Positions 1 through 64,000 of a DNA stretch of 64,000 bases are shown here, in pieces. The notes under the pieces were generated by a model. That model was not told the origin of the DNA, did no database searches, and saw only the letters and a list, made by a program, of their open reading frames with translations. Positions within the stretch are counted from its first letter, which is position 1. Each line of letters begins with the position of its first letter. This stretch comes from a virus, in IMG/VR virus record IMGVR_UViG_3300044680_000280, positions 1 to 64,000 of that record; one strand, 5' to 3'. The position numbers and the translations under genes were made by a program.

Positions 1-159
1 ACGACCGCATTCCGAAAACTCAAGTCGTCTCTCGATGGAGTCCTGAAGGAAAGCATTAATCACGAAGTTCGGGACGAAGCTTTCCGCTCCTCCGTGAGCA
101 TGTCCTCGAAAGGTGACGATATGCTCGTCACCTGCGAGATCATTTTCCCTGACACTTGA
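1..159 (+). CDS. C-terminal fragment of an unrecognised protein, cut by the window edge
   Basis: Frame 1 is open from the first base to a TGA at 157-159 and gives 52 residues ending EIIFPDT. The sequence is charged and of mixed composition, like the end of a real protein, with a short hydrophobic strand (LVTCEIIF) at the end. It overlaps the convergent minus-strand gene that ends at 140 by 20 bases. No family can be named from this fragment, and it could be a chance open frame. Confidence 0.45.
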   Translation, partial: TTAFRKLKSSLDGVLKESINHEVRDEAFRSSVSMSSKGDDMLVTCEIIFPDT

Positions 160-304
160 TCCGGTTCAGACGCCGAGCGACAGCACGAGCCAACGTTTCC
201 TTGTTCCTGTAGGCAGGCTTCGATAAGTCCACGCCAACGAATTTGGCGAGGCGCTCGATATTGGTGCGTATCGCCATAGAAATGTCGTCGGCATCAATGA
301 CCAT
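140..304 (-). CDS. Small 54-residue helical protein, SAP/HeH-like fold possible
   Basis: ATG at 304-302 runs to TGA at 142-140. A GGGG run lies close upstream of the ATG as a weak ribosome site. The product has the pattern R-L-A-K-F-V-G-V-D ... Y-R-N-K-E-T-L-A-R-A-V-A-R-R-L, resembling the helix-extension-helix layout of small SAP/HeH/Rho-N-type nucleic-acid-binding domains. That resemblance is an inference from pattern only. It sits downstream of the dNMP kinase gene on the same strand. Confidence 0.5.
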   Translation of the reverse strand: MVIDADDISMAIRTNIERLAKFVGVDLSKPAYRNKETLARAVARRLNRIKCQGK

Positions 305-373
305 GCCCCTTTACTACGTCACGAACTAGAAACAATCAAGACACACTTCAACGCTTTGTCGTGACTCTCTGCG

Positions 374-1171
374 TCATTGATTGAAACGCTTGGACTCCTC
401 GGTCTTGGCCGGAGATGTGTAGTATTCGAGAAGTGTGTACACGGTGGCTACCTTGTCTCCCTTACCGTGTAGGACTGCGGCCGCATCCCAGGGTCGCATT
501 CCTCGGGCGCATTCGTCGATGGCCACCAGAGCGCCGCGAAGGTCGAACATCTGGGCACCCTCGAAGTTCCCCTGGGCGATGAGCTCCGCGACCTTCTTGG
601 GCAGGGACAGGTCTCCCGTCCTCGTGCCGATGAGGAGGTCCGGTTCGATCTTGTCGATTTCCGTCTCAGAAAGATGAGCGTCCTTGGCCTCCGGCATGTC
701 GATGCGAACGGTCTTGATGACCCAACCGCCCTCCGCTCGAATGGCGTCGCCCTCGTTGGGAAACCGCGTATCGGGAACGAGGACGTGTTCGAAATCGGCA
801 GTGTCTTTGAAGAGTCGTCGGACCCAATAGTCGGACTGGGCCTTGCGAACGTACTCGGTGCCGATGAACTGCATGAGCTCTCTGGGAGAGTGGGCGATCA
901 TTCCCGCGGGCTTGAGGTCGAGACCGGTTGCCTCTCGCATTCCGTCGAGGTAGTCGTCCATAACGATCACGCGCCCGTCGGTGAAGGGGGCTTCCTTGAC
1001 GGCGGGATCGTACATCTCGTCGTGAGTGAGTCCGAACACGTCGGCGGCAATCTTCTTCAGGGCACCCGCGAAGTGGGCGATCTGAAAGTTCGGGTTCGCC
1101 TCCCGCACGAATCGAGCGAAAGTATCTTTTCCGTGGTATTTTTTACCTGAAATTCCATATAGTTCTCGCAT
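374..1171 (-). CDS. Deoxynucleoside monophosphate kinase (T4 gp1-like)
   Basis: 265 residues. The N-terminus has a P-loop in the T4 gp1 style, ISGKKYHGKDTF (residues 7-18), followed by an AHFAGALK segment and a conserved middle with HSPRELMQFIGTEYVR, all typical of phage dNMP kinases. Such enzymes phosphorylate dNMPs to dNDPs, often including modified or phage-specific nucleotides. The start is well supported: an AAAGGAG ribosome site lies 8 bases before the ATG at 1171. The C-terminal 70 residues (after about 195) extend beyond the core and carry no motif I recognise. It fits with thyA, folA and the deoxynucleotidase elsewhere in the window. The gene follows the small coiled-coil gene by 11 bases. 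Confidence 0.88.
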   Translation of the reverse strand: MRELYGISGKKYHGKDTFARFVREANPNFQIAHFAGALKKIAADVFGLTHDEMYDPAVKEAPFTDGRVIVMDDYLDGMREATGLDLKPAGMIAHSPRELMQFIGTEYVRKAQSDYWVRRLFKDTADFEHVLVPDTRFPNEGDAIRAEGGWVIKTVRIDMPEAKDAHLSETEIDKIEPDLLIGTRTGDLSLPKKVAELIAQGNFEGAQMFDLRGALVAIDECARGMRPWDAAAVLHGKGDKVATVYTLLEYYTSPAKTEESKRFNQ

Positions 1172-1182
1172 GTTACGCTCCT

Positions 1183-1410
1183 TTAGGCACCTTTCCTAAG
1201 TGTTTTGATCTCAGACCTAAGCTCTTTGACTTCGGCTTCCAACTCGCGGACCCGACGTTCTGCTGCATCAGCTCGAGCCTCAGCATCGTTTGCTCGCCCC
1301 TGCAAAGTGAGCGTACTCTGACTATACGAACTTCTTGCGCGAACTAGCTCTTCTTCTCGCCTCATGAGCTCTTGTTCTAATTCACGTACTCGTGTGGACT
1401 CCGCACTCAT
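1183..1410 (-). CDS. Small coiled-coil protein
   Basis: 75 residues, almost entirely one predicted heptad-repeat helix: R-E-L-E-Q-E-L-M-R-R-E-E-E-L at the front and V-R-E-L-E-A-E-V-K-E-L-R-S-E-I-K-T-L at the end. No signal or membrane segment. Function unknown; such proteins often oligomerise or act as scaffolds. A CGGTGTA element lies exactly 10 bases upstream of its ATG, inside a 55-base region shared with the divergent plus-strand gene at 1466. Confidence 0.75.
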   Translation of the reverse strand: MSAESTRVRELEQELMRREEELVRARSSYSQSTLTLQGRANDAEARADAAERRVRELEAEVKELRSEIKTLRKGA

Positions 1411-1420
1411 GGCGGCGCCC

Positions 1421-1427
1421 TACACCG
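1421..1427 (-). promoter_or_regulatory. CGGTGTA element, 10 nt before the ATG at 1410
   Basis: TCGGTGTA on the minus strand. It lies in the 55-base divergent spacer, where the hexamer AATCGG also occurs twice. This is one of the few copies not beside an upstream stop codon. Confidence 0.6.
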
Positions 1428-1465
1428 ATTAAATTTTATCCGATTGGAAAACACTACTTGAGATC

Positions 1466-1723
1466 ATGCGATTTTTACCGATCCTCAAGTTTTTGATCGC
1501 TGCCGTGACGTCCGTTTGCATCGGAGCTGGATACCGTGCATATCAGCTCCGAGATGGCAGTTCCCTGGATGAGGACATCGTGATGTACCTCGTCTGGACG
1601 GGAGGCATCTCGTTCGCCGTCCTCGTCCTCGTCTATCTAGCGTCGTACCGCTCCGAACAGCGCTACCGAATCATGGTGGACAGCCTCTACTCATCTCGTC
1701 CGCCGCCCCTAAAACTCAAGTGA
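1466..1723 (+). CDS. Small two-span membrane protein
   Basis: 85 residues on the plus strand, divergent from 1183-1410. Two hydrophobic segments are visible: residues 4-23 (start LPILKFLIAAV) and about 39-60 (core VWTGGISFAVLVLVYL), with a charged loop between them and a basic, Pro-rich tail. This is the usual shape of a small inner-membrane protein. No strong ribosome site (TTGAGATC before the ATG). Its end overlaps the convergent HD-domain gene by 8 bases. Function unknown. Confidence 0.6.
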   Translation: MRFLPILKFLIAAVTSVCIGAGYRAYQLRDGSSLDEDIVMYLVWTGGISFAVLVLVYLASYRSEQRYRIMVDSLYSSRPPPLKLK

Positions 1724-2351
1724 GCTTATTGAGAGATCGAGTGATGTTCGCCTGAGCCATCGATTCGTAGTTTGCCCGAAATACGTCCGTCTCGTAGATG
1801 TAGGGCCTCTTCAGAAAGTCGATGAGTACCTTGGCACGACCTGCTCGGAACACGTTCTCTGGGACGAACGAATACTCGTATCGAACTCCCTTTTCATATT
1901 CATCAAAAATGGCTTCATTCTCCCCCAAGATCGAAAGATCGACGTCAACCAGGAAGAGATATCGTTCGTGCATTCCCCCAAGCTCCGCGGAATGCCTCGT
2001 GTACGGGATCATATCCATTACATCAGCGATAAACCGCTCTTTGAGGTCCATTCGCCGACCCCAACGTTGAAATTCAAGGGCGCTCTTCACCTCGTTGTCC
2101 GTTCGACCGGGAACGTAGACGAGGTCATGCCAGAAGATTGCCATATCGACCCAGGGCTTTACCTCTGAGGGCACGTGCTTGTCCGAAACCTCGAGACACG
2201 CTTTGATGTGCGAGAGAGAATGGTACATACGTGACGACGCGTCATACGACGGCACAAGCTCTTCCAAAAAGGCCTTTTCCGAAGGTAGCGTCTTCGCCCC
2301 CAAAGACTTTGTGAGGGTCATCCACCGCTTTTCAAGCTCCTCAACCAGCAT
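1716..2351 (-). CDS. HD-superfamily metal-dependent hydrolase
   Basis: 211 residues from the ATG at 2351, chosen because GAGGAG lies 7 bases upstream and because it overlaps the end of the preceding gene by 11 bases; the open frame continues 18 codons further. Motifs match the predicted HD phosphohydrolases of COG4339: Y-H-S-L-S-H-I followed by I-F-W-H-D-L-V-Y with a R-T-D-N-E ... S-A region after it. The His and HD pairs would bind the metal. The substrate is unknown; nucleotides are usual for this superfamily. It could act with the dNMP kinase downstream. Confidence 0.75.
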   Translation of the reverse strand: MLVEELEKRWMTLTKSLGAKTLPSEKAFLEELVPSYDASSRMYHSLSHIKACLEVSDKHVPSEVKPWVDMAIFWHDLVYVPGRTDNEVKSALEFQRWGRRMDLKERFIADVMDMIPYTRHSAELGGMHERYLFLVDVDLSILGENEAIFDEYEKGVRYEYSFVPENVFRAGRAKVLIDFLKRPYIYETDVFRANYESMAQANITRSLNKLT

Positions 2352-2703
2352 CGTCGTTCTCCTCGGCAAAAACCTGAGACGCCAGCTTGTCCATATGCTC
2401 GTCAACGAGCTTCTTCATGTGAGCTTCGATGGTCTCAAGAGCAGAACGAAGGGGTGCGACGAACTCGGAACTCATGTGAATCTTCTCGAATCCGGACAAT
2501 GAATTGACGTAAACCTGAGCCGCAAAGCAAAGTTCCCGAAGCTTTTCGACCTCGCCAAACTGCCCCACGGATTTGCCGAATTTGTCGACGTCCTCGGGCG
2601 TCGGGTCGACGGTGACCCTCAAGTTCACCGTCACCAGTGCCGGGGTCACGTCGAGAACGATCTTCGGCTCCTCGGGTACCCTGAAACGTGGCTCGCTGGG
2701 CAT
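2341..2703 (-). CDS. Hypothetical protein of about 120 residues
   Basis: Acidic, mixed alpha/beta composition, with an N-terminal stretch rich in Val and Pro (KIVLDVTPALVTVNLRVTV) and a helical C-terminal half. No family recognised. The frame also allows a TTG two codons upstream (2709); the ATG at 2703 is preferred because it sits 10 bases after a CGGTGTA element, the spacing seen elsewhere. Its stop overlaps the HD-hydrolase start. Confidence 0.6.
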   Translation of the reverse strand: MPSEPRFRVPEEPKIVLDVTPALVTVNLRVTVDPTPEDVDKFGKSVGQFGEVEKLRELCFAAQVYVNSLSGFEKIHMSSEFVAPLRSALETIEAHMKKLVDEHMDKLASQVFAEENDDAG

Positions 2704-2712
2704 ACCCAAAGG

Positions 2713-3981
2713 TTACACCGAGCGGCGGAGAACGGCCCGAACGGCTTCCCTGGCGGTACGATCGGACGCGACTTTGACGTCAGGCATGATGAGATTCAGC
2801 CAGTGTTTGACGATGGGCTGCACTGTAGCTGGACCGTACCCGACCAGCAAACCCATCACCTCGCAGAATGATTCTTCAACGTTCTTTCCACCGTAACCCG
2901 TGATGGGATGCTTGACGGTAACGAACTTGACCCCATCAGCAAGAAGCTTCTCGAAGTCTTCCCTCGTATTGAATTCAACTCCGCCCGATCGCGCTTGCCC
3001 GTGAGCTATGACGTCAACTTGAAGGGCTAAGAGTGGGTCCACGTCCACGAGTTTTTCTACGAGTTCATGAGCCCAAGCGCCTTCTGGCCAGACCTTCAAA
3101 AGCTTGTCAACGTCAAGAGGTTCGGCATCGTCGCTAATTGCTTTTGACCAGAACGTGCGGTCCGCCTCGCTCAGGTACACCTTGTAGATGTGGTGCCCCA
3201 TTTCATGGGCAATAACGTGAGCCACGATATTTGGATTCTTGTGATCAAAGAACCCGCCCATAGCGATTTCAATATGATCCCCCTCATACCTACCGCCCTC
3301 GCCCATGGTAACATATGCATTCAGTCGAATGGGCAGCATATGCTGTAGAAGCCAGGGAAATACCTGTTTTGCACGGCGTCGAAAAACCCTAAGTCCTTCC
3401 TTGAAACGTTCCAAGAAGCCGTCTTCGTCATTCTCATACCCGACGACTGAAACATGAAAGCCCTCCATCTCGACTTTCTCAGTGTCCCGGGTTTTCACCG
3501 TGTAGTTAGGGGTGCCCGTGACTCGTTCTCGGTATTCCACGAACTCCTTCATCTCTTTCCAAAAGAGCCGTGCCTTCTCCTTTACCTTGGCTGCCCACTT
3601 GTCCTTCTCCATTTCGAAGCTGGCAAACAACGACTCCTGAGACTGAGGATTGTACTTGCTATCCGGGTACCCAAGAGGGAGATTGAGTTCAATTGAAAAA
3701 TCCCACCCGGTCTTCCGAAGCTTGTCACCGTACCACTTACGGTCCGATTCAGAGACCTTGTCATCATACTTGAAGTCGTGATTGAGAAAGGTCTCGAAAA
3801 CGATATGGTCGAAGTTCTTACGAAAGGCTTTGACACCGTCCCGAACCTTGTCCGCATCCTTGTAGCTTTTGATGCGAGGAATGTTCTTCATGAGTGTGAG
3901 AAAGTCCTTACGCAGGTTCTCAATCCACTCGAGGTCCAACGTGATGTCCTTCGCCACTCGGCGATCATAGCTGTACGTCAT
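2713..3981 (-). CDS. Zincin-type metallopeptidase-like protein (HEMGH)
   Basis: 422 residues. H-E-M-G-H at 259-263 within AHVIAHEMGHHIYKVYL is the zinc-binding helix of gluzincin-like peptidases. Further on, G-K-N-V-E-E-S-F-C-E-V-M offers a downstream Glu as third ligand, the same E-x-F-[AC]-E pattern found in the genes at 10101 and 44010. The N-terminal 200 residues are helical and charged. No signal peptide, so it probably acts in the cytoplasm or is packaged. Target unknown. The start ATG overlaps the HNH gene stop (ATGA). The stop TAA lies inside a CGGTGTAA element. Confidence 0.75.
   Translation of the reverse strand: MTYSYDRRVAKDITLDLEWIENLRKDFLTLMKNIPRIKSYKDADKVRDGVKAFRKNFDHIVFETFLNHDFKYDDKVSESDRKWYGDKLRKTGWDFSIELNLPLGYPDSKYNPQSQESLFASFEMEKDKWAAKVKEKARLFWKEMKEFVEYRERVTGTPNYTVKTRDTEKVEMEGFHVSVVGYENDEDGFLERFKEGLRVFRRRAKQVFPWLLQHMLPIRLNAYVTMGEGGRYEGDHIEIAMGGFFDHKNPNIVAHVIAHEMGHHIYKVYLSEADRTFWSKAISDDAEPLDVDKLLKVWPEGAWAHELVEKLVDVDPLLALQVDVIAHGQARSGGVEFNTREDFEKLLADGVKFVTVKHPITGYGGKNVEESFCEVMGLLVGYGPATVQPIVKHWLNLIMPDVKVASDRTAREAVRAVLRRSV
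2714..2720 (-). promoter_or_regulatory. CGGTGTA element, 10 nt before the ATG at 2703
   Basis: TCGGTGTA on the minus strand. The upstream gene's TAA stop (2715-2713) is formed by the last bases of the element plus one. Confidence 0.6.
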
Positions 3982-4310
3982 ACCGCCTCGTCAAGGAGTA
4001 GGTCGTCCGAACCACGCTCGTCGGACTCGTCAACAAGAAAACCGCCGTGCATCCCCTCATGAACTTCTCGGTGGCAGCGGCAGCATAAAAGCACGCACTT
4101 TTCGAGCTCGGGGCGGATACGTTCCCAGGAAGTCATTCGGTCCGAAATCGTGAAGTCTTTCTCGAGCGGATTCACATGGTGAAAGTCAAACGCGGCGGGC
4201 GTCCCATCATAGGTACATATCCTACACCGACCGCCAAGGTGGGCTACCGCCATCGCCCGTAAATCAGTCCGGCGTTTGTGCGCCGCTCGCCTCTTCTCCC
4301 AAGCTCCCAC
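3978..4310 (-). CDS. HNH endonuclease
   Basis: Carries the small phage/bacterial HNH layout: L-G-G-R-C-R-I-C, then F-D-F-H-H-V-N-P, then C-V-L-L-C-C-R-C-H-R-E-V-H. Two CxxC pairs bind structural zinc and the HH / H pair forms the nuclease centre. Start uncertain: GTG at 4310 keeps the basic helix that normally precedes the first CxxC; ATG at 4253 would remove it; the open frame reaches 4394 but would run into the divergent RNase HII gene. May be a homing-type or packaging-associated nuclease. Its stop overlaps the next gene (ATGA). Confidence 0.75.
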   Translation of the reverse strand: MGAWEKRRAAHKRRTDLRAMAVAHLGGRCRICTYDGTPAAFDFHHVNPLEKDFTISDRMTSWERIRPELEKCVLLCCRCHREVHEGMHGGFLVDESDERGSDDLLLDEAV

Positions 4311-4317
4311 GAGGAGG

Positions 4318-4324
4318 CGGTGTA
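4318..4324 (+). promoter_or_regulatory. CGGTGTA element on the plus strand, 11 nt before the RNase HII ATG
   Basis: The only sense-oriented plus-strand copy at a gene start, in front of the rnhB-like gene. It shows that the element follows gene direction rather than DNA strand. Confidence 0.6.
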
Positions 4325-4335
4325 ACAAGAGGACT

Positions 4336-5046
4336 ATGGCGGATCTTGACCCACGGAAGGTCGCGGAATATAAGGCTCGAGCCGAAGAGCTCATCCGTGA
4401 ACGGTCCCCGGATTACCTGATCGGCGTGGATGAGGTCGGCTACGGACCAATCGCAGGGCCGGTCGTAATCGGCGCCGTGGGCGTGCCCGTCGATTGGACG
4501 CCACCCACGGGCCTTACTGACTCCAAAAACCTCTCCAGAAGGCAAATAATAACCTTGGCGGGGGCGTTCTACGACGAGGTCCTCTCACGGGGGATTGGGA
4601 TCAAGTACGCCCTTTTCTGGGGCGACTCCGAAGAGATCGACAGAGACGGACTCGGAAAGGTCCGTAAGGGACTTCTTCAGTCCGGGGTGGAGTACATCCG
4701 GAGCACGTATCTCGAAACGGAGCCTTTCACCACTCTAGCTATCGTCGACGGCAATCTCAACATTCCGAATGCGGTCAGCATCCCGAAAGCCGATCTTGTG
4801 TGCCCCGTGGTGTCCATGGCCGCCGTCCTTGCCAAGTGCGCCCGTGACACATGGATGATCAACGTCGCGGCCAAAAAGTACCCGGGGTACGGTTTTGAGG
4901 AATCTGTCGGATACGACACACTCGAGCACCGCAAGGCGATCAAGGCTCTAGGTCCGTGTCCGATCCATCGGATGAGCACCCGGACCTTGAAAGAACGAGA
5001 CGTCTGGTCTCAACTCCCCAATCTAGGGAGAGGGGGAAAGTCATGA
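4336..5046 (+). CDS. rnhB: Ribonuclease HII
   Basis: 236 residues from the ATG at 4336 (GAGG 4 bases upstream; a longer frame from 4276 has no such site). Family motifs: G-V-D-E-V-G-Y-G-P-I-A-G-P near residue 30, T-D-S-K-N-L-S, and the C-terminal M-A-A-V-L-A-K-C-A-R-D. The first motif reads DEVGYG instead of the common DExGRG, so one conserved Arg is a Tyr here. The enzyme would cut RNA in RNA:DNA hybrids, e.g. primer removal. First gene of a plus-strand pair with dam (ATGA overlap). Confidence 0.88.
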   Translation: MADLDPRKVAEYKARAEELIRERSPDYLIGVDEVGYGPIAGPVVIGAVGVPVDWTPPTGLTDSKNLSRRQIITLAGAFYDEVLSRGIGIKYALFWGDSEEIDRDGLGKVRKGLLQSGVEYIRSTYLETEPFTTLAIVDGNLNIPNAVSIPKADLVCPVVSMAAVLAKCARDTWMINVAAKKYPGYGFEESVGYDTLEHRKAIKALGPCPIHRMSTRTLKERDVWSQLPNLGRGGKS

Positions 5047-5900
5047 AATCCTTGATCAAGTGGGTCGGTGGGAAGACACAGCTCCTGCCCGAGCTGCTCC
5101 GTGTTTTTCCCAAATCCATTGAGAACTACTACGAACCGTTCCTCGGGGGAGGTGCTGTCTTCTTCGCTCTGGCTTCCTCCAAAGAACACCCGTTCGTAAT
5201 GGCACACCTGAACGATCTCAATGAAGAACTGGTCAACACGTACACTCAAGTCGCACATGACCACGAACGATTGTGCCTCCTGCTCACCCAGTGGAAAGAG
5301 ATGTACCTGAAGGATCCAAAGACCTTCTACTACGACGTTCGAAAGGACGACCCCAAGACGATGCTCCCGCTCGACCGGGCGGCTCGGTTCATCTTCCTCA
5401 ACAAGACGGGTTTCAACGGGCTCTACCGCGTAAACAAGTCGGGCGGGTTCAATGTCCCGTGGGGCAAACACGAGAACCCGACCTTGTTTGATCAGGACAA
5501 CATCGAGGCATGCTCCCGCGTTCTACGAAAGGCCAAAATCACCTCGGGGGACTATACAAGGATTTTGGACCGGGCGGGCATCGGAGATCTCGTCTACTTC
5601 GATCCTCCGTACGTGCCCCTCAACCCAACCTCAAACTTCACATCGTACACCTCGGACGGGTTCACTATCGAGAATCAGAAGCAGCTCGCCAGCACCTTCA
5701 GGGAGCTCTCAGACCGAGGCGTTCACGTCGTGCTGTCCAACTCGGATACCGAAGTCATCCGAGATTTGTACAAGGAGTTCGCCATTTTGACGATTTTCGC
5801 CCGTCGAGCGGTCAACAGCAAGGGGAGCGGCCGAGGACCCGTGAACGAAGTTCTGGTCTTGTCGAAAACGGCATCCGAAACTTTTGAGGGGACGATCTAA
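5043..5900 (+). CDS. dam: DNA adenine methyltransferase (Dam / D12 class)
   Basis: 285 residues. Start taken at the ATG overlapping the rnhB stop, because the family begins K-W-V-G-G-K-T-Q-L-L-P-E-L directly after it. SAM-binding motif Y-E-P-F-L-G-G-G-A-V-F-F near residue 35 and catalytic D-P-P-Y in D-L-V-Y-F-D-P-P-Y-V-P-L near residue 185. Typical Dam proteins methylate adenine in GATC; specificity here is inferred only from family. It may protect phage DNA from restriction. Confidence 0.88.
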   Translation: MKSLIKWVGGKTQLLPELLRVFPKSIENYYEPFLGGGAVFFALASSKEHPFVMAHLNDLNEELVNTYTQVAHDHERLCLLLTQWKEMYLKDPKTFYYDVRKDDPKTMLPLDRAARFIFLNKTGFNGLYRVNKSGGFNVPWGKHENPTLFDQDNIEACSRVLRKAKITSGDYTRILDRAGIGDLVYFDPPYVPLNPTSNFTSYTSDGFTIENQKQLASTFRELSDRGVHVVLSNSDTEVIRDLYKEFAILTIFARRAVNSKGSGRGPVNEVLVLSKTASETFEGTI

Positions 5901-5901
5901 G

Positions 5902-6138
5902 ATGGGTAACGAAGAGAAGGGCACTTTTGGTGCCTCATGCGATGGCTCGGTTCTGTTAGCCGAGCCTCAGTACGACGTGGACGGCACCATCCTCGACAAC
6001 GGCATCCAACTAATAGGAAACGCGACTAGGCAGTCGAACGGACTCTATACGTCTCTTGCCAATGTGAACGGCTCTTTATGTACCGTTGAGTTCAAACTGA
6101 CAACAGCGATTAGACCTTCGGTGGTTTCGGAAACTTGA
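5902..6138 (+). CDS. Hypothetical 78-residue protein
   Basis: Follows dam by one base, with GAGGGG upstream of the ATG. The composition suggests a small beta-rich protein (G-S-V-L-L-A-E-P-Q-Y-D, N-G-S-L-C-T-V-E-F-K-L-T). No family recognised. The end overlaps the convergent metallopeptidase gene at 6110 by 29 bases, so the last codons should be treated with caution. Confidence 0.55.
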   Translation: MGNEEKGTFGASCDGSVLLAEPQYDVDGTILDNGIQLIGNATRQSNGLYTSLANVNGSLCTVEFKLTTAIRPSVVSET

Positions 6139-6478
6139 GCAGAGCATTCCGGGTGAGTAGGTCATAGAGAACGGGCTCAAGGAAACTGACCACCATCTCC
6201 TCTCGGAACCATCGAGTCTCGAGCAAGTTGCCTCCCAGTACCGAATACTTTATGTCCCCGGAGTGTGGGGAGAAGCACACGTGCAGTAGCTCGTGCAGAA
6301 GTTTCATCTTCATAAAGTTGTCGTCTGGGCCCCAGGTGACCTCAATGCAATTGTTGTCCGAGTCGTAGAGAGCGTCGGCCACATTGCCGTCATCATCCTT
6401 GAGGACCCACTTGACGACGTAAACCCGGAGTTCGCCGCGTTGGGTCTGTAGCTTCACCCATATACGACGACCCCTCAT
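6110..6478 (-). CDS. Small HExxH metallopeptidase-like protein
   Basis: 122 residues from the ATG at 6478 (AGGGG 8 bases upstream; the frame extends another 55 codons but those overlap the membrane-protein gene). H-E-L-L-H in LLHELLHVCFSPH is the zinc helix; a later F-R-E-E-M-V-V-S-F-L-E helix may give the third Glu ligand. The N-terminal half is a beta sheet (I-W-V-K-L-Q-T-Q). Smallest of five HExxH proteins in the window. Substrate unknown. Confidence 0.7.
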   Translation of the reverse strand: MRGRRIWVKLQTQRGELRVYVVKWVLKDDDGNVADALYDSDNNCIEVTWGPDDNFMKMKLLHELLHVCFSPHSGDIKYSVLGGNLLETRWFREEMVVSFLEPVLYDLLTRNALLKFPKPPKV

Positions 6479-6486
6479 GACGGCCC

Positions 6487-6669
6487 CTAGGACGTTCGCT
6501 TGTTGTGTAGGGCCAGGATAATGACGGAGAGCAGAGAAATGCTCGCGGCGGTAAAAGTCACTATTGATAGCGTGTGCTCGGATGCGTGTGCCGCCACAGC
6601 TACGCCGATCGCAACCACGTTCCCTAGGTTTAGTCCCCCACAAAGCCCGGCTACCTCTCGTCGGTCCAT
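6487..6669 (-). CDS. Small membrane protein, 60 residues
   Basis: Hydrophobic residues 14-27 (NLGNVVAIGVAVAA) and 37-55 (VTFTAASISLLSVIILAL) suggest two membrane spans, with a basic tail. AGGG lies just upstream of the ATG. It is followed by the small metallopeptidase gene after 8 bases. Function unknown. Confidence 0.6.
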   Translation of the reverse strand: MDRREVAGLCGGLNLGNVVAIGVAVAAHASEHTLSIVTFTAASISLLSVIILALHNKRTS

Positions 6670-6692
6670 GTCCCTAAGCTTAGCACCAAAGG

Positions 6693-8021
6693 TTATCGGT
6701 CGGTAAGATCTTCCAATGGCTGAGGTGGAACACCGTGTAGCTGATTGGGAGCCTCCTCGTCGACCCAGAGAGAGGTCAACATCGATTTCCCGCGTTTTTT
6801 ATCCATGTAGTACATGGCTTGTTGGGGAACTTCGAAAGCTGCTCTGATACGTTGGCTGTAAGGCCCGTACCCAATGAGCGACCCATTGACTACGGCTCTA
6901 CCATAGTCAAGTAGGGAGTGATGGTGCCCTATGTTGTGGACGTCGGCCCTTTTGACAAGGTCCCACATTGGTAGGGACTTGAGCAACGGAATGCCGAGTC
7001 CACCGACCCCACCCATGTACTTCACATCGTCACCGTGGTGGAAGTGAAGAGTCCAATCGTAGACCTGAACGTACTGGTGTGGGGAGTTGGTGATTTCGAA
7101 GTGAATCCGTTTCTCATTGCGGAACTCATCCGCCAGGGAGTGGTACATGAGCCACTCAAAACTATTTGCAAATCCAGAGGAGATTCGAGGCTTTGCAGTC
7201 GTCCTTCCGTGATTACCGTAAGAACACGGAACCTCGATATGGGCAAAGTCGAGGCGATTCAGAAGGGTCCAAATCCCATCACGAATTCTAGGGAGTAGCC
7301 ATCGAATCGTTTCCGTGGGCGAGAGGGCATTCGTTTCAACCAGTTCCTCGTGAATGTAGCCGGTCATTAAATCGCCACCAAGCCAGAGCACCAGATCGTT
7401 GATGGTGAGTCGCTTGCTCGCACGATGGTGCTCGATGTTCCAAATGATTCCATCAAACAAGCGGCGAATTCTATGATCGGCGATATCGAGGTTATACTCG
7501 TTACGATAGGCAACGCTCTCCGGTTCAACCGGCTCTTCAACGTGCCAATCGGAACATAGGGCTACGGCTGTCATTTCTCTCACACCCGAGTTCTTCTCTC
7601 GAGGCATGATACGGGGCGGCGCCTTGAAGCTATGTACAACGTCGATGAACGACTGTCGAGCGCGGGCCTCACGTAGCTGGTCGACGAGCTGTCGGATCTG
7701 CCTCTTGTCCCGAGAGATTTCTTCTTGCTGTTCCCTTCGCTCCACCGGGTCGAAGTCGGGCTCGTCATCATCGCCCTCGTAGGCCTTCTTTTCTTCTTTA
7801 TCATCGAGGAGCTCTTCCTCGGAAGGGCTGAGTTCCTTGCAGTAGGAGGAGGGGGCGTTCAGCTTGTTTCGCTGAAACGCGGCTCTCAGTGCCCCTTGGG
7901 TGACCGGGTGGTCAACGTTGTCCTGGATCTCCTTCAGGGCTTCCCTGAATTGGTAGATGGGGTACTTCGACAAGATGAGTTTGGCAACACGAAGATCACT
8001 CTCACTCCATACTAAGGACAT
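6693..8021 (-). CDS. Calcineurin-like metallophosphoesterase
   Basis: 442 residues from the ATG at 8021, chosen because GGAG lies 6 bases upstream; a longer frame to 8117 would run through a perfect hairpin. N-terminal part: helical segment, then an acidic and basic linker (EEEKK). Then the metallophosphoesterase motifs in order: S-D-W-H-V-E-E, G-G-D-L-M-T-G, G-N-H-G-R, H-H-G-D-D and G-H-H-H-S. These ligate two metals in SbcD/Mre11 and related phosphodiesterases. Similar phage proteins are thought to act on nucleic acids; the exact substrate is unknown. Confidence 0.85.
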   Translation of the reverse strand: MSLVWSESDLRVAKLILSKYPIYQFREALKEIQDNVDHPVTQGALRAAFQRNKLNAPSSYCKELSPSEEELLDDKEEKKAYEGDDDEPDFDPVERREQQEEISRDKRQIRQLVDQLREARARQSFIDVVHSFKAPPRIMPREKNSGVREMTAVALCSDWHVEEPVEPESVAYRNEYNLDIADHRIRRLFDGIIWNIEHHRASKRLTINDLVLWLGGDLMTGYIHEELVETNALSPTETIRWLLPRIRDGIWTLLNRLDFAHIEVPCSYGNHGRTTAKPRISSGFANSFEWLMYHSLADEFRNEKRIHFEITNSPHQYVQVYDWTLHFHHGDDVKYMGGVGGLGIPLLKSLPMWDLVKRADVHNIGHHHSLLDYGRAVVNGSLIGYGPYSQRIRAAFEVPQQAMYYMDKKRGKSMLTSLWVDEEAPNQLHGVPPQPLEDLTDR

Positions 8022-8046
8022 TGGCGCTCCGTCTTGGGGTTTGGTC

Positions 8047-8068
8047 ACGTGCGCGTGAGCGCGCACGT
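8047..8068 (-). promoter_or_regulatory. Perfect 9-bp inverted repeat in the leader of the phosphoesterase gene
   Basis: ACGTGCGCG / CGCGCACGT with a 4-base TGAG loop, 25 bases before the ATG at 8021. Followed by the palindrome ACGTACGT. It could be a leader-RNA hairpin or an operator. No T run follows, so a terminator is unlikely. Confidence 0.5.
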
Positions 8069-8128
8069 ACGTAGATGAAACTGTCGTATTGATTAGAGGT
8101 TCATCGACGAATTTCACACTCCCAAATG

Positions 8129-8162
8129 AAAAAGGGCTCGTCGGATGTTCCGACGAGCCCTT
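8129..8162 (-). terminator. Rho-independent terminator after the glycosyltransferase gene
   Basis: On the minus strand a 12-bp perfect stem (GGGCTCGTCGGA with its complement, extendable by two A:T pairs) and a 3-base loop are followed by TTTTT. It sits 29 bases beyond the glycosyltransferase stop and would end that transcript before the phosphoesterase gene. Confidence 0.85.
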
Positions 8163-8168
8163 ACACCG
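8162..8168 (-). promoter_or_regulatory. CGGTGTA element directly before the terminator
   Basis: TCGGTGTA on the minus strand, after the glycosyltransferase stop and abutting the 5' arm of the terminator. No start codon lies within 100 bases downstream. Confidence 0.4.
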
Positions 8169-8190
8169 ACCCGAAATCGTAATCGTCAGA

Positions 8191-9270
8191 TTACGTGGGG
8201 TTACTGTCCAGATATTTCAGCCATTTGCAGAGACCCTCGGAAACGTACTTTTCGAGGGCGCAGAGACCCTCGGCGGCGCTGCCGGTGTCCCAGAGGAGAG
8301 CCGAGCCGACTCGAGCGATGTCATCGGCATCGTCCGGATCTGCCTGCCATGATTCGGGAACCCATTCGATGGCGGGACCTACGACGGCCGGAACTCCTTC
8401 GGAAACCGCGTCGGCCGTCACTATGTTAAAAGTTTCTGTGAATGAGGCTTGAACGACGAGGTCCATATGGGAGACGGTCAGTCGGAACTGGCTCCACTCT
8501 TCCCATGGAACCTGAACAATCTTCGCCCAGCGAAGATTGTTGAACATGTTGTTTAGCGCAAGCATGATGCTCTTGCTCTGAGGGTTCTCCGTGCGACCCG
8601 AATTCACGTAAAATTCGAGGTCGGAACCGCGTCGATTCGCCATCATGAGAGCGGCAGCGGCCGAGGTCGTGTGATTCTTCAACAGACGATGGGCGCCGAA
8701 GCAGCCGATGCGAAGGCTCCGATGATCATGGCTGACACCGGGCTTGCGGTTCTCGCGATCGACGTTGTAGAGATTCGGCAAGAGCAAGCATCGGCTCTTG
8801 TACGTACGATCGATGAACTGCTTGAGACGCAGCGTATTTGCCGAGACGGTGAGATTGAGTTGGACTTCTTGCAGGAGGAGCATATCCCGGAGAATCTTGA
8901 TGGCGCCCGGCTCGACTTGGAGGAAGCCGATCTGACTGTGGCAACGGACGACGAAGTGGACGCTGGGGAACTCCGTGAGAAGCGTGGACATGTCCGGAGC
9001 TTTGATCCAGAAGGCCTCGACGATCGCGTGAGTTGGCATGTACTTCTGGAGTGCCTTGCGAACGGAGTCGATGTTCCAGACGGGCGCGATATCGCATCGG
9101 ACCCCCGCCTTGCGGAGGACCTTGGCCGTGTGAAGGGCGTTGACACCGAGACCGCGATGGCACTTGCCGCCTTCGCTGTTGTAATCCTCGTAGTCTCCAC
9201 CGTAGGACTTGAAGTCGCGGTAGAAGATGACGACGTGAGCCGTTTCCTTGGTGGGGGTGAGGTAGTGCAT
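8191..9270 (-). CDS. GT-B fold glycosyltransferase
   Basis: 359 residues. The C-terminal half has the GT4-like nucleotide-sugar signature (S-F-T-E-T-F-N-I-V-T-A-D-A-V, then E-G-V-P-A-V-V-G-P), and the N-terminal half has a G-G-K-C-H-R-G-L-G-V-N-A-L loop followed by an alternating beta/alpha layout. R-I-G-C-F-G-A-H-R-L-L-K-N-H begins the second Rossmann domain. No signal peptide or membrane span. It may glycosylate phage DNA, a virion protein or a host surface sugar; the sequence does not decide. Transcription likely ends at the terminator at 8129. Confidence 0.8.
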   Translation of the reverse strand: MHYLTPTKETAHVVIFYRDFKSYGGDYEDYNSEGGKCHRGLGVNALHTAKVLRKAGVRCDIAPVWNIDSVRKALQKYMPTHAIVEAFWIKAPDMSTLLTEFPSVHFVVRCHSQIGFLQVEPGAIKILRDMLLLQEVQLNLTVSANTLRLKQFIDRTYKSRCLLLPNLYNVDRENRKPGVSHDHRSLRIGCFGAHRLLKNHTTSAAAALMMANRRGSDLEFYVNSGRTENPQSKSIMLALNNMFNNLRWAKIVQVPWEEWSQFRLTVSHMDLVVQASFTETFNIVTADAVSEGVPAVVGPAIEWVPESWQADPDDADDIARVGSALLWDTGSAAEGLCALEKYVSEGLCKWLKYLDSNPT

Positions 9271-9309
9271 CCTGATTTCCTGGGTTGTGGTTGGGGTTCG
9301 TTCTTAGAG

Positions 9310-9316
9310 TACACCG
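9310..9316 (-). promoter_or_regulatory. CGGTGTA element 39 nt before the glycosyltransferase start
   Basis: ACGGTGTA on the minus strand in the 99-base gap before 9270. Here the gene has its own AGG-type ribosome site, so the element is separated from translation initiation. Confidence 0.45.
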
Positions 9317-9369
9317 TTCTCGACGCATCAAGACGAGGTTCTGTTACGTACCCTCAAAACTAAAGTGAA

Positions 9370-10104
9370 CTATCCGTGGAGTTTCTGAAACCGACTCGCA
9401 ACCTTCACGGTCAGCGGATCCAAAGAGGCTGTTTTCTCCAGGGTTCCATTGTCGAGGTAGGCGGCTTCCATTCCCGGATCAAGGCAATTAAATCGGATCA
9501 TGTCGGCCTCGAGTCCTACCTCTTCCGCAGTGGCTTCGAGTGCCTTGAGGAACTCCCCTTGAAGGAGCTTCGTTCTTGATCGTTTTTGCCTTGGGAGTTC
9601 GGGACCCTCAGATCGAACCTGAGACAACTTGGAAGACATGATTCTATTGGCGTTGAACCCTCGGATATCACTCATATTGAGCTTGAATCCGCCCAGGTAT
9701 TCGTTCACCATGTCCGCCGTCACGCGACCCGTGTCGTGTGCAAAGAGCTCGTCGTCCACATCCTCGACCGCTTCGTAGGCATCCGCCAAAGCTCTGACGA
9801 TCGATGCGTTGGTGATGGGCTTGCGTTTCCCCTTGGCTCGGAAGTACGCCTCTCGATCATCGAGCTGGACGTTCTTCTTCCGCCAAGAGAAGACGGGGTC
9901 CTCGCTCGTCTCAGCCATGAGTCCGACCGCCAACGCGGTGAGAAAACGATTGGGATCGCTCGAGCGTAGGTCTCGCTTGACTTTGGCTTGAAGCGCTTCC
10001 ATGGAGGATCGGACACGGCTCAGTCGTCGACTGCGAGACCGAAGCTGTCGCTCCTCACTGACAAGCCCTTTCGACCGGGCGCGGGCAACAACAAGGAACC
10101 TCAT
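9370..10104 (-). CDS. Topoisomerase IB / tyrosine-recombinase-like protein, probably altered active site
   Basis: 244 residues. Residues 51-156 follow the topoisomerase IB core: P-N-R-F-L-T-A-L-A-V, the G-K-R-K hairpin (92-95), G-R-V-T-A-D-M-V-N-E-Y-L and S-D-I-R-G-F-N-A-N-R-I-M, where R148 matches the catalytic Arg of the K-D-F-R-T-W motif. The usual R-K-S-Y-x-x-P nucleophile segment appears as RFNCLDP (204-210), with Cys at the Tyr position. The end reads DPLTVKVASRFQKLHG, matching a peptide found at the N-termini of other proteins here. Start overlaps the previous stop (ATGA). The fold call is moderate; loss of Tyr is my by-eye alignment. Confidence 0.55.
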   Translation of the reverse strand: MRFLVVARARSKGLVSEERQLRSRSRRLSRVRSSMEALQAKVKRDLRSSDPNRFLTALAVGLMAETSEDPVFSWRKKNVQLDDREAYFRAKGKRKPITNASIVRALADAYEAVEDVDDELFAHDTGRVTADMVNEYLGGFKLNMSDIRGFNANRIMSSKLSQVRSEGPELPRQKRSRTKLLQGEFLKALEATAEEVGLEADMIRFNCLDPGMEAAYLDNGTLEKTASLDPLTVKVASRFQKLHG

Positions 10105-11507
10105 TCGGGCTCTTCTGTGGGTACGGGTTCAGGCGCCTCGGGAGCTTTACCCGTCTTGACAACACTCTTGAGCCACTCGGACGGTTCTGGTTTTAGATGA
10201 CCAAGAATGTAGGTGGTCATCATCTCTGCAAAATACTCCATGTGGTTCTTACGGGCATAGTTCGTGGGGACCCAATCATGTAGATGGGTTTTGTAGTCAC
10301 TCCGTCCTTCGCCACTCTTTATGAGGGAGGACAACTCTACGTAAACCGTATGCCTTTCTTCCTCAACCTTTTTGAGTTCCGCCTCTTTGGCTTCGTCTTT
10401 ACCAGCATAGGTAAGGGAATCGACGGATTCAGGCACAATTAAGGGTCCAGGGCCTCGTCGGTAGATTTGCTGACGCTTGATATAAGCCTCTGGGGCGTCA
10501 ATGACCTCCACGTTGACAGTGCGACTATCCGCCTTACCAACGATGCGACCCTTCACATGGTACTGCACACCATTGACCCACGTATCGTATTCAAATACCT
10601 GTCCCTTGCGTGGCAATGGCTTTCGCTTGTTTTGCTCCTCACTCAGTCGGGAATACGCTTCATTCAGAGCCTTCATTTTTCGGTTCAGAATGTCAACCTT
10701 GTTGCTTTTACCGGTCGACTTCTGACGAACAGCCCACATGTGCTTACTGATGATTGCTGAGTTATTAATTCCACCTGGCACCACCTTATCGTGGCAGTAG
10801 TGTCCAAGCTCATGAATGACCGTATGGATAAGTTTAGGATCCTCGTAGGACTTCGGTGCAAACTGAATGGTAGGAGGCACACTACCCATTGTGTAAAGTG
10901 CGCCGGCATGGGAAGCACCTCGCCCGCTTAGTACAGACGAAATATCGTGAACGATGGGGACACCAGCAGCGGCGTACATACGCTCCGCTTCCTCGAGCAA
11001 AGCACCCAGCTTGTCCACGTGTTCTTCGTGCTGCTTCAGATAAATCACCTTGAATCGACCAAACTTCTTCTCGAGAACTACGGACGCCGCATAGCGCTCA
11101 ACGACTCGTTCGGCAGCCGTCTTCTTCTCTTCTTCTTCGGGGTCGGGCGGGTCGGGGTCGTGCCAGATCTTGTAGAGACCCATGATCTTGTTCTTTTTGC
11201 GGCCTTGTGGGACTGGACGAATCTCAATCATCGGGTGTCCACGATCATCGGCCCAAATGCGCTCGATGATGCCGTGCTTGTTCTTGTACTTCCCGAATAC
11301 AATTTCGTCCCCGGGGGCGAAGAACCCCCTGGCGATCAAAACTCGTGCGGCAACTCTGGCTGAGATTGCGTCGGTCGGAGCGACGTCGTCGTAGATTACG
11401 TCCTCAAGACCGTCCTCCCCCGAGCATGCGCTCATGGGTTGGCTACGGCACCACTCGAGGGCGGCGATGCCCCACTCAGGATCAATATCGTTCATCCTTG
11501 ATTCCAT
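10101..11507 (-). CDS. Zincin-type metallopeptidase-like protein (HELGH)
   Basis: 468 residues. Residues 66-100 look like a small SH3/KOW-type beta domain (G-D-E-I-V-F-G-K-Y). H-E-L-G-H at 232-236 (LIHTVIHELGHYCHDKV) is the zinc helix; near the end E-Y-F-A-E-M-M gives the probable third ligand, as in the genes at 2713 and 44010. A second beta insertion (G-Q-V-F-E-Y-D-T-W) lies between. An alternative ATG at 11495 overlaps the previous stop as ATGA and may be the true start. No secretion signal. Substrate unknown. Confidence 0.75.
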   Translation of the reverse strand: MESRMNDIDPEWGIAALEWCRSQPMSACSGEDGLEDVIYDDVAPTDAISARVAARVLIARGFFAPGDEIVFGKYKNKHGIIERIWADDRGHPMIEIRPVPQGRKKNKIMGLYKIWHDPDPPDPEEEEKKTAAERVVERYAASVVLEKKFGRFKVIYLKQHEEHVDKLGALLEEAERMYAAAGVPIVHDISSVLSGRGASHAGALYTMGSVPPTIQFAPKSYEDPKLIHTVIHELGHYCHDKVVPGGINNSAIISKHMWAVRQKSTGKSNKVDILNRKMKALNEAYSRLSEEQNKRKPLPRKGQVFEYDTWVNGVQYHVKGRIVGKADSRTVNVEVIDAPEAYIKRQQIYRRGPGPLIVPESVDSLTYAGKDEAKEAELKKVEEERHTVYVELSSLIKSGEGRSDYKTHLHDWVPTNYARKNHMEYFAEMMTTYILGHLKPEPSEWLKSVVKTGKAPEAPEPVPTEEPE

Positions 11508-12913
11508 AGGGTGGTGGCTTCAGCACAATCGACATCAGGACAGAGATAAATGGCGTAGGCTGCCAAATCGTGAAGCCAGAACTTGCCCTCATCATGATTG
11601 TCGTACAGGTGGCACACAGCATCCCCGCCCGGCTTCTCCTTGATGGTAATAGCTAGCCTGGCATCCTTACCACATTTGAAGCACTTCGTAGTGGGGTCAA
11701 ACTCGGCCTGGTACGTCAGCCCCGTACCAGCGGGACCGTACCCGACATCCAAACCGCCATGCTCGGCGGCATAGCGGGCAGCAACTTTGAGGGTGAGCTT
11801 ACTCATAGTGGCTTTCTTTCGGATCAAGATGCGGTCACCACCACTATTCATCAATGCAATTTCAGGGTCCCCAAGACGGTTGGGGTGTTGGGCATAAAGA
11901 GAAACGGGGCGGTCTCCAATGATGAGCTTAACAGTAACAGTCCTATCCCCTGTCCGTTGATATACGTCGGCTACGGTAGCGCTCGAGTGAGCTGGAATGT
12001 TTAGTCCCCGAGAACCCTTCTCAACGAGCACACGATCTCTAGGCTTGAGAGAGAAGTCACCACGAATCTTGTTTGGGTCCTCATCCTGCTCAAAATGCTT
12101 TTCGTACTTTTTCTTTCGGAGTAGGATTTGGTAGGAGGTGGGCACGGGTTTCCCTGGCCGCAGGCGAATTCCAATCTTAGCTGTTTCGATCGCATCGTCC
12201 TTCGTCGGGGCGTCATTGACTATGACTCGATCATCATTGAGAATGACCTGCCACTTACCATCGGTCAGCCAAACCCGCACATCATGATCCAGAATGGAGC
12301 CCTGGTATAATTGCGGATTTATTTCTCGCAGGTCCACATCCTTCTTGGGTCGCTTCTCAACGTAATTTCTAGCCTCTTCCGTAGAGATTGGGTCCATCTG
12401 ATGATTTGAGTGCACGACGAATAGGTCGACATCCTCAAGTCCGACAATCATCGAGCACCCTAGTCCAAAACAGCAAGCGGAGTCTTCCATGACCCCGGAT
12501 TGATGAGGTGGCCCGTTCGGGTCAAAGGGCACCTTTGGATTCAAATGGTGAAATCGGACGCCCATTGCGTCCAAACGAGCGAGGAAGAGATCGTCTCCGT
12601 ACCGTTTTCCCCTGAGTTTATTCCCTATTTCAATGACTTCCGTGATGTTGTGCCCCCAAGACGCTCCGTGAGTTCGTTCCGCCTTGGCTGAGTAAGTCCC
12701 GCCCGTAATCCTTCCCGTTCGCAGAATACGACTCAACTCCTCCCCATCAAAAATGCGATACATTTTCACCGGAGACTCAAACGTACCGACGATTTGATCT
12801 GTCATCGATGGGAATTGCTGACGAGCTTTATTCGTGGCGTCACGATCTATCGTAATTTTGATAGCATTCGCTGACTTCCACCTGCTCAAAACTCGAAATT
12901 CGATGCGATCCAC
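11492..12913 (-). CDS. Large unrecognised protein with an internal tag-like segment and zinc-ribbon tail
   Basis: The open frame runs to 12973, but a GTG at 12913, 11 bases after the preceding stop and after GGGTAGGT, avoids the overlap and gives a start resembling the shared peptide (D-R-I-E-F-R-V-L-S-R-W). Middle: a mixed region with M-Y-R-I-F-D-G-E-E-L and G-R-I-T-G-G, and an SH3-like segment (L-K-P-R-D-R-V-L-V-E). At codon 36 before position 11700 an in-frame ATG (11806) begins MSKLTLKVAARYAAEHGG, a very good copy of the shared N-terminal peptide, followed by a C-F-K-C-G-K zinc-ribbon-like domain. Either a fusion of two genes or a gene with an internal start giving a 104-residue product. 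No family named. Confidence 0.6.
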   Translation of the reverse strand: MDRIEFRVLSRWKSANAIKITIDRDATNKARQQFPSMTDQIVGTFESPVKMYRIFDGEELSRILRTGRITGGTYSAKAERTHGASWGHNITEVIEIGNKLRGKRYGDDLFLARLDAMGVRFHHLNPKVPFDPNGPPHQSGVMEDSACCFGLGCSMIVGLEDVDLFVVHSNHQMDPISTEEARNYVEKRPKKDVDLREINPQLYQGSILDHDVRVWLTDGKWQVILNDDRVIVNDAPTKDDAIETAKIGIRLRPGKPVPTSYQILLRKKKYEKHFEQDEDPNKIRGDFSLKPRDRVLVEKGSRGLNIPAHSSATVADVYQRTGDRTVTVKLIIGDRPVSLYAQHPNRLGDPEIALMNSGGDRILIRKKATMSKLTLKVAARYAAEHGGLDVGYGPAGTGLTYQAEFDPTTKCFKCGKDARLAITIKEKPGGDAVCHLYDNHDEGKFWLHDLAAYAIYLCPDVDCAEATTLWNQG

Positions 12914-12924
12914 ACCTACCCAAC

Positions 12925-13638
12925 CTATCGAAAGAGCACCGTTCCAGGGGGGAGAATAAGGGTAATGAGCCAATCAACGGCAGCTTCTCGATCGGCAAAC
13001 TGCGGAAAGAAACGGGAGATACTCCCTACGTTAACTGTCTGCTCATCGAAGAGACGCACCGGGCACCCCGACTCGCACTGCCATGATGGTATCGTTTCCT
13101 TCCCATCGGCATCAGCGTGCCCCCTCCAGGCACCCGTACGAGTCGTTGCAGTGCCCTTCTGGGAGAACTGAGACGAGCTACCCCCTGGACCGTTCGGGTA
13201 TCCCCTGTGACCGTCCACTCTAGTATAACCCGGCTTGCATTCTGGGGAGTGAACAAAGATTATATTTGGTGGCCATCTACCAAGGGGAGACGGTCCAGCA
13301 AATTCGGACTCCGTGCGGAAGTGACCAAGTTGTCCCCCATTCATAATGCCTGAAAACTTGTCGGACGTACGCACCGTCATCTTCACCGGCTCGTTGTGTC
13401 TGATCCTACATGCGTCGATTTGAAGTGCCCCGGTACCAGTCAATATGGCCTGATCGATGACCGTAGGCGACGTGAGAGTCTTCCTACAAAGCAAAATGCA
13501 TTCAGTCGTGGGCCCAGGCTTCAACAGATGGATAGTATCATGAATATGGTGACCGTCCTTCCGCACTTGAATCGCACTGTCTTCGTCGCAATTGTAGACG
13601 AAAAAGTAAGCACCAGCGGAGAGGTCTAAGGGAGCCAT
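12925..13638 (-). CDS. DNA methyltransferase fragment lacking both catalytic signature motifs
   Basis: 237 residues matching the central target-recognition part of phage DNA methylases: H-L-L-K-P-G-P-T-T-E-C-I-L-L-C-R-K, T-G-T-G-A-L-Q-I-D-A-C-R-I, R-W-P-P-N-I-I-F-V-H, and S-R-F-F-P-Q-F. It starts after the point where D-P-P-[YF] would be expected and stops at L-P-P-G-T-V-L-F-R, where family members continue T-V-L-D-P-F-x-G-S-G-x-T. It begins directly after the stop of the complete methyltransferase at 13639. It may be a remnant, or a specificity subunit working with its neighbour; the sequence cannot say which. Confidence 0.65.
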   Translation of the reverse strand: MAPLDLSAGAYFFVYNCDEDSAIQVRKDGHHIHDTIHLLKPGPTTECILLCRKTLTSPTVIDQAILTGTGALQIDACRIRHNEPVKMTVRTSDKFSGIMNGGQLGHFRTESEFAGPSPLGRWPPNIIFVHSPECKPGYTRVDGHRGYPNGPGGSSSQFSQKGTATTRTGAWRGHADADGKETIPSWQCESGCPVRLFDEQTVNVGSISRFFPQFADREAAVDWLITLILPPGTVLFR

Positions 13639-15240
13639 TCAGAGCATACCCTGTAACATCATTGCCATCTGTTCCTTAGACCTGCGTTCCATGGCTTCAT
13701 GAGTCTGATCATAATTGTAGGGCACAACCAAACCTGGAAGCAGAGGGGAGTTGCCCAGTGAGAGGGTAGTTTCTATTTCGACGATTTGGATTTTCGGGAT
13801 ACTGTAGGAATCACCCCTACACTCAAGTACAAGACTACCACTATTAAACGCTCGGACACGCATGCTGTCTGTAATTGAGTCCCGAAAAGCGAAGTATAAC
13901 CCAGCTTTATGCTTCGTCAGAACGGTTGCAACGAAGTTGCCGAAATGATCGGAAATGTTGGCGCCGCCGGTGACCTGAACCACAAATCTCACTGGTCCCG
14001 CGAACGTGAGTAGCTCCAACGTTCCATCGATACCACCGTCCGCGCTCTTCTTTCCGCTATGACGACCTTTGATTTGGCGTACCACCCATCGCTCGAGAGC
14101 ATGCGGGTCAGACTTGGCCAAGTAACGGGCGTCCTCGATGTCCGAGGGGTATACATTTTTTTCACAGCACGTGCCGAACTCTTTGTAGATCCTCTCAAAA
14201 GCGACTTTTGCGGATTTGTGGGTGAGTTCGAAGCCTAACCATTGACGTCGGAGTCTTTGTGCCGCAATGGCAGTCGTGCCACTTCCCAGAAAGGGGTCCA
14301 ACACGAGATCTCCGGGATTGGAAAACATTTCGATCAAACGAGATATCAATCCCACAGGTTTCTGGCCTACGTAATTGGGGACCCTCTCCCTCGAGAAATA
14401 TGACACGTACGGTATGTCAGTCCACAGATCCTGTACCACCACCCCCTTGTGCTCATCCAAGAACCGTTTAATTCTGACTACACCTTTAGGTCGTTTTGGA
14501 TCCTGAAGTCGACCAAGTCGATCAAGCTCCTCCATTCTCTCTTTAGAGAATCTCCATTGCCGAAAAACTCCCTTCCATTCGTAGGAGTACCCACCTCCAT
14601 CGAGGCCATTGGCGGTAGGGTTATCTAAAGAGTACAATCGACCGTTATCATCCTTGTGTCGGTAGTGCCTCTTGATCCTTGCTTTCAGGCCTTCAGGAAG
14701 GTACTGGTTATAGGTGTAGGAATGAGACTTTGAGTAGATAAGGATCGTATCGTGCATTGCCCCAGGTCGATGTCCGTCACTGTGACCATTCGACCGTTTC
14801 CATACGATCTCAGAAACGAAATGGTCCGCTCCGAAAATAGCATCCAAAACCTCGCGCAAACGATGTGAGTACGTGGGACTACAATGGACCGCGATCGTAC
14901 CAGTGGACGTGAGCACGCGATGACACTGGATCAATCTAGGCCCCATCCGAAAGATATAGGCCAAAGAGTCCGGATCGGCGCATTGACGTATGTGTTCGTA
15001 ATAGCTCCACAAGCGAATTTCAACCGGGCTCTTGTTGACTTTCTCTTCGAATTCGCGGTAGTCCCTCATATCCGATTCCGACCACGACCACGTGTCTTGG
15101 TACGCTTTCTCGTGGGCTTCGCTATCATCGATGAGGTTGTGCCTTTTCCCTTTTCCGAATGGGGGATCCGCATAAATGAACTGGATAGTTAACGCATCCA
15201 ACTCTTCTAACAGAAGTAAGTTGTCACCTGTTTTGATCAT
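13639..15240 (-). CDS. Beta-class DNA methyltransferase fused to a restriction-endonuclease-like domain
   Basis: 533 residues. D-P-P-F at 25-28 precedes D-P-F-L-G-S-G at 315-321, the order of beta-class N4-cytosine/N6-adenine methyltransferases; the target-recognition region lies between. Residues 370-510 resemble the nuclease-fold domain that follows some bacterial methyltransferases: E383, K-S-A-D-G-G-I-D-G (399-406), then V-V-Q-V-T-G-G (420-426) and P-K-I-Q-I. Relatives normally have V-K-G-G there, so the catalytic Lys appears to be Thr. A CGGTGTA element lies 12 bases before the ATG. Likely role: modification of phage DNA. Confidence 0.8.
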   Translation of the reverse strand: MIKTGDNLLLLEELDALTIQFIYADPPFGKGKRHNLIDDSEAHEKAYQDTWSWSESDMRDYREFEEKVNKSPVEIRLWSYYEHIRQCADPDSLAYIFRMGPRLIQCHRVLTSTGTIAVHCSPTYSHRLREVLDAIFGADHFVSEIVWKRSNGHSDGHRPGAMHDTILIYSKSHSYTYNQYLPEGLKARIKRHYRHKDDNGRLYSLDNPTANGLDGGGYSYEWKGVFRQWRFSKERMEELDRLGRLQDPKRPKGVVRIKRFLDEHKGVVVQDLWTDIPYVSYFSRERVPNYVGQKPVGLISRLIEMFSNPGDLVLDPFLGSGTTAIAAQRLRRQWLGFELTHKSAKVAFERIYKEFGTCCEKNVYPSDIEDARYLAKSDPHALERWVVRQIKGRHSGKKSADGGIDGTLELLTFAGPVRFVVQVTGGANISDHFGNFVATVLTKHKAGLYFAFRDSITDSMRVRAFNSGSLVLECRGDSYSIPKIQIVEIETTLSLGNSPLLPGLVVPYNYDQTHEAMERRSKEQMAMMLQGML

Positions 15241-16238
15241 AAGTTGTTCCCATACACCGACGGTGCCCGCTCGAATTCTTCAATGAGGTACTCAATCACG
15301 GCGTAGGGATTACCCGTGTTGGGGTGCAGGGTAATGTTGAAGCCGGCCGCCTTCGTATGCCCGCCGCCCCCGTATAACTTGGCGAGCGCCGAACAATTGT
15401 ACGTTGTGCGACTCCGTGTAGAAACAACCATCTTGGTGACCCGACCTTGATCGGTATCCTCCTCGAAGAAGCTAAATCCTGCCGCAAGGTCAGCGTCCGA
15501 ACCGATATACTCCGCTACGCTGCTTGACTTCGTGGACCCCTCGAAGATTGCGACGCGAGTTCCCCGACTCGTAGTAAAGCGACGGGCCCCTTTCACCGTT
15601 TTTTCCGTGGATTGGTCATCTTTTTCAATGAGTACCTCCCCCACCCACTGAAATTGGGCTCGCCAGTTCTCACTAATGTCAGAAAGGTACATCTTCGACC
15701 AACGTTCCCACGGCATGAAAGACAGAACCTCTTTTTGAGCTCGAGCTTCCTCCCAAAATGGCGATTGCCGTTGCCAGGTATCGTAGACTCCAGCCAACAT
15801 GGCAAAGCGTTCGGCGAACAAGGACAGCCGATCAAATGAAGCCACGTGAATACAGGGGTCATCACGACGATAACCCCTCAAAACTTTCCAAACTTCACGG
15901 AAGGCGAGCGTTGCCCCACACACTCCTGGGTTTTCCAACTCATCAGCAAACACTCCCCGGTTCCCGAACTTGGCAACCGTCTCCTTTGCCGACTTGTGGT
16001 GGTCGAGCACGATGGCGCCCGCGTCAACGAACTCCTGTGCCCGTTCAGGTGGAGGAGAAAAGTCGACGAACAGCATCCCGGGTTCCGCTTTCATATTGCG
16101 GTACTCGTCGTTACCGTATTGGTGAAAGAGAATCTCTGCCGTAGGAATGGCGTCGTGGATCAAAATCGCAGAGGCCTTGCCATCTGCACAGTTGTCGTGA
16201 CTGATGACAACTTTGATACCGCTGAGGTCTAGGGTCAT
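15237..16238 (-). CDS. DHH-family phosphoesterase
   Basis: 333 residues. N-terminal S-H-D-N-C-A-D-G-K-A-S-A, then F-V-D-F-S-P-P-P, then V-L-D-H-H-K-S-A (the DHH motif), and C-terminal Y-G-G-G-G-H-T-K-A-A-G-F (the DHHA1 glycine-rich loop). This order is that of manganese-dependent nanoRNase/exonuclease-type DHH proteins, which cleave short oligonucleotides or cyclic dinucleotides. In a phage it could recycle nucleotides or remove signalling dinucleotides; that part is inference. A CGGTGTA element lies 10 bases before the ATG and AGGGGG just before it. Its last codons carry the element of the next gene. Confidence 0.85.
   Translation of the reverse strand: MTLDLSGIKVVISHDNCADGKASAILIHDAIPTAEILFHQYGNDEYRNMKAEPGMLFVDFSPPPERAQEFVDAGAIVLDHHKSAKETVAKFGNRGVFADELENPGVCGATLAFREVWKVLRGYRRDDPCIHVASFDRLSLFAERFAMLAGVYDTWQRQSPFWEEARAQKEVLSFMPWERWSKMYLSDISENWRAQFQWVGEVLIEKDDQSTEKTVKGARRFTTSRGTRVAIFEGSTKSSSVAEYIGSDADLAAGFSFFEEDTDQGRVTKMVVSTRSRTTYNCSALAKLYGGGGHTKAAGFNITLHPNTGNPYAVIEYLIEEFERAPSVYGNNL
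15253..15259 (-). promoter_or_regulatory. CGGTGTA element, 12 nt before the methyltransferase ATG at 15240
   Basis: TCGGTGTA on the minus strand, inside the last codons (Ser-Val-Tyr) of the DHH gene. Confidence 0.55.
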
Positions 16239-16248
16239 ACCCCCTATC

Positions 16249-16255
16249 TACACCG
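16249..16255 (-). promoter_or_regulatory. CGGTGTA element, 10 nt before the DHH gene ATG at 16238
   Basis: TCGGTGTA then AGATAGGGGGT and ATG on the minus strand, in the 25-base gap after the SAM methyltransferase stop. Confidence 0.6.
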
Positions 16256-16263
16256 ACCTGGCC

Positions 16264-16851
16264 TCAATCCCGACGACGAAAGGCCTTCCAAACCTCGACA
16301 ACGTCACTCCCGAACATCTTCGACGGAGTTCGAAGTGTAAGCCACTGCTCCGTGAAGAGACCGCCTGCCGAATACAATGCGAGCGGTTGAATACTCTGAT
16401 GGCTGACGATATCGCCACTTTCCGTAACCTGCTCTTGCTCTATGCGATCGGCGTAGTAGAATCCAGCCGACAATCCGTACTGAATTGAGGGGTTTTTGTC
16501 AAACAGGTTACGGTAGATCTCGTACCGCTCCTCGGGGTAGTTGCACGGTTCAATCGAAAACAGGCTGATAAACGTGTTCGGTTTGAATGGGAGGTCCGTG
16601 TTCAGGTTGATTTTGCGATAATCGCCCTGAATGGTGTTTGCGCCGCGAGGCTCCAAGTCGATGCCTACGTACTTTGACCAGCTCCCATACTTCCAGAACT
16701 CCCCCAGACCGCAACCCAAGTCTACAACCTCAAGCCTATCCGGCCAGGATAGATTGCGGAACCACTTGAAAGCCGTGCTGTGACTCTCGCGAACCGAGTA
16801 CTCTTCCAGGTACTCGGCATAGGCTTTGAAAAAGTCACTATCGTATGCCAT
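16264..16851 (-). CDS. Class I SAM-dependent methyltransferase
   Basis: 195 residues. Motif I is V-V-D-L-G-C-G-L-G-E-F and the next acidic strand end is Y-V-G-I-D-L-E-P, both typical of SAM-binding Rossmann proteins. No D-P-P-Y or Pro-Cys signature, so it is not a standard DNA base methylase; small-molecule, sugar or protein targets are possible. GAGGAG lies 11 bases before the ATG. Preceded by the Pro-repeat gene, three bases away. Confidence 0.75.
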   Translation of the reverse strand: MAYDSDFFKAYAEYLEEYSVRESHSTAFKWFRNLSWPDRLEVVDLGCGLGEFWKYGSWSKYVGIDLEPRGANTIQGDYRKINLNTDLPFKPNTFISLFSIEPCNYPEERYEIYRNLFDKNPSIQYGLSAGFYYADRIEQEQVTESGDIVSHQSIQPLALYSAGGLFTEQWLTLRTPSKMFGSDVVEVWKAFRRRD

Positions 16852-16854
16852 GAT

Positions 16855-17601
16855 TCAGTTACTCCTCGGGATGAAATGGGACTGCTTTGCCCGAATCCCA
16901 TCGAACAGCTCATTTCTCAACTTCACGTCCACGATGGAGTCAATCTTGGCCCGGTTGACGCTATACCAACGGAGGAGCTCCTCGCGCGTCTTCATGGCAT
17001 CGAGATCTGCCATGAACTGCTGAAAGAGGTCGGTCTCTCCGAACTCTTTGGGTGGAGCCTTGTACTTCTCCGCTTCGGAGCTCGTTGCGGATTCGGGTAC
17101 TTCCTCGAGCTTCGACACAAGAACTGTGACATCAGCCGCGAGATCGAGACCTCGAAGAACGGCGTCACGTGAGGTGGCAGCGAGTTCTTTCTGCCCCAGA
17201 AATGTATGATTCATGTAGGCTCGAAGCGCGTCGAATGTCAGCATGAACGCCTCGAACTGAGCCTGGGTCTGAAGACCGGGCATCTGTTGGCGCAACTGTT
17301 GGAACATGAGCTGGTTCATACCCGAAACCTGGGGTGATGGGGGAACCGGCTGAGGTGGAACCGGCTGAGGGGGAACCGGCTGAGGGGGAACCGCCGCCTG
17401 CGGAGAATCGAGCTCGTCAAAGTTGACGACGTCCTTGAGTGCCTCCTTCACGACGCCCACGAGCTCGGGGTTCTCCGTGCCTGCCATGCGAAGGATCTCC
17501 GCTGCGGCCTGCTCGGCGGCTTTACGGAATGCTTCCTCACCGAACTTCTCTCGAATGGGGTTTAATCGGTTAATGATTGCATCAACGATCGGATGGGTCA
17601 T
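16855..17601 (-). CDS. Hypothetical protein with a Pro-rich pentapeptide linker
   Basis: 248 residues. An N-terminal helical domain (about 1-70) is joined through V-P-P-Q-P repeats (about 70-90) to a helical C-terminal domain rich in Met and Gln (LMFQQLRQQM). The repeat is encoded by a 15-bp tandem repeat at 17342-17393. GAGG lies upstream of the ATG. No family recognised; the two-domain-with-linker form suggests a structural or adaptor protein. Confidence 0.7.
   Translation of the reverse strand: MTHPIVDAIINRLNPIREKFGEEAFRKAAEQAAAEILRMAGTENPELVGVVKEALKDVVNFDELDSPQAAVPPQPVPPQPVPPQPVPPSPQVSGMNQLMFQQLRQQMPGLQTQAQFEAFMLTFDALRAYMNHTFLGQKELAATSRDAVLRGLDLAADVTVLVSKLEEVPESATSSEAEKYKAPPKEFGETDLFQQFMADLDAMKTREELLRWYSVNRAKIDSIVDVKLRNELFDGIRAKQSHFIPRSN
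17342..17393 (-). repeat. 15-bp tandem repeat coding for V-P-P-Q-P
   Basis: Three full and one partial copy of GGAACCGGCTGAGG[T/G] as read on the plus strand. In frame, so changes in copy number would only lengthen or shorten the linker. Confidence 0.8.
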
Positions 17602-17610
17602 GTTGGAACC

Positions 17611-17895
17611 TCAAGAGGGCTTGCCCCCGGCTTTGGACACCATCCTCGCTTGAACGGCGTCGGCGATACGTTCAGCCTGACTTACACCAGCAGCTCGTAG
17701 GTAAAGCTGCAACATTCCCTTGTAGAGCTGAGATCCCTGCACTTTGCTCGTAACGATCTTCCAACAGGCCTTGCAGTAGGTCGTTGTGTCGGGCGCAGGT
17801 TTACCAGTAGCTGAAGCAACCAGCAACTTCTCCTCAGACGTAAGAGTGAGGGTTTGGAAAGCTTCCTTGTCCCGGTGGCAAACGCAGCACTTCAT
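17611..17895 (-). CDS. Small zinc-finger-like protein
   Basis: 94 residues. C-C-V-C-H at the start and Y-C-K-A-C-W about 40 residues later form a likely four-Cys zinc site. The rest is helical. ATG overlaps the stop of the YkgJ-like gene (ATGA), so they are translationally coupled. Function unknown. Confidence 0.65.
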   Translation of the reverse strand: MKCCVCHRDKEAFQTLTLTSEEKLLVASATGKPAPDTTTYCKACWKIVTSKVQGSQLYKGMLQLYLRAAGVSQAERIADAVQARMVSKAGGKPS

Positions 17896-18524
17896 GTGTT
17901 TTCAACGTAGTCTTTAAAGATGGCCATGTCTGCCCCGTCCAAGTCATATTCCCCGTTGGATATCTTTTCCCCCACGAGAACCGCCACACTGAGGGGCATG
18001 ATGATGGTCGTGATTCCGTGCTTGCGTATCGCACGATTCACTCGACTGTGAAACTCCTCGGTCACATCCCTTTTATTGACGATTTCTGACTCAAGAATTC
18101 GATGGGGATGGCAATTGTAGGGATCCCCCGTGGAGTACGTAACTCGACATTGAAAAGGCCGTGCATTGTAAACCGTGCATTTCTTAGTCCCCTCATCGAG
18201 CAAGGGGCACGGAATCATACTGAGCAGCCAAACTTCGTAGGACGCATCCCTCACCTTGCTCGCGTGTTCCTCAAAGGTAGCCTTTAGGCTGGGCGTCCAG
18301 CGTCCCCTGGATACGAGGTTTTTATATAGAAGCATGCCCTCGACCACGGTCAAATGGACGGGGTGGTAGCAGCAATTCGAACACCCAGAACGACAAGACA
18401 CAGTGAGGCCCTCGTCGTGAGCCGTGTTGCGTACTAACGCCTCAAAGTTGGATGCTACCTCAATCTCGGCCGAATACACTTGAGAAAGACTGATCTCAGC
18501 AATGACTGGGAGTTTGCGGGACAT
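17892..18524 (-). CDS. YkgJ-family Cys-cluster protein
   Basis: 210 residues. C-R-S-G-C-S-N-C-C, then C-P-L-L-D-E-G-T-K-K-C-T-V-Y-N-A-R-P-F-Q-C-R, is the cysteine pattern of the YkgJ/UPF0153 group, thought to bind zinc or an iron-sulfur cluster; members are often uncharacterised and sometimes tied to protein methylation or oxidation. GAGGA lies before the ATG, which overlaps the previous stop as TGATG. Part of a run of Cys-rich small genes. Confidence 0.75.
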   Translation of the reverse strand: MSRKLPVIAEISLSQVYSAEIEVASNFEALVRNTAHDEGLTVSCRSGCSNCCYHPVHLTVVEGMLLYKNLVSRGRWTPSLKATFEEHASKVRDASYEVWLLSMIPCPLLDEGTKKCTVYNARPFQCRVTYSTGDPYNCHPHRILESEIVNKRDVTEEFHSRVNRAIRKHGITTIIMPLSVAVLVGEKISNGEYDLDGADMAIFKDYVENT

Positions 18525-19030
18525 CAGGTATCCTCGTCATCTTTGAGCAAATGATCGAATACCGTTTTCACTTCGGCAACTTTCACCCTACCGAACCTTG
18601 AGGAGGCGGCCCTAATGGAGACGTTCCTGAAGTTCTTTGGCACAATGACGCTCGTGCTGCCCCTCGTGTAAGTAAGAACAATTCGGTCAAGATGCCGCAA
18701 CCTTAGCTTGGGATTCAGGTAGAGAGTTCCGCCGCTCCTCTCAGGTTCACCAAGGAGCCAATCCTGAAAGATTCGAAGCGGTACGGGTGTCTCAAGAAGA
18801 TTTGTAGGATGGGCCACAGAAGTAAGGTCACCCCACTTATAGGAGCGATGGGGCAACACGATAAAGGGCCACTGTTCAAACGGGTTGAACTCAACCTTGT
18901 ACTTTGGATCATCCGATTGGACAATCAACACAGTGTCATCCTTGTCCAAGAGGAGAGTGCTATCGTCCGAGTTGACCTGGACTACGACATACCAGGTCCC
19001 ATCACACGTTACGATGTCACCGCGGTTCAT
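18524..19030 (-). CDS. Hypothetical 168-residue beta-rich protein
   Basis: Start placed at the ATG at 19030 overlapping the upstream stop (TGATG); the frame extends 69 codons upstream with low-quality Arg/Ser-rich sequence. The first 60 residues look like a small beta barrel (R-G-D-I-V-T-C-D-G-T-W-Y-V-V-V-Q-V). No known motif. Coupled upstream of the YkgJ-like gene. Confidence 0.65.
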   Translation of the reverse strand: MNRGDIVTCDGTWYVVVQVNSDDSTLLLDKDDTVLIVQSDDPKYKVEFNPFEQWPFIVLPHRSYKWGDLTSVAHPTNLLETPVPLRIFQDWLLGEPERSGGTLYLNPKLRLRHLDRIVLTYTRGSTSVIVPKNFRNVSIRAASSRFGRVKVAEVKTVFDHLLKDDEDT

Positions 19031-19656
19031 CAGTTGGCCGGAAGAACGCCCGCGTCTCGAAGGATCTCGTCCGTATTGTTGAGCTGGGGAACTCCGTTTC
19101 GCAGCACTTCTGCCGTGGCGGTCGCACGGACACGGTAGTATCCACGACCTTTGGACGGTACCCGCTCGAAGGTCTCGCTGAATGAGGAAAGCAGATACGC
19201 AATGTACGCTCTCGGATTGCTCGAATTGGGAAGCCAATCTCGAACCTTCAGGTCCTCGTAGATACTGAGGGCGTTCATAATGTTCGTCCCCATTACCGTA
19301 ACCATGGCGTCGCGAATCTTCGGACGCCTTCCGTCCGCCACTTCACGGCGACCAACGGCGGCTCGATTGTTATTCGGGGGCTTGGAAGGCTTTGAGGAGG
19401 GGGCCGAGACTGTACGAGCGGTTGGAACAGCCTCGCTAACGACGGGCCGCCTAGAGGGCTCTGGCTCTGTACCGAAGATCGAATCGAACTTCTCAATCTT
19501 CAATCTAAGATGGTCCAGTTGGGCTGACTCATCCGCATATAGGGCGTCCAGCTCATCCTTTTGCTTTTGAATCTCCGAGAGCTTGTCCTGATGTCCCTGC
19601 AATTCTCTTTCGAGACGGCTCCGTAGCTCTTCTTCAATTTTGAGGGTTAGGGACAT
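19030..19656 (-). CDS. Coiled-coil plus winged-helix-like protein
   Basis: 208 residues. Residues 1-60 form an amphipathic coiled coil; a low-complexity Pro/Ser/Arg linker follows; residues about 130-195 read like a winged-helix domain (S-I-Y-E-D-L-K-V-R-D-W-L-P ... V-P-S-K-G-R-G-Y-Y-R-V), a form often used for DNA contact. Could be a transcription factor; unproven. GGAG lies upstream of the ATG. Confidence 0.65.
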   Translation of the reverse strand: MSLTLKIEEELRSRLERELQGHQDKLSEIQKQKDELDALYADESAQLDHLRLKIEKFDSIFGTEPEPSRRPVVSEAVPTARTVSAPSSKPSKPPNNNRAAVGRREVADGRRPKIRDAMVTVMGTNIMNALSIYEDLKVRDWLPNSSNPRAYIAYLLSSFSETFERVPSKGRGYYRVRATATAEVLRNGVPQLNNTDEILRDAGVLPAN

Positions 19657-19691
19657 ACCACATCTCCATTTTAACTTGGGGGTACACTTAC

Positions 19692-20231
19692 CTATACACC
19701 GCCCAACAGAGTTTGAAGTACCCGAAGATGCCTTTTATCAAGGTTGCCCGCCTTGATATTCGTGAAATTGCAGGCTTTCACCTGGTAACAAGTAGCTTCT
19801 ACCCCCGGTCCAGCCTTCAAACCATCGCAATTTTCACACCTAGATGTCCCGAAGTTCAACCGAAACCTGAATTGGGCCGCCTCATGCTGAACCTCGCGGT
19901 AGTGCCTAATGAGCTCTTCCGCTGCCCTGTATACCCTCGTGGCGTCTCCTGTTTTGAAAGACTCTAATAGGTTTTCGGCTAGGTCTTCTTGGTCGGGAAC
20001 TCCCGTTGAAGGTCCACCGGACAGATGATCCCCTGTCTTCGTAGATACTGTTCGACCCGTCCCTCCGCGTTCGCCGCCATCAGTCCCGACAACCTCGGAT
20101 CCTTCGTCTTCTCGGCGAGATCGATTGCCGACCTCATGAGGCTCTGCCATTCGTCGTGGGTTTTGGCCGCTCGAATGGTGGATTTTTTGCCGGGAAGGGA
20201 CTTCAGACGAGGGCGGTTGACCATGACTCAC
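19692..20231 (-). CDS. ORF with uncertain start; C-terminal 95 residues look real
   Basis: The frame from a GTG at 20231 (overlapping the previous TGA) is open for 179 codons. The first 80 codons cover the complete 81-residue gene at 19979 in another frame and are Ser/Gly/Arg-rich, like a shadow. The last 95 (E-L-I-R-H-Y-R-E-V-Q, then C-E-N-C-D-G and C-Y-Q-V-K-A-C) look like a folded four-Cys protein, but no ATG or GTG lies between the 19979 stop and this part. A frameshift from the upstream gene or a rare start codon may explain it. It ends Gly-Val-stop within a CGGTGTATAG element. Confidence 0.45.
   Translation of the reverse strand: MSHGQPPSSEVPSRQKIHHSSGQNPRRMAEPHEVGNRSRREDEGSEVVGTDGGERGGTGRTVSTKTGDHLSGGPSTGVPDQEDLAENLLESFKTGDATRVYRAAEELIRHYREVQHEAAQFRFRLNFGTSRCENCDGLKAGPGVEATCYQVKACNFTNIKAGNLDKRHLRVLQTLLGGV
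19695..19701 (-). promoter_or_regulatory. CGGTGTA element, 38 nt before the ATG at 19656
   Basis: GCGGTGTATAG on the minus strand; the TAG is the stop of the upstream frame. Confidence 0.45.
19979..20224 (-). CDS. Hypothetical 81-residue protein
   Basis: ATG at 20224 with AAGAGGAA about 8 bases upstream. Basic, helical: K-K-S-T-I-R-A-A-K-T-H-D-E-W, then Y-L-R-R-Q-G-I-I-C-P-V-D. No family recognised. It ends K-K-T-stop, and the likely protein of the adjacent frame continues 1 nt out of phase. Confidence 0.6.
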   Translation of the reverse strand: MVNRPRLKSLPGKKSTIRAAKTHDEWQSLMRSAIDLAEKTKDPRLSGLMAANAEGRVEQYLRRQGIICPVDLQREFPTKKT

Positions 20232-20620
20232 GATTCCTCTTTAGATTGAGCCTCTGCTTGTGCTTTCAGCATGAGACCACGAGAGATAGCATAAAGAGCA
20301 TCGTATTCGAAGCAGTATTGCTTCTCGAGCTCCTGGGCTTCCTCAAGGGGGTCCGATGGTTCGGATTTCGTGTGGTGATTGATAACGAACTTGGGCTTGT
20401 AAGCACCCTTGATCTCCATCACCATTCGCAGAAATACCGCCCGTTGTCGCCGAACCTGGTAGTCGAGATTGTCGAGCTCTTCTAGTACTTGAACGACGGC
20501 AGTTTGCGTGTCATCGATGGCGGGACGAAGACCTTTGAGAGAACCCACGGCCTTTGCGAGCTCGGGTGTCTTTGCGAGCTCCCTTGCTTGAGCTCGTCGC
20601 ATCTTTCTGCCTAAACTCAT
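20228..20620 (-). CDS. Hypothetical helical protein, 130 residues
   Basis: ATG at 20620 chosen because GGAG lies 8 bases upstream; eight more codons are open before it. Basic N-terminus (L-G-R-K-M-R-R-A-Q-A-R), then coiled-coil-like helices (V-V-Q-V-L-E-E-L-D-N-L-D) and an acidic end. No motif recognised. Its upstream leader (GTTGAAATGGAGAT) resembles that of the gene at 19030. Confidence 0.65.
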   Translation of the reverse strand: MSLGRKMRRAQARELAKTPELAKAVGSLKGLRPAIDDTQTAVVQVLEELDNLDYQVRRQRAVFLRMVMEIKGAYKPKFVINHHTKSEPSDPLEEAQELEKQYCFEYDALYAISRGLMLKAQAEAQSKEES

Positions 20621-20647
20621 CTGTAATCTCCATTTCAACTGCAAATG

Positions 20648-21085
20648 TCAGTCGTCGTCTACACAATCCTCAGTCCGTTTGGGCTGGGGAGTTGGTGGGT
20701 TCCCAGCGAAGGTATCGTAAAACGGATAGGACCCTTTGGTCCTAGACCGATTGAGATAGGCCTGTTCCATATCCACGAGTTCTTGCGTCGGCAGTCTGGT
20801 CACATTACACGCGAGATACTGGAGGTACGGATCAGATGTAACTCGCTTCAGATCTTTTGCCGCCCGCCAATCGTGCTCCAGAGAATAAATGATCTGGTAG
20901 GCGCTCATCGTATCGAGCAGACAGATTCCGGGACGTGCGTCGTCTCCTGGAAATGGGCCCCGTTCGACCCAAACGTTGTTTTTCGTATCCCTGTCGCACT
21001 TCGTGCATTCCCCATGTAGACCGCACCCACACGGGGAAGCCTGACATCGAGAGCACGGAGGTGTGAGGTCGTTACTGTTTCCCAT
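20648..21085 (-). CDS. Cys-rich hypothetical protein
   Basis: 145 residues. The first 35 carry C-S-R-C, C-G-C-G and C-T-K-C, forming a probable zinc-binding knuckle; the middle is helical (S-A-Y-Q-I-I-Y-S-L-E-H-D-W) and the end acidic (D-C-V-D-D-D). Function unknown. Confidence 0.65.
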   Translation of the reverse strand: MGNSNDLTPPCSRCQASPCGCGLHGECTKCDRDTKNNVWVERGPFPGDDARPGICLLDTMSAYQIIYSLEHDWRAAKDLKRVTSDPYLQYLACNVTRLPTQELVDMEQAYLNRSRTKGSYPFYDTFAGNPPTPQPKRTEDCVDDD

Positions 21086-21086
21086 G

Positions 21087-21344
21087 CTACAGACTTTTCA
21101 AAAGGAACAACTGACTGGTCTCGTGTCCAGCCTCGCATTTTACGGTCACCCGAGAGAAATGGGCGGGTTTACGGCGACGCCGTGTGTGCTTCACATGCGC
21201 AATTGAGGACTCACAAATGAGGCATTTCTCGGGAATATGTGAGATAACTTCCGAGTAGACCTCAATAGGAATAGACTTAGCGATCTCCGCATCCGAAAGA
21301 TCGTCGGAGTCCTCATCAGGTATCGCTAGCGGTTTGAGTGCCAT
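21087..21344 (-). CDS. Small zinc-ribbon-like protein
   Basis: 85 residues from the ATG at 21344, within the end of the upstream gene; a longer frame to 21389 exists. The C-terminal half has C-L-I-C and a later C-E-A-G-H, suggesting a Cys3His zinc site, with a basic H-T-R-R-R-R-K stretch. N-terminal half is acidic. Function unknown. Confidence 0.6.
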   Translation of the reverse strand: MALKPLAIPDEDSDDLSDAEIAKSIPIEVYSEVISHIPEKCLICESSIAHVKHTRRRRKPAHFSRVTVKCEAGHETSQLFLLKSL

Positions 21345-21541
21345 TTTTCCAATACCCGGTCGAAGCAATACTTGAAGCAAGTGTCCCACCCCCCACCATG
21401 AGAGGCGGTAGAATTGCCATTTTTCGTGTACTCAATCGCCTGACGAATGGCCCTCTCCGACTCCCAAACAGCAATCCAACTAAGGGCATCGCTAAGTGTC
21501 GGTTCCCGGCACGCACGAGCGACAGCTTCGTCGATCTTCAT
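21326..21541 (-). CDS. Hypothetical 71-residue protein
   Basis: ATG at 21541 overlaps the stop of the DUF1848-like gene (ATGA). The sequence is helical with a W-I-A-V-W-E-S-E-R segment. 19 bases of its end overlap the next gene. No family recognised. Confidence 0.55.
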   Translation of the reverse strand: MKIDEAVARACREPTLSDALSWIAVWESERAIRQAIEYTKNGNSTASHGGGWDTCFKYCFDRVLEKWHSNR

Positions 21542-22371
21542 GGTATCACCACAAGACCCTTCGTGGAGTTCGACTTCTTCGGGGACAAGGACTTGTCCGA
21601 GGCATAACAGTAGCCACAAGATAGGGTGCACGATTCGTTGAAAGTGAACGGGTCGACCATGATGGCACAGCCACATGATTCGGATTGGGGTTTTGGCTCA
21701 CCCTCGCAGGGAACACATACGCCAGCGGATAGATTTTGCTGGGCCCCCAGGCCATCCAGGGAGTCCTTGTAAACGTTGCAGAGGCGAACCCTTATACGGT
21801 AGGCATCCGCAATCTGAGCCAATTCTCGCATGATTTGGAGACATTCCGTGGCGCTTCGGGTCTCTGGAATCATGTCGTTTGGTTGTAAAAAGGACAAATA
21901 GACGGAGTTCGTCTTCCCTGTCATCCGAGAGGCAATGGACTCGAAACGTTGGTACAAGCTTCGAACCGAGCTTAGAATCGGAACGGGCGAGAACCGCCAT
22001 GAAAGGTTCTCTCTGCCCACAAGATCCGAGAGGTTCGAAGCCCACTGCGTCGCGGTTTCGATGTTGGGCGCTCCCCGTTCCACTTCCTCCCAACCCGTAA
22101 TCGTCACGTGAACCTTGACCTTGTAGGCGGACAGTAAAGCGTAATCGGCGACCAAGTTCTTCGGGACTTTGGTCCAAAAAACCAGGCTGTGCGTTTCTTC
22201 TGGCGCTAAAGACCACCAGTCGGGAACGCCCGTGCGAACGTCGAATGCTTGCATTTTCCCAGAGAGCAGACTCGCCCGAAACCAATCCCATTTAGCTCCC
22301 GGGACATCGGTCCACCGCGAAAGGCTGTAAGGTACAACCTCAGCTCTACCAGAACGAAGAATCGGGGTCAT
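21538..22371 (-). CDS. DUF1848-like protein with a radical-SAM-type Cys cluster
   Basis: 277 residues. The front matches the DUF1848 pattern (S-R-W-T-D-V-P, then L-V-F-W-T-K-V-P-K-N-L) and the rear ends with C-G-C-A-I-M-V-D-P-F, then C-T-L-S-C-G-Y-C-Y-A. The C-x3-x-C-x2-C segment would hold a 4Fe-4S cluster as in radical SAM enzymes, here at the C-terminus as in DUF1848. The family has no settled function; relation to DNA repair or base modification is speculative. A TGGTGTA element lies 11 bases before the ATG. Confidence 0.7.
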   Translation of the reverse strand: MTPILRSGRAEVVPYSLSRWTDVPGAKWDWFRASLLSGKMQAFDVRTGVPDWWSLAPEETHSLVFWTKVPKNLVADYALLSAYKVKVHVTITGWEEVERGAPNIETATQWASNLSDLVGRENLSWRFSPVPILSSVRSLYQRFESIASRMTGKTNSVYLSFLQPNDMIPETRSATECLQIMRELAQIADAYRIRVRLCNVYKDSLDGLGAQQNLSAGVCVPCEGEPKPQSESCGCAIMVDPFTFNESCTLSCGYCYASDKSLSPKKSNSTKGLVVIP

Positions 22372-23249
22372 CCCTCAGAAGATACACCAGCGGCGTCTTC
22401 GAGGGCTTCCCTAATCGTATCCGGATCCAAATCTTTGAGTGCTTTCGCCGAAATGGCGGCGATGAGAGCCTGAAAAACCTCATCCTGAGTGGGGGGCCGG
22501 TCGTCTTTCGACGCGAGGCGCTCCATGAGCTTTGAGACCAGCTCGACCGAGTGGTGACCGATCTCCCCAAACTCGTGTAGAGTGGGTAGGTGCTGTAGGT
22601 GCTTCGTGACCGCTTTGACCGCGATCTTCTTTGCGGTAGAGCTAACGAACGAGCTCATCACGCCCTTCGTGATGGCAACGGCGCCCGCTCCAAGACCGAA
22701 CCCCGCCCCTAAGGCCCCTGAAACTGCCGCAACCGTACAGTGGATGGCCACTTCCCGTATGGCGTGCTTTTGCTTCTTGGAGACTTCCTTGCCGGTCATC
22801 CAAGCATGGATGCCCTCGCCCGCCTCCTTGAACTCCTTGACCTCATGTTTGGCTACATTGTAGGCACTCTCGACGTATTTCATCGGGGCGCTCAGAATCG
22901 ACTTGTGCGCCTTGAGTAGAGTTTCTCGACGATGATCCTCATCATCAACGAATTTTTTGACGGTCGACGGGGTCTTGTGGAGGAACTCCTGGGCCTTCGA
23001 GGACAGACTCTTTGCCAGGTCCTTCCAAGTCAACTTAGGCCCGGCACCGTGTTCGTGCTCATCGTGCTCGACACCGTGACCTCCGTCCGTCTTCTTTTCA
23101 GAAATCTCCCCCGGCTTCTTGACCGTATGATTTTTCGGGTCCGCCTTGGGATGTTCGTGCAGGTAGTCCTTCAGCGCCTTTGGAGTCGGAAACTCGAAGG
23201 CGAGCTGGTAACGAGCCGCCACACGCAGACTCAACACGTCCCTACGCAT
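22368..23249 (-). CDS. Tagged hypothetical protein with a hydrophobic segment
   Basis: 293 residues starting M-R-R-D-V-L-S-L-R-V-A-A-R-Y, one of the shared N-terminal peptides. Residues 28-75 are charged (H-P-K-A-D-P-K-N-H), the middle is helical, and residues about 165-200 form a Gly/Ala-rich hydrophobic stretch (A-L-G-A-G-F-G-L-G-A-G-A-V-A) that could insert into a membrane. GTG at 23237 is an alternative start. No homologue recognised. Ends within the start of the DUF1848-like gene. Confidence 0.65.
   Translation of the reverse strand: MRRDVLSLRVAARYQLAFEFPTPKALKDYLHEHPKADPKNHTVKKPGEISEKKTDGGHGVEHDEHEHGAGPKLTWKDLAKSLSSKAQEFLHKTPSTVKKFVDDEDHRRETLLKAHKSILSAPMKYVESAYNVAKHEVKEFKEAGEGIHAWMTGKEVSKKQKHAIREVAIHCTVAAVSGALGAGFGLGAGAVAITKGVMSSFVSSTAKKIAVKAVTKHLQHLPTLHEFGEIGHHSVELVSKLMERLASKDDRPPTQDEVFQALIAAISAKALKDLDPDTIREALEDAAGVSSEG
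22383..22389 (-). promoter_or_regulatory. TGGTGTA element, 11 nt before the ATG at 22371
   Basis: Inside the last codons (Gly-Val) of the upstream tagged gene; TGAGGG follows before the ATG. Confidence 0.5.
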
Positions 23250-23250
23250 T

Positions 23251-24465
23251 TCAGACCTTGGTGTACTTTTTAGCGAAATGCATGAGGTGGTCGTTGACGA
23301 ACTCTTCAGTGTCGATGTTCCTGTAATCGGACGACCACATGGAACGGGCCTCTCCGAAGTTGTTCACCTTAGGGCCGGCCGAGTAGTAAATGGCCTGCGG
23401 CTTGAACCAGAATCGGAAGTCTCCGTGGGGCGACACGGCGTACGGGATTTTCAGGTGATCGGTAACCCTCCAGCCCTTGGCCTTAAGTGATGCGAAAATC
23501 GCGTCCTGAGCCTGCTTGAAGGTCTTCTTTGCTTTGACCCGAGGCTTCTTCTCCCTCAGGGGATACGCGTCTACCTTCGGTCCTGGCTTCAGTCCCACTT
23601 GACGCATATAGTCCAAATTGATGATATCAGGTAGCTCATCGCAAAGGTCGAAGATGTCCTTGAAAACGTTCGTAACCTCGTGAGACTCAGAGGCGACCCG
23701 AGCGAAAAGCTGGCGCTGACCCTGAAGAAGCCTCTCGAGCTCGGTCAGATAGGTGCGAACCGAGTGAAGAGCTTCCTTGACCTCTTCACCCTCGAGCGTG
23801 GTGGCGTGTGAGAATCCTCGTAGCGCATGCCCCTCGATCTCTTTTGCTCGATGTTGCTCTTTGGCGGGAAGGTCGTTGACGAAGGGTTCTAGGCTCATGA
23901 TGAGATCACGAAACGTATCCGTGGCCTGAGGACCGGTCCTAATGTTCCAGGTCTTTGCCTTTTTCCCTTTTTTCTTATCCTCTAGCTGAAGCGTAACAAT
24001 GGCTTGTTTGGCAATCCGCTCGGGATCCATACTATGCTCGTCCCGAAGTTCGCGAAGGTCACCGACAAGACGATAGTACGTCGACGTAAACGAGGCTTCA
24101 CGTCCCATCGCCAATCGCACGGCGGCAACCGCTTCGGGGTCCTTATCGGGGAATCGAGACGAAGCCTCTGGGGCTGGGGGCGACAAATCGTCCGTCTTCA
24201 AGAGCTCGTTTTGGACTTGGTCGGCTTCCTTTTTTCCGCCCGGCTTGTCACCCTTGTTCTTCATCGACCAAGCAAGTGCCCACGGGTTATCGATCTCATC
24301 GTGTTTTTTCATCTTTTTGACGGTATTCTCCCACCCAGGAGGGGCTACCGCGAGGTGTTCGTCAAGAAGCGGATCTTGCGCCATGGGCCCGGGACGGCTG
24401 ATTGACGCCTCTTCCTCTTGAGTTTGGGCGATTCGTTGAGCAACACGAAGAGCTAGCTTGTCCAT
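23251..24465 (-). CDS. Tagged hypothetical protein, 404 residues
   Basis: Starts M-D-K-L-A-L-R-V-A-Q-R-I-A-Q, a copy of the shared peptide. Residues 20-110 are low complexity and charged, including W-E-N-T-V-K-K-M-K. The central part is helical with Glu/Arg-rich heptads, and the C-terminal 90 residues look like a compact alpha/beta domain (F-R-F-W-F-K-P-Q-A-I-Y-Y). No family recognised. A TGGTGTA element is 4 bases before the ATG. Confidence 0.65.
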   Translation of the reverse strand: MDKLALRVAQRIAQTQEEEASISRPGPMAQDPLLDEHLAVAPPGWENTVKKMKKHDEIDNPWALAWSMKNKGDKPGGKKEADQVQNELLKTDDLSPPAPEASSRFPDKDPEAVAAVRLAMGREASFTSTYYRLVGDLRELRDEHSMDPERIAKQAIVTLQLEDKKKGKKAKTWNIRTGPQATDTFRDLIMSLEPFVNDLPAKEQHRAKEIEGHALRGFSHATTLEGEEVKEALHSVRTYLTELERLLQGQRQLFARVASESHEVTNVFKDIFDLCDELPDIINLDYMRQVGLKPGPKVDAYPLREKKPRVKAKKTFKQAQDAIFASLKAKGWRVTDHLKIPYAVSPHGDFRFWFKPQAIYYSAGPKVNNFGEARSMWSSDYRNIDTEEFVNDHLMHFAKKYTKV

Positions 24466-24469
24466 GGGT

Positions 24470-24476
24470 TACACCA
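24470..24476 (-). promoter_or_regulatory. TGGTGTA element, 4 nt before the ATG at 24465
   Basis: Closest copy to a start codon in the window; CCC separates TGGTGTAA from the ATG, so no G-rich ribosome site fits between them. Confidence 0.45.
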
Positions 24477-24493
24477 CCCAATCAATAAGTGGA

Positions 24494-25213
24494 CTAGAGA
24501 AGTAACCCGGCCTCATCCAGAGCCATATACACGGCTTTCAAAATCTTGGCCTTACTTTGAGGGTTCATGTAGTCCCGAACCTTCTTCCAAGTTTCACTGA
24601 GGTCCACGACGGCTTCTACGAATTGGTGAGGTCTCCCCTTGTACTGCTTTCGCAGGAGGTAGCGGTTCGCGATGTCGAGGCATTGCGAAACAATCTGCTG
24701 CATGTACGCCCGCACCTCATGGGCTTGGTTGAAGTATGCGTTGCGCTCTTCTGGGCTCTCCTTAGGGTCCACAATCTCGTGGGGGAGAAAGCGACCTTCG
24801 GCCGCATGGGTTAACTCGTGAATGAGCACCTTGAAAATATCCGCTGAGACTAGGGGCTGATTTTCAGGATCCGCAAAGTCCCCGAATGTTTTCGAGCCGT
24901 TAATGTGCACCCATATTTCTCGTTTGACAACCGAGTACATCCCACCCACGGTAAAGGAAGTCGACTTGCTAAGAGTGCTTTCGAATAGAACCGGAATGGT
25001 GATGAAGTCGCCCCCGATTACCCAGACGCTGGTTTCCTGATTGTCGAAGATTTTGGCATGGCGACCGACAACCTGTTCCGACGGGAAATGAGCCGTGTAT
25101 TTTGTGATGTAGTGGGCTATACGGTCGGAATCTCTCTTAATCGCCCCGTGGTCGAGAGGAATTGGCCGGGCTTGAATAAACCTGGCAGCGACTCGGAGCG
25201 TGAGAACGTCCAC
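24494..25213 (-). CDS. Tagged zincin-type metallopeptidase-like protein (HELTH)
   Basis: 239 residues starting (GTG) D-V-L-T-L-R-V-A-A-R-F, the best copy of the shared peptide. H-E-L-T-H at 132-136 (KVLIHELTHAAEGRF) is a zinc helix; N-Q-A-H-E-V-R-A-Y follows about 35 residues later and could give the third Glu. A preceding strand W-V-H-I-N-G fits the usual edge strand. Immediately downstream of the clpX-like gene, which may link it to protein turnover. Substrate unknown. Confidence 0.7.
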   Translation of the reverse strand: MDVLTLRVAARFIQARPIPLDHGAIKRDSDRIAHYITKYTAHFPSEQVVGRHAKIFDNQETSVWVIGGDFITIPVLFESTLSKSTSFTVGGMYSVVKREIWVHINGSKTFGDFADPENQPLVSADIFKVLIHELTHAAEGRFLPHEIVDPKESPEERNAYFNQAHEVRAYMQQIVSQCLDIANRYLLRKQYKGRPHQFVEAVVDLSETWKKVRDYMNPQSKAKILKAVYMALDEAGLLL

Positions 25214-25236
25214 AAGAACGCTACCCTATAGAAGGG

Positions 25237-26523
25237 CTAACCGTGAGTCAACAAACGTTCGGTGCGGGTGACGACGGCTTCCCCCCTCGCGCAAATGGAC
25301 TCAGCGGTAATCCGCAATCCGGTCGCATCCCCTTCGCTGGGAAGGTTGTACGCATAAGGTGCGAGGGTCTCCTCCACGATGGATCGCAACGACCGTGCGC
25401 CCGTCGGCCGCTTCTTTGCCTCCCGGCCGATCGCCAACAACGCTTCGTTGTCGAACTCGAGCGCAATGTCATCCATAGCGAACAGGGCCTTGTATTGCTT
25501 CACGATTGCGTTTTCCGGTTCCGTGAGGACTCGAACCATATCCTCCTCGCTAAGCTCGTACGTTGAGGTGAGGATCGGCAGACGCCCTAAAAGCTCTGGG
25601 ATGTAACCGAACTCAAGGACGTCGTCCGGAACAACCGTTCGGTATGCTTCGTCTAAGGAGAGCCTCTTTTTTTCGTTGGATTGGGAACCGAAACCCAGTC
25701 GGGACGCCTTGTTTACACGACGGTCAACGATTTCCTCGATGCCAGCAAAAGACCCAGCAAAGACGAATAAGATGTTCGTTGTGTCGATGACGTCGACATT
25801 GGAGCGAACTGTTCCGTCGGCGCCCACAGTCGTCACGGACGCGTTCTTTCCCATTCCTCGGGTGACGGGCACCTTGCACCCCTCAATGATGCGTAGGAGC
25901 CCCTGCTGGACGCCCTCGCCCGTGATGTCTCGATAACCCGACGCGGAACGCCCGCTCTTGCGAGCTATCTTGTCCGCCTCGTCACAAAGAATGATCCCCC
26001 ACTCGGCGCGGGCCACGTCTCCGCTCGCGTCCTGAATGAGACCCCGAAGCATGTCGTCGGCGTCATCCCCGACGTACCCCTGTTGCGTCAAACGAGAGCA
26101 GTCCTGGACGTAGAACGGAACCTTGAGGAGTCGGCTAATGGCGCGAAACGTTTCGGTCTTGCCGGATCCTGTCGGTCCGAGAACGAGCATGTTCGATTTT
26201 TGGATCGCTACACCCCCGGACTTGAGCATCTTCGATGCTTCGCGCCTCTTGAAGTGGTGGTAAACTGCCGTTGCGACGGTCGTCTTGAGCCGATCCTGGG
26301 AGATGATGTGCCGATCAAGGTACGCCTTGATTTCCTTAGGTTTACCCAGGGCAACCTCGCCCCTCTTTTCCCTCGTGATTTCCTTCAAAAAGATCTCCGA
26401 GGACCCCTTAGCACAATCGGCACAAATGTAGGTGCCTTCCTCTTGTCCCTTGATGAGCCGTCCGTCGGGGACCTCGTTCTTTGCGTGGAGGCAGAAAGAA
26501 CAATGCTGGTCGGTGGTGGGCAT
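25237..26523 (-). CDS. clpX: ClpX-like AAA+ unfoldase
   Basis: 428 residues, about the length of bacterial ClpX. Zinc-binding domain with C8, C11, C34, C37; Walker A GPTGSGKT (116-123); pore loop G-Y-V-G (149-152); Walker B I-I-L-C-D-E-A-D-K (177-185); S-G-Y-R-D-I-T-G-E-G-V-Q-Q; and a LGF tripeptide (276-278) at the place of the ClpP-docking IGF loop. The C-terminal sensor region has G-R-L-P-I-L-T-S-T-Y-E-L-S. It may unfold proteins alone or feed host ClpP. A CGGTGTA element lies 11 bases before the ATG. Neighbours carry the RVAxR peptide. Confidence 0.9.
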   Translation of the reverse strand: MPTTDQHCSFCLHAKNEVPDGRLIKGQEEGTYICADCAKGSSEIFLKEITREKRGEVALGKPKEIKAYLDRHIISQDRLKTTVATAVYHHFKRREASKMLKSGGVAIQKSNMLVLGPTGSGKTETFRAISRLLKVPFYVQDCSRLTQQGYVGDDADDMLRGLIQDASGDVARAEWGIILCDEADKIARKSGRSASGYRDITGEGVQQGLLRIIEGCKVPVTRGMGKNASVTTVGADGTVRSNVDVIDTTNILFVFAGSFAGIEEIVDRRVNKASRLGFGSQSNEKKRLSLDEAYRTVVPDDVLEFGYIPELLGRLPILTSTYELSEEDMVRVLTEPENAIVKQYKALFAMDDIALEFDNEALLAIGREAKKRPTGARSLRSIVEETLAPYAYNLPSEGDATGLRITAESICARGEAVVTRTERLLTHG

Positions 26524-26534
26524 CTCTTCTTACT

Positions 26535-26541
26535 TACACCG
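26535..26541 (-). promoter_or_regulatory. CGGTGTA element, 11 nt before the clpX-like ATG
   Basis: CCGGTGTAAGTAAGAAGAG then ATG on the minus strand, 29 bases after the upstream stop. Confidence 0.6.
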
Positions 26542-26570
26542 GAAAGACGACCAATCGTTGACCTATCGCC

Positions 26571-26855
26571 TCACTCGATGCCCTCGCCCGCAAGAGCCTT
26601 GCTCTTGATCTCGCTCGCGAGCTGCTTTTTCAGAGCCTCAACCTCCTCCGAAACCATCACTGACTTAGCTAGGTGTTTAGCTCTGTACTCTTCTCCATCC
26701 ATGATGGCCCGAAAGTAAGCCTTGGCGATGATGGTCTCGAAGGAATCGTCGGGGAGTTTGGCAACGAGACGCGCCGCCGCCTGGCGAACCTCGGGTCCGC
26801 TCAGGATGGTGAGCCGCTCGGCAACTCGGGCTGCAACTCGATCGGCGATGCTCAC
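26571..26855 (-). CDS. Small tagged hypothetical protein
   Basis: 94 residues from a GTG at 26855 that overlaps the nitrilase stop (GTGA). Begins S-I-A-D-R-V-A-A-R-V-A-E-R-L, an extended copy of the shared peptide. The rest is helical (A-A-A-R-L-V-A-K-L-P-D-D). A start at 26894 is also open. No family recognised. Confidence 0.6.
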   Translation of the reverse strand: MSIADRVAARVAERLTILSGPEVRQAAARLVAKLPDDSFETIIAKAYFRAIMDGEEYRAKHLAKSVMVSEEVEALKKQLASEIKSKALAGEGIE

Positions 26856-27625
26856 TTCTTCAGCTCCGCGTACACGATGCAATCTTCGGACCATTTGAGT
26901 CCGTCACAATGAACTTTACCACTTTTTTCGATGACGCAAACGCCACCCTCACCAAAATCGTTGTTTGCTTCCTTTCCCCACACGTTGGAGACAGCGAGTG
27001 CCGTTTGATTCTCTTCCACAAAGTCCATCCATCCGTTGGCAGGCACACCCCCGTCACCCCAGGCACTAACCATTAGAACCAGATCCGCATCCCCAGGTTC
27101 ATAAAAGCTGTTCCATTTGTCGTCTTTTTTGTCCCTTACGTCACGGCAAATAAGCAGACCAATCTTCCACTGTTCCCCATCTATTGTCGTGCGAATTACG
27201 GGAGGGTTGCTTTGGCCCCGACCGGCCCAAATGTAATCGTTACCAAAAGGGCAAATCTTTCGATAACTTTCATGGTATCCGTCCGGACCAATGAAGACCT
27301 GCGAATTGTAGAGCTTGTTGGTACCCAAATCGACCTCAACGAAGCCGAAAGTAATGGTCACCTGAAGATTGCGAGAGATTGACAATGCTCGACCCATCAT
27401 TGTACACGGGCTTACCCCGTTCCAATCGTCTAACCACTGGGGACTCTCTGCGAACGGGCGAGCCTCCTCCTCTGACATGAAAGAGTACCCGGTAGTCGCC
27501 AACTCAGGAGCGCATATTACTTTTGCCCCGTTCCTCGCTGCCTCAACAATCAGTGCGGACAACCGCTCGATGTTGCCCTTCTTATCCTTGAACGTAGGCT
27601 TGAATTGTATTACGGCGACACGCAT
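26852..27625 (-). CDS. Nitrilase / carbon-nitrogen hydrolase
   Basis: About 257 residues from the ATG at 27625 (AAGGTGG upstream); a GTG eight codons upstream is also possible. The family triad is visible: Glu in C-A-P-E-L-A-T-T-G-Y, Lys in S-Y-R-K-I-C-P-F, and Cys in L-L-I-C-R-D-V-R. These enzymes hydrolyse amides or nitriles; NAD synthetase glutaminases and amidases belong here. Role in a phage unknown; NAD or polyamine metabolism is possible. Directly precedes a tagged gene and clpX. Confidence 0.8.
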   Translation of the reverse strand: MRVAVIQFKPTFKDKKGNIERLSALIVEAARNGAKVICAPELATTGYSFMSEEEARPFAESPQWLDDWNGVSPCTMMGRALSISRNLQVTITFGFVEVDLGTNKLYNSQVFIGPDGYHESYRKICPFGNDYIWAGRGQSNPPVIRTTIDGEQWKIGLLICRDVRDKKDDKWNSFYEPGDADLVLMVSAWGDGGVPANGWMDFVEENQTALAVSNVWGKEANNDFGEGGVCVIEKSGKVHCDGLKWSEDCIVYAELKK

Positions 27626-28584
27626 TTGGAGGCCCACCTTTTTTCCCACCTAGAGTCCCTGTTGCCATCCCTTATCTCTTTGAACGTTTTACCATAGACT
27701 TTTTGGAAACGTCCGACCTCCAGGAACATAGGACCTAACTTTTTTCTCTCTTTCATGTACTCCATTTGGGTCATATGCTGAATAGCATCTCTCAAGGTAG
27801 CTTCATCTACGGGGACCACTCCACGGCGGTGACCATCTCGAATCTCCTGGAATGTCTTGCCGTACAGGTCTACAAACAGCGCAGCCTTTGGAAATTGAAG
27901 ACCCCAATCTCTTTTCTTGACTTCGTACTCATCTACTTTGAGTCCCTGGATGAGATGACGCAGCTCATTCTCGGATGCCCATTCTCCACGCCTAGCCAAA
28001 TGGGGGTACCAACGAACGGCGGACCCTTTCTTACCTAACACACCCATTTGAGTTCGAAGTGTCTGATCATTCCTATGCTTTTCTCTCATGATTGCCGAAT
28101 GTCGCACCCCATGCTGAACCGCTGCTAGTGGGTTCTTTCGATAGTACTCCCTCATAACGAATGATTGGTGTTCTCTTACACTGGGATCGGACAACCGCCT
28201 CTTTTGTGCTTTAGAAATCTTTATTTTGTACGACGAGGTTCGTTCATACCCGGCCTCACCGCCGCTTGTACAGTTGTACCCAACGCCAGAAGTGGTACTG
28301 TTCAACTTCTCCACCCACTTAGATTCCCCTAGGCACAACGCTTCTTGATCGGAGCATTGTTCTAACTCTTCGATCGTAAAGGCACCCGGGCCGTACTTAC
28401 GAATAGCTCGGTGAAAGGGTACTTGAGACCCCCCACGCGAAGCCGCTTTGTGACGGTTCCAACGAGTCTTGAGGGTGCACACTGTCTGTCCAATGTAAAC
28501 CTTCCCGTTCACCGTATTGGTAACCAGGTAGACTACTCCGTAAGGTCGATTGGGTGACACTTCCACTTCCACATCCAGGTACAA
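27610..28584 (-). CDS. GIY-YIG homing-type endonuclease
   Basis: 324 residues. G-V-V-Y-L-V-T-N ... K-V-Y-I-G-Q-T is the GIY-YIG signature near residue 15-35, followed by T-R-W-N-R-H-K and later E-S-K-W-V-E-K-L-N. The remaining 200 residues contain helical and N-Y-E-x repeats that resemble DNA-binding modules of free-standing homing nucleases. Start uncertain: TTG at 28584 or one of several GTG codons within 10 codons. Probably a selfish nuclease; no intron is evident nearby. Confidence 0.8.
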   Translation of the reverse strand: MYLDVEVEVSPNRPYGVVYLVTNTVNGKVYIGQTVCTLKTRWNRHKAASRGGSQVPFHRAIRKYGPGAFTIEELEQCSDQEALCLGESKWVEKLNSTTSGVGYNCTSGGEAGYERTSSYKIKISKAQKRRLSDPSVREHQSFVMREYYRKNPLAAVQHGVRHSAIMREKHRNDQTLRTQMGVLGKKGSAVRWYPHLARRGEWASENELRHLIQGLKVDEYEVKKRDWGLQFPKAALFVDLYGKTFQEIRDGHRRGVVPVDEATLRDAIQHMTQMEYMKERKKLGPMFLEVGRFQKVYGKTFKEIRDGNRDSRWEKRWASKCVSP

Positions 28585-28597
28585 CCCATAGAAAGAA

Positions 28598-28981
28598 CTA
28601 CGCGAATTGAGCTTGCCAGCCCTCCGTTCGGGGGCCCTGGTACTTGCGGTGGTGCCGCGCCATCGGAACCTGGTGCATTGCCGTCCCAGGTACCCTTCCG
28701 TTCTTTCCGCTCACCTCTCGAAGTAGGTACGTTCCAGGACTTGCGCTGATGTTTGAGCGCCCTTCTCTAAGGAGGCGGTCAAGTACGGGAAACGGGTTGA
28801 TGACGTCGGATTGGAACCTTACGAACGATTTGCCACCGATCTGAATGATGTCAAGCGTATCGAGCCTTCGGAAACGACTCCGCAACTCGTCAGCAATATG
28901 TAGGACGAGAGCGGCCAGTTGATGGGGTGTCTCACCTGGTCGTAATTGGACAGCGAAAAACGTATTGACCTCGGGCTCCAT
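28598..28981 (-). CDS. Hypothetical 127-residue protein
   Basis: Follows folA by 3 bases and lacks a clear ribosome site, so probably coupled. Helix plus two strands (L-D-I-I-Q-I-G-G-K-S-F-V-R-F) and a basic tail. No family recognised. Confidence 0.6.
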   Translation of the reverse strand: MEPEVNTFFAVQLRPGETPHQLAALVLHIADELRSRFRRLDTLDIIQIGGKSFVRFQSDVINPFPVLDRLLREGRSNISASPGTYLLREVSGKNGRVPGTAMHQVPMARHHRKYQGPRTEGWQAQFA

Positions 28982-28984
28982 GGC

Positions 28985-29524
28985 TCATGTAAGACGCTCG
29001 TATCTCCGATGTATGAGTCGAGGGTCTTCCTCGTTAGTTGTTTCTGACACCAACTGAAATCCGTCAAGAAGATTAGGCGGGAAAGTTGTGACGATACTCC
29101 CCTTTTCAAGATTCTCCTTAGCCACCTCGGGGACCAAGGTCAAATCAATTTCGTCGATGCCTTCCCTGTGATCTTCGAGCGCCATGCGGTATACTTCACC
29201 GCCACCGGCTATCCAAACGTCTCCGGTTTCCCCCTCGAGCGGAACGATCGCGGAACGCATCGCTTTAACGAAGTCCTGGAAGTACTCGCACGAACCCGCG
29301 GGGTGCTTCGACTGAGGTTTGATCTGACGGGTGATGACGACCGTGCGCCTCCCCGGTAACGGCTTCGGAAGAGACTCCCACGTGAGCCGCCCCATGACCA
29401 GAACGCCGCCCATAGTGATCTTTTTGAACCGTTTGAAGTCAGCCTTGTAGTGCCAAGGCATATCACCGTCGACTCCAATCACACCATTCGGATCCGTCGC
29501 AGCGATGACTCTGATTGTACCCAT
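28985..29524 (-). CDS. folA: Dihydrofolate reductase
   Basis: 179 residues. I-R-V-I-A-A-T-D-P-N-G-V-I-G then M-P-W-H-Y-K-A-D-F-K-R-F, V-M-G-R-L-T-W-E-S-L and I-A-G-G-G-E-V-Y are the conserved DHFR segments for folate and NADPH binding. Regenerates tetrahydrofolate used by the adjacent thymidylate synthase. CGGTGTA lies 11 bases before the ATG, immediately after the thyA stop. Confidence 0.92.
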   Translation of the reverse strand: MGTIRVIAATDPNGVIGVDGDMPWHYKADFKRFKKITMGGVLVMGRLTWESLPKPLPGRRTVVITRQIKPQSKHPAGSCEYFQDFVKAMRSAIVPLEGETGDVWIAGGGEVYRMALEDHREGIDEIDLTLVPEVAKENLEKGSIVTTFPPNLLDGFQLVSETTNEEDPRLIHRRYERLT

Positions 29525-29535
29525 AATGGTCTACC

Positions 29536-29542
29536 TACACCG
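29536..29542 (-). promoter_or_regulatory. CGGTGTA element, 11 nt before the folA ATG
   Basis: Stop TAA of thyA, then CCGGTGTAGGTAGACCATT and ATG; the entire 19-base gap is the element plus spacer. Confidence 0.6.
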
Positions 29543-29543
29543 G

Positions 29544-30500
29544 TTAGACTGCCACCTTAAACGAAATCGCAGGATAAGGATCATACCCCTCGAGCACGAA
29601 GTGGCTCATGACCTCGTCTGTCGTGAGCTTCGGATCCATGAGGGCCTCAATGTCCTGGAGATCTCGAAGGGTCGGATCGATAACGAGACGGGGAAGCGGT
29701 TTCGGCTCCCGAGCGATCTGTTGCATGAGACCTGGAATATGATCGAACTCGGCTTTGCTACCGTCGGGCTTCATCGTGTACACGTGCGCGTCAACGAGAG
29801 TGTGGCCGAAGATTCCAGGCTCAATGCCGCTGAACTGAGAAAAGAGGCTGAGAAGTAGGGCGTAGCTTGCGATGTTGTATGGCACCCCAAGTGCGACGTC
29901 GCATGATCTCTGCGTAAGGTGCAAACAGAGCCGCTGCTTGTCCCCGTATTCGGTGTCCCCATTTTTCATACTGTTGAACTTGACCCACGGATCGTTCTGC
30001 ACGTTGAACATGAAAAGGCAATGACACGGAGGGAGCTTGCTCGTCTGAGCATTGCCGGGTGCCCATGCAGACACCACCATGCGACGGCTCATGGGGTTTC
30101 GCTTCAGTTCTTCCAACACCCAGCGGATCTGGTCGTTGAACTCTCCAATCGGTTCCGACCCCTCGGACGCCAAAGTGACGTCTTTTCCGTGTATGGGAAA
30201 ATGCCTCCAGAAATTTCCATACGCGCTTGGAACTTTCCCGCTCTCGTCGGCCCACGCATCCCAGAACTTGCAGCCGTGCCGCTTGAGGATGTCAATGTTT
30301 GTTTGCCCAGAAAGGAACCATAACATCTCAATGACGATGTTCTTCCAGCTCACGGCCTTCGTAGTGAGCAAGGGAAATCCGTTCCTCAAGTCGACTTCGT
30401 AGTAGTACCCGAAAGTCGATATGGTGTCTACGCCCGTACGATTTTCCTTACGGGTGCCCTCGTGCAGAACGTGACGAACGAGGTCGAGGTATTGCTTCAT
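29544..30500 (-). CDS. thyA: Thymidylate synthase
   Basis: 318 residues. Nucleophile C159 in L-P-P-C-H-C-L-F; preceding R-R-M-V-V-S-A-W; Y-G-N-F-W-R near 94; H-L-T-Q-R-S-C-D and H-T-L-V-D-A-H-V-Y in the C-terminal half. It converts dUMP to dTMP using methylene-tetrahydrofolate. Longer than the E. coli enzyme by about 50 residues, mostly in the centre (97-125). AGGTGTA lies 9 bases before the ATG. Forms a nucleotide cluster with folA and the deoxynucleotidase. Confidence 0.92.
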   Translation of the reverse strand: MKQYLDLVRHVLHEGTRKENRTGVDTISTFGYYYEVDLRNGFPLLTTKAVSWKNIVIEMLWFLSGQTNIDILKRHGCKFWDAWADESGKVPSAYGNFWRHFPIHGKDVTLASEGSEPIGEFNDQIRWVLEELKRNPMSRRMVVSAWAPGNAQTSKLPPCHCLFMFNVQNDPWVKFNSMKNGDTEYGDKQRLCLHLTQRSCDVALGVPYNIASYALLLSLFSQFSGIEPGIFGHTLVDAHVYTMKPDGSKAEFDHIPGLMQQIAREPKPLPRLVIDPTLRDLQDIEALMDPKLTTDEVMSHFVLEGYDPYPAISFKVAV

Positions 30501-30508
30501 GACCCCCT

Positions 30509-31333
30509 CTACACCTCTGAGAGACCGTGCTTGATCATCTTCCGAACGAAATCCGCTTGGCGAAGTTCCCTAACGCACAAGGTCGGGTCTGCCGGGTATG
30601 ACTCTGCTATAGCCTGACATGAGTCACACACATTGATGTACGGTCTCTCGTACGTTGCTGGCTGATAACAGATTCCACACTTCGTGAGGAGTTCGGCCGC
30701 CATCTTGAGGTCATCTTTCAAGTTCTGAATTTGACGATGCGCCGAGAGGTCGTAGTGCCGCGTCCCCGAGAAGTTTTTGACCCGTTCAATAACGTGAGCC
30801 CAGTCACGTACTCGGTACTGCTCCTCAACCGGTATATTTCGTGTGTGAAAAGTCGGCCACACCATTGCGAGACCGTGCGGGTGATGTTCGTGCCAAGTGT
30901 AAACGTTCGACGGTTTGTCATCTAGGCAGATATCGGCGTCCACGAGATACTTGGCCGCCGTGTGAACTACGTGCTCATGCCGTTTGAACCCGAAGTGCTT
31001 CTCGAGCCACGCGTCTCGCTCGTAAACCCAATGCCGCGAATCGAATGGGGAGGTCACGACAAACAGATCGACGTGTCTGCGTAGCTCCTCGACGGCCTCC
31101 TGTGACCCGGCACGAATGGGTAGGGACCAGCAAAAGCCTTGAGACCCCGCGATTTCAAAGAGAATCTTGTTCTCCTCGGGGGTGAAGATATCGAACACGT
31201 CCCAAGACGTGCCAGGATGGTCGAAAAGGTCGATTTCCTTGTGGAGAACCTTTCGGGCAATATCGAGAATCGCCATTCGGTACTCATTAAGTACCTCATC
31301 CACGTCAATCCACATTCGTTTGCGGGGCTTCAC
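30509..31333 (-). CDS. HAD-family 5'(3')-deoxyribonucleotidase-like protein with zinc-ribbon tail
   Basis: 274 residues from a GTG at 31333 that is 10 bases after CGGTGTA. HAD motifs: W-I-D-V-D-E-V-L at the front (D8 region nucleophile pair), V-V-T-S-P and D-I-C-L-D-D-K-P-S-N. This is the pattern of the phage/mitochondrial deoxyribonucleotidases that dephosphorylate dNMPs. A C-terminal C-G-I-C ... C-D-S-C ribbon is extra. It could remove dUMP or regulate dNMP pools with thyA. Confidence 0.75.
   Translation of the reverse strand: MKPRKRMWIDVDEVLNEYRMAILDIARKVLHKEIDLFDHPGTSWDVFDIFTPEENKILFEIAGSQGFCWSLPIRAGSQEAVEELRRHVDLFVVTSPFDSRHWVYERDAWLEKHFGFKRHEHVVHTAAKYLVDADICLDDKPSNVYTWHEHHPHGLAMVWPTFHTRNIPVEEQYRVRDWAHVIERVKNFSGTRHYDLSAHRQIQNLKDDLKMAAELLTKCGICYQPATYERPYINVCDSCQAIAESYPADPTLCVRELRQADFVRKMIKHGLSEV
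30510..30516 (-). promoter_or_regulatory. AGGTGTA element, 9 nt before the thyA ATG
   Basis: GAG-GTG-TAG: the last codons and stop of the deoxynucleotidase form the element; AGGGGG follows before the ATG. Confidence 0.5.
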
Positions 31334-31343
31334 ACCCTATTCC

Positions 31344-31350
31344 TACACCG
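31344..31350 (-). promoter_or_regulatory. CGGTGTA element, 10 nt before the GTG at 31333
   Basis: CCGGTGTAGGAATAGGGT then GTG, five bases after the upstream TAG stop. Confidence 0.6.
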
Positions 31351-31355
31351 GGAAT

Positions 31356-31703
31356 CTATCGCAAACGTTCTGGAATGTCCCCAAGGATACTCGATGGGAT
31401 GAGGTCCCAATCACCTTTGGGTATAGCACGAACGTCCACCAGTAGGTAAGCGTACCCTTCCGTAAAATCGGGGGGAAGCTCTTTTCCCTCGGCCGGACGA
31501 ATCAGACGCTTCTCAACGAGGTCCGTTAGAATCGCTTCCGTTTCCTTCAGATTCATCCCCAACCACAAGGAAATCTCCCCCAAAAGGGCCGGTCGGTGGC
31601 GATCCCTCAAGTACGACAGGGTTCTCAGCGCCAATTGGGACCAAAACGTCGGATTGAAGCTGCGGGGCACCGGTCGTATGGACATCCTGTAACAACCCCC
31701 CAT
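31356..31703 (-). CDS. Winged-helix-like ORF, possibly the second half of a frameshifted gene
   Basis: 115 residues from an ATG at 31703 (AAGGA upstream; ATG 31685 also possible). Residues 20-75 read as a winged helix (A-L-L-G-E-I-S-L-W-L-G-M-N-L-K-E-T-E-A-I-L). Overlaps the upstream ORF by about 190 bases; a run of six C at 31696-31701 lies at the junction, and removing one G of the coding strand would join the two frames. Confidence 0.5.
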   Translation of the reverse strand: MGGCYRMSIRPVPRSFNPTFWSQLALRTLSYLRDRHRPALLGEISLWLGMNLKETEAILTDLVEKRLIRPAEGKELPPDFTEGYAYLLVDVRAIPKGDWDLIPSSILGDIPERLR

Positions 31704-31911
31704 AAAGAGAATCCTTTGGAAGCGGGGTGTGATCGTCCAGTATGTTGTACCGAATGAGCCTAACCCCGTTGGCACTGAGCTTGTTCTTGAACGCGTCAAT
31801 GTCGTCGACGAATCCGTTGAAGGCGGTTTGTCCTCTCTCAAGTACCTCTCCCATCTCAGGAAGGGGTACTTCACCAGGGGACCAGACGACGAAGCTGTAG
31901 AACCGTTTCAT
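31513..31911 (-). CDS. Hypothetical ORF, first 70 residues look coding
   Basis: 132 residues, ATG with GGAAG upstream. The start (R-F-Y-S-F-V-V-W-S-P-G-E-V-P) through L-P-K-D-S-L-Y-G-G looks like a folded domain; the last 55 residues are Gly/Pro/Ser-rich and lie over the winged-helix frame. Probably one gene with the ORF at 31356 (see finding). Confidence 0.5.
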   Translation of the reverse strand: MKRFYSFVVWSPGEVPLPEMGEVLERGQTAFNGFVDDIDAFKNKLSANGVRLIRYNILDDHTPLPKDSLYGGLLQDVHTTGAPQLQSDVLVPIGAENPVVLEGSPPTGPFGGDFLVVGDESEGNGSDSNGPR

Positions 31912-33050
31912 CGTACTACTTCCGCGGCAAACACTGGAGTTGGCATATCCGTAAGAATGGTAGGCGTGGCCAAATCCGCACGCAGGTGGAGGTCATAATC
32001 CAACTGCGCCACAATCTCCCATCGATCGTGAATCTCTCGACTTGCGAGGCTGGTGTTTCTTACATCAAGTCGTCCGACCACTCCATTGAATCTCGTGACT
32101 GGCACTCCCTCGATGGGAATGGTCGTGATTCCCGTGTGCATCCCCCGTCGTAGGACCATCGACTCCTCAGGGGACGCAACCCAGATACCAGAGGGCAACT
32201 TGTCTCTTGAGCTCTGCGCAACGGCTGGCTTCAGGTCATGCATGAGGGAGCTGACGGTCAGGGCGATGTCTCGTGCCCATTGAGCAGCAATCGTGGACCT
32301 GTGGGACCCAGCGATGTTGAACAGCAGATTACGAGCTTTCGCATCTTGAAGGCCCAACTTGACCCTGGCGAACGACTGAAAACTCAAGTACGACGTCATT
32401 CCCGTGGTATCACCTTCCAAGGAAAGAAGATCTATAAATCGACGTAGACCACCGCTCACGAATGTGGGAATGAGACTAGGGAGAGCGGTTCGGAGTTCAT
32501 CGACGATGAACGACCGCCCCTTGCGGGTTGTGGCAAGTAGGCGTCGATCCCCGAGTGCCTTGTCCTCATCGGTTTGGGCAAGACGAGAAGACAAGTCCCT
32601 GAGCAGAATCTCCTCTCTCTTTTTCTCGAACTTCCAACTGATGACAAGCGCCTCAACCTTGGGATTGATCCGTGGAAGCGGCTTCACCATCCTTCCACTC
32701 TCACGAGGGACATCAGGCGGCTGCCATATATCCTCTTCCGTGAGGGTGGCAATGGCTTTTCCTGTCTCTCGATCAATCAGCAGGACCTTATCTCCGATTT
32801 GCAGGTATTCGTCGGCTAGGTACCGTGCTACCTCCTGGAGATCCTCAACCGAGCCCTCCTGAAGCTCTGTGAGAGGCTCCAGTAGCTCGCGGGCGAGGTT
32901 AGTGGAAGCTTCCTCGCCCGACTGTCCAGCGTACTTTTCGAAGATCGATCGGAGAGCCCGGTTTCGCTGAACCTCGAACCTTGCGCCCAGCAACTGTTTG
33001 GACTTGGGAGAGGCCAGACTCGTTACATTGGGTAGGGTGAGGTCAGCCAT
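31908..33050 (-). CDS. Hypothetical protein, 380 residues
   Basis: CGGGAG before the ATG. N-terminal 80 residues helical; the centre basic and Arg-rich; the C-terminal half beta-rich (F-N-G-V-V-G-R-L-D-V-R-N-T). No motif or family recognised. Precedes the frameshifted pair and follows the AAA ATPase gene by 15 bases, so likely the same transcript. Confidence 0.65.
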   Translation of the reverse strand: MADLTLPNVTSLASPKSKQLLGARFEVQRNRALRSIFEKYAGQSGEEASTNLARELLEPLTELQEGSVEDLQEVARYLADEYLQIGDKVLLIDRETGKAIATLTEEDIWQPPDVPRESGRMVKPLPRINPKVEALVISWKFEKKREEILLRDLSSRLAQTDEDKALGDRRLLATTRKGRSFIVDELRTALPSLIPTFVSGGLRRFIDLLSLEGDTTGMTSYLSFQSFARVKLGLQDAKARNLLFNIAGSHRSTIAAQWARDIALTVSSLMHDLKPAVAQSSRDKLPSGIWVASPEESMVLRRGMHTGITTIPIEGVPVTRFNGVVGRLDVRNTSLASREIHDRWEIVAQLDYDLHLRADLATPTILTDMPTPVFAAEVVR

Positions 33051-33065
33051 AGGACACTCCCGGTT

Positions 33066-34670
33066 TCAAACGATTTTCAGGGCGGCGGGCGGCGGTGCGT
33101 TTTTCCGAGTGGGAGGGGCCGCGTAGCGTGCCCGAATCCCGTCGTCGGCTTTGTCGTCGTAACCGACCCATTCGATGAGTCCTTTGACCTCGTCGACCAT
33201 CGTATTTGCGAGGCGCGGCTTCCGCTCGAGCGTCAAGTGTAGAACGTCGAAGCTGAGAGCTGAAAACTTCTTGTTGAAGCTTTCAGTCATCGCCGCCTTG
33301 ATGGCCTGTTCGATCTCTCGACCGACCATCATGTTAGCGGCTTCCGCCAAAGCGTCAAGATCGAATCGTCGCGGGTCCTGCTTGTTCTTCGCCAAGTGAA
33401 TCTTGAGGATTTCGATGCGATCCTTCTTTGAGGGGAGGTCGAAGAAGAATCGCTCATCCAGTCGGTTGATAAATTCGATGGGCAAAGACGCGAGGGAGTT
33501 CGCCGTCAGAGCGAGGCAGATGGGGGCCGTCGTTTCTTGCAGCCACGTCGAAAGGATACCGATCATACGGCTCGTCGTACCGCTATCGGTGTGATCGCTC
33601 GACTTGCCGCCAGCAAGGCTCTTTTCCGCCTCGTCAATCCAGACGATGCACGGGGAAACCTGCTCGATCATGCGGATAGCCTGGTAAACATTGGCTTCCG
33701 AAGCTCCCTGTTGAGACGAGCGTAGCTTACCCGTTTCGAGTTGGACAACGGGGAGACCCCAGGCAGTGCCCATCGCCTTGACGCTGAGGGACTTACCGCA
33801 ACCCCAGACGCCGACGTTGAGAATTCCCTTTGGCGGGGTAAGGCCGAACTGTTTCCCCTCCGGAGACCACGCGGATGCCGTGCTGACGGCCCAATCCTTG
33901 AATCTCTGAACGCCGCCGAGCTGGTCGAATGTAAAATTGCTCGTGTCGACGTACTGAAGGAGTCCGGTTTGCTTGATCGCACGCTGGCGATAGGTCGTAA
34001 TGATGTGCGGTTCGATTCGAAACCGTTTGGCCGGGTCCGGATCCTTCTTCGTGGTGACAACCGACTGGGAAATGGCGGCTGTGATCTCCCACGAGGTCAT
34101 GCCTCGGAAGATCGAGATGTCGTCGGGAACGGGAACCTTGGTGCTCCCCATCGTCTTGTTGAGGTTGGCACACGTCTCCTGGATGAGGGTTTGAATCTCC
34201 TCGTCGGTCAGTCCCGTATCGTGAACGATCTCCATGTACCGAGAAAGCTTCTCAGGAATCGACCGGCGGGGACCGACGAAGATGAGGACCTTCACCGTAT
34301 GGATATCGTTGTGCAGGCAGTGCACGATGTTGAGGATGCGCCGGGTAACGTGCTCGTCCTTGAAGAGCCGCTCGGGGTCCAGGAAGACGTAGAAGCTCTG
34401 ATCGTTGTGCAGGTCTTCTCTGTAGATGCCTTCGAGAACCGAGTTGATTTCGAGCTTCTCCTTATTTACGGTGTGCTTGTGCGCCTCCCAGTCGGCGATG
34501 ACGTCACTGATCTGGTGGAGACCCGTCGTGAAGTTGTAAACCCACGTTCGGGGAAGCCACTTCTTGTTCACCGTCGTCGATAGGTTCATGAGAAATCGAT
34601 CCTCCTCGTCCGTGACGAAGTAGATCAACCGGGAAAGGGACTTGAGGTGCTTATCGAATTCGGGCGTCAT
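33066..34670 (-). CDS. Ycf46-like AAA+ ATPase
   Basis: 534 residues from the ATG at 34670, chosen because a GGTGTA element lies 10 bases upstream; six more codons are open before it. N-terminal about 260-residue domain followed by an AAA module: Walker A V-G-V-W-G-C-G-K-S, Walker B C-I-V-W-I-D-E-A-E-K-S, and second-region-of-homology E-F-I-N-R-L-D-E-R-F. This matches the Ycf46/FtsH-like ATPases that co-occur with DUF1257 and DUF2997 proteins, both encoded just upstream. Substrate unknown. Confidence 0.85.
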   Translation of the reverse strand: MTPEFDKHLKSLSRLIYFVTDEEDRFLMNLSTTVNKKWLPRTWVYNFTTGLHQISDVIADWEAHKHTVNKEKLEINSVLEGIYREDLHNDQSFYVFLDPERLFKDEHVTRRILNIVHCLHNDIHTVKVLIFVGPRRSIPEKLSRYMEIVHDTGLTDEEIQTLIQETCANLNKTMGSTKVPVPDDISIFRGMTSWEITAAISQSVVTTKKDPDPAKRFRIEPHIITTYRQRAIKQTGLLQYVDTSNFTFDQLGGVQRFKDWAVSTASAWSPEGKQFGLTPPKGILNVGVWGCGKSLSVKAMGTAWGLPVVQLETGKLRSSQQGASEANVYQAIRMIEQVSPCIVWIDEAEKSLAGGKSSDHTDSGTTSRMIGILSTWLQETTAPICLALTANSLASLPIEFINRLDERFFFDLPSKKDRIEILKIHLAKNKQDPRRFDLDALAEAANMMVGREIEQAIKAAMTESFNKKFSALSFDVLHLTLERKPRLANTMVDEVKGLIEWVGYDDKADDGIRARYAAPPTRKNAPPPAALKIV

Positions 34671-34680
34671 GAGATACCCA

Positions 34681-34687
34681 TACACCA
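34681..34687 (-). promoter_or_regulatory. TGGTGTA element, 10 nt before the AAA ATPase ATG
   Basis: TGGTGTATGGGTATCTC then ATG; located 12 bases after the hairpin at 34699. Confidence 0.55.
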
Positions 34688-34698
34688 CAAAAGCGAAA

Positions 34699-34724
34699 CG
34701 GCGCAGCCTAATTTAGGTGCGCCG
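34699..34724 (-). terminator. Hairpin between DUF1257 gene and AAA ATPase gene
   Basis: CGGCGCA and TGCGCCG arms enclose the near-palindrome CCTAAATTAGG; on the minus strand TTTCGCTTTT follows. Could be a weak terminator or attenuator. A second perfect hairpin lies 9 bases upstream. Confidence 0.5.
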
Positions 34725-34732
34725 CTCACGGC

Positions 34733-34756
34733 TTGGGACTGGGACCCCAGTCCCAA
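34733..34756 (-). promoter_or_regulatory. Perfect 11-bp inverted repeat
   Basis: TTGGGACTGGG with its complement and a 2-base centre. Adjacent to the hairpin at 34699. Such a compact palindrome suits a protein-binding operator; no T run follows. Confidence 0.5.
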
Positions 34757-34778
34757 TTGAGGGGTGATTGAGGTGGTG

Positions 34779-35102
34779 TTAGCCGACCTGGTAGATGATC
34801 TCGATGTCGCCCTCGGACGTGACGTTCCGGCTGTGGATCGAGGCGCCCTTTTGCTGAAGCGTCCAGAGATACGACTTCTCGGCGTAGTGCTGCTTGAGCG
34901 TATCGAAGTCGCTGTCGTGGAAGCTCATGTCGTCGCCTTCGATCTGGCCCGTGGTCAAATCGAGGATACCGGTCGAGCGGCCGACGGTGATCTCGTACTT
35001 GGTCTTCGAGTGTTCACGGACATGCGCTCCGCAGGAGGCGAAAGCCTGTACGGCAATCGAACGATCGGTGATGGTGGATTCGGTGGTTACTCGCTTGGAC
35101 AT
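34779..35102 (-). CDS. DUF1257-like (Ycf35-type) protein
   Basis: 107 residues; AGAGGG before the ATG. Small alpha/beta protein starting M-S-K-R-V-T-T-E-S-T-I-T-D, with a central beta hairpin (Y-E-I-T-V-G-R) and an end in Q-H-Y-A-E-K-S-Y-L, as in the DUF1257 family. In cyanobacteria and phages this family is found beside Ycf46-like ATPases and DUF2997. The presence of all three here supports the call. Confidence 0.65.
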   Translation of the reverse strand: MSKRVTTESTITDRSIAVQAFASCGAHVREHSKTKYEITVGRSTGILDLTTGQIEGDDMSFHDSDFDTLKQHYAEKSYLWTLQQKGASIHSRNVTSEGDIEIIYQVG

Positions 35103-35141
35103 GGTTCCCTCTTTCGATGATTCTAACGTGGTTTCGGTATT

Positions 35142-35324
35142 TCAGCCAGCCGAGGTGGTTTCCGTTTGGGGATCGCACTCCGGTCCGGTGTCCTCGTCGC
35201 TCAACTGGCGACCGAGACTGTTCGTGATGGTATACACCGTCGAACAAAGATGTTCCTGGCGATCGACAACTTCGGTGACGACTCGTCCGGCAGGCTTCTT
35301 CTTGATGGTAGCTTTGACAATCAT
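35142..35324 (-). CDS. DUF2997-like small protein
   Basis: 60 residues; TAGGAG 8 bases before the ATG. Pattern: I-V-K-A-T-I ... P-A-G-R-V-V-T-E-V, then C-S-T-V-Y-T-I-T-N-S-L-G, acidic end. This matches the short DUF2997 family that accompanies DUF1257. Identification rests on pattern plus context. Confidence 0.6.
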   Translation of the reverse strand: MIVKATIKKKPAGRVVTEVVDRQEHLCSTVYTITNSLGRQLSDEDTGPECDPQTETTSAG

Positions 35325-35363
35325 TGGGGTCTCCTAATCGGTTCCGTAGCCGCTCTAGGTTTT

Positions 35364-35939
35364 CTATACACCGGGAGTCGAGCGGAATCGTACTTTTGAT
35401 CCAGGACTCACGACCTTTTCGTTGGTCTTCTCCGGTTCAGCTACCTCCCAAGCGTCCTTCTTTTCCTGGGGGAGAACATTTCCCACCATACGGGGTCCCT
35501 GATCCGGAGTATTCAACGTTGGCAAACGGATGAGCTGAGAACGTTCGAGCTTTAGTGGATGAGCTGGGACTGGGAACGGTTCAGCTACGCCTTTCGTTTC
35601 AGTCTGAATAGAAGCGGGCTTGACCGCTTCCTTGTCGTTCAGATCTCGAGGATCCACCCACGAGGAGGTCCAAACCTCGGGCGCCGGACCAGGATCGATC
35701 ATGAGGAACTTCTTCCCCGAAATAGTCTCGTAGCGTGAATCGCTAGGGTCCAGCCTCGGTGGATTGGCGAAAAGGTTCTCGTACCAGGAACCAACACGCT
35801 TTTCGAACTTGCTTTGACCAACTCGACTCCTCGTGCACTCCGTCTGCATGCATCGATCGCAGAAGGTCATCTTGAACTGGTCAAGAGGAACGTTCTGATC
35901 ATTACACACCTTGAGAAGGTCACTTCTATTCGAGGGCAT
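35364..35939 (-). CDS. Hypothetical protein with a Cys zinc knuckle
   Basis: 191 residues; TTAGGG before the ATG. C-D-R-C-M-Q-T-E-C near residue 27 suggests zinc binding. The last 120 residues are Pro/Glu-rich with little predicted structure. It ends T-P-G-V-stop within CGGTGTATAG. Function unknown. Confidence 0.6.
   Translation of the reverse strand: MPSNRSDLLKVCNDQNVPLDQFKMTFCDRCMQTECTRSRVGQSKFEKRVGSWYENLFANPPRLDPSDSRYETISGKKFLMIDPGPAPEVWTSSWVDPRDLNDKEAVKPASIQTETKGVAEPFPVPAHPLKLERSQLIRLPTLNTPDQGPRMVGNVLPQEKKDAWEVAEPEKTNEKVVSPGSKVRFRSTPGV
35367..35373 (-). promoter_or_regulatory. CGGTGTA element, 42 nt before the DUF2997-like start
   Basis: CCGGTGTATAG: the last two codons and stop of the upstream gene make the element. 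Confidence 0.45.
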
Positions 35940-35959
35940 CGTTCCCTAACATAGCAATT

Positions 35960-38812
35960 TCATAAACACTTTGGGCTTAAGTTCTGCTCGTAAAGGTGTT
36001 GGGCGAAGCGCTCTGGATTGACCCGAATGTTCAAGCTAGCTGGAATAAGAACCTCTCCCGTACCAGCCAAAGTCAGACTGAGGACCTTATTTCCTGGAGC
36101 CTCCGCATCGTAGAGCTTTCCACAGATGCCAAGTAGATCGTCCAAGGTTTTCTGTGTGGCGTACACGATCTGTTGGTGAAATACGTCTCCTGATGTTGAG
36201 GCTGGCGGCGGTGTTGAGGCTGGCGGCGGTGTTGAAGCCCTAGAAGGAGTGACTGAGACAGGTGCTGGGGTCTCGGACATTGGTGAGGCGGAAGGAACGC
36301 TGGCAGCAATGATTTCCGCAACAACTTCAGGTTGTTTTTCTGTTGTTTCCACCGCCTCGTACCCGGGTCGAAAGAGTCCCTCGAGCCAAGGGGGAACCTT
36401 ATGATATACCCGTTCCCCAACGAGGACTTCGAGCCCCTTGATCTTGTCCCCTTCCTTGTAAGGGCGTCCGTGAGTGAGCATTCCGTAGTCATATTCACCG
36501 CCCCAACTATCTCCGATTAACGGTTCGACGATGAGGGGCACCTTCCACTTGGGAGAGTGCGGCGGAACTGCCATCATCTTAGGGGAGGCCATCACACGAG
36601 TGATAACATCGAGTGCCTGCTGTACTCTAGAGTGTTTGATCTCGAAGACTATTTCGTCATGTACGGAGAGTAGCAGGCGAACCGAGTCATCCCCGTTCTG
36701 CCTCAACCACCCTAACCTGAAAAATTCCCTACAGAGGAGAACGAGGCTGATCTTCATGATGTCGGCGCCCGTTCCCTGAATAGGGAAGTTCGTCGACTTT
36801 CGTTCGCACCCAGCAACGACTTTTTTATCCATCGAGTCGATGTCAGGAATGGCGATCCATCGACCCAATGCTGTCCAGACGCCCTTGTCCCGCTTGACCT
36901 TCTGGTGCTGACCTTTGATCCAAGAGGCGAATGTCGGAACCGCTTTATCGAACGCCCCTTTTCTCCGTGTCGCCTCAAGCTTGTCGCAACCCGTTGCACG
37001 CATGATCGATGCAGGACCGCCCCCGTAAAGTAGGGCGAAGTTGGCAATTTTGCCCATCTTACGAAGTTCTTTTTTGCGGTCTTTATTGGCTTCGTCGTAG
37101 TCGGGAAAGAATGCCCTAGCTGTAATGGTGTGTAGGTCTCCGTCTCCCTCCAAAAACTCTTTGATCCAAACCTGCTCTCCGGACACGTTAGCGGCGATGC
37201 GGAGCTCTTCTCCCGCATAGTCCGCTTTGACCATTGTGTACCCCTCCCGAGCCTCAAAGCAGGTTCGCAGGGCGGAAGTCGCTGGAATGCCGTGAATGGG
37301 TATACCGGAAAAGCCTTGCGAAGGATCGCCCGCGGGAGCGCTAAAACGACCCGTTGCGGCGCCCGTCTGCTTGAACTGAAACCGCATCTCCGAATTGTCG
37401 TCGATGTTCCTCGACATGTTGCGAAGGTAGGTTGAGTCCATCTTCTCGTATCCGCGCCACTCAACGATCCAGAGAAGGATTTCAGGAAGATTGGCGTGCT
37501 CAGCTACGAGGCGCTCCAACGTGTCCGCATCCGTCTTGTACTGATTGCTCTTTTCGTTGCGGGGAGGTTTGCCCTCAGGCCAGTCCGCACTGGGCGGTAC
37601 CGTGATATCCAAACCGCTCTTACTAAATAGGAATTCGCCAAGAGCCTTAGAGCTGGATGGATCAAAACTCACGAGACCCTTGGAGGCAGCGACCTCCTTG
37701 ATCTTGGCAAGAATCTTGTCCTTCTCGGCAGTATTCGCCTCCAGAAGCTTTAGGATCTTGTCCTTGTTGACCCGAACCCTAGGTCGCTCCATCCAACGAA
37801 CAGCGTTCGAACACTGCTTCTCGACTCGATACGTTCGATTGTACTTCGTGCTGCAAAGCCCCATGACGTCTTCGTGCTTGTCCGACTTCCTGGGTTTTCG
37901 GCAGAGAAGATACGTACAGATGGCGTCCGAACAGGCGTACTTGACGCAACCGGGCTCATCGGGATAGACGTTTTGGAACTTGATTTTGGAACCCTTGACG
38001 GGAAAGAGATCCTGAATCTCAATCATCTCGTAGGGGTTGCCCTTGTCGTCCCGCAGGAGTTCGAAAGCCTTCCACTTGAGACTGAGCCTCTTGTCGTCCG
38101 AATAGTATGTGTAGAAAGCGAGGTTGCCGTCCTCGAAGCTGTCGGGGTGCCACCAATCGATGCCCGTGACCGGAAAGAGGAATTCCTGGTCGAACTTCGC
38201 ATTCCAGAAGTAAATGACAGGCTTCGGAGGCGCTGCCACTTCCTTGAAGGATAGAGGATCCTTCAGAAGCACGTCAGGCGTCTTCGGGACTGGCTGAGAG
38301 GCTTTGCAGAGCCGTGTGATCGCCGCCTCCGCCTTCTCAACGGGTAGATTGATCTCACACGGGCGACCGTCCGTGACGTGCCTTATCGGAGCGTAGTAGC
38401 CCGTCAACCCATCGTACGTGAGACAGAAACCAACGATCTTATGTTTCGTGTAAGGTTTGTCATTCGCATCGTAATAGATGCGGTTATCGAGCCCCTCGGT
38501 TTCCAAGTCGAGGGCACACTCCCCAGCCGCAATCGCACTATCGACAATGCTTTCAAGTTCCTCGATCGTTTTAACGAGGTTGAACTTGTGGTTATCCATC
38601 CAAGGGCGATGAATGTTCGTCGGACTGCTAGAGCTAGCCTTTAGTTCTAACGCGGCACGATAGTCGTCAGGGTCAACCTCAACGACCGAAACGTCGTTCT
38701 TCGGCGCGGGGGTTGGAGCCGGCGAAGCAGCGGCGACAGTCTCAGTCTGGACTTGGGGAATTTCCTCGTCGTCCAACGAGATCAGGTCGTCAATTTCAAT
38801 CTCATCCGGCAT
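35960..38812 (-). CDS. polA: DNA polymerase I (family A) with 3'-5' exonuclease
   Basis: 950 residues. Exonuclease motifs: D102-L-E104 (L-D-L-E-T-E-G), N-A-K-F-D (204-208) and Y-A-C-S-D (292-296), all intact. Polymerase: motif A D531-Y-A-G-E-E-L-R, O helix K588-I-A-N-F-A-L-L-Y596, motif C H-D-E (718-720). Acidic N-terminal 60 residues and about 220 residues beyond motif C including a P-P-P-A-S-T linker are extra. No 5' nuclease domain. Likely the replicative polymerase. Confidence 0.93.
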   Translation of the reverse strand: MPDEIEIDDLISLDDEEIPQVQTETVAAASPAPTPAPKNDVSVVEVDPDDYRAALELKASSSSPTNIHRPWMDNHKFNLVKTIEELESIVDSAIAAGECALDLETEGLDNRIYYDANDKPYTKHKIVGFCLTYDGLTGYYAPIRHVTDGRPCEINLPVEKAEAAITRLCKASQPVPKTPDVLLKDPLSFKEVAAPPKPVIYFWNAKFDQEFLFPVTGIDWWHPDSFEDGNLAFYTYYSDDKRLSLKWKAFELLRDDKGNPYEMIEIQDLFPVKGSKIKFQNVYPDEPGCVKYACSDAICTYLLCRKPRKSDKHEDVMGLCSTKYNRTYRVEKQCSNAVRWMERPRVRVNKDKILKLLEANTAEKDKILAKIKEVAASKGLVSFDPSSSKALGEFLFSKSGLDITVPPSADWPEGKPPRNEKSNQYKTDADTLERLVAEHANLPEILLWIVEWRGYEKMDSTYLRNMSRNIDDNSEMRFQFKQTGAATGRFSAPAGDPSQGFSGIPIHGIPATSALRTCFEAREGYTMVKADYAGEELRIAANVSGEQVWIKEFLEGDGDLHTITARAFFPDYDEANKDRKKELRKMGKIANFALLYGGGPASIMRATGCDKLEATRRKGAFDKAVPTFASWIKGQHQKVKRDKGVWTALGRWIAIPDIDSMDKKVVAGCERKSTNFPIQGTGADIMKISLVLLCREFFRLGWLRQNGDDSVRLLLSVHDEIVFEIKHSRVQQALDVITRVMASPKMMAVPPHSPKWKVPLIVEPLIGDSWGGEYDYGMLTHGRPYKEGDKIKGLEVLVGERVYHKVPPWLEGLFRPGYEAVETTEKQPEVVAEIIAASVPSASPMSETPAPVSVTPSRASTPPPASTPPPASTSGDVFHQQIVYATQKTLDDLLGICGKLYDAEAPGNKVLSLTLAGTGEVLIPASLNIRVNPERFAQHLYEQNLSPKCL
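36195..36230 (-). repeat. Two 18-bp tandem units coding for the Pro/Ala/Ser/Thr linker
   Basis: Two exact copies of GTTGAGGCTGGCGGCGGT as read on the plus strand, with a partial third. In frame within the polymerase C-terminal extension. Confidence 0.75.
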
Positions 38813-39242
38813 CGGTCACCTCTTGAACGATAATTACATACACCCCCTCCCGCCAAAGCTTGATAATATCGTTGCCAAGCTGGCGAACTTTCTCATCCTC
38901 CGAGATCTCGGGCTCGTAACACCAGGGGAGCCTCTTCGCGACAGGAAAACACGTCTTTTTGTCAAAGAAAACGCAGTTTTTCCGTTGGTAACAGCGTGTG
39001 GCCTCTTCTGGCAGTTTTTTGAGGGCCCCCCACGGCGGTAACCCGAGTGTCTTGAACAGAGGGCTGGACCACCCGTAGAGGCAATGATCCATGACCTCTT
39101 GGGACACGACCGTCAGAAGGGAACACACCGATGACCCCTGCAAAGGGCGCCACTCCTCTTCCCAGACGCCGTCGAGCTCGTAGATAAGGAAAAGCTCGAG
39201 CGGTCCCATCTCCGATGTATTGACCCTCAACCGTCTGGACAC
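38802..39242 (-). CDS. Hypothetical 146-residue protein
   Basis: GTG at 39242 with AGGGGG 8 bases upstream. Trp-rich (W-E-E-E-W-R-P-L, Y-G-W-S-S) and with several Cys (C-Y-Q-R-K-N-C-V-F-F). No family recognised. Located between the primase zinc-finger and polymerase genes, overlapping both ends slightly, so probably part of the replication operon. Confidence 0.65.
   Translation of the reverse strand: MSRRLRVNTSEMGPLELFLIYELDGVWEEEWRPLQGSSVCSLLTVVSQEVMDHCLYGWSSPLFKTLGLPPWGALKKLPEEATRCYQRKNCVFFDKKTCFPVAKRLPWCYEPEISEDEKVRQLGNDIIKLWREGVYVIIVQEVTDAG
38839..38845 (-). promoter_or_regulatory. GGGTGTA element, 26 nt before the polymerase ATG
   Basis: Weakest copy (G at the second position, inside codons for Gly-Val-Tyr). 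Confidence 0.25.
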
Positions 39243-39907
39243 GGTATGTCCCCCTCGCGAGCTGCTTCTTTCTCCGTGATCTTGTTACGTATACGCTGGA
39301 GGATCGACTCGGCTTTGCTGTAGGAAACGAGTTTCTTCATGACTTGAAAGTGCAGTCGATCGAGCACAACACATAACTTCAAAAACCCGGTCATGTCGAA
39401 AGCAGCACGGTACTTTCGTAGTCGGCTCTCACACAACCTGAAGTCGGATTCAAATTGTTCGAGTTCAACATTGACCGTCTCCTCCCCAGCGCTCGGACTC
39501 GAATGGTCCGCAGGACGAGGCGGAGGTGTGATACCAAAATGCTCCTCAATACCACGTAGAATAGCCCCGAACTTGGCGTCTTCCTGTCCCTCGAATTTCT
39601 TCCAGAGTCCAATGCAATCCCACCGCTCATTGCAGGCAAAACACCATACGTGACTAGGACTCTGCGGATCCTGTGGGTATACTCGAGCGGACGGGCGGCG
39701 ATCTTGACCGTGAAAAGGGCAGGAGATTTGCTCTTCACCCTCGGTATAACGAAGAGCTACCCCGTTCTTGGAAAGGACGTCGTAGACCGAGACTCGGCGA
39801 TGGATCTCGGCGATCCTCTCTTGGATCCAGACTCGCCAAGCTTCCCGAGACTGTACCTCCCTCTCAAATCGTACCGCCTCACGGGCCAAGGATTGTGGCA
39901 ATTTCAT
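39227..39907 (-). CDS. CHC2-type primase zinc-finger protein
   Basis: 226 residues. I-S-C-P-F-H-G-Q-D-R-R-P-S-A followed by V-W-C-F-A-C-N is the CHC2 zinc finger of DnaG-type primases. No TOPRIM motif follows, so this is the template-recognition part only; the C-terminal 110 residues are helical. It overlaps the helicase gene, with which it likely works. The catalytic primase must be elsewhere or absent. Confidence 0.8.
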   Translation of the reverse strand: MKLPQSLAREAVRFEREVQSREAWRVWIQERIAEIHRRVSVYDVLSKNGVALRYTEGEEQISCPFHGQDRRPSARVYPQDPQSPSHVWCFACNERWDCIGLWKKFEGQEDAKFGAILRGIEEHFGITPPPRPADHSSPSAGEETVNVELEQFESDFRLCESRLRKYRAAFDMTGFLKLCVVLDRLHFQVMKKLVSYSKAESILQRIRNKITEKEAAREGDIPCPDG

Positions 39908-41351
39908 CTCCCTCTTGTACGTTCATCCCGCAGTCGGAATCCGTGTCGAGATTTCTCATACGACGGCACAGAAATTCGACTTGCGCGTTGAACGGTTCGA
40001 ACTGAGGATTGTCCCGGTTTTTGGGATTGCAGAACTTCGTTTGCCCCTCTCGACGAAGAGCGTCATCAAGGTAGGTTGCCGTGACAACGTCCGCCGACCG
40101 CTCCGCCTCGTTGGCGTATGCAAGAGCGTTCATGCGGTAGATACCTTCGTTCTTCTCTGCTTCGATCTTACCTTGACGGTTGATCTGAAACAGCATGAGA
40201 ACGGGGATTCCGTTACCGTGATCGAAGTGGAGAGCGAATCGTTTGGCATCTCGAATGACGGAGTTCAGCTCGATCGTGTAGTTGTTGTTCTTTTTCTTCT
40301 TGCGGGGTTCCATCAAACCGCCGTGGTCCAAAACAACGAAGCCGATTTCTGTCTGCTTGTTGAGGAGCTCAGCCTTGAATCGTGCGTCGTCCATCGAAAC
40401 GTCGTCGTCTGGCTCCCAGACATGGAACTCGCAGTACTCAGGATTCGTCGTGAAATCCTCAATGACTAGCTGGTAAAAAGCCTCCTCCTCTGGAGAAAGC
40501 TCCCCGTCTCTCACCTTGCGGTAGTCGAGAGGTTTTGGGAACCCGAGAAGGGGCCATCGAGCGTGAGCCGAATGGATCGTGTAGAGAAGTCTTCGAATAT
40601 GGGAGTACTTCATTTCGAAGGAGGCATAGAAAACGTTCGTACGGTACCTTGTGACGAGGTTGTAGCACCAGTTCATGGCAAAAGTGGACTTCAATTCCCC
40701 CGCGTACGCCGCATGCAGGTGGAGTTCCCCCTTCTTCAATCCGTGGCAGACGACGTCAATCTTTTCGAGGCCGGTCGCCTTACCCCACGACTTGTCTTTA
40801 TTCAATTTGGCGGTAATGTACTCGTTCCAAACCTCTTGACCGTCTCTTCGAATGTCCCCGTCGTGTCGGTCGCTCCGCTCGGGAAGGATCAACTGCAAAG
40901 CCTTCTCTTGGAAGTAGAGCAGGCCATCCCGAACACCTTGCTTCTTGACTTTCTCTCGCCCCTCCTCAATCATCAAGCCCTTGGTGATGATCTCCCCACA
41001 GATCTTGACCAGGGCCTCCGCTTTGAACCTGTTCTGATTCTCGAGTAGGTGAGTAAGGAGGCTGGCGAATCCAGTACGAACGTAGTGCTTAGCCGACTCG
41101 ATGTCCTTCAATCGCTCGAAGGCTTCCGTGTCATTTGTACCGGAGGGTCCAAAATAGTCCCGAACCGTCACTAAGGTCGGAAGCTCAAAGTGCGTAATGA
41201 AGTACGTCGAAATGTACTTGAAGATCGCCTCGTCCTCGGGCTGAGTCCACTCAATTTTGGAGTCCCGAAGTCTCGTGTAGTTGTGGATGAGCATCTCTTG
41301 GGTGACGCCCTCTGAACCCATATCCAGAACTGATCGAAGTAAGCGCTTCAT
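39879..41351 (-). CDS. DnaB-like replicative helicase
   Basis: 490 residues. The RecA-like domain has L-H-L-H-A-A-Y-A-G-E-L-K-S-T-F-A-M-N as Walker A, then V-F-Y-A-S-F-E-M-K-Y-S, V-V-L-D-H-G-G-L-M as Walker B and P-V-L-M-L-F-Q-I-N-R-Q, as in DnaB and phage homologues. The P-loop retains the K-S pair but has Ala/Leu where the two glycines usually stand. GGAGG 8 bases before the ATG. Neighbours encode a loader-like protein and primase finger. Confidence 0.8.
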   Translation of the reverse strand: MKRLLRSVLDMGSEGVTQEMLIHNYTRLRDSKIEWTQPEDEAIFKYISTYFITHFELPTLVTVRDYFGPSGTNDTEAFERLKDIESAKHYVRTGFASLLTHLLENQNRFKAEALVKICGEIITKGLMIEEGREKVKKQGVRDGLLYFQEKALQLILPERSDRHDGDIRRDGQEVWNEYITAKLNKDKSWGKATGLEKIDVVCHGLKKGELHLHAAYAGELKSTFAMNWCYNLVTRYRTNVFYASFEMKYSHIRRLLYTIHSAHARWPLLGFPKPLDYRKVRDGELSPEEEAFYQLVIEDFTTNPEYCEFHVWEPDDDVSMDDARFKAELLNKQTEIGFVVLDHGGLMEPRKKKKNNNYTIELNSVIRDAKRFALHFDHGNGIPVLMLFQINRQGKIEAEKNEGIYRMNALAYANEAERSADVVTATYLDDALRREGQTKFCNPKNRDNPQFEPFNAQVEFLCRRMRNLDTDSDCGMNVQEGDEIATILGP

Positions 41352-42257
41352 TTAGTGCCTCCATTTTTTATTGGGGCTGTTTCGCCTGCCGTACTTCGTC
41401 TTCTTTGGCTTGTGCTCCAACACCATGAGGGACTCTTCCACTGAGAGGTCTGATGAAACCACCTCGTCCTCATCAGATGTGACCATCATGTCGGGCTCCT
41501 CTTCAATAGAACCCGTAATCGGATCGGACTCCCCTGACTGCATAACGGTCACGGGCGACGAAACATACTCTTTATCGTCGCCCGTAGTAAGGTCGAACTC
41601 CTCAAAATGATCGTGAATGTACCCAGCGGTTTCCTCACTGTAGGAGTAATTTCCCTGAAGCGTGCCGTCAATCATGACGGCAGTGTACGGGTTGTCAGGT
41701 TCCTCAACGAGCCAGGTCGGTTTGTTGTTGACCTCACGAATCATGAGAGCTTCTTTCAAGTAGCCGGCCGCCGCGATATTTTTGTGGCCGAGCTTCCCAA
41801 GACGAACAATGACGAGGTCTGGATCCTCAAGCAGGTCATAGAGAGAGTCGTAGAACTGATGCTTCCCGTCCTCTCTTTCCGATCTTGACTTGAGTATGGC
41901 GGACTCCTTTCCGAGTCGAACATTGAGAATCCGCTCATCCGTGACGATACGGAACCTGAAGTTCAGCCCCTTGTAGAATAGGGTCCACTTCAAATGTGGC
42001 AGAAGAGTGCGCCAGGACGACTTGACGAACATGTTCTGCTTGGTCAGATCAACGGAGGGCCTCCGACGGACCGCACCAAGGACATAAAATGGGCTGCTCT
42101 TCACATTCTCGGCCGCTAGAATCTCAGGACCCAGGTGAGTCCTGAACATACGGCGCTTACCGCAAACGCAAAGCTGCACATGCAGGTCATCGATATCGAT
42201 GACCCCTTTTCCGCCGCATATCTCGCAAAGGGGCTCGTCCTCAAAGAATGTGGGCAT
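41352..42257 (-). CDS. Helicase-loader-like protein with N-terminal zinc finger
   Basis: 301 residues. C-E-I-C-G-G-K-G and C-V-C-G at the start form a zinc finger. Later D-L-V-I-V-R-L-G-K-L-G-H-K-N ... L-K-E-A-L-M-I-R-E-V-N-N-K-P-T-W-L-V-E recalls the Walker B/sensor part of DnaC-like loaders, but I see no Walker A. The end is acidic then basic. TAAGGAG before the ATG. Position beside DnaB supports the loader idea; unproven. Confidence 0.6.
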   Translation of the reverse strand: MPTFFEDEPLCEICGGKGVIDIDDLHVQLCVCGKRRMFRTHLGPEILAAENVKSSPFYVLGAVRRRPSVDLTKQNMFVKSSWRTLLPHLKWTLFYKGLNFRFRIVTDERILNVRLGKESAILKSRSEREDGKHQFYDSLYDLLEDPDLVIVRLGKLGHKNIAAAGYLKEALMIREVNNKPTWLVEEPDNPYTAVMIDGTLQGNYSYSEETAGYIHDHFEEFDLTTGDDKEYVSSPVTVMQSGESDPITGSIEEEPDMMVTSDEDEVVSSDLSVEESLMVLEHKPKKTKYGRRNSPNKKWRH

Positions 42258-42266
42258 TAGGACTCC

Positions 42267-43985
42267 TTACTTGTCTTGCTTCATGCGAGAAACCAGGTCT
42301 CGAATCGAAGATTTCTCCTTCTGAAAGTCGAGGGCCCCGACGGCTGTCTCCCCGATTACGGAATCCACGAACTCTTTCTTACTACGAAGCAGTTCGAGTA
42401 CGTGGTGGTCGATCGTACGTTTCTGCTTGACCGTTCGACCGGGACGTACGGCAACAAGATGGTACACCACTACGTTCTGGTGCACAGATCCGATTCGAAT
42501 GGGTCGGCCCAACAGTTGAATGTAGTTGCCCCAAGACCACGGGGCGTCCATGAATACCATTGAGGAGGCGGCCTGGAGATTGATCGCTTCGGAACCAGCG
42601 TCAGATATGAATATGACATTCGTCCCACTATTCGTATCCTGAAAGGTCTCCCTCGAGCGCTTTCTAGCGGCGTCGTTCTCGGCGCCAGTAATTCGGACGC
42701 TCTTGATCTTGGCATCCTTGAGCAGCGCGGATAGCCTGGTGATGAACTTCTCGAATCGAGAGTAGATGATGACCTTCTCCCCATCGAGCTCATTTGCCAG
42801 CAAGTCAAGAAGAGTCGACTCTTTGGCGCTCGTGATGTTCTCCTCGTACTTGATAAGGCTCAGAGAATTGACGATCTCTTGGCAATAGATAAGAGACGCC
42901 ATGGCCTTCGTTTCCTGGTAGTCTTTGATCTCCCCGTCTCCGAGCGTGAGAATACCGGATAGAGCCTCCTCGTACTTCATGTTCTCACCCGGACCGAGCT
43001 CACATACAATCTCTTTCGTCACAAGCTGGGGGAGCTCATTTGAAACTGCGTGCTTCGGACGTCCAAGAAAAAAGGGGTCGATGGTGGCGCGGAACTGGTC
43101 TAGGTTCTTGTACCCAACGATGATCGGAACCTTTCTGCGTGACCCGGGAATCGCCTGGAGCTTGGTGACGCAGTAGTCCTTCATGAACTGCGATACGTTG
43201 GTGAAGAGCCTCGGTTGAATGACCTTGTAGATGGCAAATCCCTCGATGAGGTTGTTCTTCAAGAGAGTCGCGGTCAATCCGTAGACCCTCTTGCCCTTCT
43301 TCGAGAGGAAAGAACACGTCTGCCAGGTCTTGGTCCTGGAATTTTTGAAGGCGGTCGCCTCGTCAAAAATTACGACGGGCCGCTCGAGCTTGGACGTTAC
43401 ACTATCGAGGAGACCGGGGACAACGGGCTTGTTCGGGTCCGGTCTACCTTTCTCATCCACTGGCTGGAAGCCTCCGGCATCCCAATCGCGAATGAGAATG
43501 GCATAATTGATGAGCAAGACGACCTTTTCAGCGTTCGCCCCGGTGGGCGCCTGGGCGAAGTCCTCGTACGCCTTTTTGCGATCTTCAGGCTTGCCAGCCG
43601 CAACAATGGGACGAACGCCGACCATGAACCTTTCGATCTCCGTCGCCCATTGCCAGAGGGCGCTCTTTGGGGTCACGACGATGACCTTGTTATCGTGTTC
43701 TTTTTCCCAGAGATAGGCGAGCGCCCCGATGAGCTGGATCGTTTTTCCCAAACCCGTGCCATCACCAAGGACCATCCGATCCATCACAAGTAGATGGTAG
43801 ACGCCGATATACTGGTAGTACCGAAAGGTAAAGGGGACCATCTTCCCGTCGACCTCGATCTCCTGACGTAACATCGAGATGGGCTTCAACTTGAGATCCG
43901 TAGATGCCCGGATTTTCAGAAGAGATTGCCTACGGCGCTCCATCTCTTGGAGCCACGGGGAGGCGTCGATTTTCTTGGCGGCCAT
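42267..43985 (-). CDS. SNF2-family DNA helicase/translocase
   Basis: 572 residues. Walker A L-G-D-G-T-G-L-G-K-T, I-V-V-T-P-K-S-A-L-W, D-E-A-T (motif II, Thr in place of His), G-L-T-A-T-L-L-K-N-N, and motif VI I-Q-L-L-G-R-P-I-R-I-G-S. Pattern and length match the phage/bacterial SNF2 group. Acts on duplex DNA, in replication restart, repair or recombination. CGGTGTA 11 bases before the ATG. Confidence 0.85.
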   Translation of the reverse strand: MAAKKIDASPWLQEMERRRQSLLKIRASTDLKLKPISMLRQEIEVDGKMVPFTFRYYQYIGVYHLLVMDRMVLGDGTGLGKTIQLIGALAYLWEKEHDNKVIVVTPKSALWQWATEIERFMVGVRPIVAAGKPEDRKKAYEDFAQAPTGANAEKVVLLINYAILIRDWDAGGFQPVDEKGRPDPNKPVVPGLLDSVTSKLERPVVIFDEATAFKNSRTKTWQTCSFLSKKGKRVYGLTATLLKNNLIEGFAIYKVIQPRLFTNVSQFMKDYCVTKLQAIPGSRRKVPIIVGYKNLDQFRATIDPFFLGRPKHAVSNELPQLVTKEIVCELGPGENMKYEEALSGILTLGDGEIKDYQETKAMASLIYCQEIVNSLSLIKYEENITSAKESTLLDLLANELDGEKVIIYSRFEKFITRLSALLKDAKIKSVRITGAENDAARKRSRETFQDTNSGTNVIFISDAGSEAINLQAASSMVFMDAPWSWGNYIQLLGRPIRIGSVHQNVVVYHLVAVRPGRTVKQKRTIDHHVLELLRSKKEFVDSVIGETAVGALDFQKEKSSIRDLVSRMKQDK

Positions 43986-43996
43986 CGGAAGCCACC

Positions 43997-44003
43997 TACA
44001 CCG
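43997..44003 (-). promoter_or_regulatory. CGGTGTA element, 11 nt before the SNF2 ATG
   Basis: TCGGTGTAGGTGGCTTCCG then ATG; six bases after the upstream TGA stop. Confidence 0.6.
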
Positions 44004-44009
44004 AGATCG

Positions 44010-45323
44010 TCACCCCAGAACGGGTAAAAGGAGATCCATCTGTTCCTTGGGGAGCTTCCCGATGGCGTAGAAAGACACCATCTCAGCGAAGTTCTCCTCA
44101 GGGCCGCCCCGCTTGGCGTACGAGGTGATGAAGTCCAGAAAACCAGTCGATGCCAATGGCGTCCCTTTTAACTCAAAGAACGTAGTCACGGGCATCGTGT
44201 AGACGCTAATACGCCCGTCTGGACGAGGCGTGGGATCCTGAAGCTTCACGGATTTTCGTCTGAAATCTCGGTCCGTCACCTTGAGTTCTACGCCCTTGTA
44301 TAGAAGGGTGTCTCCCCTCTCAGGATAATCTTTGAAGCTCGGGCCACTGACTTTGGAGTGGACGCTGATCGTATTGTAGATCTTGACGATCTCGCTTTTT
44401 TTGGAAGACAGAAACTTTTCGCAAAGTCGGTGCGTGAGCTCGTGACAGACCACTCGAACCGTGTCCGTAGTCATTTTGGCATCGGCTCGGACGAACATCT
44501 CATCCTTAGAGGGGAGGTAGAACGCAGCGATCCTCTCCCCAGACAGGCGGTTCGTAATAAGGACGTCGCCATAACAGACTTTCCCCAAACCAATCCCTTC
44601 CATTTTGAGGGCGGCTTCCTCACACAGACGAGCCTTCTCTTCCATCAACTTCGTGTCAAACCCACCCGTATTGACCACGACGAAGGGTCCAGCCTTGAAT
44701 CTAGTAACCACGTCCCCCGTATCCGAGTGGCTCTTCCCCGAAGTCAGGGCTTCCATAAATAACTTTTCGTGCTTACGGAAGAGTTCCAGATGCTCCAGAT
44801 AAAGTTCAGTGCGTTCAACGTACATGTCCTCAACTGTCTTACCCCTCGGGAGACGGATGTTTCGGGCCCAAAATTTGGACGCGACCTCGATGGACTTTCG
44901 CAATTTGGGCGAAAGGACCATCTGTTGTAGGATGGCAAGGCAAAGAAGACGTGCGGTGTCCTTCAAACGGTCGAACCCATGCTGCTGCATGTGTATCGAG
45001 ATGGCGGCCCCCTTGTCGCTCCACTGCCTGGAGGATGGGTCACGGCCATCCCTTTGAGCTTGGAGTTGCTCGATTCTTTCACGAACTGCTTTGTAAGCCT
45101 CGTGGCCAGCCTCTGGTTTGAGCTCTTCTCGAGTTTTTACAATCTCAGCATGAAGGCGCAGGTACTCCTTGGCATCGGCTTCTTTCTCTGCGTATTTCGC
45201 CACGCCGATCCTGAAGAGGAGGAGAAGCTCCTTCGGGTCGCCGATGGAGTCCCCACGCTTAGTCCGTTCTGCTACACGGATTGCGAGTTGATATCGCTCG
45301 GCGACTCGAAGCGAAACGTCCAT
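44010..45323 (-). CDS. Tagged zincin-type metallopeptidase-like protein (HELTH)
   Basis: 437 residues beginning M-D-V-S-L-R-V-A-E-R-Y-Q-L-A-I-R-V-A-E-R, with the shared peptide twice in a row. Helical N-terminal 150 residues; V-C-H-E-L-T-H-R-L-C-E-K-F near residue 290; a beta insertion (G-D-T-L-L-Y-K-G-V-E-L); and near the end E-E-N-F-A-E-M-V with the third Glu. Its start overlaps the lipoprotein stop (TGATG). Related in layout to the genes at 2713 and 10101. Confidence 0.75.
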   Translation of the reverse strand: MDVSLRVAERYQLAIRVAERTKRGDSIGDPKELLLLFRIGVAKYAEKEADAKEYLRLHAEIVKTREELKPEAGHEAYKAVRERIEQLQAQRDGRDPSSRQWSDKGAAISIHMQQHGFDRLKDTARLLCLAILQQMVLSPKLRKSIEVASKFWARNIRLPRGKTVEDMYVERTELYLEHLELFRKHEKLFMEALTSGKSHSDTGDVVTRFKAGPFVVVNTGGFDTKLMEEKARLCEEAALKMEGIGLGKVCYGDVLITNRLSGERIAAFYLPSKDEMFVRADAKMTTDTVRVVCHELTHRLCEKFLSSKKSEIVKIYNTISVHSKVSGPSFKDYPERGDTLLYKGVELKVTDRDFRRKSVKLQDPTPRPDGRISVYTMPVTTFFELKGTPLASTGFLDFITSYAKRGGPEENFAEMVSFYAIGKLPKEQMDLLLPVLG

Positions 45324-45844
45324 CAGTGACCCGAGTGCCAGCCCTTCAAAACTGTCAGGCCCGCGTGGGCATCTGCAAGAGCCGATTGCGCAATCGCAAG
45401 GGTTGCCTGGGGGGCGGGAGCGGCGAGGTGGACGACTCCAGCGACGGGCGCGGTCACGTTTCCACCGAACTGATCCACGATGGCGATCACCTGTCCGACC
45501 GCGGTTGTAACATCGCCCATAAGCGCCGTAAAGTCGGGGCTCGGGGTCTGCGCCGTCGCGGCCGCCTGAAGGGCCGCGTTGAGGGCTGCTACCGCGTGGT
45601 TGACCGCTGTAAGAGCCGTCTCATAGTCAGCGGTGACGGCGGTGACGTTGGCGGCAGGAATGAGGGGTTGAACGGTGCTCCAGGCAACCGAGACGTCCGC
45701 GAGAACAGTCTCCTCGACCGACTCGAAAGCCGAAACGACTTCCGCTGGGTTTGATTGGAACTGATCCCACCAGTTGGTAAGAGTGGCACAGCCGGTCCCA
45801 AGGACGCTGAGCCCGATGACAGTGGCAATGAGAATGTTTTTCAT
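45323..45844 (-). CDS. Lipoprotein
   Basis: 173 residues from the ATG at 45844 (AAGGAA upstream; overlaps the previous stop as ATGA). Signal peptide M-K-N-I-L-I-A-T-V-I-G-L-S-V then lipobox L-G-T-G-C, so exported and lipid-anchored at Cys. The mature part is Ala/Thr/Val-rich and helical. Could be a superinfection-exclusion lipoprotein or an outer spanin; its length is above typical spanins. Suggests a Gram-negative host. Confidence 0.75.
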   Translation of the reverse strand: MKNILIATVIGLSVLGTGCATLTNWWDQFQSNPAEVVSAFESVEETVLADVSVAWSTVQPLIPAANVTAVTADYETALTAVNHAVAALNAALQAAATAQTPSPDFTALMGDVTTAVGQVIAIVDQFGGNVTAPVAGVVHLAAPAPQATLAIAQSALADAHAGLTVLKGWHSGH

Positions 45845-46116
45845 GGTTCCTTCTCCGTGTGCAATAGAAAGTTTCGTGTTCCTCCGGTGTGGTGGGTCCA
45901 AGTCCCCTCACCGGTGTACCCAATGTTGTACTTTGCGAGTATCTTCTCGATCTCGGCAGCAACAGCCTTTTCTCCTGGTTCCTCAACCCATCCGTGAGAC
46001 TTGCCCTTACGGATGACCTCACTCGCAATCCAAGCTGCGTCCTCCTCGGCGGAGTCATAGTGAAGGTTGGCTCGCCTCTCAAAAGAGGAGCGTCGGTCGT
46101 AAAAGTAATCACTCAT
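45841..46116 (-). CDS. Hypothetical 91-residue protein
   Basis: ATG overlaps the membrane-protein stop (ATGA) and its stop overlaps the lipoprotein start. Charged, with Y-D-R-R-S-S-F-E-R-R and a helical E-K-A-V-A-A-E-I-E-K-I-L. No motif recognised. Confidence 0.6.
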   Translation of the reverse strand: MSDYFYDRRSSFERRANLHYDSAEEDAAWIASEVIRKGKSHGWVEEPGEKAVAAEIEKILAKYNIGYTGEGTWTHHTGGTRNFLLHTEKEP

Positions 46117-46562
46117 TGTGGTGGTGGACTGGATGGCTTTCGAGGACCAAAAGCGCCAGCGGGTACGGAGGGGGTAGAGTTTATCACCTTCGATACCACC
46201 TTCTGAACAAGTGGGTTATTCGACTCGGCGGCAACTCCGAACCATTCCTTAACACGAGCAAAGACCCACCCACAACCGACTCCACAAGCAGCCCCGTACA
46301 TGAGCTTAGCACTCAAGATATTTGACACGGGCATGGGCCAGGGAAACTTCTTGCAAACGACTGCAAGCAGCATTCCAGCTCCTACAGGGCCAAACGGCAA
46401 AAGTACCGTTTGCCATATCCAACCCTGAGAAAAGGACTTCGTTGCGGGCATGTGCTCAACGATGGAACGAAAGAACTGGGTAAGAAGATAGACGGACATG
46501 CAGAACAGAATCGTCTGCCAATTCGCAAATACCTCAATACCGTCTCTGAGTTCAGGAGCCAC
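46113..46562 (-). CDS. Three-span membrane protein, holin candidate
   Basis: 149 residues from a GTG (GGTGG upstream). Hydrophobic residues about 15-31 (TILFCMSVYLLTQFF), 49-69 (I-W-Q-T-V-L-L-P-F-G-P-V-G-A-G-M-L-L) and 84-102 (L-M-Y-G-A-A-C-G-V-G-C-G-W). Small size, three spans and position next to the lipoprotein fit a class I holin, but no endolysin is nearby, so this is only a candidate. Confidence 0.6.
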   Translation of the reverse strand: MAPELRDGIEVFANWQTILFCMSVYLLTQFFRSIVEHMPATKSFSQGWIWQTVLLPFGPVGAGMLLAVVCKKFPWPMPVSNILSAKLMYGAACGVGCGWVFARVKEWFGVAAESNNPLVQKVVSKVINSTPSVPAGAFGPRKPSSPPPQ

Positions 46563-46586
46563 AAATAGGGGCCACCATAAAAGGAA

Positions 46587-46781
46587 TCAGCTCTGAGGAC
46601 GTAAAGGGATATACCCTCGTTCCCACTGGTCGAGTCGACTCAATCTATCTTGAAGTCGAGAGATCTGCTCAGTGGAAAGAACGTTTCCGATCATCACACC
46701 ACGAATTTGCTCCCGCATGCGAGCGGCTGCCTTGGAACGAACATCAGCAGGAATGTCGAGATATGTCAGGTGACCAATCAC
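46587..46781 (-). CDS. Hypothetical 64-residue protein
   Basis: GTG overlapping the structural-gene stop (GTGA), with GAGGAGGG 4 bases upstream. Helical: D-V-R-S-K-A-A-A-R-M-R-E-Q and I-S-R-L-Q-D-R-L-S-R-L-D. No family recognised. Confidence 0.6.
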   Translation of the reverse strand: MIGHLTYLDIPADVRSKAAARMREQIRGVMIGNVLSTEQISRLQDRLSRLDQWERGYIPLRPQS

Positions 46782-49700
46782 GAGTCCCTCCTCGACAGGG
46801 TGATCGTTGCGGGATTGGTGTCAAGGCGAACATTGTCGTTCAGGACAGGATGTCCTTCGATACGGTAGAGGTCCGCTGCCGAGTATCCCTCGTTCGCGCC
46901 GTTCGTTCCGATGTAAACGAACGCCGGGTGGGGATTGTTGTCCGTCAACTGCTGAACGTTCGTCAAAACGAGTAGCATGAGCTCGTCGCCAGCACTGACC
47001 TCGTTTCCTCCAACGGAGGTTACCGCGTTGCGAACGAGCATCGCGCGACCAGCTAGTACGTTCGAGTGGCTGGCTGGAGCCGTTACGGAAGTGTATTCTG
47101 CTGCCACTTCCCCGCCCGGGTGTGCCCCATTCATGGTAAAGAGAGATCCCCCTCGATTGACGCGGAAATTCACGAGGAGGTTGTAGCTGACTGGTTCCCC
47201 GTCGACCTGAGCCACCAAATCACCGGCAGTGCCAGACGCCACGGAAGCTGTATCGAGAGGAACCTCGATTTGTTCGTATTGGGTGTTCGAGGTAAGGTTC
47301 GAACGAGAAGACGCCTCTCCGTGAGCTCCAAGATAGAGGAGCGGTGCAAAGGTGCCATTACCCAAACTACCGCCTCGGAAGTCCTTGTCGCGCCACAGGG
47401 CGCCCAAGGGAAGCCTTTCGGTAGCTCCTAGGTACTGTGTCCCGACCTCGGTCGTGTCGTCCGCTAGGGCGCCGACGAGAGTCGTGGGACGCGCCTGACC
47501 TGAGGTCGAGGGCGGGTACTGGGAGGGGTTCTCGTAACCAACATTACGGAAGTCCATCGAAGTTGCAGAAGCAACGTCCCCAGAAAATCGACCCGTACCC
47601 ATCGTGGTGACGAACCCAACAGACGCGAGGACCTCGAGAGCCTTCTGGTTCGGTCGAGTCAGTGCGGTCTCCGTGAGCTCCGTGGAATCGACCTGGTAAG
47701 CGCTAGCGGTCTGAATCGGGCCTAGGTACTGAGGAATGTCGACGTAGTTTGTTTGGCTGCCCCACGGATCGCCCTGGTAGGGGGTCCTGGAATAGTTGAC
47801 CAAAACGGTGTCGGTTGGCGTTGCAGGGCCTGGGAGAACGCTCGTCGGACCCGAAATACTGACCCCGATGTTCGAGGCTCGTGTCACGGTGTTACCAGCC
47901 TGTGACGTCTGACGCGACCTGGAAAGAACGAAACGAGGCTCCTGGGTGATGTCGAACGTCCCTCGGTCGAAGCCGAAGACGCTAGCCTCGATGACGTAGT
48001 TCCCGCTGGAGAAGCTCGTAATCGGGTTGACCGTGGAACGTGTGATATCGATGCAATCGGCGTTCAAAACGAAGGTTGAGTCGCCGTCCGCATCAATTTC
48101 GATCCAGAACGTCGCCGTGCTGACATTTTGGCGAAGAAGGTTCGTTGCGGTCGTACCCGTTTTGGGAGTACGATCCGTGCCGTTATAGGCGGAACCGTTG
48201 AGCTTGTAATCACCCGCTTCGTAAACGGCGAAGAGCCGAGCGATCCCGTAGAAGGGCGGAAGCTGTAGACCTTGACGGTTCAGATTGCGTGTATCCGAGA
48301 AGAACTGCATGCCCGCGCCCGTTAGGCTGCCAGGCAGGGAAACCGCCGTGTTGTATGTTGCGACGGGGAACGGAGAGGACCCACTGAAGTTGGCCGTGGT
48401 GAACACAGCCCACGTGAGGCTTCCGGAGGCAGCATAAGAGACGTAATTGCTATCTCCCGTTGCGGGTGATGCGTACTCACCCGAAAGGAACATGAAGTTG
48501 ATACCCTCGGAAAACGTCGTTGACGCCGCGTTGACGGGCAGAATCGGAACGTCGACTTCACCCCAGTTGGGGACCATCGAACGTGGGAGGGTGACATAAA
48601 TGTTCTTCGTGTTCAAGTAGCCTGTTGAGCTGAAATCGGTTGAGCACGAAAAGAGTCCGAGAGGGTCCGTCGTAGTCCACTTGGACGTGACACCGTCCGC
48701 CGCCTTGGTGGGCATCAATCCTTGAGCGAGGGTAACCGTATAGCTAAGAGAGGAGCCTGTCGGAACAGAACGGTCAAGAACGACGTGTCCGCTGTCCGTG
48801 TAAGAAACGATGGTGTAACGCCCGGGTTGTGAACCGTTCGTGATTTGAAGGGCATATCCGACTTGACCGCTTGTAAATGCCGCAGCAGTCGTATCCGCAA
48901 AGGTCGTCGACCCGTTGGCCGTACCCGTCGAACTTGTGACAACTGGCGATGGAGGAGTGAGCGCGGGGTTGTAGGAGCTTGCGACGTTCGCTGCCGTACC
49001 ATCGAGCGTGATGAAGGACGTCGGCCAAATGATCTGACGGAACGGCGCGATGATAGCGGTTTTGCTTCCCAGATCCGCGTAAAATGTGGCCGTAACGGGA
49101 AGATTTCGCTTGTATAGGGCGTTCGTTGTATTTCCGCCTCGGTAACGACTCCAGAGAGGGGCCCAACCAATCTTGGCCGGAAAATTCGTTGAGGGAACGC
49201 CCGCGGTGTTGACAAGGAGTTCGGACGCGGGGGAGACGAAAGTCATACTTTGAATGCTGTTCGGCCGACGGGCAAGTCCACGTCCGGGTCCGTACTGCAC
49301 GTGCAACGTGACGTAGATCTGATTTGCCGTTGCGGGGAAGCCCCCACCAAGTGTGACGACAAGGTTCGTATTTGGAGCCCCGCCCCCGGTTACCGTGTAC
49401 AAACTCGTCGGAACGTTCTCTTGTTGACCATCGATTCGAAGGGTAACGGCTGAGCTCAAGCTGTCATTGACCCAACGGATTTGATCGGTATCCGAACCAG
49501 GGACCGACGTTTGAAGAGCAGCAATCGGGAAAGTGAAAGAGTCCCCGGCACTGAACATGCTGGATGTTGCCTGGACCGTCTGGGTTGCCGTGACTGACAG
49601 GGAGTAGCCAGTATTGCTCACCGTGGCGGGAGGGACAGATCCAGTCGGCTGAATAACGGTTTCGATCTTTTGAATGACGGCAGCGTCTGAGAAAATCTGT

Positions 49701-51130
49701 CGGAATCCATCGGGAGCATCGAGTTCCGTGATGCCAAGTCCGGCTGTGTTCTGCGAGATCTTGTCTTGATAAACGACGTAAGGCCCTTGAGGACCCGCAC
49801 CCGTGCGCTTCCAGGTCGAACGGAGTGTGCCTCGAAGGAGTTTATCGAGGTTCGTGTCAAGCAGAGCCTGGTAATCGAACCCGTTGGGGTTGACCACGTG
49901 ACGAAGATCGAGAAGGTCCGTGAAGGCGATTTGGTCCGAAAAAAGTCCGTCGGGGCGAGTTGAAATGACCGAGATGGTCGACCCTGACGCGTGGGCGTCC
50001 GCCCGCGTGCCATTGACGCCTCGAACGAGACCGCTGATCGTAGTCCCCGTGATGGCGGAATACGTCAAAAGCTCGTCGCCGATTTGAATCAGAACGGCGG
50101 TCGCAGGAGTTGCGGGTAGCGGGATGTTCGTGGCGCTGACCAATGTCGCCATCGTGGCAGTCGAGGAGATGGTAGCGGAGAGAGTCGGAACCGTTGAAAA
50201 TGTCGCGATACCCGTACGATCCACAGCGAGAGGATTGCGATTGAATCCACCGTTCAGATTCTGAGAGGGGTCACCATTCCAGTTCACCGAGTTTCGACGG
50301 AAAACACCCGCAAGCGGAATCGCGTAGGTGTAGCCGTCCACCGTACCGAGAGCGTTCTGGGTGCCGTCGCCAGCTCGCCAAAGACCCGGGTCTCCTAGCG
50401 TAGAACGCATGTTCGTGAACGTATAGTTCGTCGCGGATGAGGCGGCACCCTGACCGAAAACCACCGTCGGGTCGAATCCATCGGGATTCGTCGTGAGACC
50501 AACGAGCCCCTTAGCAACCCGAATACGGTACTGAACCTGCACTCGTTCCGTCGTCTCGAAACCGAGTTCCGGATCGATGAGATCGTCGGCGAGGTAGGAG
50601 TACCCTCCCTCCACATTGCCGTATTTGTAAACGGCAGAGCTAGAAGGTTTGTTCGTTGCACTGGGATTGGGGGCGAGCTGCGCAAGCCAAACTTCGAGAA
50701 AAACGAAGTCCACGCGAGAGTCGCCGCTGTTCGAGGGTGGGGGATCCATCGCGATGACGTTGTACGTGTCCACGTCGTCTGGAGATCCAGGAGGAGTGCC
50801 CGTGCGGGTGCCCGTGACCGGAATCAACCAACCGTTAACCACGGCCCATTCGACGGCCTGAACCTCTCCTGTTCGCTGACGGCCAAAACGCCACCAATTG
50901 CTATACGTGGAATTCGTGATGAAAGAAGTCGGGTTGTTCATCTCGTTGCCGAGCCAACCTGAGACCGTGTCACGAAGAACGATCTTTCGGCGCCAACCGG
51001 TCGCGAGATCTTGCAGCAAAGTGAGCTCGGAATCGAGCGGTGGTTTACCTTGCTGCCAAATGACATCCAGGTATTGGGTGGACGACGGGTCCAACACTCG
51101 GGAAACACCTGAACCGTAGTAAAGAGTCAT
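46778..51130 (-). CDS. Large virion structural protein (baseplate/tail-fibre type)
   Basis: 1450 residues. The N-terminal 70 residues (D-P-S-S-T-Q-Y-L-D-V-I-W-Q-Q-G-K-P-P-L-D-S-E-L) match the start of the protein at 54306. Residues 310-390 resemble a phage repeat with G-D-E-L-L-T-Y-S-A-I-T-G and R-G-V-N-G-T-R-A-D-A-H-A-S-G. Ser/Thr/Gly-rich beta domains fill the rest. GAGGAATG before the ATG. No known receptor-binding domain seen. Confidence 0.75.
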   Translation of the reverse strand: MTLYYGSGVSRVLDPSSTQYLDVIWQQGKPPLDSELTLLQDLATGWRRKIVLRDTVSGWLGNEMNNPTSFITNSTYSNWWRFGRQRTGEVQAVEWAVVNGWLIPVTGTRTGTPPGSPDDVDTYNVIAMDPPPSNSGDSRVDFVFLEVWLAQLAPNPSATNKPSSSAVYKYGNVEGGYSYLADDLIDPELGFETTERVQVQYRIRVAKGLVGLTTNPDGFDPTVVFGQGAASSATNYTFTNMRSTLGDPGLWRAGDGTQNALGTVDGYTYAIPLAGVFRRNSVNWNGDPSQNLNGGFNRNPLAVDRTGIATFSTVPTLSATISSTATMATLVSATNIPLPATPATAVLIQIGDELLTYSAITGTTISGLVRGVNGTRADAHASGSTISVISTRPDGLFSDQIAFTDLLDLRHVVNPNGFDYQALLDTNLDKLLRGTLRSTWKRTGAGPQGPYVVYQDKISQNTAGLGITELDAPDGFRQIFSDAAVIQKIETVIQPTGSVPPATVSNTGYSLSVTATQTVQATSSMFSAGDSFTFPIAALQTSVPGSDTDQIRWVNDSLSSAVTLRIDGQQENVPTSLYTVTGGGAPNTNLVVTLGGGFPATANQIYVTLHVQYGPGRGLARRPNSIQSMTFVSPASELLVNTAGVPSTNFPAKIGWAPLWSRYRGGNTTNALYKRNLPVTATFYADLGSKTAIIAPFRQIIWPTSFITLDGTAANVASSYNPALTPPSPVVTSSTGTANGSTTFADTTAAAFTSGQVGYALQITNGSQPGRYTIVSYTDSGHVVLDRSVPTGSSLSYTVTLAQGLMPTKAADGVTSKWTTTDPLGLFSCSTDFSSTGYLNTKNIYVTLPRSMVPNWGEVDVPILPVNAASTTFSEGINFMFLSGEYASPATGDSNYVSYAASGSLTWAVFTTANFSGSSPFPVATYNTAVSLPGSLTGAGMQFFSDTRNLNRQGLQLPPFYGIARLFAVYEAGDYKLNGSAYNGTDRTPKTGTTATNLLRQNVSTATFWIEIDADGDSTFVLNADCIDITRSTVNPITSFSSGNYVIEASVFGFDRGTFDITQEPRFVLSRSRQTSQAGNTVTRASNIGVSISGPTSVLPGPATPTDTVLVNYSRTPYQGDPWGSQTNYVDIPQYLGPIQTASAYQVDSTELTETALTRPNQKALEVLASVGFVTTMGTGRFSGDVASATSMDFRNVGYENPSQYPPSTSGQARPTTLVGALADDTTEVGTQYLGATERLPLGALWRDKDFRGGSLGNGTFAPLLYLGAHGEASSRSNLTSNTQYEQIEVPLDTASVASGTAGDLVAQVDGEPVSYNLLVNFRVNRGGSLFTMNGAHPGGEVAAEYTSVTAPASHSNVLAGRAMLVRNAVTSVGGNEVSAGDELMLLVLTNVQQLTDNNPHPAFVYIGTNGANEGYSAADLYRIEGHPVLNDNVRLDTNPATITLSRRDS

Positions 51131-51166
51131 TTACATTCCTCGCACTTGTCGGGGTTATCAGTAAGT

Positions 51167-51173
51167 TACACCG
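51167..51173 (-). promoter_or_regulatory. CGGTGTA element, 36 nt before the structural gene at 51130
   Basis: TAG stop of the gene at 51177, then CTCCGGTGTAACTTACTG on the minus strand. Confidence 0.5.
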
Positions 51174-51176
51174 GAG

Positions 51177-51845
51177 CTAAAAGATCAAAGCCCACGACCC
51201 AACGAAGAGTTTCGAGGGGGTATTGTTGGTAATTTGCACCGAAAAGTTCATTCCCTGGTCGGCGGATGGGATGCTGAAGTCCATGGAGTCGGAGATTGGT
51301 AGATAGGTCACTCCGTTATTGAAGCTCACCTGAGCCGTTGTGTTTCCAGGAGAGGTTGGAATTTCATTGTACATTCTCGAATACCGCCCACCGGACGGAT
51401 CGGAATCGATGTACGAAAAGACTTCCCACGTAAAAACCCCGTTCGTAGGCGCTTCCGTAAGAGTGGCAGTCGAGGTAAGGGTACCGCCGGGATTGATCCA
51501 AATCGAGCCCCGATCCCCCAACCCTCCCGACGTAACGGTAACGCCCGTCGTAGAAAGCATATCGTTGAATGTGATGTAGGGGTAGCCTGCAAACGCACTG
51601 AGCAGACCCGTGTACTTTTTGGCGAGTAGGTCCCCCAAGTTTTGAGGAATTGACGGTTGAAGAGTTACAGGATCGATGAGAGCCGCGTTGTTTGGGACTC
51701 TCACAACGAAAGCTCCATTCACGAGTGTCTGGCCGCTCGGAGAATTGTCGACGGCAATGATCGGCGCCCCCTCGAATGGAGGCGATGATGGTGGGGCCAC
51801 CGTCGCAACGGTCGAAAATAGGTCTATGAGGTAGTGGGAGCTCAT
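51177..51845 (-). CDS. Structural protein of 222 residues
   Basis: Beta-rich, with V-D-N-S-P-S-G-Q-T-L, G-G-L-G-D-R-G-S-I-W-I-N-P and a closing I-T-N-N-T-P-S-K-L-F-V-G-S. Low Cys and no charge clusters, similar in character to phage neck/fibre accessory proteins. No family named. Placed between two long fibre-like genes. Confidence 0.65.
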   Translation of the reverse strand: MSSHYLIDLFSTVATVAPPSSPPFEGAPIIAVDNSPSGQTLVNGAFVVRVPNNAALIDPVTLQPSIPQNLGDLLAKKYTGLLSAFAGYPYITFNDMLSTTGVTVTSGGLGDRGSIWINPGGTLTSTATLTEAPTNGVFTWEVFSYIDSDPSGGRYSRMYNEIPTSPGNTTAQVSFNNGVTYLPISDSMDFSIPSADQGMNFSVQITNNTPSKLFVGSWALIF

Positions 51846-51903
51846 GTATACTCACTCGGGGTTGCAGGTGACGGACTGCACTCCGTTTCGTAGATTTTTA
51901 AGC

Positions 51904-51910
51904 TACACCG
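51904..51910 (-). promoter_or_regulatory. CGGTGTA element, 58 nt before the ATG at 51845
   Basis: TGA stop of the fibre-like gene, then TCCGGTGTAGC on the minus strand. Farthest copy from a start. Confidence 0.4.
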
Positions 51911-51912
51911 GA

Positions 51913-54306
51913 TCAAGTTACAACCTGATCGGGATTCGAAGACACGTATGAGAACCTAAGTGGGGCAACCGTTGGGTAGGTCGTGCTGGGAGACGCCGCG
52001 GCCATGAAAGGCGAACACGCCAGCAGCGGGGAGGAGGTTCCAGCCGGGTTCGGAATAACGGCCTGGGATTGATACCACGTGATGGCATTGTACGAATACA
52101 GAATCACGTTCGGTCCACCGAATCCAGCGACCGCACTGGCAATCCACGTGCCGTCAATCGAACCTAGGGCCACCGACGAGGCGGTTCCCTGGGTCATGCT
52201 GAGATTCAACGTGGACTGGAGACTCATGTGAATGGCGTCCGTAGACGTGTAGAATCGCCACAGACTGGAACCCTCGTCAAATGTGACAAGGAGCCATTCT
52301 TGTTTTGCGCTGCTCCAAATGAGGTCATTTGGATACTCGTTTGCACTATCGGCCAGACCGACGAGTGAGATAGGGTTCCAGGTGAAACCGTTGTTTGTCG
52401 AATAAAGCAATTCTGGTGAAGTGCTTTGAATGAGCGCGGCTACTATGGTCCCATTGTATCTGAGGATCCACCCAGGAACCGGGAGGTTCGGTGCCGTTGC
52501 TGTATAGGTGCCCGTGGCCAGATACCCGAGCGATGCGTGACTGCCACTGCTGCAAGAAACCGCAGCAACAACCGCGCCCGAACCCGCTCCAACGAGCTTT
52601 GCACCATTAACGTTGGTAACCGCAGTTGTCGAGTAGAGACCAGAACTCGTAAACCCGCTAGGAGCCCCCAAGTAGGAATAAAAATTTGTGGAGTCCACGG
52701 CGGCGACCCAAACGTTACCGCTTGTGTCCACAGCAATACTGGTCGGAGGACTCGAGGCGCCCGCGAAAGCGACACCGAAGGCAGCCAAGTTGTAGTCCAA
52801 ACCTGTACCGTAAAAGACCGTGAATGTCGTGGAGGGACCAGGGTCGTAACCAGCAATCAACCAACTCTGAGCGGACAGACCACCTGACGAGGTGGGCATG
52901 TCATTCCAGATCATGGCAAAAGGTCCTGAGTTACCCGTATTGAAACTGTTGCAGTATCCGAGGGTACCGATGTTTGAAAAAGGAGTTCCCGCGAACGCGC
53001 CCAGGGGCTGCCAGTTCTTGATCCCGTTTGTACGATCCGAATTGTCCCACGAAAGAACCGTGCCGTTGTAGTTGAGATACCCGGATGCCCCAGAGAATGA
53101 CGGAAGAGCCTTACTATTGAGCTGGACGACAGTTCCAGCTATGGATCCCCCAGCACCGGTACCGATCACGTCTCCAGTCAGAGTGATTGTACCCAGATTA
53201 GCTGGTGGAAGTTGATTCGATACATAATTCGAGCCCCCTGCCAAGTTAAGGGATCCAGCAGTCCATGCGGATCCGTTCCAATACGCCGTGTTGCCAGTTG
53301 CCGCAGACGATTGCGTAAGCTGGGAAAGTGGAATTGCAATGTTCGTGTTCGTAACGGAAGTAACACGACCTTTTGCATCGATAGTGATGGCAGGTACAGA
53401 AGTGGCGGAACCGTGAGACCCGGCCGTTGTGATCGAAGCCAGCGTGATAGGAATGTTACCACCTGACAGGGCTCCAATCGTCGCGTCACCGCTGAACCCG
53501 ACGGCCGTCAGATCAAGTGAGCCACTCGCACTGTACCAGAATCCCGTGCCACTGACAGAACTAGCCGTAAGACCCGTACCGCTTGGAGTACTCCAAACGA
53601 AGCCAGTTCCGTTGTACTCTAGATACCCAGTGGCTAGTGGGAGAATCGTCTTGTTGTCAAGCGCACTGACCAGGGTCGCAATGGTTCCTGCTGCGCCCGA
53701 CCCAGACGCATCCCCAGTCAGTGTGATGGTGGGAAGATTGCTGGAGGTCGGAGTAACGGCAGTCGTCGAAACGGATGTAATCAAGCCCTTGGCATTGACC
53801 GTAAAGACCGGAACGGCATTTCCGCCTCCGAAGGTTCCGACATTCGAATTCACGGTCGAAAGAATGAGATCCCCATTCGATATGGAACCATCTCCCCCGA
53901 GAGAGAAGTATGCGACGGTTGACCCCGCATGATTCATTCCAAGTAGCTGATCCGCCGTACCCAAGGACCATTGGAAAGCGGAACCCGTGTACTTGAGGAA
54001 GCCTATTCCGAGAGCAGGAATCGAGACCGTACGGATACCGACAACGATCAGGTCACCGGGGGTCCCGGTGGGGGTAACGTCACCTGAAAAGGCCGTCGGA
54101 ACAAGTTCGGTGCCCGCAGCATTCTCGATGTAGACCTCGCCAGGGGGGATCGCGCCAGGGGCAACCGGATTTCCCTGAATGTTTGTGACCAAACCCTCGC
54201 CTCCCCCGCCTGCGGGAACGAGAAGCGCTGAAGCCGGAACGCTACCAGCAGGTAGCCTACCGGGACCAACGTTTACGGCTGAATTGGGATCGATATTCGA
54301 AGGCAT
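51913..54306 (-). CDS. Tail-fibre-like protein with repeated modules
   Basis: 797 residues. Three or more copies of a fibre repeat: G-F-L-K-Y-T-G-S-A-F-Q-W-S, G-Y-L-E-Y-N-G-T-G-F-V-W-S and G-Y-L-N-Y-N-G-T-V-L-S-W, alternating with I-T-L-T-G-D-A-S-G-S-G-A-A-G-T-I and I-T-L-T-G-D-V-I-G-T-G. These occur in trimeric phage fibres. The C-terminal 350 residues look like a beta-propeller-type domain with regular W and Y (S-T-N-N-G-F-T-W-N-P). Start overlaps the upstream stop (TAATG). Probably host recognition. Confidence 0.8.
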   Translation of the reverse strand: MPSNIDPNSAVNVGPGRLPAGSVPASALLVPAGGGGEGLVTNIQGNPVAPGAIPPGEVYIENAAGTELVPTAFSGDVTPTGTPGDLIVVGIRTVSIPALGIGFLKYTGSAFQWSLGTADQLLGMNHAGSTVAYFSLGGDGSISNGDLILSTVNSNVGTFGGGNAVPVFTVNAKGLITSVSTTAVTPTSSNLPTITLTGDASGSGAAGTIATLVSALDNKTILPLATGYLEYNGTGFVWSTPSGTGLTASSVSGTGFWYSASGSLDLTAVGFSGDATIGALSGGNIPITLASITTAGSHGSATSVPAITIDAKGRVTSVTNTNIAIPLSQLTQSSAATGNTAYWNGSAWTAGSLNLAGGSNYVSNQLPPANLGTITLTGDVIGTGAGGSIAGTVVQLNSKALPSFSGASGYLNYNGTVLSWDNSDRTNGIKNWQPLGAFAGTPFSNIGTLGYCNSFNTGNSGPFAMIWNDMPTSSGGLSAQSWLIAGYDPGPSTTFTVFYGTGLDYNLAAFGVAFAGASSPPTSIAVDTSGNVWVAAVDSTNFYSYLGAPSGFTSSGLYSTTAVTNVNGAKLVGAGSGAVVAAVSCSSGSHASLGYLATGTYTATAPNLPVPGWILRYNGTIVAALIQSTSPELLYSTNNGFTWNPISLVGLADSANEYPNDLIWSSAKQEWLLVTFDEGSSLWRFYTSTDAIHMSLQSTLNLSMTQGTASSVALGSIDGTWIASAVAGFGGPNVILYSYNAITWYQSQAVIPNPAGTSSPLLACSPFMAAASPSTTYPTVAPLRFSYVSSNPDQVVT

Positions 54307-57300
54307 TAGGTATTCCGGCGATTGAGTAGGTTGCCTTTGATTCGGAACATACTGGCAGTGGTCGTGTTGACGGTCAGACTCTCGAAGAACACGCCATTGA
54401 CCGCGTCAAAGACGGCCCATCGAATGAGTAGCACAAGAATGAGTTGACCCTTATGACCGTAAGAGCTTGTGCTCGAGAGTTCAGCCAACATCGGCTGAAT
54501 GACCTTGTGCACCGTAGGATCGGAAAGATTCTGAGCATAGGCGTTCGGCACGTATCCAGCGCCAACGGTTTTGAAGAACGAACGACCCTCAATATCCACG
54601 TCCGCAGAAGCCGCCCGCATAAAGCTCACAAGTTCGGGGTCTGGCATGTACGGAACGAATGACGGAAGCTTCAAAAATCCCGTCGTTGCATTGAAGTCGG
54701 AAACAGAAATGGCAGCTCGACCGTTCAATTGTTGCTCACCCGCGTACGGAAGTGCAGACGACGTATTGTAGATTCCGCCAGTCTGGACATAAGCATTGGG
54801 GAAAGGATAACCGTAATCCTCAGAAGCGGGTCCTGATGTAATCACGTAGAGGCTCGGAGAGATGTGCCTGGGAATGACCGACAACGAGGTGATCGACCCC
54901 CCCGAGTAACCATCGAAGCGCCCCGCTTGAGGGGCACGAGCCTGGTACCAGACGTTCATGCGAAGATTACTCGTGCCCGTCTGGGGCATCGGACGAAGCG
55001 CCTGATACGTAACCTGAAGGGTGTCCCCCGAGGATGTGTAGTCGGCCGAGTTCGTGAACTGCCACCTGCGTCCGCTTTGATCGTATGAGGGCAGAACAAC
55101 GGTTCCTGCGATGGTCGTACCGTTTCTCTTGACATTCGATATCAATTGTGCCCGTTCTGGCAGACGGAACGTTGTACCGGCCACTTGCCACGTGATGGAC
55201 CCACTGTTCGCGTCAGGGTACACACCAGACGCGTTCGTAACCACAACAGAGGTGGGGCTCAGAACTTGAATGATCGGGAAGGCCCCATTATTTCCAGCAT
55301 TTGCGGCACCGGACAACGTGATGGTATTCCCCACGTCATTTGGAGTCCGATCCGTGAGTCCCGTCAAAGTCAGACTCGGAGTTGTAAACGCAGAGATAGA
55401 AGCCGTCGTACCCTTCGTATCCGTCGAGGCATCGAACACGTTGGTCGTGATCGACACGGTCGTGTACTCGAGCTGAACTTCTCGATGCGTCGAATCGATG
55501 TTCGTGTTGGCGAGGGCCGAAAAGTAAATGGGAGACGTATTGGGAAGGGATGACGGGTTGTCGACCTCAAAGCTCGTAGGACCGAAAGTGTTCGTTGCGG
55601 TTTTCGTGAGGCCACCCGACGGGTACGCAACAAGGATATCGAGGTACAGGGTTTCCGTCGTGATTCCAAGCCCTGTTAGAGCGTCGAGCCCAAAGTATAT
55701 TGGTGAAACCGGATTCGTACCGAGACCCGTAACACTGTTCAGGTGACTCAAAACGTTGGCAGTCTTGGACCCGTTACCGTCGAAGTCTCCGATGAAGTGA
55801 GCTCCAACGATATCGATTGCGATAACGCTTCCTGGAGCGAAAGAGGCCCAGTTGAACGAGGAGTAGGGGTAAACGGCGAGCGTCGTGAAGTTGACCTCGA
55901 TACCCGAGGAGTTCGCCCAACCCCCACCAGGTTTGGGCACGGGAATAGTGAGAACTTCGTAGACCGGTCGATCCGAAAAGGTTCGGCGAACCGCATCAAA
56001 ATTCCCAATGTTTGGGGCACTAGGGTCCGACGGAGTGGGACCAATTTGGTCCGCCCAAAGGAATGTATGTCCGTTTTGACCGCCCCCAAATGAACCCGTA
56101 TTGGTCCACTCGGTTGTGAGGGCGTTGTCGAGAAGATACGTGAAATTCTTCTCGAGGAGTTCCTGATAGTTCCAACCGAACGGGGAGACTCCGAGTCGGA
56201 GGTCCGCCACGTCCGTTGGGACAATGAGATCCGAGTTCAACCCGTCAGGACGATCCGAGAGTAGCGTTGCCAAGGTGGACGGATTCGTCGTGCCCGTGTA
56301 GTTCCCGGTCAAAGTTATTGAATTCGTAGTGAGGGACTGAACCGTGTAGTTCACCCCAACTTGGGAAGCAAATGTGATAGAGAAGCCCGGTTGGAGAGTG
56401 CCGATGGTATCCAGAGTTGTCGTAACCGTGGGGCTGCTGTTAGTAACCCCGTAAAACCCAGAAAGGACTTCACCAGGTGAATTAATACCGCCGTTCTGAT
56501 TGCTTGTCGCAATGAACCCGCCCGAATTGCGTCGGAAGATGGCCATGAGCGGAATGGCGTACATGTACCCATCGACCGTACCGAGCGAATTCGCAGGATT
56601 ACCGTCACCCGCAACCCAAAGTCCCGGGTCTCCGTTCGAGGCCTGGTTGACATAGTTGAACGATGTAACCGTTCCGTCGGGTGCCGATGGGCTCGTAGGA
56701 ACCGAATTCGCAAACACGTTCGTGGTGTCGTCCAGCGCGTAAGGGTACGAAAATACGTTGACGCCAGAAATGACTCGAAGTCGGTATTGTACCTGAACTC
56801 GTTTGGTCGACTCTTGCCCGAGAGTGGCGTTGAGAATATCGTCCGCGTAATTCAGAACGGAATCGTTTGCTGGATCGTTCTTGACGTTTCCGTTGCCCCA
56901 AATGTTACCGAGGGGGCTCTTCCCCGCCGTGCTTGGAGACGGGTAGAGAAGGAATCTCCAAACCTCGAGAACGACGACATCCGTGCGAGTACCGCTTCCA
57001 GGCGGTGCGGGAAGGACGAGCTGATTGGTACTGATGAGACCCGTATTAGCAACGTCGAGGAGCCACCCGTTGACGAAAGCTTTGAGGCCCTGGGGAATCT
57101 GAATCGTGTTGGACGTAACGGTCGGAATGAAGATGCCCGACGTGGGATTCGAGGAGCCGACGAAGTCGTCGGCGATCCATCCCGACGGCATCGAGTTGCG
57201 TAGATTGTTTTCGTCACCACCGTTATCGATGTCCTGCTGAAGGTTCAGCTCCACATCGAGTACAGGCTTGCCCGCCTGGAAAACAACCGTTTCCCAGTTC

Positions 57301-57371
57301 CTTCCCGTCGGATCAAGAAATCCGGAGACAGCGGAACCGTAATTCTTAGTGGGGTCTGTGGGGCTGGTCAT
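54306..57371 (-). CDS. Large virion structural protein, paralogous N-terminus to 46778
   Basis: 1021 residues. N-terminus F-L-D-P-T-G-R-N-W-E-T-V-V-F-Q-A-G-K-P-V-L-D-V-E-L matches the protein at 46778. Later R-L-P-E-R-A-Q-L-I-S-N-V-K-R-N-G and G-N-T-I-T-L-S-G-A-A-N-A-G-N-N-G-A-F-P-I-I are beta modules, the latter shared with adjacent proteins. No catalytic motif. Likely tail/baseplate. Confidence 0.75.
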   Translation of the reverse strand: MTSPTDPTKNYGSAVSGFLDPTGRNWETVVFQAGKPVLDVELNLQQDIDNGGDENNLRNSMPSGWIADDFVGSSNPTSGIFIPTVTSNTIQIPQGLKAFVNGWLLDVANTGLISTNQLVLPAPPGSGTRTDVVVLEVWRFLLYPSPSTAGKSPLGNIWGNGNVKNDPANDSVLNYADDILNATLGQESTKRVQVQYRLRVISGVNVFSYPYALDDTTNVFANSVPTSPSAPDGTVTSFNYVNQASNGDPGLWVAGDGNPANSLGTVDGYMYAIPLMAIFRRNSGGFIATSNQNGGINSPGEVLSGFYGVTNSSPTVTTTLDTIGTLQPGFSITFASQVGVNYTVQSLTTNSITLTGNYTGTTNPSTLATLLSDRPDGLNSDLIVPTDVADLRLGVSPFGWNYQELLEKNFTYLLDNALTTEWTNTGSFGGGQNGHTFLWADQIGPTPSDPSAPNIGNFDAVRRTFSDRPVYEVLTIPVPKPGGGWANSSGIEVNFTTLAVYPYSSFNWASFAPGSVIAIDIVGAHFIGDFDGNGSKTANVLSHLNSVTGLGTNPVSPIYFGLDALTGLGITTETLYLDILVAYPSGGLTKTATNTFGPTSFEVDNPSSLPNTSPIYFSALANTNIDSTHREVQLEYTTVSITTNVFDASTDTKGTTASISAFTTPSLTLTGLTDRTPNDVGNTITLSGAANAGNNGAFPIIQVLSPTSVVVTNASGVYPDANSGSITWQVAGTTFRLPERAQLISNVKRNGTTIAGTVVLPSYDQSGRRWQFTNSADYTSSGDTLQVTYQALRPMPQTGTSNLRMNVWYQARAPQAGRFDGYSGGSITSLSVIPRHISPSLYVITSGPASEDYGYPFPNAYVQTGGIYNTSSALPYAGEQQLNGRAAISVSDFNATTGFLKLPSFVPYMPDPELVSFMRAASADVDIEGRSFFKTVGAGYVPNAYAQNLSDPTVHKVIQPMLAELSSTSSYGHKGQLILVLLIRWAVFDAVNGVFFESLTVNTTTASMFRIKGNLLNRRNT

Positions 57372-57378
57372 CGTGCTC

Positions 57379-58023
57379 TCAGAAGGTCAGGCGCCAAACG
57401 ATCGTCATCGTGCTCGTTGCGGGCTTGTTTACGACCGGAAACGTCAAGTAATTGATAAGGGTCTCGAAATCCGTAAGATCAACCGTCGGATCGTACGTCC
57501 CGTTGGGGGGCGTGACGGGGTTTCGAATCGACAAGTTGGAACTCACATTTCCGCCAATGAGTCCCATCTCAACGAGGGGGCCGACCGCTTCCGACTCCGA
57601 AAAGGTCGTCGTGAAATCGACAACGTGCGTTGGATAAGCGGCAGGTACACCGTTCGCGTCCACAAAGTTCGTAGTAGCGAATGTTTTGCGGCTGAGCTCG
57701 GACCAAAGAGCTCGTTGGGTGTTCGTTGGTGCGGGAGGGCTCTGAAGGTTCCACCCGGCCGCGCCCGTACCGACGGCCAGACAGAAAGCCCCGTTCGGTG
57801 GCTCGGCATTGTCCTTCATGAGACGAGCGATGAGGATCGAAGCATCGAGGACGACAAGGTTGTACCTTCTCGCATCTTGAACGTCGCCCGTAGCGGCGTC
57901 CTTGAGGGTGATGAAGACTTCTCCCTTGATCTTGTACCGTGCATCCTCTTCGTAGCGGGAACTGAACGCCGTCTTCAGCGTACCGCCCACTCGTCGAAAT
58001 CTCTCGATCATCCTCATGTCCAT
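57379..58023 (-). CDS. Structural protein, 214 residues
   Basis: Start at an ATG at 58023 with GGAG close by (ATG 58017 also possible; the frame extends to 58131). R-Y-N-L-V-V-L-D-A-S-I-L-I-A-R-L-M then A-V-G-T-G-A-A-G and E-L-S-R-K-T-F are common in phage tail proteins of the same kind. The C-terminal half is beta (S-T-M-T-I-V-W-R-L-T-F). No family named with certainty. Confidence 0.7.
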   Translation of the reverse strand: MDMRMIERFRRVGGTLKTAFSSRYEEDARYKIKGEVFITLKDAATGDVQDARRYNLVVLDASILIARLMKDNAEPPNGAFCLAVGTGAAGWNLQSPPAPTNTQRALWSELSRKTFATTNFVDANGVPAAYPTHVVDFTTTFSESEAVGPLVEMGLIGGNVSSNLSIRNPVTPPNGTYDPTVDLTDFETLINYLTFPVVNKPATSTMTIVWRLTF

Positions 58024-58066
58024 CTCTCCGTTGGTATCACTCGATGTTGAGTCATAAGAAGAACCC

Positions 58067-60040
58067 TCAAGGGGCCGAGGCTGAGGAACCAGCCATAAGC
58101 TGAGCCTTGAGAATAAGAATCTGACTGGCAATCCCAGGAAGGTTCGATGGGTTCAAAAGGTCAGCACAAATGAATACGTAGGGCGGGGTTGGGAACGGCT
58201 GGTTGGCCCGAGCCTCCACATACGAACCCGACGCCATTTCAGCGCTCGCAGGGTGCACAAGAGAGCTGAAGGCGGAAATTGAGGAATCCGCCTCGACTTG
58301 GGCGTCCCCACTGATACCCGTCAAGATGTTGGACTCAGCCGTGACAGCCGCTTCCGCATCATAACCGAACCCGCTCCTCATACCTGCGTCTCCATTCAGA
58401 TCCGCCCCTACACTAGTCAGAGCTCTAGCGTTGGCATTAATCTGAGAACCGCCAAAAATTCGGGAGCTTGCCGCCTCTTTTGACCCCCCACTTTTGAACA
58501 TGACCCACTGAGGATCGTTCAAAAGCGAGACGTAAAGGGGGTTCCAGATCTGTTTGATACAGAGTGAGCAGCTCGTGTCGTTCACAAGCGGAACGACATC
58601 GTTCTGGTACTCTCCCGAGTTACTGAGCTCAATTTGAACCTCGAAGTTTCTCGGAAACGGAGCCCACAGCACCGTGTTTTTGGCCAGAGTATCAGTCATC
58701 GCCAAGGCGCCCGCGCTGGATGACCCTATGTATATCGATGAGAGGGTCAACTGCATATCGTCTAGGATCGATGCAATGATGTACGTACCGTACGCGGTTG
58801 GAGTGCCCCCACTGAATGTAATCGTTTGACCTGGAACGAATGAATTGAAGTCGGATCCCGTCACAACGGCTGAACCGTTCGTGAGGGTCACGGTGGAGGT
58901 ACGGACCAGAGAAAAAAGAGGTCCGAGTACGGTACTAGAAGCCGTGCTTGGGGCGTACGTGTACAGAACAGGAGGATCTACAGTCTGGGGGAACTCATAC
59001 GTATCGAATGCATACGTGCAGACCGAAATGTCCTCAACTTGAATCGTCGAATTGGAAACCGGGTAATCAAGTGCTGGCGAGAAAAAGACCTGCCCGTCGG
59101 GTATGCCAAGTGGACCACCCGGCATAAAGTTCGAAAAAGGTATGACGAGAGGTCGAGAGTCCGGCAAACCCAAACGATCAAAGGGTTGTACCCAGTCGTC
59201 AACCCAGTGAAACGTAACCGTGCTTGGGACGATCGGGAGAGACCCGGCCGTGGTGATGCCAGTTACCGTCACCTGATACGTATTTTGCGTAATGAGAGGA
59301 GTACTTGAGCTGAGAACAAGAGCGACCGACGTCGGATTCAACAACTGCTCTGGAGTAGCGGAAATGATTGTAAGAGGACCATCGAACAGGTTTTGAACCG
59401 AGTAATTCGTAACAGTACTGAGTCCCGAAGCACTCATCGTAGTGCCAAACACGAGTCGAACCTTCGTCGGGGACACTGCAATTGCAGTCATCGTCGAGGA
59501 TGGTGCTGTCCCCACGAAAGAAGCCGATTGCAAGGATAGGTCGAGAGTCTGACCCTCACTGCTAAACGCCTGAGCAACAGTGACCGTGTATGAAATACCG
59601 CTCTGAGTGCTGGTGGTGAGCTCTACAGAAAAATCGAGTAGACCCGAGACCCCAGTAACGGTGAGACCTGGTATCGAATAATTCGACGCGTCAATGAGTG
59701 GGGCGAACTCTGACTCGAGCTCGGCGTTGAACCGAACCTCAATGAGGGTGGGACTCAACGAAACGGCAGTGAGGACCCCGAAAGGAGGGTAATCCTCGGC
59801 ATTTTTAATGGCAGTTGCGACGACATTCGAAGAAGAGTAGGCGGCCCCCTCAACGGGATGGTCCAGTCCAACCGAAAGAGCCTCACCAATGGGTACCGTG
59901 TCCGTTGGCAAATTCGCAAAAGTGTGGACAATCGATTGCGCATTAAAAGTCGAGTCACCTACGAAGATGCCGCCTTCAGAGGGGATCGCCTCAACGGTAG
60001 AGGTGGCATTGACGGTTGCGGTTACGGGATGGTCCGACAT
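58067..60040 (-). CDS. Virion structural protein with Ig-like (SbsA/SwmB-type) repeats
   Basis: 657 residues. Two repeats: V-L-T-A-V-S-L-S-P-T-L-I-E-V-R-F ... N-Y-S-I and M-T-A-I-A-V-S-P-T-K-V-R-L-V-F ... N-Y-S-V, the form of bacterial Ig-like repeats. A shared G-T-Y-I-I-A-S-I-L module follows near residue 430. Ser/Thr-rich. A surface or tail role is likely. Confidence 0.75.
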   Translation of the reverse strand: MSDHPVTATVNATSTVEAIPSEGGIFVGDSTFNAQSIVHTFANLPTDTVPIGEALSVGLDHPVEGAAYSSSNVVATAIKNAEDYPPFGVLTAVSLSPTLIEVRFNAELESEFAPLIDASNYSIPGLTVTGVSGLLDFSVELTTSTQSGISYTVTVAQAFSSEGQTLDLSLQSASFVGTAPSSTMTAIAVSPTKVRLVFGTTMSASGLSTVTNYSVQNLFDGPLTIISATPEQLLNPTSVALVLSSSTPLITQNTYQVTVTGITTAGSLPIVPSTVTFHWVDDWVQPFDRLGLPDSRPLVIPFSNFMPGGPLGIPDGQVFFSPALDYPVSNSTIQVEDISVCTYAFDTYEFPQTVDPPVLYTYAPSTASSTVLGPLFSLVRTSTVTLTNGSAVVTGSDFNSFVPGQTITFSGGTPTAYGTYIIASILDDMQLTLSSIYIGSSSAGALAMTDTLAKNTVLWAPFPRNFEVQIELSNSGEYQNDVVPLVNDTSCSLCIKQIWNPLYVSLLNDPQWVMFKSGGSKEAASSRIFGGSQINANARALTSVGADLNGDAGMRSGFGYDAEAAVTAESNILTGISGDAQVEADSSISAFSSLVHPASAEMASGSYVEARANQPFPTPPYVFICADLLNPSNLPGIASQILILKAQLMAGSSASAP

Positions 60041-60052
60041 ATCTCACTAACC

Positions 60053-63000
60053 TCAACTATCGATAAAGACACTGAACGTGCCCTTTGTGGGGTCCCGGAG
60101 AAGCCTGTACTGGTGGCTGTTTCCGTCCAAAAAGTCGAACCTGCGACCCCCGACAACCTGACCCGAGTTTTGGTCAAAAACGAGGACGTAACGCTCACCT
60201 GAAGGTAGTGTTACGAAGCCCAAGGCGAGGGACACACCAGAAGAGGTGATGCCAAATCGAACCTGGGTGTCTCCCAGGCCAAACGTGGCATCAGCTAGTA
60301 GTTTGAGAGTGTACGTGACCTGGGTAATAAGCCCGGTAGAGTTGAGGAGAGGCGTTCGGTTCGAATACGACGTTCGTGTGCTGCCAGTTGTTCCATAAGT
60401 GAGAGTCCCAGAGAACGTTGTCTTCGTGACGAAAGACGGGTCATCCGCCTCAAAACTCCATGGGGAAGCAGAGGTCGTGTCATCCTCAGGAAGAGTCGAC
60501 GCGTCGTAAGTCAGGCAAACCTCATTCTGGAGGGTGATGGTGTCGAAGCTCTTCACATGATCCTTGAAGGGAGCGATCAGACCGGTAACTCCAGTATCGT
60601 GCTCAATCACTTGCAAACTGTTGTAAAGAACGTCGTTGGGTACAACCAGGGTAGTCTTGTACTCCGAATTGTTCAGGGTAAAAGCTTGAGAATTGAGGAC
60701 CTCACCTGGAGTGTTGAGACCCGCTACGGGAACGTTGACAACCGTCGGGCGTCGAACCTCGAAAGTTTGGGTCTGAGGTACAAGCGGAGTCCCTTCGTTG
60801 AGCAACGTAAACGCAATGAGTCCTGGATTCTCGAGAAAGTCAGGCGCTATTTCTGGCGGAATGCCCGTCGAACTACTCCAAAAGTCCGTGTGCGTATGGG
60901 GGATGTTCGTGAAAAGGTGCTCGGGCGACGCAATGACGTTTCGCTGATTCAAGTTCTGGTGCGGAGGGACGATCCTTGTAGCAGAAGGGGAGCTCGTGAT
61001 TCCGTACCTAACGAAATTCCACGCCGTCTGAGATATGTTGGTCGGATCAAAGGCTCCAAACACAATCGACGGTAAGGCTCCGTTAATGACCCGTGGAACT
61101 CCCAAGAGGCTCTGGGGAACATTGGAGTACCCCGCACGGATAAGAGGCGTGGCGGTCGTGTCCAGGAGCACGGAAATGCCTCCTGAGGGATCTCTGACAA
61201 TACGATAACGGTGATTTTGCGTCCAGTCTACTTGAATTGCGATACGATAGTCTACCGTCGAAGGTTGGGCAGGAAAAACCGTCGTAAAAGTAAGGACGTT
61301 TTGAGCAACGGAAGCAACCGTGTAGACGCCCTTGTTGGAACCTGCATCGACGATGAGGGAATCACCAACCTGGACCTCAGCTTCTGTGAAGTTTGCTGAG
61401 AGGTCCTCGAGTGCATTGCCTACCACACGAGCTCCACTGCCCGTGGCGGACACGGGCAGGTAATAGCCCGTCAGAGAGTTGGGATCCGTACCCTTCCAAA
61501 TGCCGACGAACTTGCTAAATGAAGACAGCACCCTCCAAGCATTACAGTAGATCCAGTCGACCGTTGAAGTGGATGCCAGGGACGCGGGCGTCGTTGAACC
61601 GAAACTGATGACCCCTACGAGTCCAGCTCCGGGTGCGGAGAAGTTCGCATATGTCGTGGACCCTATGTAGACCGTATCGATGAACAAGCTCACGAGGTTT
61701 CCCGACGTGCTCTTCACCATTCTGTAGGTGTGCTCGTTTCCGTCGTTCCAATCGAAAGGGAAGGACTGAACGGCAACACCATCCGAGTGCAGAGTAACAT
61801 TTGGAACACCGCTGAACTGCGTGAGCATCACGCCAAGGGACCGTGCACCGTCATAAATGTCCGCATTGACGCCACAGAAACTTGTCGGACCGGGGTCGAC
61901 CGTAAAGGCCCGAACCAGAACACGAAACTCGAGGATGTAGTCGTTGGCAGCCCCAACGACACGGTTACTCGCCGTGGGGGGAGCCGTGTCGTCGATATAG
62001 TAGAGGAGTCCGTCCGATGAGCTGGAATCCGTGATCCTTAGGGTACGACCGTACATGGCTCCAGTCTGGGAACCCATGGAAGACCATGTGTAGGGCTGGA
62101 ACTGAGTGGGAAGAGTTCGGCCACCGTAACTGAATAGGGGCGACGACTGGTCTGGAAAGAAGCACAACTGAATGACTCGGTTACCGTCATCAATGGCCGC
62201 CATTACTGAGTTCGGCGAAATCCCATGGGTGAAGGTTCGAAGTTGCACAGAAACGTCGAGGACGACGTCCGAGGAGATCGACAAAAGTGGTTCGATGCGG
62301 TCATACCCTCGGAAATCTCCGCCTATGAGTCCGACTTGGCTCTCAACGCTTGTTGTCGTAGCGCTCGTCGAATCGATAATCAGAGACTTAGCAAGAGCGG
62401 TTGAGAGGAGAGTTTCCGTGCCCGCGTACCCTATGGGCGTCCACGGTTGAGACGCCGCCTCTGGGGTGGTCGTACCCTCATAGCTCACGAAGACAGATGG
62501 TGCTGTCTGAAGAGGGTTCGTCGGAATGATGTCGTACTTGACGAAATCCCATAGAGAGGTGTTGACCGACTCATAGGACATCGACCCAAAGAAAACGCCC
62601 TGGAGCTGATTGAACGGTGCCGTGAGCTCCTCAAGTGCAGGGAGTTGGCTCTCCAGAACTTGAAGCGTAGGCGTAACGTCTCCATCCAGGTAAACAGAGA
62701 TGTTTCCTGACGGATCCCGAAAGAGTCGGTAGCTGTGGATAACGGTCCAGTCCAACGTAGCGGGGGAGCCCGTTGGACTTCCGTTTGAAATTCCCCCACT
62801 CCAAGCTGTAATAACCGACGGGTCATTTCCACCCCCCGATACGAGGAGTCCAATCTGATTGACACCCCCGCTCGTAAGGTACCCGAGAACAATGGCTTTG
62901 GATGAATCCGAGTAACCCGCCGCAATGCCCGTGAAAACTCCTTCAGTTGTCGTAGCGATCGTGATGTAATTTCGCCATGTAGCTGCAAAGACATGCTGAA

Positions 63001-63961
63001 AAGTGAGATCGACTTGACGCGTCCAAAATAGCACCCGCCCATTTGGAAAGGGACCAGCCACAGTCTTCGTGACAGTCAGAAGGCTGTTGGCGATAGACGT
63101 TGTGCCCGTACCTGTTCGATCCCACGGGGCAATCGGATCGTTTTCGGGAAGGGCCGTCGCCCCGTAAGAAACGAAGGTCGAGGTCACTTCCCTTGAAAGG
63201 GGCGGGTATGCGATCTTGTGAAGGGGTGAATTCAGAACAAGAAGGTTCGGATCGTTCAAAACCGCAGTGTACGCCCGCTCGTAGGCACGGTACTTGAGAT
63301 CTCTTTGTTGAGGCTGAGGAAGAGTCGATTGGGAATTGCTCGGAACGTAATTGCTGGGGACGATGAGCTGATTGTTGTAGCGGTATTTGTGACCTGTACC
63401 GTCATCGGCATATCCCACGTCACGGTTCCAGGAATTCAAGCGAAACGCAGGACTATTCAACGAGCGAAAATCAACCGTAGGGTTCTCAATCCAAGAATAG
63501 GAGACTTTGACATCATCTCCCGGGTTTGGGGGATTCGTCAGAATGATCTGTCCAAGAAGCCCGTTCACCTGTTCTGGGATAACCTGAACGTTGTTGATGA
63601 GAACCGTGACATCATCGGCTCTCTCGGCAATTTGCCCGTTACGTGGGTCAAAAACCTCCCAGGAGATGTCAGTATTGTCTGGGTCCGGAAGGTAGAAGCA
63701 TGACACGAGCTTGACAGCCGTCGTGCTCAAAATCGTTGCAATGCGGTACGTGCCCGCATTAACGTTCGTCCCACTCAGAGTAACGTAGAGCCCGAGCATG
63801 GACGGGGTGATGAGGCCGCCGGGCAGCACAACCGTAACTGGGTCCAGAATGGTTGCCCCCGATCCGCTCGCCAGGGTAAGCGGAGGTCTTGATATTGGCC
63901 CATGATCGACGAAAATCGACCTAGAGGTTATAGCCGGGGTTGTTGTGACCGCGAAACTCAT
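60053..63961 (-). CDS. Very large structural protein with LamG/concanavalin-like repeats
   Basis: 1302 residues. Four segments contain H-[ST/YR]-[Y]-R-[LI/M]-[VF/R] ... D-P-S-G ... V-x-[LF]-D, e.g. H-S-Y-R-L-F-R-D-P-S-G-N-I-S-V-Y-L-D and H-R-Y-R-I-V-R-D-P-S-G-G-I-S-V-L-L-D. These are signs of laminin-G/concanavalin-like sugar-binding domains. The last copy stops at F-S-V-F-I-D-S, so that domain is cut short. N-terminus has the shared G-T-Y-R-I-A-T-I-L module. Suggests carbohydrate binding on the host or on the phage surface. Confidence 0.75.
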   Translation of the reverse strand: MSFAVTTTPAITSRSIFVDHGPISRPPLTLASGSGATILDPVTVVLPGGLITPSMLGLYVTLSGTNVNAGTYRIATILSTTAVKLVSCFYLPDPDNTDISWEVFDPRNGQIAERADDVTVLINNVQVIPEQVNGLLGQIILTNPPNPGDDVKVSYSWIENPTVDFRSLNSPAFRLNSWNRDVGYADDGTGHKYRYNNQLIVPSNYVPSNSQSTLPQPQQRDLKYRAYERAYTAVLNDPNLLVLNSPLHKIAYPPLSREVTSTFVSYGATALPENDPIAPWDRTGTGTTSIANSLLTVTKTVAGPFPNGRVLFWTRQVDLTFQHVFAATWRNYITIATTTEGVFTGIAAGYSDSSKAIVLGYLTSGGVNQIGLLVSGGGNDPSVITAWSGGISNGSPTGSPATLDWTVIHSYRLFRDPSGNISVYLDGDVTPTLQVLESQLPALEELTAPFNQLQGVFFGSMSYESVNTSLWDFVKYDIIPTNPLQTAPSVFVSYEGTTTPEAASQPWTPIGYAGTETLLSTALAKSLIIDSTSATTTSVESQVGLIGGDFRGYDRIEPLLSISSDVVLDVSVQLRTFTHGISPNSVMAAIDDGNRVIQLCFFPDQSSPLFSYGGRTLPTQFQPYTWSSMGSQTGAMYGRTLRITDSSSSDGLLYYIDDTAPPTASNRVVGAANDYILEFRVLVRAFTVDPGPTSFCGVNADIYDGARSLGVMLTQFSGVPNVTLHSDGVAVQSFPFDWNDGNEHTYRMVKSTSGNLVSLFIDTVYIGSTTYANFSAPGAGLVGVISFGSTTPASLASTSTVDWIYCNAWRVLSSFSKFVGIWKGTDPNSLTGYYLPVSATGSGARVVGNALEDLSANFTEAEVQVGDSLIVDAGSNKGVYTVASVAQNVLTFTTVFPAQPSTVDYRIAIQVDWTQNHRYRIVRDPSGGISVLLDTTATPLIRAGYSNVPQSLLGVPRVINGALPSIVFGAFDPTNISQTAWNFVRYGITSSPSATRIVPPHQNLNQRNVIASPEHLFTNIPHTHTDFWSSSTGIPPEIAPDFLENPGLIAFTLLNEGTPLVPQTQTFEVRRPTVVNVPVAGLNTPGEVLNSQAFTLNNSEYKTTLVVPNDVLYNSLQVIEHDTGVTGLIAPFKDHVKSFDTITLQNEVCLTYDASTLPEDDTTSASPWSFEADDPSFVTKTTFSGTLTYGTTGSTRTSYSNRTPLLNSTGLITQVTYTLKLLADATFGLGDTQVRFGITSSGVSLALGFVTLPSGERYVLVFDQNSGQVVGGRRFDFLDGNSHQYRLLRDPTKGTFSVFIDS

Positions 63962-64000
63962 TGATTTGTCACATAATTTCTGGATATGTCTTTGGGACCA
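63958..64000 (-). CDS. C-terminal end of an upstream gene, cut by the window edge
   Basis: The frame entering from the right edge reads G-P-K-D-I-S-R-N-Y-V-T-N-Q-stop and its TGA overlaps the ATG at 63961 in the common ATGA style, so the 1302-residue gene is probably not first in its operon. Only 13 residues are visible. Confidence 0.45.
   Translation of the reverse strand, partial: GPKDISRNYVTNQ

Follow-up and report, generated by a model that had tools for sequence, protein, structure and literature searches.

The GGTGTA element in the window and across the phage record

The window, i.e., the whole stretch of DNA that was analyzed, comprises the first 64,000 nt of a 406,734-bp phage record (IMG/VR record IMGVR_UViG_3300044680_000280). 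The initial annotation had placed a short element, CGGTGTA or a variant of it, 9-12 nt upstream of twelve start codons, and re-reading located GGTGTA at that distance in 12 of 12 cases (here and below, the gap is the number of nucleotides between the last base of GGTGTA and the start codon). All elements are oriented in the sense direction of their genes, including the plus-strand copy at 4318..4324, which lies 11 nt 5' of ATG 4336 (RNase HII). On the minus strand, CGGTGTA is found at 1421..1427 (10 nt 5' of ATG 1410, a 75-aa ORF), 2714..2720 (10 nt 5' of ATG 2703, and overlapping the stop codon of the gene at 2713-3981), 15253..15259 (12 nt, ATG 15240, DNA methylase), 16249..16255 (10 nt, ATG 16238, weak DHHA1-domain match), 26535..26541 (11 nt, ATG 26523, ClpX-like), 29536..29542 (11 nt, ATG 29524, DHFR), 31344..31350 (10 nt, GTG 31333, NT5C-type nucleotidase), and 43997..44003 (11 nt, ATG 43985, SNF2 helicase). 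TGGTGTA occurs at 22383..22389 (11 nt, ATG 22371, DUF1848) and 34681..34687 (10 nt, ATG 34670, AAA ATPase), and AGGTGTA at 30510..30516 (9 nt, ATG 30500, ThyA), so that the element is preceded by C at 9 of these sites, by T at 2, and by A at 1. A further TGGTGTA (24470..24476, minus strand) lies 4 nt 5' of ATG 24465, as claimed; it is off the usual spacing and its assignment is uncertain. An automatic gene caller put 8 of the 12 starts at the exact position; the other four (1410, 22371, 31333, and 34670), which it missed or placed differently, are plausible starts without independent support from the caller.

Other minus-strand copies of CGGTGTA lie farther from the next start, at the 36-58 nt previously reported. 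Those at 9310..9316 (39 nt 5' of ATG 9270, which is preceded by the purine-rich CAGGAAATCAGG), 19695..19701 (38 nt 5' of ATG 19656, preceded by GGAG), and 51167..51173 (36 nt 5' of ATG 51130, preceded by GAGGA) are predicted to yield leadered transcripts. The copy at 51904..51910 is 58 nt 5' of ATG 51845, and that at 35367..35373 sits where the gene at 35364-35939 has its stop codon, 42 nt 5' of the start at 35324. The copy at 8162..8168 has no start at the usual distance; it directly abuts a strong hairpin with a T-run.

In the window, GGTGTA occurs 34 times versus 17.0 expected from dinucleotide shuffles, and 0 of 100 shuffles reached 34. Across the whole record, it was found 9-12 nt 5' of 95 of the 528 called starts (mean per hexamer, 0.5); of 102 cases, 85 have a gap of 10 or 11 nt. 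CGGTGTA is present 180 times genome-wide versus 28 times for the reversed word, and 150 start-linked places (gaps of 6-18 nt) carry GGTGTA versus 10-16 for each of six permuted hexamers. The initial annotation had named an equal rate inside genes as the outcome that would tell against it; instead, the density is 1.10 per kb per strand in intergenic DNA versus 0.085 within genes, a 13-fold difference. Its statement that the element is absent from long structural genes holds as a trend: only 1 of 46 genes in the 46-132 kb region has the element, this being a long gene (1965 aa; record positions 94562-100459).

The consensus of these sites, hereafter class 1, is Y-GGTGTA (C or T, not A, 5' of the element), with weaker AT-rich positions just 3' and an AT-rich block ~24 nt 5'. 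A conserved -35 was not found for class 1, nor were conserved TATAAT or TTGACA near class 1 sites. This bears on the idea that GGTGTA is an operator, bound by a repressor or activator of the phage, that overlaps an ordinary host promoter. A word of 6-7 bp that is highly conserved in weaker surroundings would suit an operator, as would the several phage HTH proteins, but the missing host-type hexamers and a distance to the start that is fixed within 1-2 nt argue against it. A simple terminator scan detected 44 terminators genome-wide. None of them lies just 5' of an element, and terminators therefore supply no boundary evidence.

A second site class and the context of start codons

A second class of sites shares the TGTA core and adds a -35-like box at canonical spacing. 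More specifically, in this phage the box GGTTGAAC lies 16-17 bp 5' of TGTACT or TGTATT, and the start codon usually follows exactly 6 nt after the hexamer. We found 30 such sites in this phage (22-23 nt start to start), 16 in its relative G003, 38 in G007, and 90 in G013, and hexamer-to-hexamer spacers are 15-17 bp in G000, G003, G007, and G013. The boxes read TTGAAC in this phage and TTGATT, TTAAGA, or TTGATC in relatives, and those of G000, G003, and G007 give no comparable peak in one another's genomes. The logos of the two classes are GGTGTA and TGTAnT, not the sigma-70 consensus hexamers TTGACA and TATAAT. Given that class 2 repeats the TGTA core together with a -35-like box, we regard the operator explanation as highly improbable. 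Since the class 1 element lies 2-3 nt farther from the ATG than that of class 2, a class 1 leader could be 0 to ~3 nt long.

The start codons themselves differ according to the element. ATG accounts for 90% of starts with the element versus 76% without it. In the short-gap genes of this phage, the -1 base of the start codon is a pyrimidine in 84% (n = 95). This share is 75% for pooled class 1 and 98% for class 2, compared to 53% at starts without the element and 50% at long gaps (p = 2e-11 and 7e-23); the class 1 bias is weak in G003, G013, and G010 (61-67%). Shine-Dalgarno sequences accompany 8% of short-gap starts versus 48% of long-gap starts (p = 6e-15), a deficit that is partly trivial because the element itself occupies that window, and a duplex-energy test restricted to the 10 nt immediately 5' of the start revealed no difference between the groups. 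A pyrimidine before the start codon and no Shine-Dalgarno sequence are what would be expected if transcription begins with the A of AUG.

These patterns also bear on an RNA-processing site, the second of three options offered by the initial annotation, whereby polycistronic mRNAs would be cut at GGTGTA by an endonuclease acting like T4 RegB. The fixed distance to the start and the several copies that overlap stop codons within gene runs are compatible with such cleavage, yet it accounts neither for the pyrimidine that precedes the start codon nor for the class 2 box 15-17 bp 5' of the TGTA hexamer.

RNA genes, gene runs, and conservation in relatives

The element is also found upstream of non-coding RNA genes. 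It lies 22-52 nt 5' of tmRNA in 3 of 3 phages tested and 26-40 nt 5' of three tRNAs, both being observations of position only, whereas control searches with reversed or rotated words gave 0, 1, and 0 matches. In addition, the element is enriched at the first genes of codirectional runs in five phages (128/428 versus 242/1901, p = 2e-16), where Shine-Dalgarno sequences are depleted (p = 8e-8). This enrichment extends to first genes with an opposite-strand neighbour, at which there is no upstream cistron to process, and we therefore hold RNA processing to be most unlikely.

The third option was a translation element, with GGTGTA serving, at a fixed distance from the start codon, as an enhancer sequence or an unusual site for ribosome binding. 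GGTG could pair with CACC of the 16S tail, and the very tight spacing of 10-11 nt is in its favor. However, C or T rather than A precedes GGTGTA, such pairing would put the Shine-Dalgarno register ~14 nt from the ATG, and a ribosome-binding role does not explain copies upstream of tmRNA and tRNA genes, the extra Shine-Dalgarno sequence that accompanies long-gap copies, first-gene enrichment where Shine-Dalgarno sequences are depleted, or a sister class with a -35-like box. We consider this explanation very unlikely. Among the three options, a promoter core with very short leaders is favored by the evidence because of the RNA genes, the first-gene bias, the class 2 box, the initiator-like pyrimidine, and the Shine-Dalgarno sequences at long gaps.

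Conservation in relatives, which had been put forward as support, is borne out in G003. At orthologous starts there the element is kept in 11/19 cases versus 8/163 (p = 3e-8), though the flanks diverge; it is present at the reciprocal-best-hit start of the DNA methylase gene and at the orthologues of the genes starting at 16238, 26523, and 43985. In the more distant G007, conservation is low (1/17 orthologous starts), with the ClpX-like gene (26523) keeping the element. Motif plus ATG is enriched in most large relatives that encode a protein with a double sigma region 4; no enrichment was found in G019 and G020, two contigs with the sigma-like protein.

A candidate reader and relation to known systems

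The sigma-like protein of this phage (record positions 187892-188530) matches PF04545 in two stretches (E = 1.9e-15), consistent with a region 4 HTH, and its fold matches sigma domain 4 (target TM ~0.8, but Foldseek E ~0.1). Its two tandem region-4-like HTHs are conserved in relatives. The phage encodes several HTH proteins. Sigma region 2 (PF04542) had no match in the whole record. Searches for a multisubunit phage RNA polymerase, which very divergent subunits could escape, found nothing matching PF00623 and, in six frames, no motif of the DFDGD type, and RpoB, RpoC, and RpoD pieces used as queries had no match in this phage. PF00940 (T7-type single-subunit polymerase) had none either, but it also had none in the control genomes. 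Bacterial genomes scanned with the sigma-like protein and ThyA for a host yielded no relatives. A host RNA polymerase with a sigma-type mechanism appears likelier than a phage RNA polymerase, and the double region-4 protein, linked to the element by co-occurrence, is the leading candidate reader.

From the motif, its spacing, the two classes, conservation, and the Shine-Dalgarno and initiator patterns, all established by sequence statistics, we infer a transcriptional role and leaderless mRNAs in vivo. CGGTGTA is very probably a promoter core that, in this phage and its relatives, stands so near many start codons that the RNA begins at the first codon or no more than ~3 bases from it, too close to fit a ribosome-binding site. 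It would act as an extended -10-like core of the bacterial RNA-polymerase type, without a conserved -35, and give leaderless mRNAs mainly from non-structural (early- or middle-type) genes. The class 1 core would also drive tmRNA and some tRNAs, and cores placed farther from the start would produce normal leadered mRNAs. The host RNA polymerase would read the element with a phage sigma-like factor. That TGTA is unlike TATAAT and that sigma region 2 had no match count against this explanation, which as a whole we nevertheless consider likely.

The proposed promoters resemble the leaderless "-10 region adjacent to ORF" promoters of Deinococcus-Thermus, at which host RpoD reads TANNNT in host genes (PMC12340547): both place a -10-like motif, with a required spacing, only a few bp 5' of the ORF, lack a Shine-Dalgarno sequence, and can dispense with a -35. 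Here, in contrast, the word is GGTGTA, the genes are those of phages, and class 2 has phage-specific -35-like boxes, although the G007 class 1 motif, GGTGTA-Y-GGT, can be read as TANNNT with an upstream extension. Thermus phage phiYS40 also has many leaderless mRNAs beside leadered ones (reviewed in PMC3594737); that class is middle/late, whereas the present element goes with non-structural genes and is seldom seen in the structural block, and host and phage lineage differ. The jumbo phages AR9 and phiKZ likewise use genome-wide phage-specific promoter words, but the readers of these words are multisubunit RNA polymerases of the phage, a kind not detected here, and AR9 leaders are 26-491 nt long compared to the 0-3 nt predicted here (PMC5312081). 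The T4 late system (gp55/gp33) and the minimal, HTH-only sigma factors found in group 2 jumbo phages involve small region-4-type proteins that are believed to redirect the RNA polymerase of the host (PMC7824862); the candidate differs in having two tandem HTHs and no detectable region 2. A literature search of titles and abstracts did not find CGGTGTA as a phage promoter.

More tentatively, it is possible that throughout this huge-phage clade the conserved two-region-4 protein, lacking region 2 and perhaps acting with host sigma or an unseen region-2 partner, guides the polymerase of the host to a -10-like GGTGTA/TGTA core, with the -35-like boxes changing while the -10 stays, and leaves about a fifth of genes leaderless. 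Missing Shine-Dalgarno sites have been reported for some huge phages (compare PMC7162821), and a leaderless fifth of genes, if true, could explain part of this absence, offering a testable reason for it at some genes. For huge phages that this analysis knows from metagenomes alone, the two classes, followed in detail in five related genomes, would amount to a readable promoter grammar. It would tell genes predicted to be leaderless apart from leadered ones, could be used to correct annotated start codons, and draws attention to a conserved candidate transcription factor.

Distribution of the element

The record, which is 406,734 bp long and whose bases 1-64000 form the window, is taken to be a phage because its genes include those for DNA polymerase, helicases, tail fibre, baseplate wedge, portal and terminase proteins. 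Gene starts were called with a purpose-written simple hexamer-based caller, and runs with and without a Shine-Dalgarno bonus gave concordant results. The initial annotation had linked a short element, CGGTGTA (core GGTGTA), to twelve starts; all of these copies were found, in sense orientation and 9-12 nt before the starts. Across the whole record there are 180 copies of CGGTGTA versus 28 of the reversed word, and 120 of the 180 fall in intergenic DNA, which accounts for 13% of the record. GGTGTA lies 9-12 nt upstream of 95 of the 528 called starts (mean hexamer, 0.5). Of the 102 cases in which 8-14 nt separate the element from the start codon, 85 have a gap of 10 or 11 nt.

Probable promoter character of the element

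The sequence data indicate that the CGGTGTA element is very probably a promoter, since it also precedes non-coding RNA genes. CGGTGTA begins 52 nt upstream of the tmRNA gene of this phage (G000; 224741-225104, minus strand), TGGTGTA occurs 22 and 25 nt upstream of the tmRNAs of its relatives G003 and G007, respectively, and three tRNAs have the element 26-40 nt upstream; reversed or rotated control words gave 0, 1 and 0 matches. The tmRNA encodes the tag ANDNGIPDLAIAA and is accompanied by 38 tRNAs, most of them clustered at 218-246 kb.

The element also marks the first genes of codirectional runs (128/428 vs 242/1901, p=2e-16, five phages pooled), just where Shine-Dalgarno sequences are depleted (p=8e-8), which again argues for a promoter. 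Moreover, the element is retained at orthologous starts in G003 (11/19 vs 8/163, p=3e-8) despite upstream flanks with no recognisable similarity; in the more distant G007, only 1 of 17 is kept. Its distribution points the same way, since it is common among non-structural genes of G000 and rare (1 of 46 genes) between 46 and 132 kb, a block whose products include tail-fibre and baseplate proteins.

At 8162-8168 of the window, CGGTGTA adjoins a strong hairpin followed by T5. Speculatively, an RNA begun ~10 nt past this copy would start within the 5' arm of the hairpin, so that upstream read-through could stop while the new transcript escapes.

A second class and predicted leaderless starts

Searching the starts without GGTGTA revealed a second class, in which a TGTA core follows a -35-like box. 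In G000 it reads TTGAAC-N16/17-TGTACT or TGTATT, with 30 sites whose two hexamers begin 22-23 nt apart and 0-3 at any other spacing. The relatives have TTGATT-N16-TGTA (G003, 16 sites), TTAAGA-N15-TGTA (G007, 38 sites) and TTGATC-N16-TGTA (G013, 90 sites); when the boxes of G000, G003 and G007 were sought in the genomes of the other two, no peak of similar size emerged. The start codon usually follows TGTA by 8 nt in class 2 and by 9-11 nt in class 1 (GGTGTA without a conserved -35). Setting TGTAnT at -12 to -7 places the upstream boxes near -35 and the class 2 start codon at +1. In the same register, the first base of class 1 RNAs would lie up to 3 nt ahead of the codon; alternatively, class 1 may use a register shifted two bases downstream, which puts TA at -12/-11. 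At ~197-201 kb of G007 (e.g., the starts of 199468-199593 and 199887-200156), class 2 sites carry a GGTTAAGATC box before CAGGTGTA, not CACGTGTA, and thus unite both core words.

Short-gap genes are predicted to yield leaderless mRNAs. The usual bacterial initiator has a pyrimidine at -1 and a purine at +1. A pyrimidine directly precedes the start codon in 95 of 97 class 2 short-gap genes and in 195 of 261 class 1 genes pooled (84% in G000), compared with 53% without the element and 50% at long gaps (p=7e-23 and 2e-11). Shine-Dalgarno words occur in 8% of short-gap, 48% of long-gap and 38% of element-free genes. Part of the short-gap deficit follows from the layout, as the element fills the Shine-Dalgarno position, and the last 10 nt taken alone do not differ between groups; the reappearance at long gaps is not forced by the element's position. 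In these comparisons the pooled p values are optimistic, as related genes are treated as independent despite shared phage ancestry; the pattern also holds in G000 alone.

Candidate reader and wider occurrence

A search of the phage for a multisubunit RNA polymerase signature found none. G000 encodes sigma region 4 proteins at 187892-188530, 395783-396883 and, weakly, 187454-187726; a search for sigma region 2 found none in G000. The 187892-188530 protein has two region-4-like HTHs, is present in all five phages (80% identity with its G003 counterpart), and has a predicted structure (pLDDT 68) resembling sigma domain 4. Its co-occurrence with the element makes it a candidate reader; alternatively, a host sigma alone may suffice. 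Other large contigs that encode the double region-4 protein also show an excess of GGTGTAN8-11ATG (e.g., 82 vs 4, 65 vs 4, 50 vs 0 and 25 vs 1), although one virus sampled several times may account for more than one of these contigs. The signal is weak in LR745208 (29 vs 11), and none was found in two contigs with the protein, G019 and G020.

A NusG-like gene adjoins the double region-4 gene (G000 189468-190430; G003 238409-240385; G007 332606-334423). In G007 its product carries a fused flap-endonuclease-like domain, for which G000 has a separate gene, and lengths of 658-681 aa suggest the same fusion in G003, G010 and G013. Additional small proteins (G003 301449-301847; G010 198403-198771) have in common a CPWVSCK motif and, at the C terminus, a stretch resembling sigma region 4. 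Ribosomal protein L7/L12 is encoded by G003 (271599-272012) and G007 (142683-143039), and none was found in G000.

Leaderless phage mRNAs are known from phiYS40 (PMC3594737), which those predicted here would resemble, and the putative -10-like motif adjoining ORFs recalls those known in Deinococcus-Thermus (PMC12340547). As far as the literature searched shows, novelty lies in the word itself, in the two-class grammar and in the fact that this is conserved among huge phages from metagenomes.
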